Shown here: piece by piece, positions 1 through 64,000 of the stretch
How the letters are laid out: each line of letters opens with the position of its first letter
Position numbering within the stretch: the stretch's first letter is position 1
Source: Centroberyx gerrardi
Lineage: Eukaryota > Chordata > Actinopteri > Beryciformes > Berycidae
Length of the DNA: 64,000 nucleotides
Direction: 5' to 3'
Assembly (NCBI RefSeq): GCF_048128805.1
Contig: NC_136012.1
Coordinates: forward strand, 8,068,121 to 8,132,120
Translations under genes and position numbers: made by a program
Notes under the pieces: generated by a model
Seen by the model: the letters and a program-made list of their open reading frames with translations, nothing else
Database searches by the model: none
Told to the model about the DNA's origin: nothing

Positions 1-711
1 GTTGGTGGAGGGGGTCATGCTGAGGACTGTGTCATCCAGAGGCCATCCAGATATTGACTTTTATTTTGAAATTGTCTCATTTTGGCAGTTACAGTGAAAT
101 GTAGTTTACTGCCCTCTGTAGGCCAGCAGTGGCCATTGCCAGCTCAGCAGCAACAGCAAGCACAGTCAAAGCCAACGCCTGAGGACACACAAGGCCATTT
201 GCCCATAAAATGAGTAGCTTCTGACTGGACATTTTTGAGAGTATTGAAGACAGTGGTGGAGACAGAGGGAGAGAGAGCAATCATGGGATACTCTGGAACA
301 GTTAGAGGACATGTGGAGACAATTTACAGTGCTGGAAATTCGCTCCAGGCCTGGGGTGAGGAGCACAAATCATAAACAGGCAGAGAAAGTCAGGAAAGTT
401 TCTCATATGACGATTCATTGAAGCCATAATGAAGATGAAGCTGGTAAGAAACCGAAAGTATAGGAGAGATACTGTAACCCGGACAGGTTTGGATGTGCTT
501 CCAGGTCTATTTGCGTAATTCAAATGCTCTTGTGTTCATGTAAGATTTAAATAGAGCCATGAGAAAGAGAAACACAAATCAGTCACCCCACAGCCTATAA
601 AATTTGATTGACTGTAATTATATGGTGGTTCCTCATTTGCATACGAACCCTGTCACCAAAAATGAGTGTGGCCGTTAACTGCCTGGCTTTCTACTTATGA
701 CAATCATAAAT

Positions 712-713
<2 letters not shown>

Positions 714-784
<71 letters not shown>
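714..784. repeat. (TC)n microsatellite
   Basis: About 70 bp of nearly pure TC dinucleotide with two interruptions, in otherwise ordinary intergenic sequence. Confidence 0.95.
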
Positions 785-787
<3 letters not shown>

Positions 788-1611
788 CTCTCTATGGTTA
801 GATATACCAAGCAGGTGACAGGTGCTCAGGAATGTGAATTATGTAAAAACATCCTCATATTACCTTTTCCCTGCATGTCTGTGCACGTATGTTTACATAT
901 TTCCATGCTTGTGCCTTGATCCACATATGTTCACCTCAGCATGAATACATCACTTGGCTGTTTGGCGTGGTGCTTGGTATCTTTAGGACCCACTGTTGAC
1001 CCACTACTGATCCACCACTCGAAAACACATTGTTGTCCGTCTATTTAATTCTCAACCCAAACCAGTTTTGGAAAGTCATGCGCCTCTCCCGCATCAGCAC
1101 ATTCAACCACCATGGAAACGGAAATTCTGCACACAGATTATCAGCGTCAGATACACATGATCTCCACTGGCTGTTGTGCACCACAGTGGTATGAGATTTC
1201 ATCTTCGACAGAGTCCAGAGGCGCTCTCTTGTGTCTCTGTAAGTCATTACAGGTATTTGTGTTTGCCTGTGTCTGATGCGAGGGCCATTTACAATGCAAT
1301 GGTGTTGTGCTGTGCTGTGCAGTTCCCCACTGCACTGCACTGTGCTGCAGCCACAGCTACAGAGCCACTGCTCACTGTAAACATTATAACTCACATTGTA
1401 TGGATGATGGTATTGATAAGGAAGTGCTCCATAGGTTCCTTACATTTCATTTGAAACATCTTTCAAATTCAAGTTCAAATAGGCATGAAATACAAAGGTA
1501 CTTACTGCCAAAGAACATAAAAATAAAAATGATAATGGCAGTACTAACAATAACAGTGAAATAAGAAACTAGTTCTCAAAACAATCTAACAAATCATTCC
1601 ATTACTAGGAT

Positions 1612-1905
1612 ATAATTTCGATATATATCGAAATTCAATATATTGCAATACGAAAATGTGACAATACCTATCGTGGGGCAGAAAAATGAATTGCGATATT
1701 AGCTGCATTACCTGAATTATATTAATTGCACTTTGTAATTATATTTTTAAATTGTTGTTTACATTCTAGCAAGCCAATCCCATTGCTAGAAAGCTTTATG
1801 GCTCAGAAATAAACATAATTCTGCACAGTCATACTTTGTTGTCATTGAACTTTTATATATTACATCGTATTGTGGTTGCAATGAATCGTGAAGCCCATAT
1901 CGACA
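1612..1905 (+). repeat. Dispersed repeat copy A (MITE-like)
   Basis: The AT-rich segment runs from a palindromic ATCGAAATT-rich start to a CATATCGACAT end. Its reverse complement is recognisable at 10205-10585: the phrases around 'GTCACATTTTCGTATTG', 'GCTAGAAAG...TTCTGCACAG' and 'TTGTTGTCATTGAAC' have counterparts there in inverted order. This copy appears truncated relative to the other. It is a non-coding mobile-element remnant of uncertain class. Confidence 0.6.
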
Positions 1906-2666
1906 TATGTAGCAGCTAATGTGGCATACTCCATCAAAATATACTGCATGTATTCTATCACTTAGTGGAAGATTTTCAAAATTGTGGTGAAATTTGGGAA
2001 AGTATGATGCTCTAATGTGTCTGCCTATACGTTTTTAGGTCTGCCTATGTCAGCCTATGGGGACACTAGCAGGCGTAGGTGTAGCACTAAAGTAACCTTC
2101 CTGCTCATAACTGTGAGTCCACTGTGGCTAATTGGCTGAGTGGATAATTTACAGCTGGTAGCAGCACACTTGATGTCCAGAAGTCCCCTTGTTCTGCTGT
2201 GATGAAGCACTGACAGAGTGCTGCTGGAATGCCCACAGCGGTGTGAAGCGAGAGGGTGCATGACTGTATGTGTGTGTGTGTTTGGATAGCTGTTCCCCCT
2301 CTGTCTATCTCTCCTTTACCCCGCTTCCTTTTTCCTGTCTTCTTCTGCGAGTACGTCACTATCTTCCCCCAGTCTCTCTTTCCCTCTTCCTTCCTTTCTT
2401 CCACTGTTTACAGGGGCCTTTCCCTGTTTTTCTGTTTCTCTGTTTTCATTTCTGTCACTCTCACCGTCTTTCTCTGGGTTTTTCTTTCTTTTACCCGTCT
2501 CTCAAAGTTTGTGGGTCACAGTTGTCCCTTCCACGTCTAAAAATAGTCCCTCCGCCCCCTCTCTCTGACACACTGACCCATGCAGATATTTGACTAGTTC
2601 AGGCTTATATAACATGGCTGTGTGTAGGGAGTGCCACTTCTCAGACGCAGGTGAGGAATGGGGCAG

Positions 2667-2700
<34 letters not shown>

Positions 2701-2839
2701 ACGATGATGTATTTGTACATGTGAGTACAACAGCTACACTGGGAAAACACTGGATTCCCACTGTAACACGCCCATGACTTTATATAAGAGGCTCAGTTCT
2801 AGATAATGTAGTAGATTCCCATCCACACAAGTCTCTGAA

Positions 2840-3040
2840 AGGTTAAAAAACACTGTTGTCATGTGAAAACCTTGTAACATTTTGGTGATTTTCATGTTTT
2901 AACTCAACTTGAAGGATTCCATGGTTCCTCTATGGGTTGAGAAGATTCTACAACCCCTTGGGTCTTATGAAACCCTTTGAAAACCACATTGGATAAACTC
3001 CAAAATGCATGGTGATCAATGTAAAAACAAGCCTACATCA
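2840..3040 (+). repeat. Dispersed repeat, also at about 50.5 kb
   Basis: The run with 'CCTCTATGGGTTGAGAAGATT', followed by a phrase resembling 'CTTATGAAACCCTTT' and 'AAAATGCATGGTGATC', reappears as its reverse complement at about 50430-50660. The similarity is imperfect, so this is an old dispersed repeat rather than a recent duplication. No coding capacity is seen. Confidence 0.6.
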
Positions 3041-3146
3041 TATTGTGACGGGTCTATCTTTCAGCCTATTGTCTCCACATATATTTAAATATATTCTGAA
3101 TGCATCAAGCCACACAAAGTCAACACATTAAAAGGGCAAGGATTAC

Positions 3147-3152
3147 TTTATT
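3147..3152 (-). terminator. Poly(A) signal of the LC3C-like gene
   Basis: On the minus strand these bases read AATAAA. They lie about 900 nt beyond the stop codon of the LC3C-like gene, giving a 3' UTR of ordinary length. No other clear gene ends here, so assignment to that gene is an inference from position. Confidence 0.5.
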
Positions 3153-4052
3153 ATTTGGAATATGGACAGCTGGGTACAGAACACATCAGAGCAGCATGAA
3201 ACTGACATCCAGGTTTTCACTGAGTGCCTTCGCAGTCCGTCTCATTTTCACATTTTTGAGGGAGAAGGAGGATGGAGAGGAAGAGGAGGAAGGAGAAGAT
3301 AAGTGCTACGAAGGAGTCTGATGACCAGCAGACGTTGACCCCTTTTTTGTAGGGTGGGGGGGGGTTAGGAGGGATGGGGGAAACTTTTGACATTTTTGCA
3401 TTCAAGTTTCTGTATCGGCATTGCAGTTCTGTGACGTTTTTAGGGTATCTGTAGGGAAAATGTAGACATTTTTGTGACAAATGCCCAGTGAAGAGATGTA
3501 ACCGGCTAAAATTCAAAATGTCAAAGAATCCCCCGGAGCTTCGGGAGGGACAGAATACTCTCACGACACTCGGAGACCTTTGCATGTCGTCTCTCCTCTC
3601 TCTCGACTGTCTGCTCAAGAAAACATCAGGCATCTCTATCTACTGACTTCTATACTCAAATCAATCTTTCTAAAGAGTCTTCTGCTATCTCCTAACAGAA
3701 CACATGATCAATCGATCAGTTAGTTAACCAATCACATAATCAATCAATCAAAAAAAAAGACATCATCAGGAGTCCAGTCTCGGCGAGTTGAAGTGCCAGA
3801 GCGATTTGGAGTGATTTGGCAGTGTCGAAGGTCCAGAAGGGTCCATGAGGTAGGTTGGTACGCATGTTGGGGAAAAAAATAAAATCCAGACTCGGCTTGG
3901 TTCGGTTTGGCCCAGTTTGGCCTTTCTCAGTTTTGGTGTCTTCTACTCCAGTTCGGCTGTGTTCGGTTCAGTCCAGTTGTGTTCCGGTGCCACCGTTGGT
4001 CAAGGTGGACTCAGTTCAGTTCATTTTGGTTCGGGCCTTCGCTGGTTCGGGC

Positions 4053-5044
4053 TCAGCAGGGCGGTGTGGCCGCTGGGTGAGCCCCGAACATCTCCTGAGA
4101 GGCGTAGGTGATGTAGAGGAAGCCGTCGGGGTCTCTGTACTGGGAGTAGACCTCCCGCATGCTGGCAGACATGCAGGACATGCTCCTCTCCGACACCAGG
4201 AGGAACAGAGCCTGGCTCGACTCCAGGTCTATCTTGTTCCTGAGAGGCAGAGAGAGAGAGAGAGAGGGAGAGAGAGAGGGAGAGAGCAGTGAGGGGAAAG
4301 GGATGAGAAATGACAGACAGATGACAGTGTGTGGGCTGTGAGGCTCAGGACAGAGGAAAGACGAGTGTGAGGTGGAGAAGCTGAGGAGGAACAGTGGCAA
4401 ATCTAGCAGGCTGGTGGAGAAAGTAGAGAGGAGCGATGGCTGCACTGAGAAGGGAAGATCAGTAACAAACTGGCTGAGAAATGGGGCAAAGATGGGGCCA
4501 AAGAGTTCAAAATGATCACACACACACACACACACACCATTCACAGATCCTTACCTGAGCAGGCAAAGGAACTGACCCAAGGTAAACTCGAAGGGAACCA
4601 GGAACTTTGTCTTGTCCAACAGGGGAAGAGTCTTTTCGCGGATGTACCGTTCCACAATCACCTGCACACACACACACACAGGCATCTGTGATCAACTGGT
4701 GGGGCAACATCACACACAGTGTAAAGTGGAAATTGTTGATTAAATGCAATATATTTGTAGTATAAAAGAGTGGAAAACCAACTCACAGGCAACTTGTTAG
4801 GGAATTTAGACCGAATACTGCACACTTCATCTTTCCTTGTTTCTAAAGAGAAATGGAGGACAACATGTTATACACATTATATCTATACATTGTAGGCCCA
4901 CTGTGTTCACACAAGTGGATCAAGTAATTATAGAGATCAAAGATTCAACCCGAAATGTGAGGAGACGTCTGTCCTGAGTGACTTACCGAGGCATTTCCTT
5001 TGCTTGAAGGGCATCATCTCCATGGATTTCTCATAGGGAGCCAT
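4053..5044 (-). CDS. map1lc3c: Microtubule-associated protein 1 light chain 3C-like (LC3C)
   Basis: This is a ubiquitin-like autophagy modifier of the ATG8 family. Members are cut after a C-terminal glycine by ATG4, joined to phosphatidylethanolamine and placed on autophagosome membranes, where they bind LIR-containing cargo receptors. Four coding exons join with GT-AG introns in phase: 5044-4987, 4842-4787, 4661-4555 and 4239-4053, giving 135 residues. Visible family blocks are MPFKQRK (residues 11-17), the FPNKLPVIVERY block (about 34-45), LDKTKFLVP (about 53-61) and DGFLYITYASQEMFG near the end. Gly126 is the expected ATG4 cleavage site and is followed by nine residues ending in cysteine. 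The N-terminal block, the SMSASM segment and the C-terminal tail fit LC3C better than LC3A, LC3B or GABARAP. The start ATG is in the first exon after a TATA-driven leader. The exact paralogue (map1lc3c or a fish-specific '-like' copy) is uncertain; the family is not. Confidence 0.93.
4518..4539. repeat. (CA)n in intron 3 of the LC3C-like gene
   Basis: A short CA run lies just downstream, on the transcribed strand, of the exon 3 donor. A second CA run sits at about 4665-4680, directly before the exon 3 acceptor. Confidence 0.85.
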
Positions 5045-5187
5045 GTTTGCAGCTCGGGGCGGTTTGCAGAGACCAGCGGTGGTGGAGGTGGTGCGGCTGA
5101 CGGTGCCGGCGGCGGTCTTGCCCGGGCTGACGGTAGTCCCCTCGGGTGGAAGCTAGCAAACCCCACCGGACCGCTCCGTCCACTGGG

Positions 5188-5195
5188 CTTTTATA
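5188..5195 (-). promoter_or_regulatory. TATA box of the LC3C-like gene
   Basis: On the minus strand this reads TATAAAAG inside GC-rich sequence. It lies about 145 bp upstream of the predicted start codon (5044), so transcription would begin near 5160 and the leader would be about 115 nt. It is seen in the sequence; its use is inferred. Confidence 0.65.
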
Positions 5196-5295
5196 GGGGC
5201 CCGAGCTGGGAGGGGTCGAAATGTGACACCAACAAACAAAGGCACACTCCTTGTCCTGATGACCAGCGTGTGGGTGCAGGTGTGCATCTGTGTGT

Positions 5296-5298
<3 letters not shown>

Positions 5299-5332
<34 letters not shown>

Positions 5333-5423
5333 CTTGCCCTCATCACTGGTTCAAACCGGCTTCACACATACTGGTTATCTCACAGAGAGCACTCTCACAT
5401 CTACTTGAGATATGGGTGCTGCT

Positions 5424-5512
<89 letters not shown>
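5299..5512. repeat. Paired (GT)n and (CA)n microsatellites
   Basis: A GT run at about 5299-5331 and a long CA run at about 5425-5512 face each other across some 90 bp. Together they form an imperfect inverted repeat that could fold as a GT:CA hairpin. They lie just upstream of the LC3C-like promoter. Confidence 0.9.
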
Positions 5513-5517
<5 letters not shown>

Positions 5518-6068
5518 CATAGAAATGCACAGTGTAATGAGGGCATCCCACCAGCTGCAGAGCATAAACAACACATGATAGTAATGCAGACATTAGATAA
5601 CAGAGACTCCAGAGGACTTTCTTCCACTCTCTGCTGCATAAACACAGCTAGATGAACCCAAACACTCACACTGAGAAAAGGTCATGCCATCTTTATCATG
5701 GGATTTGATAGCTGTCTTGTTCTGGCCAAATAGCAGCTGGTCAACCTGAGTCCTCCCTCTATCCCGGGTTACACCCTTATTTTAACAATAACTTACAAAA
5801 ATCAGAATCAATAGTAACAATACTGGAGTGTGCTGGCTCCAGTGATTATTGGCTTGAAGTTTTCTCTTCTCTCTCAGTTTCTTATGTCCAAACTGTGGCA
5901 AATGCGGTTGCTTGTGTTTTACTCTCTTGCCATTCTAACTATCCAAATGAATGGGCCTTGGTGCCCATCAGGACCAGGAAGGAAGAGTTTCTATGGCACT
6001 GAGTCTTAGACACCAGTGACCTCAGTGAGACCCAGCTCTCCTCTGAAGATACCTTCAAGACCTATGAG

Positions 6069-6249
6069 ACAGTAGTAGTAGTAGTGATAGTAGAAGTAAT
6101 ACTACTAGTAATAGTAGCAGCAGTAGTAGCAGTAGCAGTAGTAATAGAAGTAATACAACTACTAGTAGTAGTAGCAGTAGCAGTAATAGAAGTAATACTA
6201 CTACTAGTAGTAGTAATAGCAGTAGTAGTAGTAGTAGTAGTAGCAGTAA

Positions 6250-6285
<36 letters not shown>

Positions 6286-6291
6286 CAGTAA

Positions 6292-6327
<36 letters not shown>

Positions 6328-6409
6328 CAGCAGCAGCAGCAGCAGTGATAGTAGAAGTAATAGTAGTAATAGCAGTAGCTGTAGTAGTAGTTGTAGTAAT
6401 AGTAGTAAA
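6069..6409. repeat. (AGT)n trinucleotide array, about 340 bp
   Basis: A long AGT/GTA array with occasional AGC, AAT and GAAGTA variants. It leaves open frames in several phases (poly-Val, poly-Thr, poly-Tyr), which are artefacts of the repeat. A related complementary (CTA)n array occurs at about 35305-35700. Confidence 0.95.
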
Positions 6410-7175
6410 AGAAAAATATTCGTACATAAAACTGAAAGTACATTCTAACAGACTAGACCATACAACAAAGAAAAGAAATTAAAGAAAAGAAAGCAGAAAA
6501 CTAGAGCCCATCCCTGCCCCCAAACCCCACAGTCTAGCAGAAACAAAACCTTCAAGCTTATATATTTCTTCAAAGAACGGTGAAATCATCATGATTTACT
6601 ACACATTGGGGCCATGAACTCCCATTTGATAAGATTTTGCCTGAGGAACCCCCTTGTTGTATATAGTTTGATTCAAAAGTGGACAACTTTTTATACTGTA
6701 GGTGGAGAGAGTGATCAAAACAGACTTTCCCATCTCATTCTGTCACTCTCCTAACTTCAAATTAAGAAAATAACAGTGAAATCAAAGTATTCCACATTTT
6801 TGGGAGTCACCACCAGCCTATAGAAACTGAGCCAAGGAAGGAGGATAAATCTAGTTGTGCTGAGTCTAGGCGAAGATCTCCCTCTGCTGGCTGAAAGTTG
6901 GCCTCAGCATGCACTGCACCTGTCATACCTCTCATAAGATGCAGCGTTAGCATTTCAGTAGCAGTAGTACTAAATAGCATCAGTAGCCTATAGATTGGAT
7001 TTCAGAGAGCAGAGCTGCAGCCCTCCTGGTTTTCAGTGACTGTGACAACTTCTTTGAAAGGCAGCAATGATTAAAACAGCAGTCTGAACAGTTTTATCGA
7101 AGGTTTATTACAGTATTATATTAATGTAGATAGTGGTTAGGCTATACCACTAATAGTCACTGTTTAGGTATGTCC

Positions 7176-7212
<37 letters not shown>

Positions 7213-8306
7213 AAAATATATATTTTTTCCTAGCTCACATTTTCATTAATCATGACTCCTGGGAATCTGGTTAATAAATCTTGGATGGTTTCATTCTTTC
7301 AAATGGAAAGGCAGATATTTTTTGGTTTTGAAATGAATTAAACTGGACAGTTAGATATTCATGGATAGCTTATTTAGCCTAGTTGGATTTTTTTTTTCTT
7401 CAGCTTTGAGTAATGAGGATTTTTTTTCCCAAGCAGTTTGGATGTAGTCCAATAATAATGAAGAGACTTAATAAAAGACCTTGTATAACCCTTACTAAGA
7501 AGAACTATAGTAATCATATAGTGAATTTTAGAAGGATACTATACAAATATCGCAACAAAATTATTAACTATACAATATCCTCTATAAACATTACATTATA
7601 GTGATACTACAGGTGACAATACCATAAAGTACAATGTGGTTACTATAACCTCACTACTGAGTGCCAGACACTATAGTCCCTATGGGAACACTATAGGAAT
7701 ATCATAGCGATTTGTCCTCAGGCCTACAGTGAAGTTGGACGGCCAGGGGATTTTCCATGCGTCCATTCGAAAAACTTCCCTGACCAATCACAGCGCAGCT
7801 CTGGCGCAGTGGCTCCTCCCTCCCCTTGCTCACTCCTGGCTCCCTGATCCCACATGTAACGTTATCTCCCTCTGTTGCATTGTTTCATTGGGACCCAGCA
7901 GAAGGAACCTCTCTCTGGCGCAACTCCGAGGATGGACGGGGACGCTTCGTTACTAGAAAGACACAGTGTCACCCCGAAATCAAGCTTGGATTAATATGGA
8001 AAATGATCTCCTTATTTTAGGCTACAAGTGGATTCATGAATTCTAGTCAGTCAGCAAGGTTGGCTGGAAGGTAGCTACATGGCACGTTAGATGGAGACGG
8101 TGAGCACGAGCAGGATATTTTCCTTCATATTGCGTTAATTCGGTTTGCAAGCGGCTACTATGTTGCTATCGTCGGTCGCCCGGACGTGTGCCGCCCTGCC
8201 TGGCGCTGGACCTTAGCCCACTCGTTCACTCATTCATAGCACGGTAACCGAGCGGCGGTGGTCAGCGGTGCGCCCCGGTCCCGCCTGCCCGGCTCCCCCG
8301 ACAAGG
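6410..8306. other. Intergenic region and putative 5' leader of the DACT-like gene
   Basis: No coding exon is recognised. A GATA microsatellite lies at about 7169-7211. From about 7730 the base composition becomes richer in CpG and stays so into the first coding exon, which fits a promoter and 5' UTR. No clear TATA box was found, so the transcription start is not placed. Confidence 0.5.
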
Positions 8307-11300
8307 ATGGCCGGCCGCCGCGGCTGCGTGAACTCGCTCTGGTCCGGAACCGAGCGCGTCCGGATCGGAGAGCGCCTGAAAGCGACGCTGGCCGGGGTGC
8401 TGGAGCTGGAGCTGCTCAGGTGTAAACACCTGGAGATGGTGGACGCCGCTCTGGAGGACAGACCTGCCGCCGCCGCCGCCGTCGATCCGCGGGAGGAGGA
8501 GGAGGAGGGGGAGGAGGAGGTGGAGGAGGAGGAGGGGAGCGGGACCCCGGAGAGCGCTGCCTCGGATGCCGACCGGGGCTCTGCGACATCCCGCAGGCAA
8601 CAGGTCAGTCAGTGCGTCTGTCAGCTCGTAGCCCGGATCTCTACTTGACGAGATTATTAAATATGGATGCGGGGATGATGGTGATCTGCCAACAAGCCAT
8701 TCCCCATGCAGCTCAGTAGACAGATTTTATCGCTGCCTTGCTGCGCCGAGGGCTGAATACCCAATTGACTGAGATGGTGACAGAGACCATCCAACCATGC
8801 AATCTGACCATTATACAAGCGTGTGACCGTCACATGGAAGTAATGTCATTTAGGTCAGGGTTACAGTACCGGCTACTGTCTGCGTGCTGTGGCTCAAGGT
8901 TATAAAGGAGGATGTGGGGGGATATGGGAAACCAGGTCTGGGTATTAACACAGAGCCACCAGCCAGATGCTGCTGCATTTTGGCTCTGGCTGGTAAATCT
9001 GTCAGCTGTAAAGGTCACTTTGACACCCAGTTTGCATTCAAATCACTCTTGGCGATTCTAAAATCCACTTTGGCATCTGGACAATCACACTGAGCCTGGT
9101 TACATTTCTACATTAAGTTGCCACCCGGGCCTGTTGACCTAAAACTTATTTTCCTGGTTAAAATCTAGAGCCTCTCTCCTCAGATCCTATGACAAGGAAT
9201 GCATGTAACTGGTGGTTACACACCCATGATGACACACACTCACTCTGATGATCATATTGTTCCATAACTGTGACCCTGTCCTGTCCTGGAGCAAAAAGGT
9301 GCCGTTTTCATCTTCTATTGTGAAAGCCTGAAAGCTCCATTAAGGCACACAGGGGAGTGTGACCTACTCACACAGGTTAGGGTGTGATCTATCTTAATCA
9401 AACACACACATACATACACACACAACCCCTTTCCCAACCTTGCCCTGAAATTGATATACAGGTCTTTTTGTGCTCAGAATGTGGAGAATGTGGGTTGACA
9501 TGTAATACAGGAGGACAGGGTCTGAGCAGGTCCCATGACATGCACAGCCCTGGATCCTGGGGGTTTACTGCTGCTGTAGGTGGTCCAGTATCTATGAACA
9601 GCTCTCTTTACAAGCCACAAACAACAGATTTGAACCTGTGATATCATGGAGATGTGAAATTTGGTGCTGCTCCATGGAGAATGAATTGGTAAGGTGACTG
9701 TGAGAGGATTTTCTGCTTCACAAATGATAGAACTACTAATACAGCTAAGCTGGGGGATAAATACTCAAGAAAACACTCTGTGGGGCCACTAAGCCAGACA
9801 TTTGTGACCGAAACGTCGTCAAAAATAAATTAACGAAGTGCTGTGTGTGCAGGAATTGACTTTTTTTCTATGGACTTGTAACTTCAGGGATGCTAATTCC
9901 CTGCACTGCAACAGAGAGCACAGTGGTGTACATGTTGTTATCTATGGAGCAGCTCCAGAGTGTACAAACCAATGACATGACGGGTTCAAGCTCTGTTCAA
10001 GGTTTGTTGTTTTTGGCTTTGGGAGAGAGTTGTTCACCTCAGATATGAATTGGGCCGTCCTAACACTACACAAATAACATGCATGAATTCATGAGAGGTA
10101 TTCCCTTTTCACAGGGGGTAACAAAGACTTTGGCTCTGTCACTCTGCACAAAATGGTATTAGAGTGTGTGTGTGTGTGTGTGATTCCAGTGAGTAACAAT
10201 GGGACGATATGCTTATCTCACAATATTATTGTGAGATAATATGGGGTTCACGATCCCATACAACCACGGTACAATGTAATAAAAGTTCAGTGACAACAAA
10301 GTCTGACTGTGCAGAATTATGTTTATTTCTGAAACACAAATCTTCCGAGCGATAGAATTGGCTTGCTAGAATGCAAACAACAATAAAAATGTCATTACAA
10401 AGTGCAAATAATATAATTTGGATGGAGAGCTTGTGAAGTTGTGATGGACAAGCCGTCTCATTAGTGATTACTACAGCAGAATAAAATGTAGCTAATATCA
10501 CGATTCATTTTTCTGCCCCACGATACGTATTGTCACATTTTGTATTGCGATATACTGAATTTCGATATACCGTCCCATCCCTACCAATGAGTGGTGTTAT
10601 TCAGCAGCCTGCAACACACCGACATAATACATGTTCTTTCTAAATCAGGCCACAATTGAGGTCATCCTTCCATTCCAACTTTGCAGAGCGGTGCATTTAT
10701 TGACCAAAATATTCCTCAGACAAGATGAAATGCGTCCCTCGTAGGCCGCACTAGAGGAAGGAAAATAACCAGAGACAACAAAATCTGTTTCACCGGTGCA
10801 GTGAAACAAACTGCGCTCCCGTCTGAGCGAGGGCCTGTGAATCTGAAGCGCTGCTGATAACGCGCTGCCCGCCTCTCTCTTACACCACCCACCTCTCCAC
10901 ATCTCCTATGTAGATTCCCCCCGTGGTGCTGAGACATCCTACGGCGAGGGTGAGCAGCATTACTCATTCTCACCTCCGAAGGGAGCCGCTAGTGTAGCGG
11001 AGCCGGCTGGCACCCTGCCCTCTGCCCGAGCCGGGCTCCGCCAATGCGCACCGACATTTGCATAGAGGCGGAAAAATTGCTGTTCTCGCTGTTGCCAAAG
11101 TGACCGTATTAAATTTAACCAGCACAGCCCATCTGAACAGAGAACAAGGCAGAGAAAGTAGAGTGTTGTCGCTTCTCATAAGGGTTAAAAAATTGCACTT
11201 ATACTGTAAATGAAGGTTTCAGCCCTCAAGTATGTATTCATTTTAGCAAAATCGTGCCACCTGAAATTCATTAGTCACTGTTTTGAAAAACACAGATTGC

Positions 11301-14300
11301 TCTACTTAAAAATAGAACTATTTTGGAAGACAAAGTCTTGAGATGACTCATGAAGAACGTAATGCACTCTACTTTCACGCCAGCAATCATTTTATAAGAG
11401 TAGGTGGTGTTTTTTCCCCCCCAAATGGTTGACATTTCATTTTGGAATGAAACTCTTCAAATGTGCTTCACTCTTTCAATCTGTGAAAGTGCAGAGCAGA
11501 GGATTATGGCTGTGGAATGTCATCTGTGATGGAAAAACATAGATACAGTTTGAAATGAAACAAACTAGGGGAGGGCTTTGTTAGACATTTTACAACAGTC
11601 TTTTCAATATCTTTCTTTGTGGAATGAAAGCACGTTTCATTATTCACTAACATAAATAATTCTCTGTTAACCATTTGTACACACCATCTGCTTTTAGAAG
11701 TAGAACCAAACAATGCTCCATTGATTTCACCCATAAACGTCTGTCAACCTGAGAACCTGACTTCTCACTGTCAGAATCCACCATTTTGAAGTCTTTTCAC
11801 ACTTTTCAGCACCTTTTTTCACACCTTTCAGTACCTTTTGATGCCTTAAAATGGATGTCAAGGCCAAAAGTTGGTGAAGGGCTGACAGTGGATACCCAGC
11901 CAGTCCAGTATTCACTCTTCAGAAGCTAAATTCAACGGATAGAAAACACATAGAGGAGAGGGGTGGGAGAAGTAGGGGATGTGCTGCAGACTAGAGCTTG
12001 CCTTAATTCAAAATGTGTGTGTACCAATGTGTGTATGTGCCCTCTTTCTCAAGGCGGCCTGTCTTGAAATTAGGTTTAGTACTGGAAAGCATCATCTTAC
12101 ACGGGGAGCTATTAGCCTGACTTCTGGAGTGAGACAGCTTTTGTCTCTGTGGCTTTTAGCCTCGGGGTCCGTCTGAACTCTCTGAAAACGTCTGTTGTGT
12201 TGATTTTTCCATGCATCACCTTTACGCCCCATAAACATTGAAATGCATTACATTACTAAACTGGAATAGATATAGTTTCAGATGAACATGCACAGTGTGG
12301 GATGCCTTTAATTTCTAATACCGTATTAATAATGCATGGATGATACACACTGCACCATGCAGAACATGCAAGTATATCTGACTACTAGTTCCATCTTGCA
12401 CTATTCGGTCAAACTAACAAACATGACACCCGCCGCAATTTCCCTCGCTCTAATCATGTAACACACATTTAGGGGGAGGTGTGTGGCTTGTGCAGCTAAG
12501 ACCCTGCAGTATTATTATCTAATCAACCTATACATTCTGTACATATTGTTCCAGTGGGGTAAAAGCCTGCGTTTCTCCCTCACATGAAGGCATATCATAT
12601 TACAGAGCTGGGAGCAGACCCCCACCTGCCTGTCTGTCAGCCTCTATGATTTGATCACGCACCCGTCTCTATGTAACGTTATATGCCGTAACATGCTTTG
12701 CATTATGTTGTTGAGGGATAATGTGGGTAATGTGTGTGTGTGTGTGGAGGGGCCAAATGTTTGTCCAAGGACAGACAGAAAGTGAAGACAGTTTTGGAGA
12801 TCTTTGCTTCTTTTTTAAGGGTTAGATCTTAGTTTTAGAAATATGTGGTTAGAATTAGGGAATAAGTGAGTGTGCATTTGCGACAATGGCAACATGCGAG
12901 CGGAAGAAGACTCGATCGCGTGTGTCTAGGCTCAGGATGGGTTAAATATTTTGCGAGGCCTGTTGTGCTGTTGAGGTTCTGTGTGGGAGGAGAAGAGAGA
13001 GAGAGAGCGAGCGAGAGGAAGGGAAAGAGAGAGAGAGAGATAGAGAGGGAGAGAGCAGCTGTAGCTATGGTGAGTAGGGGGGTGGCAGGCTAGAAGGATA
13101 TTATAGAGGGGGGGGGGGGGGGGGGGGGGGTGTTTGTCAAGGGGAGTTGGGAGGGGGGGTCCTTCAAGATGCCCTTCTCTCTCACCCGGCAACCACCCTG
13201 CAACCCCCCCCCACACACCTCTACCGCCCTCACTCACTCAGTGACTCACTCTTTCTTTCTTTCTTCTTCTCCCTCTCTCCTTCGGTCACACAGTCAGCCA
13301 CGGCTCCCTTTAAATGCATAGAGTGTTAAAAAAATAAAAGAAAGAGAAAGAACGTATAGGATAAAGGGGGGCAGAAATGAGTCGAAGGTCCTAATCTCAC
13401 GGGGGGGGGGGGGGGGGGGGGAGGAAAAGAGAGGAGATAAGCCTTAAGACAGGTCAAACTCTGAAACTCTTTCTCCCCCTCGGCCCCCTTTCCTTCCTTC
13501 CTCCCTTCCTCCCTCCCTCCCTTCATCCATCCATCCCCCTTCCCTTCTGCCGCTCCCGCTGTTCTTTGTTACGTCATCTGTCTTCTACTATTATCCTCCA
13601 AATCCCCCCCCCCCCCCCCCCCCCCCAGCCTCCTTCCTTCACCCCCCCCCCCTCCTCCTCTCTCTGTCTCTCTCCCTTCTTTCACCCCAGCAGTGAGTCA
13701 CTACCTGCATTGTTTCCTCAGTAACAAGGGGATTGATCAGCGCTAACCACCACTCACAGTGTTTCTGTTGTCCGGGCCTGATCAGTTTAATGTATGGGCT
13801 CTTTGCTGTCCTGGGGGGGATGAGGAGGGTGCGGGGGTGAGGGTCACACTATAGCAAGCCCTTACTAATCTAGGAAATGGAGGCACTCTGCTATTCAAGT
13901 AGCGAGCTTGACGTGGCAATTGTTATTCTCGCTGTTGTGTGGGGCCTCAGTCTTGACTATTCCAGTAAGGGTGGTGACATCATCGGGGTGTGTGTGTATG
14001 TGTGTGTGTGGTGAATGACGTCACGGACATACAAACCCTGGGCTTCTTTTCACACTGGTCTCTTATTGTGTCAGCCCCGTCAAAGACATGCCGCGACTTG
14101 AACGGCTGCACCGAGGCTTTGACGAGCTTCATTGTTGTACTTTCAAGTGATTTTTTTCCCTTTTGGTATCACATATTCTCACATTTCACCACATACACCT
14201 GTGGAGAAGTTTAGGAGTCGTTAACCTCCAATAGTAGCTGCCTTGGCTCTTGATAACAGGCAGATAACTTCTTGAAAAGTGCGGCTGGAGGCACAGAAGG

Positions 14301-17300
14301 CAGTAATACTAGATTTTTCAGATTAAATGAAGTGAGAGGTGGGGAGTAAGGGTCCTCAGAGGGGCCAGTTTTAGCGTTTGACCATTCATGAACGCCTGAA
14401 GAGGTAAACACACTACAAAATGAAAATTTTCCACAGAAGTGAATCATCACTTTAGATTTTAGAGAGCAAGCCCTGCATTGTATATTCCAATGAGTGATGT
14501 CCCACTGTATGCTTTATACCCGCTCCTTTTTGTGTGTTTTTCAGGCTCCCTCTCCCTCAAACACAATGGTCCCACCCTGTCAGAGTAGCCCAGTGGACTG
14601 TGGCGGTCACCCTGGGGACGGGACGGTCCATTCCACAAACGGTGGTAACTCGCGCTGGTCTACTTTGTCCTGGGACACCCCCTCTGACCTGCTGTCTCCC
14701 CCGACTCCGGACCCCGGCGGTGCGGTCCAGCTGGACAGTGACTCCAGACCTAGCTCAGGTACTATTGGGTGGATGCTACACACACACACACACACACACA
14801 CATACACTCGTGCTCAGGTGTTTCTGACAGTGTGTGGTCCACATCACGAGCCTGTACGATAGCCAACACGGTTTGTCACCTTCTGTTGGAACTAGAGCTC
14901 ACCTTGTGTGAGAGAAGTCCCATTAAACATTAACCGTACCCTTTTTGTCTTTGTTTACTCTCGCCCTATCTCACTTTGCACTCACTCATTCATTTCCCTC
15001 CTTCTCGCTGTCAACAACTTCTCACCCTTTCTTGCCCAACTCTTGTCCATTCTCGCTGCTACTCTTGTCTCTGTCTATGCCCATACACCTGCCTCGGTCC
15101 TTTTCTCGGTCCTACCCACTTCTTCTTCTATTTATCCAAACAAACGCATCAGTATTTTTCCCTGGAAAGACCTACCTGACACCGGGTGTTTAGTATCAGT
15201 TGGCAATAGAGAGAAGCAAAACAGCCATTCATTTATATGAAAATGTTGCAAATGATTACTTTAATGTTGGCAGGCATGACACGCACATGCACAGACACAG
15301 ACAGTGAATTTGTTTCCCTCTCTCCTGTCCAGGTTTCTATTCAGTGAGTGGGAGCTCTCTGTCAGACTCGTGCTACTCTGTGTCCAGTGACGCTGCTCAG
15401 GGAGGCCCAGGCCCGCTGGCCAGACCCGTCAGGCTGTGGGAGCAGAGCCCTCTGTCTGGTGACAACAGCGACACCCAGTGGTTGGAAGGTGCAGTGCAGC
15501 AGCAGCAGCCGCAGCCTGCAGTGCAGAACAGCCAGGAAGACACGGAGGCGACAGAGAGGAGACCGGTATCAGGTGAGCTGGTAGATATTATGGATCCATG
15601 TTGCTGAACTGCACAGTCTAGAGCAGTCTACAATGAGTGCAGCAGTCGAATAAATTTCCACATTCCACATTCCTCATTTTCCTCATTTTTTTTTACTTTT
15701 ACAATGTAAAAGATCCCAGATTCATTTAAACTAAATATTTAAAATAAAAATTGAAAGGTAAATGTATTTTTCTCTCGAGTTCTTCTGAAATAACCAAATT
15801 CCCTTCTTCTCTTATTGTCTCTTATAGTCCCAAGTGACCTTGACATGACTGGACTGAGCTTTCTCTCTGACCTCTGCTCGGGCCTCGGTGACCCTCAGCC
15901 TTCCTCCCTTCTCTCTCTCCTCGACCCCTCCTCCCCTTCCTCCACCTCCTCCGTCCATCCGAGACCCCAGCTGGACCCGCGCTACTGTACGGACCTGCTG
16001 TCCCGTCGGACCAAAGAGGTGTACCCCTACCCCAGCCCGCTGCACGCCGTGGCCCTCCAGAGCCCCCTCTTCACGTCCCACAGCCAGGAGCCATCGGCCT
16101 CGCCCAGCCCTGAAGGACCCCATTCTGATGAGCCACCAGGATCCACCACCGCCTCCAGTCTGGCCCTCCAGCCTCACCAGCCTCCTGTCCCGGCCTCCCT
16201 CACCCAGCTGGAGCAGTACATCTCACGGCTGGCTCACCAATACCGCCGCCGTGTGGTCTCTTCCACCTCGGACCTCACTCCAGCCGCCACCCCTGGCCCA
16301 GTCACCCACCGGGGCCTTCGCACCCCTGGCAAAAGTCACGGTTCCACCCAGTCCCTTTCTGCCTTCGAGAGCCGCAGTACGCCCACCACCCTGCCAGGGG
16401 GCAGTGTCACGCCCTGCAAGTCCCTGCTGGGGAACTCGGCCAGAGTCAGCCTCAGCAGTATTGGGAAAAAAGCCAGCAGGAACTCCATCAACCTGGGCAA
16501 CCTTCCTTCAGCAACCGGAGAAGACTTGAATATAAGTCTGCATCTTAACCTCAACCTCAACCTGGCCCCGGGTTTAAATGCGAGCCTGGGTGTGGTGGAC
16601 AACTCCAAAACCAGCGGAGCTTTGAGGAGTGACTTTGCTGCTGCCGCCTCCACTGCCTCTGCTACATCACTGTCCTCCTCCACCCCGACCCCAGCGCTTA
16701 GAGCTCGGCCTCGCATTTCCACCTGCCCCTCCTCCCTGAGCCACCGCAGTTCTCTGGAGGTCACTTCGGGGTCCGCGGCCAGTTCTGGATCCGGGCCACC
16801 AGCCTTCTGTCGCTCCCTGGACTGGAGCAGCGGTGCCCCGCCTGGGCCTGGAGTACCAGTGTTTGGTGCGAATTCTGGATCAGCTCCTGGGTCTCAGCGT
16901 AGCAGCTTGATCCAAGAGTCCGTCTCCAGCCCCAAGCTGAGCGAAGACTCAGCTATGGTGGGGGAGATCTCCCGCCTTTCCGGCCTGTCCAGAGCGGTGG
17001 TGGTGGGGCTGATGGAGCAAGGTGTGGAGCTGGACGTCGACTGCTTCCAGGCAGATGCTGCAGGTGAGGCGAGGGGTCAAAGTCACAATCGCTTGACGAC
17101 CCAGATGGAGCAGTCGCATGACTACTCTAGAGTGCAGCTGCGAGGTGCGTCCATGGAGACTGACCTGAATCCACAGAGACCAATACAGCTGTCTCTCAGT
17201 GTCACCCATTCTCCACAGTCTCAGTCCAGTCTCACCCCTCCTCTCTCGCACTCCCCCCTGTCGCACTCCAGCAGCCCCATACACCCTTACCAATCGGTTC

Positions 17301-18415
17301 ACACCCCCTCTCCGCACTATTCCTCGCACTGCCATTACCAGCAGACCCCTTCCCCGTCCGACCCTCCCTCCTCCACGGCCTCCTCCCCTGCCTCCCGTCC
17401 CACCCCCAGGGGCCGCTCCCCTCCCCGCCCTCTCCAGCCGTCCCCCCTGGGCCCCACCCCTCTGTCTGTGTTCCGACGGGATGCGCCCTCCCAGTGCTCC
17501 CTGCCCCGCGCCAGCGCCAGGGCCTCTCCGCTGGATCACGGCGGCATCCGGCCCAGGGGGGGATCGCTTCGGCAGAGTGGGGGAGGAGGAAGTGTGGGTG
17601 GTGGTGGGTGGAAGCGGGCGGAGGGGGAGGGGCTCTACAGAGGGAAGCATGCGTCCCGCGAGTTGATCAGGGCATCGACGGTGAGCGGCTTCGCCAAGAG
17701 AGAGAACTACAGCTCCGTTTGGGGAGAGGAGGAGGAGAACGAGCGAACAGCGGCCCAGACGCCCAGAAAGACCTCCAACAAACTCTGGAGGGGGTTCGAG
17801 GGACGCCTTTGGGGGAAAGAGGCGGAGATTCAGAGAGAGGAGATGGACAGAGCTGAGTACGGCTACGGATGGACGAGGAACAACAGCGGAGGCTGGAGGA
17901 AAGATCACCAAAGGGTGAAGGGCATGTCCAGCAGTAAAGACAAGAGACCAAAAGTAGAGAGCTCTCCCAGCTTCTCTAAGAAGAGGGGGAAGGATGACAG
18001 GGAGAAACGCAGCTCCAGCCTCAGGCTTTCCAGGAGGGCTCTGTTCCGGAGCGAGTCCCAGGGCTTGCTGGTGCCTCGTGCCCAGAGAGAGGAGCCCACC
18101 AGGCGGGCACACTGGGTCTCCTCCCTAGATGTGGGACGAGGCGGCCTGGAGATCGAGAAGGAGGAAGGGATCAGATCGTTGGGAGTCAAGGAGGACAAGC
18201 GCCTCTCCTCCACCGCCAGCCTCTTCAACCTCTCTCGTTCTCAGAGCCTGGAAGGCAGCTGCCACTCCCTCTCTCCTCTCTCCTCCCCCTCCTTCTCTCC
18301 ATCCCCTCCCCCACGGATGCCCCTCCAGCGCTCCCGTTCGCTGCGGGACTTGGGGAGGAGGGTGTTTGGCTCCATGAGGTCCCTGAGCCTCAAACGGAAA
18401 ACATCCAAGAAGTGA
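8307..18415 (+). CDS. Dapper/DACT-family protein, four coding exons
   Basis: DACT proteins are cytoplasmic/nuclear scaffolds that bind Dishevelled and modulate Wnt and TGF-beta signalling. The exons are 8307-8603, 14545-14758, 15333-15572 and 15828-18415, with matching phases (0, 1, 1), and encode 1112 residues. Four exons with a very large last exon is the usual DACT layout. Family marks are an N-terminal leucine-rich segment (RIGERLKATLAGVLELELL, about residues 20-38), RPSSGFY at about 167-173, YPSPLHAVALQSP at about 318-330 and an LEQYISRLAHQYRRR segment at about 378-392. The remainder is Ser/Pro-rich with basic patches. The protein ends in a Lys/Arg-rich tail (SLSLKRKTSKK) and lacks the MTTV-type PDZ ligand that ends DACT1-3. 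The start ATG has a good Kozak context (AAGGATGG). It may be the fish-retained fourth family member (dact4), but I cannot establish that without a tree. Confidence 0.75.
10205..10585 (-). mobile_element. MITE-like element with GGGACG-type terminal inverted repeats
   Basis: The left end reads GGGACGATATGC and the right end reads ATACCGTCCC, which pair as terminal inverted repeats. The interior is AT-rich, non-coding and related in inverted orientation to the repeat at 1612-1905. The class is not established and the target-site duplication is unclear. Confidence 0.6.
13108..13626. repeat. Cluster of G/C homopolymers and GA/CT-rich tracts
   Basis: Within about 520 bp there are two G runs (13108-13130 and 13401-13421) and one C run (13604-13626), each over 20 bases, together with GAGA (about 12990-13055) and CCTT/CCTCC tracts. 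All lie in intron 1 of the DACT-like gene. Confidence 0.9.
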
Positions 18416-19832
18416 GACATGTCCAATAAATGCGCATCTCAATAGTTGCATCTTCCACATGTTACAATCAAAACACCAGTGACAGTTTGTATTTTATTTT
18501 ATGTAAAGGGAAGTGCCATCATTTTTCATTTTCAAACTTAGAGGTTTGTGACTCTAAACTAGGGTTAGACTGATATATTGATTCACCAATATTGGCCATT
18601 TAAAATATCAGATATGGGCCCAACATGTTTGGGAGTTAACAGGGCCGTCTTTTTACAGCTCCTAAAAAACATAAAATGCCAATCAAATTTCTCCAAACAG
18701 CTTGTGCCTCATAATAAAAGTGTTTTGTAGCTTAATTATTGTACTGTGGGCGCAAAAGTGCAATATTTACCTCATTATCTCGTATTTCTTCGCTGACAAT
18801 GCTCTCATCACCCTACAGCATTCTGGAGGAAGACTCTGCTTGCAACCTTAGGGTGACTGTTGGCACACTGTAGTATAATGCGTTGTCGATAAGGAAAATA
18901 TAGGGGATAATGAGGTAAATATTGCACTTTTGGATCCACAGTGCAATCGATTGGCTACAAAACACAGAAGCAGAAGCTGTTTGGAGAAATTTGATGGACA
19001 TTTTACACCTTTTTTGGAGCTGTAAAAAGATGGCCCCATTAACTTCAATGGTTTGGAGCTAACTTGCTGTGTGTTTGGTTGTCCTATGAACTGCAGTGGA
19101 GTTTCAAATGACATAGGGGTGAGTAGATAATGATTGAAACTTTCATTTTGGGGTGAACTACTCCTTTAAGGAGCTGCAAACCTTAAAAGAATTTCACTTG
19201 TATGGGAGTTTCATTGGAGTTTTAGTGTCACATGGTCTAAATGCTGTTTCAGAGGCTTCTCCACCTTGACAGGAATAAACTTCTGGGGGACACTTGTAAT
19301 TTTTGGGCAGGAAAATGGTCAAACTTAAAGATATTTAATATCGGCACAAAATATTGGTTGTCAGCAGCTGAAGTACAGAAATATCGGCCTACTCTAAACC
19401 ATGAGTGTGAATGTGTATGTGTGCGCTCCCCTTCTGCATGCTGCTCTGTGACTTGTTCAGTGATAATGGCTATTGTGAGAATGTGATATTCCTCTTCTTT
19501 GTTTGTGGGCAATATTGCCTTTGAAGTACAATCATATTGGCCAGATATTGACCAAAATCAAGCAAATACTCTTTAACTTGATATTGTGCTCAGGATTTTG
19601 AAACGTATATCGAATGATTAAAATACTATTGATAAGAGTTGTTTGAGACAAAATGTGGCTTCTCATGGCTTATAATTAATAAAAGAAACTTCTAACTAAC
19701 ATGTACTCTGCCTGAAATACCTATATTATCTATACAGCTCCTATGTAGTGTTATTTCCATAAAAAGAATGCATTTACAACCAAATAACTGAGTTTGATAG
19801 GACTTCTGAGCATGGAAATAATTTAAAAAATA
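18416..19832. other. DACT-like 3' region and convergent intergenic DNA
   Basis: An AATAAA lies only 10 nt after the DACT-like stop (18425-18430) and may be too near to be used; another AATAAA-like site is near 18714. The rest is dominated by a dispersed repeat (about 18560-19420) that contains a foldback. ttc9c approaches from the other side, so the two genes converge here. Confidence 0.6.
18652..19031. repeat. Foldback element with about 125-bp inverted arms
   Basis: The arm at 18652-18780 (TTTTACAGCTCC...CAATATTTACCTCATTATC) is the imperfect reverse complement of 18903-19031 (GATAATGAGGTAAATATTG...GGAGCTGTAAAAAG). The loop is about 120 bp. The unit sits inside a larger dispersed repeat whose flank (about 19195-19330) is also present reversed at about 53785-53880. 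Confidence 0.8.
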
Positions 19833-19838
19833 TTTATT
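19833..19838 (-). terminator. Poly(A) signal of ttc9c
   Basis: The minus strand reads AATAAA here, about 440 nt beyond the ttc9c stop codon. Confidence 0.55.
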
Positions 19839-20279
19839 TTACCAAATCAAAACAACAGGAACATATATCATATCAACATTCACAGCACTGACCAGAGACT
19901 ACCACAATCGTGAAGGCATAAACAGGACTTTGAGTAGTGCACAAAACGGTCTCAACGCAGCTTCCAGATGCATCTTTGCGAGATATCCCGACCCTTGCTT
20001 TTTTAAGCTTAGAAAAAAAAAAACATTCAGCTTCATCTCCCTGTTGCTAGGAAACTAAGTCCTTTCTGCCCTCTCCTTCCCATCTTCAGCAGCGTCACCT
20101 CCACTTTCCTCAGTGGCAAGCATAGACTACGCTCTCCTCATGCACACCTCAAGGAGATAGGCAGACATTAGTAACGCAAGGCGGGTCGTATGAACACTCT
20201 CCCAGTTTGCGATCAGCGGAGGTCGAACAAAGTCTCTCTCGGAGATTGAGGCTTTCTTTGGTGGGCCGAGCTGGCGGGC

Positions 20280-23279
20280 TTAAACCCCCTCACCGGTGCC
20301 GTTGGCCTGGTTGATCCCCTCTCCTGCGCTGCTGTTCAGGCCGGAGGAAAACATGCCTCGGTACATGGCCTTCTCCTTCTGCAACTCCCTGCCCAGCTTC
20401 TCCTCAGCCCTCTGCAGGTGCTTCCTCACGTTAGCGTCTGCAACGGGGGAAAAAAAGAAGAATCAAGTTTTTGTGCTCATTTTCTGAAGGAATCTTCATT
20501 TCATTTCTCTCTCTGATCCCACAGGTGTTCAAATATGCAGGAGGCAAGGAGAGAATCTGTAGAATTATGCAAAATGAAAAAGTTATTGCATGTGTGGATA
20601 TGTATTTTATCCAGCATTATTTTGTATCAGAGATAAATGGGAAAATGGGCATGGTGCAAGAACATTTTCTAAACTTTCTTTAAATGTCACATATTTGGTC
20701 TTTGGAAAAATATACAGAAAAGCAACAGGGGACTCATGAAATGCGAGTGCAGTTTGTAATTTGCTCTTTTTCAGCTCAAGTTTGAAGAATGCCAAATATT
20801 TTTAGCTGAAATGAGCTTTCATACAACACAAATATGACATTCAGATTTTTCCCATATTTGGTAAATCAAGAGTTTGCAAACAGTTGTCCTTTTAAGGTAA
20901 TACAACATTTTGCTTCGCATTGATTGGTGAACTACTTTCCAAATGCAAAAGCATGTCAAATGTTTTCTTATAAGCAATTTTACTGTGCTATATGAACTGG
21001 TAACAAATATGAAACGGCAATCAGGAGAATCGGTTACAAACTTGGTTGCAGTAAAAGGAGGAAGTGAATATTTATGAACTATAAGAACCAATGGAGAAAT
21101 GTAGTCATTTGAGACAAATCTCCACCTGAAAATAATTTGTCAAAACATATATTACATTTATACACTGTCCACTGTTTATACACTGAAATTCTGTGCTAGA
21201 GGAACCAGAAATATCTAAATTAATAAATATTTCTCCTACTGATGACATCCGAAGCCTGCTGTGGATGACACACAAGTCCTGGTGTGCCGGGTCCTTTCTT
21301 ACCGTTAGGCTGCCCCCTGCAGGCCTGGGTGAGGTACTGCTTGGCGGTCTGTGCGTCTCCCAGCTCCAGAGTGGCCACTCCTGCCCTGTACAGTGCTTTG
21401 ACATCGCCCGGCCGCCGCTGCAGCACCCGCAGGCTGTACTCCCGCACACGAGCGTAGTCAACACTCTGTCTCTGGAGTAAACAGGCTGAGGCAGAGGGGA
21501 AGAGAGAGAGAATCAGTAAAATAATGTTACATATTCATGTTTACATACCAGCCTATGCTAACAGAAATCCTACACTTGTAAAATTGTATTCAAGATGGTG
21601 TTTCCACTAGATTTTTGTAGCAGTGGAGACAGGGACACTGCAGTGCTGGAACCAGGGTTTGCTCCAGGATCTATCCAAGTATCTGTTTCAGTGTCTGTGG
21701 TCATTTAAAAATGGATGTAGTTTAGATACCTAGATCTTTATTATGACATATGGAATAATTATACTGCAAGTGCCCAACCGCCCTATGTATTTTTTTTTGT
21801 TTTGGGTAAATAATAAATTCAAATGACTGATTTTTCTAACAGACAGAAAAGCCAAACATATGTAGGAGAGAAACCCTGCAACAAGTAGTCACTATCTACC
21901 AGCTAAGTTGTTGTAGCAGTCCACTTGTGTGTTCCTCAGTAACTCCTCCTGTGCGGCTGTGAGAGCAGGCGCCTCAGGTCCGAAGCCTTTCACCGCCGTC
22001 GTCACATCAGAGTCCAGGCCCCGGAGGACCAGCAGAGCGCGGTGATAACGGCCGATGGCTGAGCGGACGTTCTTCTCCCGGTAGAAAGCGTTCCCCTCCA
22101 TTTTCAGACGGACCGCATCTTGGAGCTGGGCGTCCAATTTGGCAGAGGAAGTTTTGGGCTTTATAAGGCCAGAAGAGCTCGGTTCTGCTGCCGCCGCCGC
22201 CCCCATCGTCTCTGGAGTCTCCTCTCCTCCTGCAGCCTCCATGTCTGCCGTGGAACTAGATGGCTGGTGAGATGAGACTGAGAGTAATTTCATGTATTTA
22301 GAGACGCTTGGAGAACACGCATACATACATAGACTACATGGACACATTTTGGGAAAATCAGTTATAGCTGCTCTCACTATTTCAAGTATTTCCACACCTC
22401 TGAGCACAGTGTCTGTGTGGCTGCTGTGGGGCCCAAACTTGGTTGTTTGCTTCTTATCAGCGTTTTAAGTAATTTCATTGGCATTGGATTTTGTTTGTGT
22501 TTGGTTGCTAATATTGATTTTCTTACTGTTTAAAACATAGTTGTTAACGTTACAGAGCATCTAAGTACGATATAACAATCTCTCAAAGAAATAACATGGA
22601 CCTAGGTTACAGCCGCAGTCTGTTAGTTGTTGTGCAGGGAGAGAAACTAAACCAGCCCTGATACGTGAGAGATAACGTCATGCCAACGTCCATCACAAAA
22701 ACTGGCAATTTTTTTTTTCTATAGCTGGTATAACATGATTTAAGACCTTTTACGAATAATTGGGGTCTTCTGGTAAATTCGGCCTAGACACGATTCAACA
22801 AGCAACACTTTATTTCAGTAAAACCTTCTCATCTGCTCGCTACCGCCCACCACGGAGTATCTTGGTGCAAGAACGTAACGTAGAAATAAAAATACATATT
22901 TCAAAAAGTTTTAATTTATGGAAATAAGCGCCGCTTGGTGTATTTAGTGTAAGCCGAATTTAAAAGTAGCCCCCAACGATTCGTATTACCAACAATTTAA
23001 TCTCCCGATAAGCAAGAGTACATTAATTTGTAAGATATTTGAATTGAGTTTCACGTAACGTTCTCTCCATATGAGAACCTAACGCATCGGGGCTACACTT
23101 CACTACACTACAGCAATGAGGGTTACAGCTAACCTAGCTAAGTTACCAAGCTAATTTAACCTCCTCGCACACTAACCCCTTCCTGTTAATTTCATGGTTA
23201 CACAATTAACGTGTGGTACCACATGCGTCATTTAAAATTATGGGAGAGTTGTGATATATCATCTCACCTTGCAGGCCAT
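20280..23279 (-). CDS. ttc9c: Tetratricopeptide repeat protein 9C
   Basis: TTC9C is a small TPR protein; TPR arrays mediate protein contacts and its partners are poorly defined. The coding exons are 23279-23268 (12 nt, M-A-C-K), 22263-21900, 21485-21303 and 20437-20280, giving 238 residues. Diagnostic blocks are KMEGNAFYREKN with IGRYHRALLVLRGLD, QVDCYNNLAACLLQ across the exon 2/3 junction, RVREYSLRVLQRRPGDVKALYRAGVA written across two TPR helices, and a C-terminus containing KAMYRGMFS. The phrases LRGLD, DCYNNLA and the GMF ending fit TTC9C rather than TTC9 or TTC9B. The N-terminal 60 residues are Ala/Ser/Pro-rich and longer than in mammalian TTC9C. The first-exon model rests on a good donor (AAG|GTGAGA) and an acceptor with a polypyrimidine tract that keeps frame; if it is wrong, translation would start at the ATG at 22242. 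The promoter and this exon recur in the second duplication unit. Confidence 0.9.
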
Positions 23280-23345
23280 GGGAAAGACAACCGTCAGACG
23301 GTTACTTCTTGCACTAGACAACCATTCTACTGATAAAAATCTTTA
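22907..23345 (-). promoter_or_regulatory. ttc9c promoter/first-exon region
   Basis: This stretch contains the predicted 12-nt first coding exon and sequence immediately around it. Most of it recurs at 35723-35772 and 39297-39591, split by an insertion. No TATA box is evident. It marks the left part of duplication unit 1. Confidence 0.6.
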
Positions 23346-23574
23346 CATTTCCAGACACTTCCTTGTTTTCTTCTTCAGTGGTCATAACTTCCACAGTTGA
23401 ACTTTATGGCACGTACTGCCACCACACGGCCGAAACAGGAAATGACAGTATAGACATGGTGAAAACTTGGCGCCACAGCCTTTATATCTGGTTATGTTGC
23501 ACAACACAGCACAGTGCCTTTTGCAGCCTGATAAACATGAACTATATTCTATGCAAAAAAGGTGTGATTTACAA

Positions 23575-23580
23575 TTTATT
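23575..23580 (-). terminator. Candidate poly(A) signal of slc5a7-like gene 1
   Basis: AATAAA on the minus strand about 410 nt past the stop codon. The same motif is kept at the matching place in the second copy (41153-41158). Confidence 0.45.
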
Positions 23581-23989
23581 ATTCAAATACAATTTTAAAA
23601 TAATGTTATATATATATGTTTTTAAAAACGTTCAACATCTGATTGGCACCTATGTAGTATACATAACAAAACTTAAGACATTAAAGTCAGTGTAGTCCAG
23701 TAAGTTTGTTTTAGATCCCACTAAAATGCAATGAAACTGATCAGTCGGTCTTGATCTCTTTGGCCTGTGACCAACAAAATTATAACTTGTAATATCCTGA
23801 CGTGCGCTTGAACAGAGTGATGAATTCTGACACCATCCAATGGCCTAGAGGCTGAAAACTGTTCATTATTTTACAAAAAAGTAAGCATTGGTATAAGACT
23901 GAGACATGATAATACAGCTCAATATAAGAAATATGATGTATGCATCCCATAAATCATTCCTCTTTCAGGCCTGTTGATTTGTTTTAACA

Positions 23990-26900
23990 TTACGTATCTA
24001 GCATCAATGCGCTCTCATTCTGGACTTCAGATTTCTCATCCTGCTTGTCCTCTTTGCTGGTGTTGGTACTCGTTAATGTTAGTTGCTGTGGTGGCCGCCG
24101 GGTTTTCACTTTGAATACGTCCCACCTCCCAGGGATCAGCCCGTTGTTGAAGAGCAGTGAAGCCAGCCAGGAGAACGTCAGAGTAGCGAAGATGGTAGAC
24201 AGCATGCAGATGGTCCTGATGGGGGAACGCTGGACGTAAACACCGTCCTCCAGAGTGCACCCTGGGAAGTGGAGGACGGTCGGTAGCCCTAGAAACGGAT
24301 CCCCGCACAACACTCTCAGCGACACCCCGATCAGAAAGCCCATGACGGAGCCGTAGCCGTTGGATATGCTGAAGAAGAGGACGCAGACGAGTTGAGGGAA
24401 CATGATGGTGTAGGTTATGTCTGAGCCCAGGATCCAGAACACCATGATGCTGTTGTCTAGAAAGGTGAGCGCCGTGCCGGCCAAGCCCACCAATACCACC
24501 GTGACTCGGATCACCCACTGGAGCTCCCTGTCTGATGCCTGGAGGGAAGGGAGACACAGGGACAAAAACACCTGGAGGCTTTTCTCTCACCTTCTGATCT
24601 CTCTCAGACACGGTAAATTACCCCTGGACCATCTTACCTTGGTCCTCACGATGTTCTTGTAGATGTTGGTGGAGAAGATGGAAGTGGCCGACAACAGAGC
24701 AGAGTCTGTCGACGACATCGCCGCGGCGGCTACAGCTCCGATACCGATGATGGCGATGTAGTTTGGGGTGAGGTGCTGCAGAGCGATGGGCAGGACCAGA
24801 CCGGCCTCCCCACGCTCGTACGGAGAAGGGGAGCCGTACGAGGTCAAGTTCCAGTCTGAGACCCAAACATACAATCGGGATATCAGGCAAAATAGCAAGT
24901 CCAGGGCCTAGCTTGTAAGCTTAGTGTGTGGACACACTTTCACTATCTAAGGTGGGGAAGAAAGAATGTTTAAAAAATGAGGATGGTTACACTCTATTCT
25001 GTTCTGTTCTATTCTACTGTAATAAATCCATTGTACCTGTTGATGCTGCGACTGCTCCGATCAACACTGAAGGGATTCCGAAGATGAAGATAACAGCAGC
25101 TGCAGTGAAGCAGGTGATCCTGGCTGTGGCTGAAGACGAGGCTGACAGGGTCCGCTGGTGGAAGTCCTGATAGCCCAGGCTACCAAAAGACTCAGTAAAA
25201 AACAGTGGAAACCACTGTTACTACATTTGCTTGCGGTGAGCCATATTGTAATCTTTCCAAATTAAATAAAATATCTGGATTGGATCGAAGGGCCCTCAAA
25301 ACAACCATACTAGCAACTCCAAAAGTCTCAAGGGTTGCATGTAGTGTCCTAAATTAACTTTTTGTCTCACCTGTCAAGAACTGATAAACTAAAAACAAAA
25401 TTACTTGCCAAGAATAATTTTTATCAGTCAAACTAATTAATCTTTAAATTTTTTCATAGAAATGTGTCACCCTACCCATTTTCAATGCTATTTTATGTAT
25501 AGAATGTTAACTGAAAAAAACATGTGCATGTGTGCAGGCCTATTCCTATATGTGGCAATGTCTATAAATCTCTGTGTGAGAATGAATACTAGGCATATGT
25601 AATGAAGTGAAAATAACTTGCTGGCAGATAATCTAACTGCAGTAAAGTGAAAAGTAGATCTCATATCAAAAAGACTTGCTACTCCTAGATTATCTGCATT
25701 GCTCATGAACGTTTGCATGTGTCCCGACCTGAAAACTGAAGCATGTAAGCCTTACCAGCAGTAAGAAATTATCAATCCACCTCCAGGCTCTTTCTGCTTC
25801 CAATGTACCGACCCAGGGGGCCTGGAAGGTAAAGTTGAATGCAGTCTTGGTGATGTCAGCTGATGAGGGGTTCATCAGGATGAAAGGGACACACAGCCAC
25901 TGCATGAAACACAAGGAACCACTGACATAAACATTTGGAGGGGAAATGCACTTATATACTCACACACTTAGATATACTCTGCTACATGATGAGTTTCAGA
26001 CAAGTTTTTGGTAAAAACACATTCTTCCCTTGTTGAGTGTGACTTGTTACCAAACGCCCAATCGTGCAGTTTTAGCATGCGACCGTCATATTTGGTGAAG
26101 ACATCAGAATAACTCACCATACTGATGAATATGAGAATTAGTTGTATGATGTCTGTGTAGGCTACAGAGTAGAGGCCTCCCAGCAGTGTATACACAATGG
26201 CTACTGCAGCGGAGATCCAGATGCAAACAGTATAGGGCAAATCCAGAATCACACTCATGGTCGCACCTACAAAGGTAATTCACACACATGCACACTACTT
26301 CGTAATAATTGCTTATTCAGTCAATATATCATTTTATTTACCGCAACACATTAGCAGAATTAAATGAAAGTGTGATAGATCTGTTAAACAGATTCTGGTC
26401 AAAAGAATTTTTAGATTATTCCTCTTCTATACTGTCTGGATTGTTTGGTTACATTGTAACCGTGGCTCTCTGAGTGAAGAGACTATCACTCCACAGTTAC
26501 ATATTCCATATGTGTGGGGACTGACCCCACTAGGGCAGTTGATGCAGATAGCTCTTTAAGACACACCACTACGTGGCCCATGCACGGGTATATTAAGTCC
26601 AGGTGTGCATGTACTCACTGGTTAACATTGATTGGAATGTGTTCCCGAGCAGCCTTGACCTGGAGAGATAGTCTCTTCATTCAGAGAGCCAAGTTTACAA
26701 TGTAATCGAATGTTCTCTATTATATCGACACTATCTCTGCACACAGTTACATATTCCATATGTACGAGGACTCTGTAAGACACACCGCAAGGAGAACAAG
26801 GAGACAGAGCAGATGTAGCCCCTCAAGTACTCCCCAAATTTTATCGGTATTTATCTGGTATTCGAATGAGACGTCCCCGCCACCAGAGTGCTCTAAACAA

Positions 26901-29900
26901 ATGCGAGTGTGCATCAAAACAAAAAACCAGGTGCCAGGTGCAGCCTAAAGCATGGCCAACAACGCAAGATGCTAAGGTTGGGTGTGAAAGGGTAGAGGCC
27001 GCTCACATGGCCTACTAGACCAACTGACAAGGATACAAGATACCTCCCTGGCCGGGCCGAGAGGGGCCACCTGGCACAGGGGAACATTGAATATGTCCTA
27101 TTAGCAACTTGAGACGCAAGAATGGAGTTGGAGTTGAGAGACGACGTCTCATATGCAGATATCTGTTTATAGAGATTAGCTGAAATGTCGTCTGGACCTA
27201 AAACACCTACAAAAAGTATCAATGTTTGTGTATTGTGTGGAGAAACGTTCGACTCAAGTTGCTAATCGGACTGTAAACAATGACCGGCGCACGGAAGTCT
27301 TGGCCCGGATGTCCGCTGGCTACACCGGAAACCCCGAAATATTGGCCGTCGCCCCCAGAGTCTAATCATCGTCAGACCGATAGACGATGGGTTCTGAGAT
27401 TGCCCTGTGTTTGACTCAGAAGGTCCCAGCGAACTGGAAGTTCCCATGGCCTCCCATCCAAGAGGGGCACAATCCCTGAGAACCACGTCATCTGTGGCCA
27501 ATTTGGAGCCATCAGGATCAGCCTCACCTCCTCCCAAATTCTCTGCAGCAGGGTCGGAAGAAGACTGAATGGGGGAAAGGCATACAACAGTCCCTGAGGC
27601 CATTGGTGTGCCATGGCATCGATGCCTGGGGGGGTTCGTCTCTCCCTATGGAGAAGTACAGTGGGCGGTGTGCAGTCTCTCTGGACGCAAACAGATCGGC
27701 CACTGCCCTGCCGAAGCGACGCCAGATTTTCTTGACCACCCCTGGCACATGCATGGCTCTGAGTAGCAAAAATTGTGTGCATGTCCACAACCTATGTGCC
27801 ACCTTGCAAAGGTGTGGGGAGCCCAAGCCCCCTTGCCTGTTGACATAAGCTGCTGCCACCGTGCTGTCTGCTCTTACAATCATGTGACTGCCCTGCAGGC
27901 TCTGTAAAAAAGTACTGAAGGGTGAATGGCCCTCAGCTCTAGAACATTGATATGCTGGCCCTTCCAGGAGACGCTCCAGTCCCCACTGGTGTCCTTGCCG
28001 TCGTGGACTGCGTCCCATCCTTCCAGGGATACATCCGTAGAGACCACCTGGTGACACAGCACTGGACCGAGCATACCTCTCTTTGAAATGTTGGCTGGGT
28101 TCTTCCACCACCTGAGGGCCACACAAAGCCTCCTGGTGACCAACACCCTGGCCTGCAGGTGTCTCTGTAGGCAAAGCCCCATGCACAAGAGACACGTCTG
28201 AACTGGACGCATGTGCAGGAGAGCCAATGGCACCACCTGTGCTGATGCCGCCATAAGGCCCAAGAGGTGTAGACAAAGCCTCCAAGTGACCCTGGTTCCT
28301 AGCCGGAAATGAGAGAGGCAGACTTTGAGGGATTCCTGCCTCTCCTGTGTCAATGTCACCAATGCAGCCCTGGCATCCAGCCACATGCCTAGAAACTGGG
28401 TGGTCTGTGCGGGCTGCAGCCTGCTCTTCTCTGTGTAGATGCATAGCCCCGGACTCTGAATGTGTGCCAACTACACCAACACATGGTGATGACACTGCTC
28501 CTCTGTCTGAGCACATATCAACCATTCGTCAAGGTAGTTCAGGATCCTGAGACCCTGCTGCTGCAGAGGCCCCAGGACTGCATCCATACACCTGGGTGAA
28601 GGTGTGGGGGGCTAGTGAGATGCCGAAAGAGAGAATACAGAATTTGAACGTTCTGTCGTCGAAGGCAAACCAAAATCTCCTGTGTCCTTTCCAGATTGGT
28701 GTTTTGAAGTAGGCATCTTTGAGGTTGACAGTTGCAAACCAGTTGCCTACAAGGACAGCCTGCCTCAACCTCTGTGCGGTTAACATTTTGCATTTCAAAG
28801 GCCTGAGGAACTTGTTTAGTCCCTCTGAGATCTAAAATTGGCCTCCAGTGAGTTCCATCCCGCTTCAGGATAAGGAAATATCGGGAATAAAACTCCGCCT
28901 GCTGATTTTCCCGCCCCACCTCCCTGATGCCTTCTTTGCCAGGAGAGTGGAGATCTCAGAGTGCAAAGCCTCTCTGTGCTGAAGATCTGCCATGAGGATG
29001 CAGCCAACTTCGTAACAGCAGGGGTGCACATAAACTGTAACAATGACCCTTTGGTCATTGTTGAACTAACCCAGGGGTCTGCCCCCAGGGCTTCCCATGC
29101 CGCACAAAACCCCAGCGGGCAGGGGCAGGCTGGGGGTGATGTCATGTCAGGACTGAGTCAAGGACTGGTGTGGCCCCTGGCCACCGCTGCCCCGTCTACC
29201 CCAATTGATACATGATGATGCGTCTAATTGGGCACTCAGATCCCCCTGACTCCAGGATGCTGTGTTTGCTTAGGCTGATGTGGTGGAGGCTGGCGCCATT
29301 CTTGGCTCCGCCTCAAAGCACCTGACACCTCCTGAGTACAGCAGTGAGCTTCCTGGGCCTGCTGAAACATCCTAGTAGCATCAGCGCCAAACAGCTGGCA
29401 GACAGCTCTACAAAGCTCTACAGATGACTTCAGTAGACACGCCCGGTCCTCTGGCTGCAGCATGGACTATGACAGCCACAGGCCTTGCCGGCTGCCTCTG
29501 TCTGCTCCCTCATTAGCTGAGGGAGAAGCGAGGAGACCTATTGCATCTCCATTAGCAGTTCTGAATTACACTCCACCTTCAGCTGCTGAGTCAGATAACG
29601 TTGGTAAAGAGCCAATATGGCCCCTGTGTTAGCCAGTTGAGGCTGGACCGCCACAGTGCAATGCATCTTAGTTAACAAAACATCCATCATTTAGCAGTTC
29701 TTGCTTGGGCAACTACTCTTCCCAAGGATTGACTTAGATGGAGACACCAAGGCCGCCAAAGCCAGGTCCAAGGTAGGTAATGGCCCACAGCCTATCCTCT
29801 CCCGATTGTGTACCGATGTCAAGCGTCTACAGAGCCCAGACCAGCGACCAGCACCTGATGGTGTCTGAAACTGCTTTCGGACCACCTCCTCAAAGTCAGA

Positions 29901-32759
29901 AAGAGGCATCAAGAAGCGTGGGTCCCTGATCAGACGGCAGACCAATATTCAAGGCTGCATCCGCCCTACTAATAATCTCCTGAAGGAGGGGTGACCCCTG
30001 CTCACATTCCTCCACGACTGTCTCCTGCTGCCCCAAAGGGAGCACATCATCATCGTCATCCTTTTTCTCAGAATATGACCCCCCTCCCACCGGCTGAGGT
30101 AAAAAAAACAACTTTCACCTACAGTGGCCCTAAAACTCCATACTACAGCACCTGCTCATCAAGAGGCAAATTCAACATATTCAAATTTATATTCCTCTAT
30201 ACCTGTGTGTTATCAAACTTCATGGTTTCTAATCATTTTCTGCAAATCCTGTCTGTTCTTTATTGTGCAGTACCTTATTAATAGAAGGAAGTACAAGAAG
30301 TATTATTGTGAAACTTTACCTTTAAAACTTTATCTTTGATGTCAGTGTAACTTACCTAAGCCGATCAGAGTTCCAGTCACCCAGATAATTTCAGATATAA
30401 GCAGTGCCACAGACAGGACAGCACTCAGGACCTTTCCATACTTGATCTGGAACGGGTCCATCATGGTCACATATTTTCTGTCTCGCATTGGCTTGGCGAA
30501 GAAAAGTCCACCTTTATAATTCAACCACAGAAAGCAAGATAGATTTGGATCCCTTGGATTCCGGCTGTCATTACGACATAACATCACAAACAAATATTTG
30601 GTGTCCTGGTGCAGAAACCTCATATCTCCAAATTTAATGCATAATACCTCACTGTGATCACGCCCAGAATATGACATTATTGACTGGCAGGCAGGCAAAT
30701 TATTTTAAAATGTATCACTCCTGTCCAATTTTAGGCTAATATGATATGTAGGATGGGCCTACTTTAATTCCAATATCTCACAAGAGCAATGTTGCAACAG
30801 TCAAATTTGTAACACTAAGAAAACTCATTCACCAATGTGGGCTGGGGAAAAAGTTTCAAATTTCAAGATGTCGTTGCAGTACATTTGCATTAACTCCAAA
30901 CACAACCAATACCAAACTTTGACCATGTATCATGTGGCAAAAAGCTGTTGGTCAAAGTTCAATTTCATTGTTAAAATCCACTTTGTTTGACTTTAGTTTG
31001 ACTTTGAAAACTCCATGAAAACTCCACCTATTAACACCAAAGTGCTGTGGTAGCACAATATTCTCTTTTTTTTGTGGGCTGTGGTATTGTTGTCAGGCAA
31101 ATAGCAGTAGTATAATGGTTCTGTATAGTAATTCTCATCAAAGCAGTCAGCATGGGCCTTACATTTTCTCTTCATAATGCATTAGTGAATTACCTCAGCA
31201 GGTGGATGAGGCCGTGCAGCTAGGTGGAGCAACAGAGCCACAGGTGAGATCTCAAACAGGCTATATGGCATTTTCCTACACTGGGCCATGTTTCTGTTAG
31301 TGCAGTAAAAACTTTGGTTTTCCAGATCTGAGGCATCTGATCCACAGACTTGTTTTGAATTTCCTTGCACTGCATGCTTTTAAAGGCATTCCAACAACCA
31401 TTTAGACTGTGCAGGACATTGTGGAATGCATGATATGTTTCATATTTTGATCAATGTTTGTCCTTCAGATCAGAGATTTGGTGCAGTTTTGACCAATAAT
31501 TCCCCTCACTCTCTCTGATTCCTGCATACTTTGCTCATATAAATTTGTATCTTTTTCAAATTCATTTCAGATTCAATCTTGCTGATGAAGTGAGAGAAAG
31601 CAGAGTTGCATTTAGGCTGCTACTAAGGATGTCAGTGTGATTTGCTGTCCAGTTGAAATGAAACCTACACCCTTGCTGATGATTGACTTTTCATTGCACA
31701 GTATTCAGTTATTGACTTCTTGTCTCATCCTATGAACTGATGTTTGTCCGTATAGTATATGTTGTTATCATGTGTTTTTTGGTTTGTTTTTTTATAATGT
31801 GTTTTATTGTAAATGGTGTCAAAATAAATCTCCTTTACTCATCAATAACGTGTTGGATTGACTTAATGGCTTCTCGGAATACATAACTATTTAGACTATA
31901 ACTATTTATTTATGAAACTGGTATTGTCATTAAAAGCTTGTCTTACCGACAGTGAAACACAAGGCTGCTGCTGCTGGCATGACAGCCCAGGTCAGTCCCA
32001 TACCAGGAGTGTAAACTGCTTCTGACAGAGCAACGATGAAGCCCCCTCCGACAAATGTAGCTGTAGGAATGCACACACACACAGATGAATGCAAAACTCA
32101 ATTCTCCCTTTCTGCAGCATATATAAACCACCAATGGTCATGCTGTATCTACATCGTTGTATTTGCTCACACTGATGTGTATCCCTCATGAAAAAGAATT
32201 TATAGTAATCCGATTCTACACAGACATCACAGCAAAACCACAGGCCTACACTAAGTCCCTATATGAAGATTATATACCATAGGAGATAAAAATGCCATAA
32301 AGTATGTCCAATAAGGTCACTATATACACTATGGGTTCCTATACAAATACTTCCGACAGATTTTTTTGGTTAAGGGCATTTCATTGTTCTGTGGACCCAG
32401 GTAGGGTAGCTAATGGTGATATTTCCACACTAATACAAATCAAATATACATATCCAACAGGAGTAGGCTACTGTATGTGCAGCCATAATAAATCATTTCA
32501 CTTGTTTGGTCGCAACAGTCGCCCTACTGTAGATTGCACTGGTCCAATCCGACACCATGCAGCTTCTATACTCACCTGTCATGGTGAAGATTCCCACCAC
32601 CAAGCTGATCCCACGGTTCCCCAGCAGAGTCATCTCGGTCCGGTCTCCCTGGCTCCTCTCCTCCACCCGCCTGGACTGGACCGAGGCCCAGATGCCGGTG
32701 CCCAGCACCAGCAGGTAGAAGAGCACCATCACCACCAGTCCTGGGATGTTCAGGCTCAT
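23990..32759 (-). CDS. slc5a7-like: High-affinity choline transporter 1-like (SLC5A7-like), copy 1
   Basis: SLC5A7/CHT1 is a sodium- and chloride-dependent choline carrier of the plasma membrane with about 13 membrane spans; in neurons it supplies choline for acetylcholine synthesis. Eight exons join in phase: 32759-32576, 32060-31947, 30511-30356, 26266-26118, 25899-25756, 25190-25037, 24855-24638 and 24538-23990, giving 555 residues (human CHT1 has 580). Family blocks are the [12 protein letters not shown] first span, TATFVGGG followed by [17 protein letters not shown] with [20 protein letters not shown] (about 181-192), [13 protein letters not shown] (about 301-305, matching the known glycosylation region), [12 protein letters not shown] and [10 protein letters not shown]. 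The C-terminal tail is short and differs from CHT1. Exon 6 begins at a TGAG acceptor, chosen because it restores 13 residues expected before HQR. Intron 3 carries a 3.7-kb DIRS-like insertion. The frame is intact. Neuronal function is not shown by sequence. Confidence 0.9.
26440..30105 (-). mobile_element. DIRS-like (tyrosine-recombinase type) retroelement, degraded
   Basis: Minus-strand open frames show reverse-transcriptase sequence ([35 protein letters not shown] at about 28499-28525, where the usual YLDD has Glu last), an RNase H-like stretch ([12 protein letters not shown] with [13 protein letters not shown], about 27945-28060) and a C-terminal 'LFASRE... PLYFSI' phrase typical of DIRS1-like elements. 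A Gln-rich gag-like part lies at about 29236-29945. The left end has an inverted pair, GTAACCGTGGCTCTCTGAGT at about 26457-26476 and its near-complement at about 26680-26710, as expected for DIRS-type inverted repeats. Frame breaks make it non-functional. It lies in intron 3 of slc5a7-like copy 1 and is absent from copy 2. Confidence 0.8.
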
Positions 32760-34113
32760 GTTGGCAGAGTCTGACTGATTGCCTCACTAGATGAAATGTA
32801 GATTTGATCAACACATGCAAAGGAAATCAGGGCTGTCGGGGATTTAGATGATAAAAAATTAACTCAGAGGCTGTTAGTTCCAGACCAGGGCAAAGGGCAA
32901 TAACTGAGCATTTTGTCAAAAAATATTATTTCTGTATATTGCCTCTATGCTAAATTATAAATTCTAGGGGGTAAAAAAAATGCAATAATTAGGTACAAAA
33001 ACGGGAGGATAACAGAGGCAAAGACCAATAACTGTGGAGTTTCTACCTTTGCTTTGTAATAGTTACAATTAGCCTATGCTGAGTTCAAGTGCTGTAGGAA
33101 ATATCGTAGCCTAATTACAAGAGTGCACATCAATTACCCAACAAACTGGGAAAGTGGGAATTTTCCATGAAACCTGATGTGCCAAAATGTGATTGATCCC
33201 ATTCATGGTAAAAGTGCTTTATTATGCAACAACTTTTGGTTAATAAATATATTAAGCATTGGGTAGGCTATGCCGTTTTCTCCACTTCATTCTGCCACTG
33301 CAGACACAAAGTAGCTCTGTGCTCTCTCTCAGGACTAGGAGCAGCATGGTGCTCACTAGAGGTGAAAATATTAACTATTGCTAACAATCATCAATTTAGA
33401 AAACTTTAGATGAGCTGATAAGTTATTATTAGCTTGTTACCCAGGCTAGCCTGTTAGCTTGTGATCATCAACTTAGACCCATATATTGTAAGGTAGGAAA
33501 ATGTCTTCACTGTCAGGTTTGTGAAGAATAAATGCAGCCTTAATACTTAAAATACTCATGTGTTTGATGCTAATGCAGCCGCTTGTATCACAAGGCACCT
33601 TTTTACTGATGCAAAGGCAAACGCAGTAGGTCTAACTACTTTTTGTGTTTTAAAGGTCAAAGGTCATGATTATATCAGCAAAAATTATACCATTCAATGC
33701 AGCTAAGCAATATACTATCCACTTCTGTACCAACAATACTTACAGTGGGATAGTATATACTTGCATTGCTTGTGTTCTTACTGCTGTTTGTCTTTGTATG
33801 GCGGTGATGTGTTATCCATTTATTCCACACATGCATTAGGCTAGCCTAGACTGCTATGCCACAAAATAATTATAAGATGATAGAATTTCACAAAATAATG
33901 TTCGATTTCATTCTTTTTTTTTTCGGCATATAATTTTGATGATCAAAGAATTTAAGCTTTTTCTATAGTTACACTTATTGTAAATCGCCCTGGATTATTG
34001 TAGTTAGTGTTGATTATCTCTGTCTAGTAGATGAGTACTTGACAGATATTTTGTTTGTCTTGATGACTGTATGTGTTCACATAATTAACACATACACAAT
34101 GTTTATGCTGTAG

Positions 34114-34144
<31 letters not shown>

Positions 34145-34794
34145 CATGTGCGTGTTCACCCATCTGAACAATGATTCACATGAGGAAGTTTGTATCCAAA
34201 TTTCTTAACCAATGTTTCAAATTTGACCTCTAGTATAATCTTTGGACCTGCATGGTGTAGAGACTTCATAAAATCATCTATTTGGACAATGTTTCACTTT
34301 TTGTAATGGGGTGACCACTCTAGTAAAAGTCATAAAATTTCATGCAGAAATGCTGCTGCTGTTTAAGTTTGACCCTGACATAATAGGAGGGTTAAGACAC
34401 AAACACCTCAGATGAATACAATGTTCAAATGCTTCTTACCAGATATGCAGATTACTGTAGGTTACTTCTTGTCCTATTACTACATGGGCACAAAATGGTA
34501 TGCCAGTTTATCTTTGTTTAATATATACGTCAGTGTACAACTCCTCTGTGTGCATGTATGTACCTTTCTGTGAAAACGTCATCTTCCATTAAAACTCTGG
34601 TCAACTTTCATGCTGCCTCCTGTTCCTCATCCTGACCACATTTGTACAGTTACATTCTCATTACCATTTTTCATCTTTTCGTGATCCCACCTTCTCTCTA
34701 ACTAAGCAAGGATCTACTATACACTCTTTAGTGTTTCATAATACTTGATGTGATAAACACAATGTCACAACAGGTGTGTTTTTTATGCTTTAAA
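32760..34794. other. Upstream region of slc5a7-like copy 1
   Basis: No exon of another gene is recognised. Parts align with the region upstream of copy 2: the stretch at about 34030-34320 resembles 50900-51250, and 34500-34720 resembles 52050-52250. Between them the two units differ by insertions and deletions. A GT microsatellite lies at about 34113-34140. Confidence 0.6.
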
Positions 34795-34890
34795 GCTAGT
34801 CTTATCCACAGTGAAAGACAGGCTGTTGTTAATGCATGAAAGCCCAGGTCAGACTGGGTGGGACTGCCTCTGTCACACCAACATCAATCG
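34795..34890 (-). pseudogene. Decayed exon 2 of a further slc5a7-like gene (unit 1)
   Basis: The segment resembles exon 2 of the two intact genes (compare CACAGTGAAAGACAGG and AGCCCAGGTCAG, shared with 48134-48180) but has deletions that break the frame and the splice sites. It lies about 2 kb upstream of exon 1 of copy 1, in the same orientation. A homologous remnant is at 52385-53220. This indicates that an additional gene in the array decayed before or during the last duplication. Confidence 0.75.
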
Positions 34891-35304
34891 TGTCTTGTCA
34901 CTTCAGGTGACATTGCCCGGGTTAGTAAAACTGCAACAGAATGGCTAATCACTTCACAGTTACATAAAAGCCTGTTAGAAAACCTGTATGGCTGTTTCTG
35001 ACAACATGAAGCAGGGCAATGAAGGTGGTATCTATGGGTTTCTATGGGTCACTGTTACTGTAAAATAGTGTAATGTATCGAGCTTCTGTTACGGTACTGC
35101 GCTGCTATAGAAACACATTTTGAGTGAACCTTGTCTTTACAACAAACTGTCTTTGCTCATATTCAGTGATTACAGTAAATTTCGGAACCATAAATGTTCA
35201 CTATATCTGTCTCTATATAAACTATATCCAGAATATCAGAATGCTTACTGTGTATAATATGAAAAAGATCACTACAGTTGAGTTTGTTGAAAACCTTATG
35301 TTCT

Positions 35305-35700
35305 ACTACTACTGCCACTATTTCTTCTACTACAGCTGCTACTACTACTTCTAATACTGCTACTACTACCTCTACTGTTACTACTACAACTACTGTTGCA
35401 ACTAATACTGCTACAACTACTACTAATCCTGTTACTCCTACTACAACTACTAAAATTACTAAAGCTATTACTTTTGCCACTACTGCTATTACTGCTGGTA
35501 GTGCGCTATGACTGCTGCTGCTGCTGTTTTTACAACTCCTACTAGCTGCCACTACTACTACTATGCTACTTCTACTGATAGTCCAAATACTACTACTGAT
35601 ATTACCTATTCTATTCTATTACCTCTACTATTGAGATTACAATTGCTGCTTTTACTACAGCCCATACAACTACTACTTTTAAAAACATTATTACCTATCC
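35305..35700. repeat. (CTA)n-type trinucleotide array at the duplication junction
   Basis: A degenerate CTA/TAC array of about 400 bp, the complementary type to the AGT array at 6069-6409. It lies between the end of duplication unit 1 (about 34.9 kb) and the start of unit 2 (about 35.72 kb). Confidence 0.9.
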
Positions 35701-35774
35701 TTCCATGTATTGAACTTCAAAAAGTTTGAATTTATTTAAATAAGTGCCGCTTGGTGTATTTAGCGTGAGCTTTA

Positions 35775-38700
35775 ACATCCCCTCCTTCCACACCACACCT
35801 GTAAAGAAACAAAGGTCAGATAGATATGGAAAGATGGCAATATCAGTTCACAAGACTCAAGTGTCTTCGAAACCTTAAGTAGAAGATCCAAACAAACCAG
35901 TGAATTTGAGCAAGCAATGCCCTATCCATGACAAGCTGCATCCATTAAGGAAGTGTAGAGCCTTTAGAGAGAAGAGCTATGAGGATCGCAAACAGTTCCT
36001 CAAAGAAAATTCCATATGCTTCCACTGTTGTGCCTCCTCAAACCACCTTGTTAAGGACTGCAAAATGGAAGTAGAATGTAATGAATACAGGAGTGTCCGT
36101 CATGTCTCAGCACTTCATCCTGGCAGCCATACACAGTCTGGCAGCCATACACACTCAAGACGTGTGATGGACTCAAGCAGACAGCTGGCATAAGAGCTGT
36201 TGGCTTTATCATTGAGTCATCGGATTGGAAGATAAATCTCCGACTTCCCAAACAACCGGTCAGAAATCCCAACACCAAGTGCAGCTCATCACCGCAATCA
36301 TCTCAGACACATTGCTGATAAGATCCCTCCCCTCGACCTAAAGGCTGACATACAGCTCTTGTTGGGAAGAGACATCTTACAGGTACATAAAGTAAGAAAA
36401 CAAATCAATGGACCCCATGGCGCCCCATTTGCCCAAAAGCTGGACCTGGGGTGGGTTGTCATCGGCGACGTCTGTCTGGGAGGTGCTCATAGGCCATCTC
36501 AAGTGGACACATTCAAGACTTCCATCCTTGAAAATGGTCGTCCAACCTACCTCACACCATGCATCAGCCAAATCAAAATCAAAGAGATAGTCGCTTAAAC
36601 TTCTCCTGACAAAGACCTTCCTGGGTGCTGGGTGACCCAGACAGTGCATCATCAGAGAGATTAGGCCAGTCTGTCTTTCATCATACCACCAGTGTCCACA
36701 AGCTTCCACAAGCTTGCACCACCGATCGATGATGTCCCCTTCTATCAGATCATGGATACAGAGGTCTGTCAAGCCAGCTCCAATAGCTGGGTGGCGCCAC
36801 TGCCATTCCAGTTGCTTAGGCGACGGTTACCTAACAACCGAGAATATGCCCGTAATCGCCTCTTTTCTCTTCACCAAACTCTCGACAGGAGGCCACAGAT
36901 GAAAGCACATTAACTAGAGTTTATGGAGAAGATGCTCATCAACCAACATGCAGAGATGGCATTTCTGCACTGGCACTTCGAGAAGGCACTTCGAGAAGGT
37001 CAAGAGTGCTGGTCCTTCCCTTCATTTGGTGTCTACCATCCTAGAAAACCAGAGCAGATCCGATTAGTTTTTGATTCCAGCCTCCATTCAAGGCAGTTTC
37101 ACTCAATGACGTGCTTCTCACAGGGCCTGATCCCGTGAGACTGCTGAAATTCAGCACGTTTCACTGTTTTGTCGTGAGGGAGGACCACAGGGACTTTCTC
37201 TGCTTCCTGTGGTATGGCAACAACAACCTCTGCAGTGATGTCATCGACTACAGGATGCGTGTGCATGTCTTTGGCAAAGGCCTGTCCCCTGCCGTAGCTA
37301 TTTATGGTCTCAGGAGGACATAGGAAGAGGACTATGGCAGTGACACCAGGAGGTTCATCGAGCACGACTTCTACGTTGATGATGGACTAAAGTCATCCAA
37401 GCAGAGGCCATCAGCATTCTCAGGCGAGCTCAAGAAATGCTTGCTGCATCCAACCTAAGCTACAAGATAGCAGACCCACAGCATTAGAGGCATTTCCCAC
37501 TGAAGATGACCTTCCCCTCCAACGTAGCCTGGGAGTATCCTGGAACATGACTACAGACATGTTCACCTTCCAAGCTTCAGATGACAGGATACCATACACA
37601 CGCAGAGGAGTGTTGTCCACGGTTAACAGTCACTATGACCGTCTTGGTTTCCTGGCTCCAGTCACAATACGAGGCAGATTACTTCTTGGGGAACTTTCCA
37701 AGCAAGCTGAGGATTGGGACTCACCTCTGGCTGATGACATGGAAGTAGAGTGGACCAAATGGAGAAACTCTCTCCGAGAACTCCAGGTATCTTGTGCTTA
37801 CACAGTCTTCTCCACTGCAGCCGCTCAACAAAAAGAGCTTTGTGTGTTTTCTGATGCATCTGTAAAGGCCATCGCAGCTGTCGCCTACTTGAAGCTCACC
37901 ACCCATGATGGACAGTGTGAAGTTGGCTTTGTTTTTGGAAGAACTATGCGCAGCAGTTTTAGCAGTAGAGATTGGAGAGTTGATTGTGGAAGAGATGGAC
38001 CTCCCATTGGACAAGGTAACCTATTGCACAGACAGCAAAGTGGGGCTGGGATATATTCACAACTGTTCCAGATGGTTTCATGTGAATAATAGGGTCCAAC
38101 ATATTCATCAGTCTTCATTTCCATCCCAATGGATGCAACCTCTCTTAGTACCACAACATGGTTGTCTGGTCCAGCTTTCCTCCAGAAGCCATCTCTGTGC
38201 CCCTCAGAACCTCAAGAGACATTTGAAGTCATTGATCCTCTCTCTGATTAAGAGATATGCTTCAAGCGTCTCAGTAGCCTGCAAGGACTTGGTAAGCACT
38301 AAATGCTCCAAGTGGAACACATGTGGGACACCTAATAAACATAGCTCATTCCTTCTCTCTGCCAACTCAAGACAACAGCTGCCGCACATGTACATCTGTC
38401 GCTCAGGCCCTATAGAAGAGGAGTTGGAAAAAGTTCTCGTGATCAAGAATGTACATTACGTGTTCTTCTTGGTAGCACCAAGAAGAACTGAGGTGCGTCG
38501 CAGCAAAACACAATCTTCCCTCTCAGAGCCGTCTATGGAAGCCGAATCCCATCATTGACTCTGGATTGCTCAGAGTCAGAGGTTGACTTTGACAGTCTAC
38601 ACTAGGAAGGGATGCAACGCATCCCATTATCATCCCTGGACGCCATCACCTAACAAACCTACTCATACGTCATCATCGTGAGGCTGTAAAGCACCAAGGG

Positions 38701-39297
38701 AGGCATTTCACCGAGGGTGTATTACGAGCTGCTGGATTCTGGGTGGTTGGAGCTAGAAGATGTATAAGCAGCTACATCTTAAAGTGCGTTAGATGATCAG
38801 ATCATCATCAGATGGTGGCCTTACCAGCTGAATGCCTGCAAGTAGCACCACCTTTTACCTACGTGGGCACTGATGTCTTCGGGCCTTGGGAAGTGGTCTC
38901 ATGCAGGACTAGAGGAGGACACGCCAACAGCAAACGGTGGGCCGTGTTGTTCTCATGCATGTGCATCAGAGCTGTACACATAGAAGTCATTGAGACCATG
39001 AGTGCCAGCAGCTTCATAAATGCCTTAAGAAGGTTTTTCACGCTCAGAGACCCAGAAAAGCAGATACACTCGGATTGCGGCACTAATTTCATCAGTGCTT
39101 GCCAAGAACTGAAAATGGATGCACCAAGCCCCAGCTTGGGAAATGTGGAGAAGTACCTCAAACACCAGAAGTGTACTTGGGTCTTCAATCCTCCCCATGC
39201 TTCCCACATGGGTGGCATGTGGGAGCGAATGATAGCTATCGCCCGTCGCATACTGAACTGTATGCTCCTCCAAAATGGATTGTCTTGCCAGGATAAA
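35775..39297 (+). mobile_element. BEL/Pao-type LTR retrotransposon, degraded internal fragment
   Basis: In plus-strand order I see a zinc-knuckle-like segment (CPIHDKLHPLRKC, CFHCCASSNHLVKDC; about 35920-36060), a protease/linker part (LLGRDILQ, 'LDLGWVVIGDV'), reverse transcriptase (FGVYHPRKPEQIRLVFDSS), an 'RGVLSTVNSHYDRLGFLAP' block typical of Pao elements, an RNase H-like 'LCVFSDAS', and an integrase core (PPFTYVGTDVFGPW, HSDCGTNFISA, NPPHASHMGGMWERMI; about 38840-39240). Multiple stops and frame changes split it and no LTR is seen at either end. It replaces about 110 bp of the duplicated ttc9c promoter region in unit 2. Confidence 0.85.
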
Positions 39298-39512
39298 ATG
39301 TTGTCTCCATTCGAGAAAACCTATAACGCATCGGGGCTACACTTATACTATACTACAGCAATGAGGGCTACAGCTAACCTAGCTACCAAGCTAATTTCAC
39401 CTCCTCGCACACTAACCCTTTATATTAATTTCATGGCTACACAATTAACGTTTGTTACCACATGCCTTATTTAAAATTATAATGAAGTGAGAGTTGTGAT
39501 ATATCATCTCAA

Positions 39513-39524
39513 CTTGCGGGCCAT
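39513..39524 (-). pseudogene. Orphan copy of ttc9c exon 1
   Basis: The minus strand reads ATG-GCC-CGC-AAG (M-A-R-K), the counterpart of M-A-C-K at 23279-23268. The donor is TTGAGA instead of GTGAGA, so normal splicing is lost. The flanks (39297-39591) match the ttc9c promoter region. No other ttc9c exon follows, so this is a partial duplicate. Confidence 0.8.
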
Positions 39525-39591
39525 GGGAAAAACAACCGTCAGACGGTTACTTCTTGCACTTGACAACCATTCTACTGTTAAAAATCTTTAC

Positions 39592-40913
39592 TATTAAAAA
39601 TAGCAGCTATTCCAGAATTTCTACCTAGCAAAATAGATAACGGCTTCAGAAAATGGGCGGATAAAGGGTTAACTATTGTAGATCAGCTTTTTAGTGGTGA
39701 AATCTTGAAATCATATGAACATCTTCAGAAAGAATTTGGTCTGTCAGGGATGGATTTTTTTAGATTTCTTCAAGTGCGACACTACATGCAGATTGGGAGC
39801 AGATATGTAAACTACCATCTAATTTAGAAAAGATTTTTATGTTGACTATGGAGGGAGTGATAAAAAAGAACCTGATAGCCCACTTATACAGATGGCTTCA
39901 AGATAACGTAACAGGAAACACTATGGAAACGAAACAGAAATGGGAATTAGAAATGAATATTTGTATCACCGATGAAATGTGGGAAAAGACATGCCTTGAT
40001 GGTCACAAGCTAACAAGCAGCCCTACCTGGAGAGAGTTTGAATGGAAAACTAGAATGAGAGTATTTAAGACTCCTCTTGTGTTAGCGAGATACAGCAACA
40101 CCTCAGAATTATGCTGGAGAGAATGCGAGAAGATTGGTGACCATACCCATATTTTTTGGGATTGTCCCAAATTGTATCAATATTGGAGAGACATTCAGGC
40201 AGAGATCAAGCAAATCATGGGGGTAGATCTACCTCTAGAGCCAGCATTCTTTATATTGGGAGAGACTCCAGAAGATATAGATACCAAAAATCAGACATAT
40301 TTACTTGGGGTGTTGCTGCTGATCGCAAAGAAGATGATTACAGTGTTATGGAGAAATGTTAAGCCACCAACTGTCCAACAATGGAGGGAAAGGTTAAAAA
40401 GTGTATATTTGATGGAAAGCATAACAGCCAAACTTCAACTAAGGACTGATGTTTTCAACATTAAGTGGACACCGGTAATACTACAGCTATCGAGACTGAC
40501 TAAGGACACAACTTCTCCGTAATCTTAGTGGAGGAGAGGAGTTCGACTGGTGCCGTCTACATGTAATTGGAGTCACGTATACAGATGTGACTGTGATTGT
40601 GTATAAGTGCATGTATAGTGATGGTACAGTGACAAACTATTTGAGATCTCTCCTGACCCTCTCTTCTTTAAGATCCAGAGTTTCCCAACGGGCATATGAA
40701 GAAGTGTATGGTTAAACATATGGGTGATTACATACTGATTAGAACAAGGTTAATTGGGTGCCTATGTCTGTGATGCCTCTTTGAATAGAACCGGAATAAG
40801 ATAGGTCGATGCGATGCTTACATTTGTTATGTGATTTATGTATCATGTTTGTATGTTCACTTCTATATGATTGCATATGGAAATAAAGGTTAAGTGCAAA
40901 AAAAAAAAAAAAA
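39592..40913 (+). mobile_element. 5'-truncated L1-type LINE with poly(A) tail and target-site duplication
   Basis: The element ends in AATAAAGGTTAAGTGC and an A run (40898-40913). The 3' part of ORF2 is open at 39839-40522 and includes 'CWRECEKIGDHTHIFWDCPK', the zinc-knuckle-like end of fish L1 ORF2. Flanks repeat: AAAATCTTTAC precedes the element (39581-39591) and TCTTTAC follows the tail (40914-40920), so the target duplication is about 7-12 bp. Unit 1 has the uninterrupted site at about 23334-23350. Confidence 0.9.
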
Positions 40914-41152
40914 TCTTTACATTTCCAGGCACTTCCTTGTTTTCTTCTTCAGTGGTCATAACTTCAACAGTTGAACTTTATGGCACGTACTGCCACCACA
41001 CGGCCGAAACAGGAAATGACAGTATAGACATGGTGAAAACTTGGCGCCATAGCCTTTATATCTGGTTATGTTGCACAACACAGCACAGTGCCTTTTGCAG
41101 TGTTGATAAACATGAGCTATATTCTATGCAAAAAAGGTGTGATTCACAATTT

Positions 41153-41158
41153 TTTATT
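41153..41158 (-). terminator. Candidate poly(A) signal of slc5a7-like gene 2
   Basis: AATAAA on the minus strand about 380 nt past the stop, at the position equivalent to 23575-23580 of copy 1. Confidence 0.45.
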
Positions 41159-41535
41159 CAAGTACAATAAAAAAAAAAAAAAAAGTATATATATGTTTTT
41201 AAAGATGTTCAACATCTGATGATTGGCACCTGTGTAGTATACATAACAAAACTAAAGACATTAAAGTCACTGTAGGCTTCCAGTAAGTTTGTTTTAGATC
41301 CCACTAAAATTTAATGAAACTGATCAGTGGGTCTTGACCTCTTTGGCCTGTGACCAACAAAATTATAACTTGTAATATCCTGATGTGTGCTTGAACAGAG
41401 TGATGAATTGATTATTTTATAAAAAAGTAAGCATTGGTATAAGACTGAGACATGATAATACAGCTCAATATAAGAAATATGATGTATGCATCCCATAAAT
41501 CATTCCTCTTTCAGGCCTGTTGATTTGTTTTAACA

Positions 41536-44500
41536 TTACGTATCTAGCATCAATGCGCTCTCATTCTGGACTTCAGATTTCTCATCCTGCTTGTCCTCTT
41601 TGCTGGTGTTGGTACTCGTTAATGTTAGTTGCTGTGGTGGCCGCTGGGTTTTCACTTTGAATACGTCCCACCTCCCAGGGATCAGCCCGTTGTTGAAGAG
41701 CAGTGAAGCCAGCCAGGAGAACGTCAGAGTAGCGAAGATGGTAGACAGCATGCAGATGGTCCTGATGGGGGAGTGCTGGACGTAAACACCGTCCTCCAGA
41801 GTGCACCCTGGGAAGTGGAGGACGGTCGGTAGCCCTAGAAACGGATCCCCGCACAACACTCTCAGCGACACCCCGATCAGAAAGCCCATGACGGAGCCGT
41901 AGCCGTTGGAGATGCTGAAGAAGAGGACGCAGACGAGTTGAGGGAACATGATGGTGTAGGTTATGTCTGAGCCCAGGATCCAGAACACCATGATGCTGTT
42001 GTCTAGGAAGGTGAGCGCCGTGCCGGCCAAGCCCACCAATACCACCGTGACTCGGATCACCCACTGGAGCTCCCTGTCTGATGCCTGGAGGGAAGGGAGA
42101 CACAGGGACAAAAACACCTGGAGGCTTTTCTCTCACCTTCTGATCTCTCTCAGACACGGTAAATTACCCCTGGACCATCTTACCTTGGTCCTCACGATGT
42201 TCTTGTAGATGTTGGTGGAGAAGATGGAAGTGGCCGACAACAGAGCAGAGTCTGTCGACGACATCGCCGCGGCGGCTACAGCTCCGATACCGATGATGGC
42301 GATGTAGTTTGGGGTGAGGTGCTGCAGAGCGATGGGCAGGACCAGACCGGCCTCCCCACGCTCGTACGGAGAAGGGGAGCCGTACGAGGTCAAGTTCCAG
42401 TCTGAGACCCAAACATACAACTGGGACATCAGGCAAAATAGCAAGTCCAGGGCCTAGCGTGTAAGCTTAGTGTGTGGACACACTTTCACTATCTAAGGTG
42501 GGGAAGAAAGAATGTTTAAAAAATGAGGATGGTTACACTATTCTGTTCTGTTCTGTTCTACTGTAATAAATCCATTGTACCTGTTGATGCTGCGACTGCT
42601 CCGATCAACACTGAAGGGATTCCGAAGATGAAGATGACAGCAGCTGCAGTGAAGCAGGTGATCCTGGCTGTGGCTGAAGACGAGGCTGACAGGGTCCGCT
42701 GGTGGAAGTCCTGATAGCCCAGGTTACCAAAAGCCTCATAAAAAAAAACAGTGGAAACCACTGTTACTACATTTGCTTTGAGCCATATTATTCACTTTCC
42801 AAATTAAAAGAAAGGATTGGACTGAAGGAGTGGCCCCCAAAACATCCATCCTCACAACTCCAAAAGTCCTTGCAACTCAAAAAGCATGTACGTTTTTGAA
42901 GGGTTGCATGTAGTGTCTGAAATTAACTTTTTGGCTCACCTGTCAAGAACTGATAAACGAAAAAGCAATTATTTGCCAAGAATAATTTTTACCAGACAAA
43001 ATAATTAATTAACATGTTTTCATAGAAATGTGTCATCCTACCCATTGTCAATGCTATTTTATGTATAGAATGTTAACTGAAATTTTTTTTGCATGTGTGC
43101 AGGCCTATTCCTATATGTGGCAATGTCTATAAATCTCTGTGTGAGAATGAATACTAGGTATATGTAATGAAGTGAAAATAACTTGCTGGCAGATAATCTA
43201 ACTGCAGTAAAGTGAAAAGTAGATCTCATATCAAAAAGACTTGCTACTCCTAGATTATCTGCAGTGCTCATGGACGTTTGCATGTGTCCCGACCTGAAAA
43301 CTGAAGCATGTAAGCCTTACCAGCAGTAAGAAATTATCAATCCACCTCCAGGCTCTTTCTGCTTCCAATGTACCGACCCAGGGGGCCTGGAAGGTAAAGT
43401 TGAATGCAGTCTTGGTGATGTCAGCTGATGAGGGGTTCATCAGGATGAAAGGGACACACAGCCACTGCATGAAACACAAGGAACCACTGACATAAACATT
43501 TGGGGGGGAAATGCACTTGATATACTCTGCTACATGATGAGTTTTGGTAAAAAGACATTCTTCCCTTGCTGAGTGTGAAACCTGCTTCTGTGACTTGTTA
43601 CCAAACGCCCAATCGTGCAATTTTAGCATGAGACCGTCATATTTGGTGAAGACATCAGAATAACTCACCATACTGATGAATATGAGAATTAGTTGTATGA
43701 TGTCTGTGTAGGCTACAGAGTAGAGGCCTCCCAGCAGTGTATACACAATGGCTACTGCAGCGGAGATCCAGATGCAAACAGTGTAGGGCAAATCCAGAAT
43801 CACACTCATGGTCGCACCTACAAAGGTAATTCAGAAACAAGTCAGCATGTTTCCTATGAAAAGAAAAATGATCAGAAAACCAGCAAGATGGCTGACTTGA
43901 GGTGACAGTTGAGTGCTTTTCCCTAAGGATAACTGTTTGACAGTGGTTGGTTCGTGGCAGAGCACCCAGTCAAAGTTGGGAGAGGTATATTTGTTTAATA
44001 CCATGTATGCTGAAAAATCTGTATACGAATATAAATGAGTACAATCACTGAATATCTGTCATCTCCTTTTGTATAGGCTATATCTGTGTTTTGGACGCAT
44101 GCGGTCTAGAGTTTTGTGTATTTGACTCTGTCGCCATGAAAACAAAGTACTGTCTGTAAGCAGCACACTTCAGCCTGCTTCAACACTTCACTGGCTGATA
44201 TGCTCAGAATTCTTCCTGCAATTCTGCACAGACGGAAAGACATTCACTGCTGCCTCTTAAAATCACAAATGGCGGTAATGAATGCAGCACACATAGGATG
44301 ATAAGACACAGCTTGGGCTTCCTAGAAGTAGGACTATCATACTACAAAAGGGAATTCATAATCAGCGGCGCCTTGTGCCAGTTTTTTAGGCTAATTTTCT
44401 CTCGCCCTCTGGCTACTTTCCTGGTTGGATTGAACAAACATTGAAACAGGATTCCTTTTTATGTAAAACAACTAAAAGCAAAGAGACAAGTTATGTAGAC

Positions 44501-44847
44501 AGAAACGCTTACAAGTGCACTCATTTATGATTCAAATAATTTATTTATTAATCAATAACTAATAGTGTTGTAGCCAATTTTGATGTGTGCTATATGTTGT
44601 GTGTGTGGTAAGTTGTGTAAATGTTGTTGTTGCTACTTCACCTGCGCACTAGAGGGCATAGGCAGGTAATCACAGTAGTCACATAGCCTACAGGTAGTCA
44701 CAGGTGAACAGCTGCAGGGAGTTAGGAACTGAGGAAGCCACACAGTTTTTCAACCGTGTGTGGGCGCCTGTGCTTTTTTGTTTTGTTTCATATCGAGCTT
44801 GTTTTTATATCACTCATTCAGTGCACCCGGCCTTTGTAGGTGACTTT

Positions 44848-44906
<59 letters not shown>

Positions 44907-47900
44907 GTGTCAAACGCATATTCCATGGCAGACCTCATTTTTTGCACCACCACGCGTTGAAAATGCCTTCAAATTCCCTCAAGTGGCCTTTTTTGTTGTT
45001 CGATTGCCACTATAAATAGTATACACTGCATGGAGAATTAAACAGTCCATGAATATGCATTACAAGTGAGAAGGCCAGTAGCTCGCTGTAAAGCTGAATG
45101 ACAGGCGGAGATTTCTTTTTCTATTGATGAGACAGGGTTTATCCATGAAGAGTATTTTTCTGCTAAATGCATGCAACCCTTCAATAGCAAACATACAGTC
45201 TTAAGTCTTTTACCAATATGAAAACAATTTACCAAAAAACGTGCTCAACCCTCTGTTATTTATGTGGGTGCTGAATCCTCAAAAAATTTGTAACGAAATA
45301 CTCCAGGACAGCACTCCAATTAATTAATTTATATTTTTTGCCACTCAGACATTTTGGGCAAGACGCCCTTCTTCAGTGCGCTTTTTAGGCAAACAAACTG
45401 AATCGGTCACTCGCAGGTGACTCTTATTGGTAATCAGGCTGACGCAGCAGCTTCCAAAAAAATCACAAATTAGTTATATCATTTTTTAGATGTACTAACA
45501 ACAACACTCAGAGGACATAAGGTGTAATCGTAACAACACTCAGGGACATGAAACAACCTCTAGGCTATTCCAACAATAAGCAAATATTTATGTAGTCCTA
45601 TACGTTGCAAAATAGCCTAATTAATTAATTTTCTTCATCCATGCATAGCCTAAACATGATCTAGGTTAGGCATACCTACATGTTTTAACATAACAGAAAA
45701 ATATCACAAAAAAAACTCACAAAAAACAAGATAAAGACAACTCTTCATTGAGTCCCCTTGGCTCCAGTGTATCAAGAAAATGTATCCAAAAACATTCCTT
45801 TTCAAGAAGGATTCTTTTCCTTTTAATATAGGTTACATGGGCATTTTAATAGATATACAACAAATTTAGTATTGCATGTTATTCTGCCTCTAACATTTAC
45901 AGCAGTTCCAGTCTTAGGATGGGGAAAGTGATTACCTCTAATCAGACCATGACACTGAACACAATTAAAACAGGGAAAGTTCCCACTTGGGATACTAGAC
46001 AAGAAGTGAGAAGACCTCTTTGGTGAATCAGATCTCACCAGGTAGTTACGCAGATTAGACTGCCTTTTATAGAAAAATCTTGTTGTGTTCAATCCGCAAT
46101 CATGATGTAAAATCATCGGTTGCTAGGCGTTTCAACAGCCACCACCACACAACAGGAGATCTCAGATACATGGGCATTGAGACTGTTAAAACTCCACCTA
46201 GAGGTGGGGATCGGGAAAGAATCCTTCTTCAAAAGGAATGTTTTTGGATACATTTTCTTGATACACTGGAGCCAAGGGGACTCAATGAAGAGTTGTCTTT
46301 ATCTTGTTTTTTGTGAGTTTTTTTTGTGATATTTTTCTGTTATGTTAAAACATGTAGGTATGCCTAACCTAGATCATGTTTAGGCTATGCATGGATGAAG
46401 AAAATTAATTAATTAGGCTATTTTGCAATGTATAGGACTACATAAATATTTGCTTATTATTGGAATAGCCTAGAGGTTGTTTCATGTCCCTGAGTATTGT
46501 TAGGATTACACCTTATGTCCTCTGAGTGTTGTTGTTAGTACATCTAAAAAATGATATAACTAATTTGTGATTTTTTTGGAAGCTGCTGCGTCAGCCTGAT
46601 TACCAATAAGAGTCACCTGCGATTTACCAGTATGAGACATGACAGAACCGATCAATATGGTGTAATTTATGTGTAATTTCATGTGAGATGCAAAATAACT
46701 TAATAACTGTATCTTTTTGCACATTTACATTTTATATTTACACCATGGCATTATTGCTACAGTGCATGGTCAAAGAAGAGAGGCAAATTCAGGTCAGTCA
46801 GTCAGGGATGAGACACGTCACTCCTCAAACTTCATGGTCACTTTCTACAAATCATATCTGTTTAGAAGGAAGTACAAGTTCTACTATTGTGAAACTTTAC
46901 CTTTAAAACTTTATCTTTGATGTCAATGTCACTTACCTAAGCCGATCAGAGTTCCAGTCACCCAGATGATATCAGATATAAGCGGCGCCACAGACAGGAC
47001 TCCACTCAGGACCTTCCCATACTTGATCTGGAACGGGTCCATCATGGTCACATATTTTTTGTCTCGCATTGGTTTGGCAAAGAAAAGTCCACCTTTATAA
47101 TTCAACCACAGAAAGCAAAATAGATTTGCATTGGTGTGGCTGTCACTACGACACAACATCACAGACAAATATTTGGTGCAGAAACCTCATATCTCCAAAT
47201 TTTTCCAAACCCCCCCCCCCCCCCCCCCCCCCCCGAGTAATACGTCACTGTGATCACGCCCAGAATATGACCTTATTGACTGGCAGGATGGCAGGCAATT
47301 AGTGTAAAATGTATCACTCCTGTCAAATTGTTTGGCTAATATGATTTGCAGGATGGGTCTATTTGAATTCCAATATCTCCAATTCTGTATAGTAATTCTC
47401 ATCAAAGAAGTCAGCATGGGCCTTACATTTTCTCTTCATAATGCATTAGTGAATTACCTCAGCAGGTGGATGAGGCCGTGCAGCTAGGTGGAGCAACAGA
47501 GCCACAGGTGAGATCTCAAACAGGCTATATGGCATTTTCCTGCACTGGGCCATGTTTCTGTTAGTGCAGTAAAAACTTTGGTTTTCCAGATCTGAGGCAT
47601 CTGATCCACAGACTTGTTTTGAATTTCCTTGCACTGCATGCTTTTAAAGGCATTCCAACAACCATTTAGACTGTGCAGGACATTGTGGAATGCATGATAT
47701 GTTTCATATTTTGATCGATGTTTGTCCTTCAGATCAGAGATTTGGTGCAGTTTTGACCAATAATTCCCCTCACTCTCTCTGATTCCTGCATACTTTGCTC
47801 ATATAAATTTGTATTTTTTTCAAATTCATTTCAGATTCAATCTTGCTGATGAAGTGAGAGAAAGCAGAGTTGCATTTAGGCTGCTACTAAGGATGTCAGT

Positions 47901-48269
47901 GTGATTTGCTGTCCAGTTGAAATGAAACCTACACCATTGCTGATGATTGACTTTTCATTGCACAGTATTCAGTTATTGACTTCTTGTCTCATCCTATGAA
48001 CTGATGTTTGTCCGTATAGTATCTCCCGTACTCGTCAATAAAGTGCTAGTCTTAATAGCTTCTCAGAATTGATAACTATTTAGATTCTAACTACTTATCA
48101 AACTGGTATTGTCATTAAAAGCTCGTCTTACCCACAGTGAAAGACAGGGCTGCTGTTACTGGCATGACAGCCCAGGTCAGTCCCATACTAGGAGTGTAAA
48201 CTGCTTCTGTCAGACCAAGGATGAAGCCCCCTCCGACAAATGTAGCTGTAGGAAGCACAATGCGCGCAT

Positions 48270-48348
<79 letters not shown>

Positions 48349-49696
48349 TTAATGCAAAACTCAGTTCTCCCTCTGAAGTTACATCTGTGAGATAAATTTT
48401 CTGCAGCATATACAAACCACCAATGGTCAAGTTGTAGCTGCTTACGGCCGAAATACATGGGACACGGACGCGGCGCGACACGTCTGCGGCAGAATGCCCG
48501 CAGCTGAGCGCGTCCAGTATAATCAACTGAAGCTGCTACACTGACCACGGAAGCCGCGCGCACCCGCGCGGGCATCGCGTGGCTCATCTCTAGTTTTGCG
48601 CGTCTGGTCTATTTTTTCCCCTCTACGCGTGGCTACGCGGCCCTCAAACAGGTAAAAACTCCATAGAACTGTGTAAAAAACGAGTACAATCTGTTTAAAA
48701 ATGATTAAAATAAATACCTCATTGTACCAGAGGCAATGTGACGCAGCAGAGCAACCTTGTGGGTGTTTTTACATTGCACATTAAAATAAATCAATCAAAT
48801 CAATGTGTATCCATGATCCTGTAGTTAAAACGATCTAGTTAATTAATTCAGTACCAGTTAATATAGCCTACACTTCCAAACCCTGCATAACCAACTGCAT
48901 TATCACTTGGCAAAACTCAACTTGATATCTCCTCAAACCACGGCTGGCATGCAACCACACCTACAAAGACGAAGTCTGTGTAGCAGGTAAAGACCCTGCT
49001 CCGTCCGATTTCGGCCGTAAGCTGACTGGAGATAACCAAAACATTGTAAATATATTATAGCAGAATACAGAACTCTTCCATTTCCCTGAGTGATTCAAAG
49101 TTGTTTCCTACATCGTTGTATTTGCTCACACTGATGTGTATCCCTCATGAAAAAGACCTAATATTAATCCAATTCTACACAGACATCACAGCAAAACCAC
49201 AGGCCTACACTAAGTCCCTATATGAAGATTATATACCATAGGAGATAAAAATGCCATAAAGTATGTCCAATAAGGTCACTATACACTATAGGTTCCTATA
49301 CAAATACGATTCTTTTGGTTAAGGGCATTTCATTGTTCTGTGGACCCAGGTAGGGTAGCTAATGGTGATATTTCCACACTAATACAAATCAAATATATCC
49401 AACAGGTGTAGGCTACTGTATGTGCAGCCATAATAAATCATTTCAGTCACAACAGTCGCCCTACTGTAGATTGCACTGGTCCAATCCGACACCATGCAGC
49501 TTCTATACTCACCTGTCATGGTGAAGATTCCCACCACCAAGCTGATCCCACGGTTCCCCAGCAGAGTCATCTCGGTCCGGTCTCCCTGGCTCCTCTCCTC
49601 CACCCGCCTGGACTGGACCGAGGCCCAGATGCCGGTGCCCAGCACCAGCAGGTAGAAGAGCACCATCACCACCAGTCCTGGGATGTTCAGGCTCAT
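41536..49696 (-). CDS. slc5a7-like: High-affinity choline transporter 1-like (SLC5A7-like), copy 2
   Basis: This is the tandem paralogue of the gene at 23990-32759, with the same eight exons and phases: 49696-49513, 48245-48132, 47092-46937, 43817-43669, 43464-43321, 42734-42581, 42401-42184 and 42084-41536 (555 residues, frame intact). Exons 1 and 7 are identical in nucleotides to copy 1, and exon 8 differs at only two residues (R/H in VQHSPIRT and R/Q in KTQRPP). Exons 2 and 3 differ more: '[14 protein letters not shown]' against '[14 protein letters not shown]', and '[13 protein letters not shown]' against '[13 protein letters not shown]'. These changes lie in early membrane spans and could alter substrate handling; that is inference. 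Intron 3 holds a Penelope pair and a TA microsatellite, intron 2 a 25-base C run, and intron 1 a CA microsatellite and an inverted-repeat element not found in copy 1. Confidence 0.9.
44850..44901. repeat. (TA)n microsatellite
   Basis: About 50 bp of TA in intron 3 of slc5a7-like copy 2, not present at the matching place in copy 1. Confidence 0.95.
45413..46085 (-). mobile_element. Penelope-like retroelement 3' part, minus strand, endonuclease core deleted
   Basis: The minus-strand frame reads from '[11 protein letters not shown]' through '[17 protein letters not shown]', the stretch that leads into the GIY-YIG endonuclease of Penelope/Neptune elements. It then jumps after CNLYY to the end of the domain (about 45820, '[25 protein letters not shown]' in pieces), so the catalytic core is missing. 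Sequence from about 45413 to 45819 is the 3' end and 3' UTR. It is joined head-to-head at about 46085 to a plus-strand piece. Confidence 0.8.
46086..46621 (+). mobile_element. Penelope-like retroelement 3' part, plus strand, 5'-truncated in the endonuclease
   Basis: The plus-strand frame (about 46086-46316) reads '[20 protein letters not shown]...' through '[12 protein letters not shown]', the C-terminal half of the GIY-YIG endonuclease, followed by about 300 bp of 3' UTR. Bases 46214-46621 are the near-perfect reverse complement of 45413-45819. The two pieces together contain the two ends of the endonuclease on opposite strands, and neither is complete. Confidence 0.8.
47210..47234. repeat. 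C homopolymer, 25 bases
   Basis: The C run lies in intron 2 of slc5a7-like copy 2; copy 1 has no such run at the matching place. Confidence 0.95.
48271..48346. repeat. (CA)n microsatellite
   Basis: A pure CA run of about 76 bp just upstream, on the transcribed strand, of exon 2 of copy 2. Copy 1 has only a short ACACACAC there (about 32071-32082). Confidence 0.95.
48442..49020. mobile_element. Inverted-repeat DNA element specific to copy 2
   Basis: The ends are TTACGGCCGAAAT and ATTTCGGCCGTAA, perfect inverted repeats of 13 bp, around a 579-bp interior whose left part is CpG-rich. Copy 1 reads straight across the site (around 32139-32150), so this is an insertion after the duplication. There is no transposase frame. 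A CTG on both sides may be a 3-bp target duplication. Confidence 0.75.
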
Positions 49697-49720
49697 GTTG
49701 GCAGAGTCTGACTGACTGCC

Positions 49721-51055
49721 TCACTGGCTCACTGGAGGAAACACACGATTAGCTACGTTGGAACAAGAAGAACCAGTTTCCACTGAAAAAAAATAACCAC
49801 TTACTAGGTTTCCACTCTCCATTTTATCAATACCTGCAAGGGAAATCAGGGCTTATGTTTTTTTATTTTTATTTTTATTTTTTTTAGCGTGAATCTATCT
49901 TCGAACAATTGTTGACGCTACAGAAGTGAGTGATGAAAAACTACGAGGCTGTTATATCAAGGCCAGGACTACGGAAAAGGATTAGGGCCATATTCTGAGT
50001 TAAAGTCAGAATTCTGAATTTAAAATCAGAACTGAAATACATTTTTAAAATATGGCCCTAATCCTCTTCCATACAGGTGTAGCACTCGTGTCACTGTATC
50101 ACAGGCAACTATAATAAACTTTATTTATATAGTAACTATAAGCCACTGGACCAGTTCTAGGTTCGAAGGAGTGATTGAGTTAAATAAAATAGTAGACCAG
50201 AGACCAGAGACCAGAGACTCACATTTTGATTGGATCGCGCCCCTTGTTACGTATGAAAGTCATTTTTAATCCCACAACCACAAAAAACGGTTCCTAAATT
50301 CATTGTCAGAGTTTAGTGACGTTTTCACACTCAAAGATGACAAAAATAGCCATTTTAATGAGTGATTGAATATCATCACTGTCAGGTGTTTGTATTGCCA
50401 AAATGTCAACTTTTCAGGTTCTAAGAAAAACAGCCATGGTTTAACTAGATAACAACGCATTTTGACATTATCCGATGGGTTTTAAAAGGGTCTCATAAGT
50501 GCAGGAGGTCGGGGAATTTTCTCAACCCATAGAGAAGCATGGAACCCTTCGACTGAAGTGAAAATATTAAAATCACCAAAATTTGGGTTACAAGGTTTTT
50601 ATATGACAACAGTGATATTTTCGCCCCTCCTGTTATGTTAGCAAATCTGTTGCATCTCTTTATCTCTTGACCCGGAATGGCTGAACCAGCTCAGCAGTCA
50701 CAATACATATTTTATTCCCCAATAGTAATTTACCTTATTTAACCCAACTCGTCACCCATCGGTTTTTTGTATTTCATAGTCCATACAGACTGTATTTCCT
50801 TTATGATACATCACTCATTTTCATTAGAAAACACACATTTTGCAGCATCTTATTGATTATATTGACTGTAATAGATGTAGGATGCATATTTCGTATTTGA
50901 CTATGTCTAGTATGTGTGCACTTTACAGATATTTTGTCTTGATATAATTGACTTGACATAATCGAGGCATACACAACATTTATGCTACAGAGGTGTGTGT
51001 CTGTGTGCGTGTGTGTATACAACCTGAACCATGTGTTCACAGGAGACAATATTTG

Positions 51056-51087
<32 letters not shown>

Positions 51088-52384
51088 TTGACCCATCTGG
51101 ACAATGATTCACATGAGAAAGTTTGCATATCCAAATTTCTTGACCAATGGGTCAAATTTGACCTCTAGTATAATCTTTGGACCCACATGGTGTAGAGACT
51201 TTATAAAATTATTTATGTGGACAATGTTTCACTTTTTGTAATGGGGTGGCCACTCAAAATTTCATGCAGAAAAAATAAAATATATGGGGTTTTCACTGCT
51301 GTTTAAGTCAGAAACTGACTGAAACAAACTAACTTTTGTTAATGTCTCATTAAATTATTGCATCAGAGCTACGAGTGTGCGGCTACTTTCACCATTTTTA
51401 TGCTTGTTTTCGCTGGCCAGCACCTCATCACTACAGGTGTGCGTTTCACCTACTTTAAGTCAGAAACTGATCAATTTTGACCCTGACATAATAGGAGGGT
51501 TAAGACACAAAATGCTGTGCTCACATTCAAAACTTTAAATCACATGCTCAAATGTCAGAATGCAACCACCTCAGATACAATACAATGTTCAAATGCTTCT
51601 TACCAGATATGCAGATAGCTCAGTCAATGCAACATGTGTTTTCAGTCATGCCTCATTACTTCGGTTGTGTTACATTTCTTAATATTATGACTATTCCATG
51701 ATGAGCCCGCAGTACTTGTCCTAGTGATAACCTATCTGTCACAAACACATCTTCATAGTGTCAGCTGTGTCAGTGCCAGCCTTAATCAACACTGCCCTTC
51801 ACGGTCTCCTCTGCTGTGTCAGTTGCACATCGGCTCCTTGCTCTGTAGTTGTATGATTTACTCAAACACCCCGTCATTCACAAACACTAATCCTAGTGCA
51901 CATATGTACACGTAGCCACAAATACACACACGCACCCAAACATACACACATTACATCATCAGCTATCTTCCATCACTCAGCCCTCAGACACTGTTTCCAA
52001 GCTATATTTGTTCTTGTCCTATTACTACATGAGCACAAAACGGTATGCTAGCTTATCTTTGTTTAATATATAAGTCAGTGTTACAACTCCTCTGTGTGCA
52101 TGTATGTACCTTTCTGTGAAAACGTCATCTTCCATTAAAACTTTGGTCAACTTTCATGCTGCTTCCTGTTCCTCATCCTGACCACATTTGTACAGTTACA
52201 TTCTCATTACCATTTTTCATCTTTTAGTGATCCCACCTTCTCCCTAACTTAGCGAGCAACTTCCTAATACTGTGATAAAAATGGGTCATATAATGGATCC
52301 TCAGAGAAGAGAATTAGTTTGACTCGTGGGCTCAATGAACCTTCAACACAATGTCACAACAGGTGTGTTTTTTATGCTGTAAAG
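49721..52384. other. Upstream region of slc5a7-like copy 2
   Basis: No coding exon is recognised. It contains a dispersed repeat (about 50430-50660), a GT microsatellite (about 51059-51086) and segments that align with the region upstream of copy 1 (50900-51250 and 52050-52250). Confidence 0.55.
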
Positions 52385-53220
52385 CTAGTCCTACCCACAG
52401 TGAAGTACAGGGCTTTTGTTAATGGCATGTGTAGAAAAGGCTCTGGCAGAGCACCCGTTAACGAGCCAATAAATCGCCATAGCAACCCCAGCCCAGGCAG
52501 GCTCTGAAAATCCCCCGTGCCACGCAGCAGACAGCCTCTTCAGATGGTCACTTCAAGGACTTAAAACTGAGTAAACTTTACCTGTTGTGTGCATAGATGA
52601 CCAAATGTAAGTAGAATGTGTCAGTTAACAGTTATGGAAATTGGTGTAAGGTTAAATTGATGTTAAGGAGATAATTATATTGAGTTGGACCCACATTGCC
52701 TGTTTGTTGCTTGGTGTTTGCTTGCGCTAGTCTGAGCTATGGTTAGAGAGCCTTGTTAAGTTTAATAACTAAGCTATGTGGAACTTGTTAGCCTTCATGT
52801 TGCACACCCAGTATTTTGATGAGAGATGTATCCATGTTGTGTGGACTTTTCCCTCACCGCTACCTACTGAGAGTTACTTTATGTTTTTCATGCTGATTAC
52901 CTTATTACTATTTGGATAGTAATTCTCGTGCATTCCTTGTTTAATTCCATTAGTAATGATAATTACTCTCCTGTTTTAGACCACACACAAACCCACCATC
53001 ACATCCCTGTATTGTGGCATGCCGATGGATAGGATGGAGAGACTATAAGCAATTGTTGTGCCTATGTACCTGATGCCTTAAACCTTCAGTAAAGTTCTAT
53101 GCATCGAAGTCCAGTCTCCGTGTCCTGACCCGACACCCAATATTGGTGAACACTCCTGAGCCAGCTAAATAGTTCAGTACAGCATGACAGCCCAGGTCAG
53201 ACTGCCTCTATCACACCAAC
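52385..53220 (-). pseudogene. Decayed exon 2 of a further slc5a7-like gene (unit 2), split by an LTR
   Basis: The two halves (52385-52429 and 53182-53220) match the exon 2 pattern (CACAGTGAAGTACAGGGC and ATGACAGCCCAGGTCAG) and the homologous remnant at 34795-34890. The gap is a 752-bp LTR insertion. The frame is broken even without it. Confidence 0.75.
52430..53181. mobile_element. Solo LTR, 752 bp, with 5-bp target-site duplication
   Basis: The insert begins TGTAGAAAAGG and ends TTCAGTACA, the TG...CA form of LTRs. It is flanked on both sides by GCATG (52425-52429 and 53182-53186). The empty site is kept in the intact exon 2 copies (GGCATGACAGCCC). There is no internal region, so it is a solo LTR left by recombination. 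The family was not identified. Confidence 0.8.
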
Positions 53221-53459
53221 ATTAGTCATGTTGAAAACCTCTTGTTCATTGCTCTTTGGGTAATTTGAGATATTCTGTTTTGATGAGATTGTTTTTTTGT
53301 TTGTTGACATGATTAGATAATAACTACTTTAGTATTGAATTTTGCATTAACAGTTTTGCACATTGAAATTCAAATTACAGTTTTTTGATATCAAGTTGAT
53401 ATAGACCCAAATAACAGTATGAAATGGAGTAGCTAATATAAAGATTTTTGTTACCATGT

Positions 53460-53515
53460 TGATGCTCATGTCTGTTCGGTCTCTCTGGCTCCTCTTCTCT
53501 TCCAGGAACCCACAG
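53460..53515 (-). pseudogene. Fragment of exon 1 of a further slc5a7-like gene
   Basis: The segment with TGTTCGGTCTCTCTGGCTCC resembles exon 1 at 32636-32665 and 49573-49605 (CGGTCCGGTCTCCCTGGCTCC), in the same orientation. Only about 40-55 bp remain. Together with the exon 2 remnant it gives the correct order for a decayed minus-strand gene. Confidence 0.55.
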
Positions 53516-53714
53516 GTAGAAATCTTTGCCTGGCAGACTGCCAGAGAAGATAAATATATGGAAGACATGCTGGACAGTAATGTTATTTATGACAGTGTGA
53601 ATGTGACTTATACTGTATGCTCCATTTGTTTTCTAGATTGCCCAGGTATTTTGACCCGCCCTTACCTATCCACTTTATTTAAACTTTGCTGTTCACACAA
53701 ACACATGGACTAGG

Positions 53715-54000
53715 GGTTTGACCAGTATGGGGTTTTTGAAGGCTGATACTGATATTTTGACACCTAAAAATTACAAGTAATCCAGTGTGTCCCCCAGAAT
53801 TGTATTCTTGTCAGGGTGGAAAAGCCTCTGAAGCAGCATGTAGACCATCATGGGACACTAAAACTCCATTGAAACCCAGGCTGTTTAAATAATTTTAGGG
53901 TTAGCAGCTCTTTAAGGCAGAGGCAGCTCTTTAAATGGCATATTGATAAGTAATATGCATTTCTGAAGCTGAAACATTTGTTTATTTTTCATTAGAGTGG
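53715..54000 (-). repeat. Dispersed repeat related to 18.6-19.4 kb
   Basis: The part at about 53785-53880 is the imperfect reverse complement of 19195-19290 (compare GACACTAAAACTCCATTGAA with its counterpart). This is a second copy of the repeat found downstream of the DACT-like gene. No coding capacity. Confidence 0.65.
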
Positions 54001-54715
54001 TCCATTGGAAGTTGGATCCATTTTCCTTGACTTGACATTTGCTTTAGCACTGGCTCTGGGAAATCCAATGCAGTGGGAAATTTCATATATAAGGATGATG
54101 AATGAAAAATGCAGATTATTTTGTTTTACCTCACTTTTTTCATCTTATATCAGCATCTTGACTATTTTCAAGTACAGTTGGATGTTCTAACTGAAATGAA
54201 ACAATGAACTGTTGCTGATTTATCAATGCAATCTATCAATCCATCTAACCCTGACATGTCATGCCATGTATAATATAAGATTTTATCTCCTCCTGTTGAG
54301 TCAGGTAAGGTATTTACAAAGGTCCATCAGCTACAGCTAATGTGCATCCATCAGAAGCTTGTCAGACTGTCGTCATTGGCAGACATGTCAGGTTGTCATT
54401 GCACTGGGTAATTACTCCACCTTGAGTAATCCATTCCAGTTTTACTAGGTAAGCATCCCTATCCTACACAGCCTGCCTCAGTTTTCATCCTTCATCACTA
54501 TATCTGCGACTTGTAAATGTCACAGATTTGTGAAAGGATCCAAAATTCTGGCACTCATCAGTCAGCTCCAGGCTTGTCTCAACCAACAGAGCATGGGCAG
54601 GTGACCAACAGCCTCTGGTGTATTCAGGAAACATCGCTGGCATTGTATTTACCGCATTCCTTCTTTTGACAGTCAGGGCTATACCGCTATCTACAATCAC
54701 TGTAGACTTACCCTG
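54001..54715. other. Intergenic, nothing recognised
   Basis: Only short open frames (up to 71 codons) without family similarity are present. No repeat structure was noticed. Confidence 0.4.
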
Positions 54716-54895
54716 ACCCAGTGGTTGTCAATGCTGGTCTTCAGCACCCAGGGTGCTGCTGCTTTTCTATCCTACCAGGTAGTTAATTGCAGTCACCTGG
54801 TGTCCCAGGTGTAAATCAGTCCCTGATTAGATGGGTAGAATGAAAACCAGCAGGACTCTAGGTCCTGAGGACGAGGACTGAGAACCAATGTCTAG
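54716..54895. mobile_element. Short hAT-like MITE
   Basis: The ends CCAGTGGTTGTCAATGC and GGACTGAGAACCAATG pair imperfectly as inverted repeats, in the style of common fish non-autonomous hAT elements. The interior has the 'CACCTGGTGTCCCAGGTGTAA' palindromic centre. No clean 8-bp duplication was found. Confidence 0.5.
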
Positions 54896-55061
54896 GCCTG
54901 TGCCAATATGAAAATTTCATAGTACGATTATCTTGGCCAAAATTATCTCAATATACAATATTATCTCGATAATTATTGAAAACCTTAAAAACAGTACTAT
55001 ATGCTTCAATTACTTAAAAACGAATTTGTCATATCAATCACAAGACATTTTAATCTAGAAC

Positions 55062-57506
55062 ATGTAGCAGAACCAGGTCTCCACAGCACAAAATGGACCC
55101 TTGAGTAACATTCTTTCCCAGGAACAAAAATGACCCTTCACCTTTAAAGCTACAAAAGTGTCACCTTGACGCTGACCAAGTCTAAGGGGGATCTCCTCCA
55201 CCAATCAGACAACTCTTCTGAAATGTACAAGTTTTATCTACAAGCCACATCAGACTGCAGACCAGGATCTCCCTCAGACACACAGACTCACACAAAATAA
55301 GATTTCTTTTTATCTGGACCAGAAGACAGAGTTCTATTGAAATGATGTTGGACAATTAGTCACATTAGATAATTAAATACATTTTGTTACCAAAAGGATC
55401 AGGAATTGCTTTCTCCCTTCTCTTTTTAGTTCTGTAGGAAACCCCACCTTTCTGGATAGAGCCATAAAAGTCGTAAATCCATAAATTCTTTTCATTCTTG
55501 TATTTCCTAATGTCTCCAATGAGTTTTTAGAATAGTGTGAATTATATACTAAATTGGTTAATCATATGCTTAAGTTTTTTAATTATCCTCCCAATAGTTG
55601 GACCCAGTTATTCCCCTGGGACACACTGCTACCTAAGGTCTGATTATATTTACCCATTCTTGGCCCCCACATCGATAATTATATTTCTATTTCTATTATG
55701 TTCTATTTCACCAAAGTTACTATGTATTTGTGATTTAAATATTAAGATTATAAAGAATGTATCTAGGCTATTCTGCTAAAGCAACTCAGTTCACTGCAAA
55801 GTTTGAACAGTAAAAGTTTTATTGTCTAATCATGTTTCATGTAATGGTTTTATGCAATCCATAAGTGTTTGTTTACAGGTTTCATAATGTTCACCGATTG
55901 ACAACAGTAATTGGTTGAGTATGTAAAATCCAAACGCGTTATTCTAAATCTTTATCATTACATAGGCTAGTTACTAAAGTACCGTAGTTGAGAGAGATAT
56001 CCTCTTGTGTCACGGGCGTTGCCTGTCTCCAGAACAAAGAAATGTAGGCGGAATCTCCAAAACCGCGCGAAGCATCTTTTTACACTGCAAAACCCCGCCT
56101 TGGAATTCGGAAAAACTGTAAAACTCTGAGTTCTTTGTCACCTTGGGCGCTTCATGCCTCGAGCTTCATGCCGAAAGCTACGATGCCGATCCAAACTTAG
56201 AGAACTAAGTGCTTCACGCCCTAATTTAATGAATATATTAAGACTCTCAAACTTATAAACACAAAAAAAATCGTATTCTTGTTTCTTTGTATACTACTAT
56301 GCTGAGCACATGTCTGCAGTGTTTGTATATTTGAATGTTTTTTTCAATAAAGATAAAAAATAAAAAATAAAAATAAAAAGTGCTTCACGCCCCGAGCTCT
56401 ATGCCGGAGGCCACGAACGCCGACACCAACGCCAAGACTTAGCAGGAGCGGAGATTCAGATCTCGCTGCCTTGTAGCTACTCTGTCACTAATGTGATCCT
56501 GCTTTTTTACAAGCCGTTCATACTAGGAAGTTGAGCCTCGCTTTTTAATAGATATCATCACCAGAACCGCGAAGACTGTTACAAAGTTATTTTAAGAACG
56601 AGTTGTTAATCCGTTAATTAGTAAAAGTTAGAGAAGCCAGAAGCTCCAGTCAACTCTCTCAGCTGACCACCGACCAGCCTGCCGAAGCCTCCTGCTCCAT
56701 CCTGCCTGGAGTCCGGTCGACAGCGGAAAGCCAGTCGCAAGGACATCCACCTGAAAGAGCGTCTTTTTCAGAAGACCCGCTCCCACTCCATCGTTTGCCG
56801 TTGCCAGGCGACCCGACTATTGCCGAGTTTACCAGACTCGCTGATCTTCGGGAAACCTGATTCTACACGGTCGAAACCTCCTGATGGACCCGGCAAGTAG
56901 GCTGAAACATTTTCCATGTCTTTCTGCTGAGAGTTGATGCAAAAGCTTTACTAAAATTAGGCTATCACTTAATCCAATCAGGAAAGTTAGTATAGTCTGA
57001 TTGATCCCTTAGAGCGACCCGCCTCGTTTCTCCGGTTTATTGATCTAAATTGACATAACACTATTTACTGTTGCCAATAATTCTCATTTCATTTTCATTC
57101 CAATATTCCTTTCCTTCTCATTTTATTTTCATTTCATTCTCATTTCATTATTCAACCTATAGTTTAGTGTTTTATTCTGGTATCATCTGTCCATTTGTCA
57201 CACATTTCCCCCGTTTCATGTATTAGATGGTTTGTTTGTTTGTCTATCTAGTAGGTAGTTAATAAATATATTCATTCACTATAAAGTTGGTTGTTCTGTA
57301 TTTCCTTCTCTGCAGAGAAAAGTAATCCCTGAACTGAAAAGATCTCATGATCTTCAGATTGATGACTGATTAGTATAGCCAAGTAAAGGTCTGTTTTTCC
57401 TTCATCTATGAAGGTGGTGCCCCTACGAGTGTAGTTTGATATCTTGATCAAAGTTTCATATTTCCATACCTTTACTAAATTCGATATTTTCGACTCTACA
57501 CGCTAC
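55062..57506. mobile_element. Putative long solo LTR
   Basis: The stretch begins TGTAGCAGAACC and ends ...GACTCTACACGCTACA. AACA flanks it on both sides, a possible 4-bp target duplication. An AATAAATA lies at about 57262, followed by a TCTGTATTTCC stretch as in LTR R regions. No coding frame is present. An LTR of 2.4 kb is unusually long and the boundaries are tentative. A small LINE tail is nested inside it. Confidence 0.4.
56222..56377 (+). mobile_element. LINE 3' tail with 15-bp target-site duplication
   Basis: A 156-bp insert ends in CAATAAAGATAAAAAATAAA and is flanked by identical copies of AAGTGCTTCACGCCC (56207-56221 and 56378-56392). This is the mark of a severely 5'-truncated non-LTR insertion. 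Confidence 0.85.
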
Positions 57507-57539
57507 AAACATATGTAAAATATTGATGTAAAATAAGTG

Positions 57540-57955
57540 GCCAAAACCACGGGTGAATTTTGAAGCCAATAAGGAAAAGTGGCTGAAAGCTGCAGTTCCT
57601 CTACCGTCCACTAGGGTCGGCTCCAAAAAGACTCGCCTAACTCCATTCATGTCTATGGGACCACGGCACAACTTCTCACTCAAAATATAAAGTCAATAAT
57701 TTTTTTCGACAAGAGGTTGTGGTCTCAGTAGCTAATTTCACTTCTTCTAATATGTGTTCATTTGGCGATTTTCAAAATAACTGCGTCATTAACGGGATAT
57801 AACGGTTATAAAACGGGGTAATTTTCCGAGTGACTGACAGGTCGCCTGTCCAGTGATCGCGCAGCTCGCCGATCACGGACCAATAGCAGGCGGCGCTGGT
57901 TGGGTGACGTCACACTAACTACGTCCATATTTTTTTTTACAGTCAAATGTAAAAT
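57540..57955. repeat. Common fish dispersed repeat (non-autonomous)
   Basis: The segment contains phrases such as CATGTCTATGGGACC, TGACGTCACACTAACTACG and CCATATTTTTTTTTACAGTC, which are typical of abundant fish non-autonomous elements. No coding capacity. The class was not fixed. Confidence 0.45.
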
Positions 57956-58137
57956 ATGTATGATGTAATTATGATGTAAAATATTTGACTTTTTTTCTTA
58001 AAAACAAAATTATAAAATGCTGGTTTAGCTTATAAAAACTATAAGGATAGTTTTAAACAACATATAAAAATCAAATTAACAGCATCTAAAATAAAGTCAA
58101 ATGAGTCTCAAAAAAAGTTACCAGCCTGCATCCAACC

Positions 58138-58908
58138 GAGGGGGGTCTGGCTGCAGACCTCCACTGTCAGGCCAATCTCCGCTGTCAGGCCAGCTCCTCA
58201 GGTCTCTTCGTCAGTTATTTTGAACTCCCAGTACCCTCTCAAGCTGAAGTTCTGTGAAACTCGCCACAATTTCATTTCCAGCCTTGTCGTCTAAGCGCAT
58301 TTTCTTTTCAAAATAAAAGCCCCGCGAGGCTGCCACAAAAAACACGGTTGTGAGTTGTGAAATCTCCCCAATTAATGATTTGGCAAAATGTTTAGGGGGA
58401 CAACGTAGGCTATATCATGACTCTCTTATGATTTGGGGATAGTGCTAACCGGGAGAGATGAAATATCAGAACAATAGAAGTTGCAGATATCTTATCCTTC
58501 CCCTCCGTTTCTAGCTGATGTTTTCATTAATTTTGTTTACTGCTTGTTTTCATTCATTCATGCATTCGCTTAATTATTCACACGTACAAAAAAAATGCAT
58601 TAGACACATCATTTCAAACAAAAACATTGATTAACCGACCTACAACAACGTCGGAAAAAGACAGTAGTGGCCATAGAGATATAACACCTCTATGGTAGTG
58701 GCATTGTCCTGACAGCGGAGGTAAAGAGAGCAATTAAAATAACCAACGATGAAGAAGAATGTTGGGCTGCGTCATTAGAATGAGAGAAGAAGAGACCTGA
58801 GCGTGGAGCTGGCTTGACTCCTTGGCCTGACCATGGATGTATTAAACTAGGGCCTGACAGCGGAGGTTAGCTTGACAGTGGAGGTCTGCAGCCAGACCCT
58901 TTTTGGGG
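58138..58908. mobile_element. Inverted-repeat element, about 770 bp
   Basis: The left arm (GGGTCTGGCTGCAGACCTCC...CCGCTGTCAGGCC, about 58140-58195) pairs with the right arm (GGCCTGACAGCGGAGG...GTCTGCAGCCAGACCC, about 58852-58902). The motif CTGACAGCGGAGGT also occurs in the interior near 58709. No transposase frame. Confidence 0.65.
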
Positions 58909-59542
58909 GGGTGATCCAACCAGCAACATGAATATAACAACTATAACAAAGAGCGATTAGTCTTCTCAGACACAAAGATAAAGGCTTTAGTTCCGTAAGG
59001 ATTGCCTGAAGAGCACAGACTTGTACAGATTCTTGATGTCTCAAACCTGCTGACTTTCAAGTTAGTTGTCAGGGCGACCAAATCCATATCATGCCTCAAT
59101 ATTTTCATAAGGCAAATTTAATGAACACATTTCAAGGTGAAATGTTGAGCAATGGAATATAGCGATACTGTCTCAGGCATTCATCAGTTTTTCATTGGAT
59201 TGAACTAATTAGATGACTGTGTTGGGTAAAGTAGTTTCGTTCTGGACAATACATGATGCTGTTTTATCAACTAATGACAGTTCAATGGGATTACATCTTG
59301 GGAAGGACTGTGGCCTTTCAAAGACGTTGTGCTTTGTTAGAGTCAGTTAAAGATTGCATCATTGTAAACAAAATGGCTCTTGTGTCTCCAGTCTGCCAGC
59401 TGGTTAGTCAATCAGTTCCTGAAGTCCGGTCTTGTCAGGCTCATCCTCCCATTCAACTCGATTTGTTTGACCTGCTGAACACTATTTGCATAAAAACTGC
59501 TTCCCTCCACATGAAACATCTGTAACATTTCAGCTTCAATCC

Positions 59543-60011
59543 TTAAAGTCGAGATGAAATGAAAAATGCCTTTTTAACCCTTTTAGATCACATCCCCGGT
59601 CATATTGTGCACCTATTTAACAATATATGCCAAAAAAAATACAAAAAATCAATTTCTTTGTGTTCTTATATCAAAATTCAATCATGTTTTCTTCCTGTAA
59701 AACAAAATATGCCGTGTGCTTACGTAAGCATGCCCATAACCAATTTCAACCAATAATATCATGACATCCACCCATCAATCAATCTTCAACTTTTAGCGCA
59801 CAGAGCTAAGAGGCTAAGATTCATTAGTTAGCTAGCTAGCAACAGCATGGTACTTCGGTGTGTCTTCGGGTGTTATGACACACCCACTTTTCAACGTTCA
59901 AATCAAATTCCTCCCAACGTTATGTCCCGCCTGTCTTTCCTGTTTCACTCGGAAATACGTCACGATACGGAAGTTAGATACTCTCGAAATGCCGTTTCAC
60001 CTCGACTTTAA
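59543..60011. mobile_element. MITE with TTAAAGTCGAG terminal repeats
   Basis: The left end TTAAAGTCGAGATGAAATG and the right end, read in reverse complement, TTAAAGTCGAGGTGAAACGG, form inverted repeats around about 470 bp. The ends include TTAA. The interior holds only short non-homologous frames. Confidence 0.7.
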
Positions 60012-60595
60012 ATGTGAGGAAATGTGTCTAAAAAATGAAACTTTGAATTTGTGCCTCTCTATATTTTACTAATGCAATAGATGAGGCTTTTCACCCAGGC
60101 CATGGCATCATGATTTGCTACGGTTACTGCAGCTATGATGTAGCATGGGAAAATATCAGAGGAGAGTAGCAGTCTTCAACAGACAAGAGCATCTGCTGTC
60201 TGTAGCGGAGTGACCTAGTCTCAACAAGAAGGTGAAGACAGAACATGTATAGAGAGACAGAAGGGCAATGTGCGTATTTATCCCAGGAGAGGATGTGCAC
60301 TGCCTCAGGGACAGGTACATCATGACATAAGTTGTTGGCAACAGACCTTGAGCACATGAACTGTGTTGAGGTTACTACCACTTAAAGTCTTTTTCTCAAG
60401 AGAAAAGAAATGCTGTTAACACATGCAGTACATAATGTCTCTGTGGATTTGTCATTTTCATAGACCCTGTGCAAGTGTATTGTAGGTATTCCAGTAATCT
60501 CCTCTCGTAGACTTAAAGTCAGATATCTTTGCGATTACATGTGTCAAGAGTCTGGTGGAAGTTTCTGCCTACATTCCTATAGACCGGGGTAAACG

Positions 60596-60740
60596 CAGGT
60601 GTAATTAATAACATTAATGATGGTTCCATTCCGTAGCTGTTCCAGTGCCATTCCAATGAGCCAGCATGCACAATAGCAGGGCCCTGGCACTTGAACACCT
60701 AAATGGAACCATCATTAATGTTGTTAGTTACACCTGTGTT
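60596..60740. repeat. Palindromic hairpin element
   Basis: The left arm CAGGTGTAATTAATAACATT...GGTTCCATT and the right arm AATGGAACCATCATTAATG...TTACACCTG are near-perfect reverse complements of about 37 bp around a 70-bp loop. Confidence 0.8.
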
Positions 60741-61130
60741 TACCCTGCTATGACACATCAAAATGGCTGCTGTGACAAAGGTCTATTGTCTGTGCTGAAA
60801 GTCTGAACACAGTTGGGATAAAAGTGCTTGGAACTCCCTAAAAAAAAAAAAAGTGAAACTGGATCACCTATAGTATCACTTAGGGAATTTAAAAACCTCA
60901 TCAAGGGCCTTGAGGCAAATTTCTTTTTAAACTGTTCCTGCTTTTTATAGGCTATATTGAGTATTTATTTTATTTCTGTAATTTTGTATGTCAGTGTATT
61001 TTGGTTTGATGTTGGTTGTCTGCATCTTTTATGTACAGTTTTGTGCTGCTGTTTTTGGCCAGTGTGGAAGAAATTAAGCTTTAATCATTTATATATGCGT
61101 TAAGTAGGCTATATCATTCTTTCTTTAGTG

Positions 61131-61983
61131 TGTAACGAAGGCGCACTTCGTTACTAATCCTTTGCACTATTTGCACATTTGTATTGTACACTTATTGAAT
61201 AGTTTGCACAGCGTAATTTGCACAGCATTAATAATTGCACAGTCATGATTTTAGTGAATATACATTTTACTAAACATTTTAAGTTTAGTTGTGTGAGTTA
61301 TTTTATCTTGTCCTGCTGGATCAGCTACTCAGCATGGGCAACGATAATCTCCACCTGTAGAAGCAAACAAATGTTCAGTACTTCAGAACTTTTCATTGTT
61401 TGGTTGAATGTCATGATTTGGTATGGGCAAGTGCAATACTACACTGGTGCAATGTAAGGGTTTTAATTGTTGGTTCATGCAATCACTTACCTGTGCTGTC
61501 TTGTCTGTGTTCCAGGGTGTCCGAGCACCTATATATAGTCCGGGAGGGACCATATGATGGGATAGCAGAGGGGGGTTGTTGTGTGTTTGTTTGGACTAAA
61601 ATGTATATTGTTTATATGTTGCAGTATTTATTGTTTGAGAGCAACATCTGTTTAATTGTACAGTATGTATTAGATAGATATGTAAAATGGTATTTTAAAG
61701 GGGAAGTATATTGAATTGTTGAATGTCATTAAGTACACCCCTATAGTTGGCAGCATCCAGGTTAATTACCTAAGGCAGAGTATAAAAGGCTGCCAGTGTT
61801 TATCTGACTCTGCTGTTGGTAGGACCCTGGAGAGCTGCTCGCAGCTATGCCTCTCATTTTTGCTAACTAGTTTTGTTTTTGTCTTGTTATGTCATCTTTG
61901 TGGGTGAATAAACACCTTTTGGTTGCACCGTACCACCGCCTCTTTTGCTGTGAATCCAGCCGCTAATCGGGTCAAGCCTAACA
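61131..61983 (+). mobile_element. Putative solo LTR, 853 bp
   Basis: It begins TGTAACGAAGG and ends AAGCCTAACA. It has a TATAAAAGG at about 61781 and AATAAACACC at about 61908, at LTR-like spacing. The flanking pentamers (TAGTG and GTGTG) do not match exactly, so the limits are uncertain. Confidence 0.5.
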
Positions 61984-62189
61984 GTGTGTATCTGTTCAGA
62001 GTAGAAAACTACTGAATCTCTCATTTAACTTGTTTACCAGCTGTTAGTGCTCCGGTCCTGTCTCCAGAAGACAGTCAAGGACACAGGACTGATAAGACGG
62101 TGCCCTTATATCATTTTCTCTGCTTCTCTATTTAGAGAGCAAACGTATAAAGTTACTCAACTACAAGAGAACTGGAACTCAGCGGGTTT

Positions 62190-63178
62190 ATTGTAAGTTT
62201 AGTTTTATTTGTCATATGTAGGTTAACACAGGGTCAACAATACAATGAAAAGTACTGGACGAGAGTCAGGTCAGCTCAGCAGATAAGGCGACACGATAAG
62301 CAAAAAAAAATAATTTGACAAAATATAAGCAAAATATTAACAGAATATATACAAAATACAAAAATAGCAAAATATTAACAAAATATATATGCAGCAACCT
62401 TGGTGTTGCAGGAACAACAGTGCATTTGCGTGTGTGTGAGTGTTTGTGTATGTGTGCAATGTCGTTTGGAAAGTTGGTGAGTATGGGGGAGGAGGAGTAG
62501 GAGGAAATCCCTGACCTGGGCCTTTCACTCCTGCTTTTTCCTTCCCCTTTGTTTTGAGATATGTACATAAAAATGACAGTGTATTGCACAGAGGGTATGT
62601 ATCAGTCCTGGTTGAATAGCAGCAGTCCGTGGAATAGTGCAATTATTATCTAAATAGTGCAGACAAGCAGAAATGCAATGAGGGGTACCAATTTTATGAG
62701 TTCAGAAGTCTGATGGCCTGGTGGTAAAAACTGTTTTTAAGTCTGGTGGTGCGTGCAGCCATGCTCCAGTATCGTCTGCCAGACGGTAGCAAGGAGAACA
62801 GTCTGTGTGCTGGGTGGCTGTGGTCCTTGATGATATTGTGTGCCTTCCGCAGGCACCGCTGGTGGAAGATGTCCTGAATGGCAGGGAGTCCGTTGCCAGT
62901 GATGTGCTGTGCCGCTTTCACTACTCTCTGTAGTGATTTGCGACTGTGGGCAGAACAGTTTCCATACCACACTGTGATGCAGCCGGTCAGCAAGCTCTCG
63001 ATGGTGCTTCTGTAGAAGTTTGTGAGGATGTTGGCGTTCATACCAGACTTCCTCAGGAAATACAGCTGCTGGCGAGCTTTCTTGACAACGGTGTCTGTGT
63101 GTAGGTTCCAGGAGAGGTCCTCAGAGATGTGAACTCCGAGGAACTTGAAGCTGCTGACCCTTTCAATTGATAACCCTG
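62190..63178 (-). mobile_element. L2/CR1-like LINE, 3' end
   Basis: The minus-strand frame from about 63175 to 62697 reads 'VSSFKFLGVHISEDLSW', 'LYFLRKSGMNANILTNFYRS', 'LLTGCITVWYGNCSA', 'KAAQHITG' and 'TTRLKNSFYHQAIRLLNS', the C-terminal (thumb) part of a LINE reverse transcriptase. About 500 bp of 3' UTR follow to a TTTTATTTGTCATATG end. The 5' part is missing. The frame is open, so the copy is fairly young. The clade was assigned by recall only. Confidence 0.75.
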
Positions 63179-63272
63179 ACTGGTTATCAATAAACCCAGG
63201 TCTCTCTTGTAAAAGAGATTTTTAATCTCAATGGAACTTCCTGGTTGAATAAAGACTAATATAATATATTAC
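63179..63272 (+). repeat. LINE-type 3' tail fragment
   Basis: The phrase AGAGATTTTTAATCTCAATGG and GGTTGAATAAAG is the 3' end commonly found on fish LINE copies, here without coding sequence. Confidence 0.45.
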
Positions 63273-63292
63273 AATATATATATATATATATA

Positions 63293-63855
63293 CACTCACC
63301 GGCCACTTCATTAGGTACACCTTACTAATACTGGGTAGGTATCAGCTTTCAGCTCAGTGTCAACCGGCTACCAAAGTGACATCTGCCTCAAGGTTGGACG
63401 TGTTGCATTCTGAGATGCTTTTCTGCTCACCACAGTTGTAAAGAGGTTATCTGAGTTACTGTTGCCTTTCTATCAGCTCGAACCAGTCTGGCCATTCTCC
63501 TCTGACCTCTGCCATCAACAAGGCATTTTTGCCCAGAGAACTGCCGCTCACTGGATATTTTCTCTTTTTCGGACCGTTCTCTGTAAACCCTAGAGATGGT
63601 TGTGCGTGAAAATCCCAGTAGATCAGCAGTTTCTGAATTACTCAAACCAGCCCGTCTGGCACCAACAACCATGCCACGTTCAAAGTCACTTAAATCACCT
63701 TTCTTCCCCATTCTGATGCTTGGTTTGAACTTCAGCAGATCGTCTTGACCATGTCTACATGCCTAAATGCATTGAGTTGCTGCCACGTGATTGGCTGATT
63801 AGATAGTTGTGTTAACAAGCAGTTGAACAGATGTACCTAATGAAGTGGCCAGTGA

Positions 63856-63858
<3 letters not shown>
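63293..63858 (-). mobile_element. Internally deleted Tc1-like transposon
   Basis: The ends are CACTCACCGGCCACTTCATT and, in reverse complement, CACTCACTGGCCACTTCATT, flanked by TA within TA repeats on both sides, as expected for Tc1/mariner. The minus-strand frame 63711-63427 encodes the N-terminal 94 residues of a Tc1 transposase ('GDLSDFERGMVVGARRAGLS', helix-turn-helix DNA-binding part). The catalytic DDE domain is absent. At 566 bp it is a non-autonomous derivative. Confidence 0.85.

Positions 63859-63899
<41 letters not shown>
63859..63899. repeat. (TA)n microsatellite flanking the Tc1 element
   Basis: About 40 bp of TA. A shorter TA run lies on the other side (about 63274-63292). The transposon appears to have inserted into one TA tract and split it. 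Confidence 0.9.
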
Positions 63900-63901
<2 letters not shown>

Positions 63902-64000
63902 AGTTAGTGAAATATAAAGAGGCACAACCTTTGATTAAATTTGACAGAGATAAGGAGTGATCAACACATACTACCATATATCATATAGCCTTCAAAGTTT

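Follow-up and report, generated by a model that had tools for sequence, protein, structure and literature searches.

Mosaic Divergence and a Changed Choline Cage in a Tandem Pair of slc5a7-Like Genes of Centroberyx gerrardi

Results

A Tandem Duplication between ttc9c and an Older Decayed Copy

We analyzed a window of 64,000 nucleotides of Centroberyx gerrardi contig NC_136012.1. Comparison of the window with itself revealed two head-to-tail colinear copies, noncoding DNA included, and these matches are the basis for both unit calls. Unit 1 (22,900–34,895, minus strand) carries the edge of ttc9c intron 1, a proposed ttc9c exon 1, the slc5a7-like gene A, and a relic exon 2. Unit 2 (35,716–53,240, minus strand) carries an orphan copy of ttc9c exon 1, the slc5a7-like gene B, and a split relic exon 2. 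The tandem segmental duplication proposed by the first-pass annotation is thus borne out. The main matches pair 22,900–22,954 with 35,716–35,770 (89% identity), 23,057–23,346 with 39,297–39,591 (87%), 23,335–26,288 with 40,909–43,839 (92%), 30,282–30,779 with 46,863–47,379 (84%), 31,119–31,758 with 47,383–48,022 (99.2%), 31,828–32,075 with 48,021–48,259 (86%), and 32,149–32,788 with 49,108–49,725 (95%). Shorter matches reach 34,838/52,429, and a last scrap pairs 34,834–34,893 with 53,182–53,231. The units are colinear, but the diagonal is not the continuous one that had been expected, being interrupted by insertions specific to one unit. Intron 3 of gene A only contains a degenerate element (roughly 26,400–30,200, minus strand), presumably DIRS-like according to a motif in its reading frames; a Pfam scan of three pieces of it gave no match. 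The ttc9c-side sequence of unit 2 contains a Pao-type retroelement fragment (35,771–39,296, plus strand; Peptidase_A17, E = 1.5e-26; rve below the cut-off). Unit 2 also harbors an insertion at 39,592–40,908 (plus strand) that we take to be a LINE, with an A tail and a target-site duplication of about 12 bases at its junctions; it had no match in a Pfam scan.

One edge of the duplication, near 22,900/35,716, lies on the ttc9c intron 1 side, as first proposed, and only unit 1 continues into ttc9c, the rest of this gene being absent from unit 2. On the minus strand, a ttc9c coding exon (21,900–22,263), whose best TPR match is slightly under the Pfam cut-off, is followed by exons at 21,485–21,303 and about 20,441–20,280. 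From frame and donor we infer that the first coding piece of ttc9c is 23,279–23,268 (minus strand; ATGGCCTGCAAG, encoding MACK, followed by the donor GTGAGA), in frame with the next exon. The first exon had been described in both units: a copy does exist in unit 2 (39,513–39,524, minus strand), but its splice donor is lost (AAG followed by TTGAGA).

Both units also contain scraps of an older, decayed slc5a7-like copy, all on the minus strand. Its relic exon 2 is found at 34,806–34,881 in unit 1 (78% over 87 columns to gene B exon 2, E = 3e-13) and at 52,395–53,231 in unit 2, where about 750 bases split it into 52,395–52,429 and 53,182–53,231. A scrap of its exon 1 at 53,466–53,499 is 85% identical over 34 bases to the functional exon 1 (E = 1.7e-5), and self-comparison found no partner for it in the flank of unit 1. 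The far edge of the duplication, previously placed at 53,520, therefore has to be moved to about 34,895/53,240.

Two slc5a7-Like Genes with Open Frames

Each unit contains all eight transporter exons in the same order; their splice sites are usable, and the joined exons give an open frame of 555 amino acids, in agreement with the gene order and the two genes described earlier. Gene A (23,990–32,759, minus strand) comprises exons 32,759–32,576, 32,060–31,947, 30,511–30,356, 26,266–26,118, 25,899–25,756, 25,190–25,037, 24,855–24,638, and 24,538–23,990. Those of gene B (41,536–49,696, minus strand) are 49,696–49,513, 48,245–48,132, 47,092–46,937, 43,817–43,669, 43,464–43,321, 42,734–42,581, 42,401–42,184, and 42,084–41,536. 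In gene A, which was the one scanned, the Pfam SSF domain scores 109 bits (cut-off 22.8, E = 3e-31). In searches of the PDB, human CHT1 (SLC5A7) is the closest solved relative of both products and is far ahead of SGLT (PDB 8j74: E = 5e-154 for gene A and 1.1e-154 for gene B). Compared with human CHT1 (PDB 8j74, 9bfi), gene A is 45% identical (243 of 541 aligned residues) in a nearly gapless alignment. Both genes appear to encode intact sodium:solute symporters that fall in the SLC5A7 clade. Exons 1, 5, and 7 are identical between the copies, confirming that several coding exons are. The two products differ by 15 residues, 11 of which are encoded by exons 2 and 3 (30,356–32,060, minus strand, in gene A).

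Mosaic Divergence of the Two Units

In the stretches taken as unconverted, noncoding DNA differs at 120 of 1,432 columns (8.4%). Compared with this reference, and for regions picked after inspecting the divergence profile, mismatches are reduced to 0.8% in a block of intron 2 (5 of 640 columns; Fisher P = 1e-14), 2.3% in intron 1 (P = 1e-5), 4.7% in introns 4–7 (P = 5e-4), and 4.6% downstream (P = 0.002). The lowest count per 600 noncoding columns is 4 mismatches, compared with a minimum of 10 over 5,000 permutations. The intron 2 block (31,119–31,758 in unit 1; 47,383–48,022 in unit 2), a proposed conversion tract, is flanked by noncoding columns of 88–91% identity and contains an old dispersed repeat. 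A genome search with the block gave 41 matches. Two of them are the units themselves (99–100%); the others are partial, with 67–83% identity over about 120–320 bases, except for one 32-base scrap at 94%, and a young transposon was accordingly rejected as the source of the block. A constraint acting on RNA was likewise rejected: a search of the window against Rfam gave no match, and the block folded no better than shuffled sequences.

Stretches of raised identity, including noncoding ones, are thus set within older divergence. The first-pass annotation had left the choice between a recent event and conversion. Since the presumably unconverted noncoding DNA differs by 8.4%, the duplication is not recent; the intron block with its old dispersed repeat speaks for conversion. 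In coding sequence, exons 2–3 show synonymous changes at 8 of 69 sites versus 5 of 348 in the other exons, and nonsynonymous changes at 11 of 201 sites versus 4 of 1,046. As the two rates are alike in exon 2 (nonsynonymous 0.090, synonymous 0.067), relaxed constraint fits as well as positive selection.

Unit 1 looks mostly to be the derived copy. At the 15 differing residues, paralogues share the unit 2 state in 12 cases and the unit 1 state in three, although two of the 12 depend on a single stray piece of exon 2 located downstream of gene C15c, and paralogues within one array are near copies rather than independent witnesses. The relic exon 2 of unit 1 agrees with unit 2 at seven of eight informative coding bases (P = 0.07 alone).

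Loss of Most of the Choline Cage in Both Copies

Six aromatic residues surround choline in CHT1: W62, Y67, Y91, W141, W254, and W406 (PMC11589582). Genes A and B both keep two of these (W141 and W406) and carry W62F, Y67F, Y91A, and W254Y, and thus fall short of the full set of six expected of a high-affinity choline transporter. The exit-path residues and the five Na2 site residues (A60, V63, A343, S346, and S347) are all kept in both copies. Seven residues are listed on the hemicholinium side, of which S243, Y403, and Y407 are altered in the pair. Eight of the 11 changes in exons 2–3 are near cage residues; as this crowding is not significant (P = 0.096), the pattern may largely show which exons escaped conversion.

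The same family includes bacterial CHT. PDB 9rws, which we take to be the bacterial CHT sfCHT, matches gene A with E = 1.6e-86. In the accessible part of its description, the sfCHT cage consists of W99, Y126, W176, W298, and W445 (PMC13220886). Unlike the window's pair, the three bacterial relatives read keep the six cage residues, except for Y91F in one of them (L003).

A Genome-Wide Set of Noncanonical slc5a7-Type Genes

Based on matches to the last exon, the host genome contains at least 20 slc5a7-type genes. Two of these, C1 and C10, are canonical: eight exons were found in each, and, in contrast to genes A and B, which belong to the same family, they retain the complete six-residue cage and cluster with human CHT1. 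The noncanonical genes number at least 18; they are spread over seven contigs, and many of them lie in tandem sets. W254 is lost in all 11 of these 18 in which exon 6 was read, and the eight read at all six positions have one to four cage changes each. One noncanonical gene, C4, departs from the cage at W254 alone, and a tree based on a single exon places it, weakly, beside the canonical genes. Stop codons within some last-exon matches had been considered as damage, a reading rejected because none of the 20 last exons is interrupted within its aligned part, the first stop coming after 171–223 residues. This family, the loss of most of the choline cage, and the older decayed copy in both units had been missed by the first-pass annotation, whose account was in this respect partial.

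Multiplication of SLC5A7 in teleosts has already been published, with several co-orthologues in stickleback; for those genes, the accessible portion of that report covers neither the cage nor tandem arrays nor conversion (PMC9309457).

Discussion

We favor, with good confidence in the whole, a scenario combining duplication, a conversion mosaic, and an altered choline cage. In this scenario, the tandem duplication, which extended from ttc9c intron 1 into what was left of an older slc5a7-like copy, doubled a transporter gene related to CHT1. Ectopic conversion would then have homogenized exon 1 with intron 1, part of intron 2, and, to a lesser degree, the end that carries exons 4–8, whereas exons 2–3 and the beginning of exon 6 would have diverged, chiefly on the unit 1 side. 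Genes A and B belong to the set of at least 18 noncanonical genes with a changed cage.

Gene conversion is very probably the cause of the mosaic. A duplication of a single age, whose similar stretches were held by purifying selection, might be proposed in view of the conserved helices encoded by exons 4–8, where synonymous changes (5 of 301 sites) are fewer than changes in the intervening introns (46 of 971; P = 0.017), and exon selection could partly explain this. However, the most similar stretch is an intron block containing an old dispersed repeat, at 99.2% against 88–91% beside it, and exons 2 and 3, which belong to the transporter core just as much, were not spared from change, making this alternative very unlikely. 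False tandem duplications are a known fault of genome assemblies, and two divergent haplotypes of a single locus placed side by side could account for three identical exons. This seems even less probable in the face of the 8.4% divergence outside the homogenized parts, the retroelement insertions specific to one unit, one of them with a target-site duplication, the lack of the rest of ttc9c in unit 2, and a window of A, C, G, and T only, without N, within a 30-Mb contig. The orphan ttc9c start is located some 6.8 kb upstream of gene A, in the same orientation, and might be thought to drive it now; the change of its donor from GT to TT and the retroelement insertions on both sides of it leave this idea with very little credit.

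Regarding function, we consider it likely, judging from the pocket residues, that the window's pair has a changed substrate or affinity and carries choline weakly, or another solute, driven by sodium. In human CHT1, as far as the available text goes, W62F increases the Km for choline from 12 to 402 uM, and uptake is abolished when alanine replaces W62, Y91, W141, W254, or W406 (PMC13220886). The same text reports that about half of Vmax is retained with phenylalanine at W62, W141, or W406 (PMC13220886), and this, with the conservation of W141, W406, and the sodium-site and exit-path residues, would fit transporters whose altered cage still tolerates choline, the extra copies adding dosage in other tissues. 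That seems rather unlikely given four simultaneous cage changes, including Y91A, and the presence of two canonical full-cage genes in the same genome. A difference in function between the two copies we regard as conceivable, somewhat short of even chances.

SLC5A7 is known chiefly as a single neuronal choline transporter. We tentatively propose that in fish the nerve choline transporter may have given rise to a family of carriers that couple other solutes to sodium, with at least 18 genes in this genome, conversion keeping tandem copies alike except in the substrate pocket. Osmolyte handling in the gill might be a lead to their role: in the accessible parts of two reports, genes named slc5a7 show a response to smolting in the gill of salmon (PMC7141700) and to seawater transfer in pupfish (PMC8438076), although these may be other paralogues. 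A salmon qPCR primer (PMC7141700), tried as an orthology test, was rejected, as its five mismatches to both last exons were matched by a chance site in the window.

The choline-transporter labels on fish slc5a7-like genes could be wrong. The two canonical and at least 18 other genes supply naturally occurring variation in a pocket of known structure, and a pair alike outside the pocket exons and different within them makes it possible to ask whether sites of functional divergence resist conversion.

Structure of the Duplicated Segment

The tandem duplication proposed by the first-pass annotation is borne out by self-comparison of the window. Unit 1 (22,900–34,895) and unit 2 (35,716–53,240) give ordered matches on a single diagonal, broken by insertions that are each private to one unit. 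The window, whose gene content marks it as fish DNA, sits on a 30-Mb contig, C16, in a genome of 778,876,752 bases and 278 contigs. The duplication itself is of an ordinary kind. Along the minus strand come gene B (the slc5a7-like gene of unit 2), an orphan ttc9c start, gene A (its counterpart in unit 1), and finally ttc9c. A degenerate CTA/CTG trinucleotide array occupies the point where the units meet (35303–35570). Two inverted 416-base arms, 98% identical and about 390 bases apart, are confined to gene B, in its intron 3 (45405–46628), and are probably a recent fold-back element.

The proposed start piece of ttc9c (23279–23268, minus strand) is in frame with exons at 22263–21900 and 21485–21303, and the last exon lies near 20441–20280 on the same strand. 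Because the joined pieces give no TPR match above the Pfam cut-off, the best lying just under it and six weaker ones far below, the name ttc9c is partly provisional. The proposed orphan first-exon copy lies on the strand of gene A, some 6.8 kb upstream of it; the start-piece copy in unit 2 (39513–39524) has TT in place of the GT splice donor of unit 1. Nearby, an 866-residue open frame with a Pfam Dapper match (15815–18415, plus strand) is probably a dact gene near ttc9c, and a frame with an Atg8 match (4053–4544, minus strand) is probably an LC3-type gene.

Genes A and B each comprise eight exons with usable splice sites and, once these are joined, an uninterrupted 555-residue reading frame; the stop codons end at 23990 and 41536, respectively. 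In a PDB search, both proteins matched human CHT1 (8j74) with E values near 1e-154, followed by a bacterial CHT and, far behind, sugar transporters. The Pfam SSF match of gene A scores 109 bits.

An Altered Choline Pocket

In human CHT1, W62, Y67, Y91, W141, W254, and W406 form an aromatic cage surrounding choline (PMC11589582). At these positions, genes A and B both encode F, F, A, W, Y, and W. As they are common to both copies, the cage changes either predate the duplication or passed between the units by conversion. Both copies retain the Na2 residues (5/5) and the exit-path residues R47, Q259, R260, and S263 (4/4). Three bacterial relatives have the cage intact except for Y91F in one of them. 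In the human protein, W62F raises the Km from 12 to 402 uM and roughly halves Vmax, and alanine at W62, Y91, W141, W254, or W406 abolishes uptake (PMC13220886). High-affinity choline transport by the window pair would therefore be unlikely.

The slc5a7 Family in the Genome

The same genome, searched at the protein level, yielded 86 matches, a lower bound. At least 20 genes have a last-exon match: six on contig C15, four on C3, two each on C16 (the window pair), C2, and C21, and one each on C4, C24, C1, and C10. The last exon, the one checked for damage in most of them, is open in all 20. The C1 and C10 genes keep all six cage residues and cluster with human CHT1 with full support in a tree of last exons only; exons 2 and 6 of these two canonical genes (loci L058 and L060) give identical peptides over their aligned parts.

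Among the 18 non-canonical genes, W406 is always W, as is W141 in the nine genes read there. The W254 position, read in 11, is Y in seven, F in three, and T in one. At W62, eight of ten genes read have W, and F occurs in the window pair only. With a stray exon 2 piece left out, the Y67 position is F in eight and Y in two of ten genes read, and the Y91 position is Y in five and another residue in five of ten. All six positions could be read in eight genes, with one change in the C4 gene, two each in the C24 gene and C3a–d, and four in the window pair. The stray piece (L025:3472–3570, C15:27943042–27943140), downstream of the C15c last exon and cut by the locus end, is perhaps a further copy or relic.

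Last-exon peptides are 94–99% alike inside the C16, C21, C3b–d, and C2 sets and 89–98% inside C15d–f. C15c is 85–86% alike to the C2 pair, and the remaining between-set values are 57–79%, leaving out C3a, C4, and C24, which stand at 38–59% to every other of the 18. This pattern points to repeated local duplication or homogenization.

Remains of an earlier copy also lie in the window. A relic exon 2 directly upstream of gene A (34,806–34,881; 78% over 87 columns, E 3e-13) has a counterpart in unit 2, split in two (52,395–52,429 and 53,182–53,231), beyond which lies a scrap of exon 1 (53,466–53,499). Since relic exon 2 is found in both units, these remains seem to have been inside the segment before it duplicated, and they mark a history of gain and loss.

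Mosaic Divergence and Probable Conversion

Mismatches between the units were counted in colinear BLAST alignments, leaving aside one off-diagonal match and all columns no more than two bases from a gap. Non-coding divergence (210 of 4,068 columns) is unevenly spread: 120/1,432 in the ttc9c start, around exons 2 and 3, and upstream; 46/971 in introns 4–7; 27/586 downstream of exon 8; 9/387 in intron 1; and 5/640 in one intron 2 block. These regions were picked after the profile was seen, and a stretch adjoining exon 1 (1/29) was kept out of the comparison. In a region-free scan, the most alike 600 columns had 4 mismatches; across 5,000 permutations the lowest count reached was 10.

The intron 2 block, 99.2% identical between the units, holds an old dispersed repeat. 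Other places of the repeat in the genome are 67–83% alike, which makes both constraint and a young insertion poor explanations of this identity. Conversion between the units is a good one. The first-pass annotation had proposed either a recent event or conversion for the identical coding exons; its interpretation is supported in part and extended. The duplication is older than those exons suggest.

The two proteins differ at 15 residues, seven in exon 2, four in exon 3, two at the start of exon 6, and two in exon 8. Ten lie no more than seven residues from a cage position, in a zone covering 14% of the protein; 20,000 random placements never gave as many. Most of this clustering, however, comes from the escape of exons 2 and 3 from conversion; inside these exons, closeness to the cage is not significant (8 of 11 differences, p 0.096). 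Relic exon 2 agrees with unit 2 at 7/8 informative coding bases for the unit 1 relic (binomial p 0.07) and at 6/7 for the unit 2 relic. Other slc5a7-like genes (4 to 16 per site, near-identical genes within one array not being independent) match unit 2 at 12 of the 15 sites and unit 1 at the other three, the exon 2 sites taking in the stray L025 piece; by hand count without it, ten favor unit 2, three unit 1, and two are undecided. Unit 1 thus appears to be mostly the derived copy. Exon 2 rates are alike (synonymous 0.067, non-synonymous 0.090), a result compatible with either relaxed constraint or mild positive selection.

Significance

Multiplication of SLC5A7 in fish is already known, since several co-orthologues are reported in stickleback (PMC9309457) and slc5a7a and slc5a7b in zebrafish (PMC5515482). 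Titles and abstract openings in the open-licence literature searched gave no account of the array or the cage changes. Genes labeled SLC5A7 in the respective sources are among those induced in salmon gill by smolting (PMC7141700), are grouped with organic osmolyte genes in pupfish after seawater transfer (PMC8438076), and change in salmon skin and head kidney (PMC13142024). In stingray kidney, a table lists a low-level CHT1-like transcript whose level does not clearly change between freshwater and seawater (PMC9396271). Two features are worth following up: a large non-canonical slc5a7 set in which the choline cage has changed, and a gene pair differing mainly in its pocket exons.
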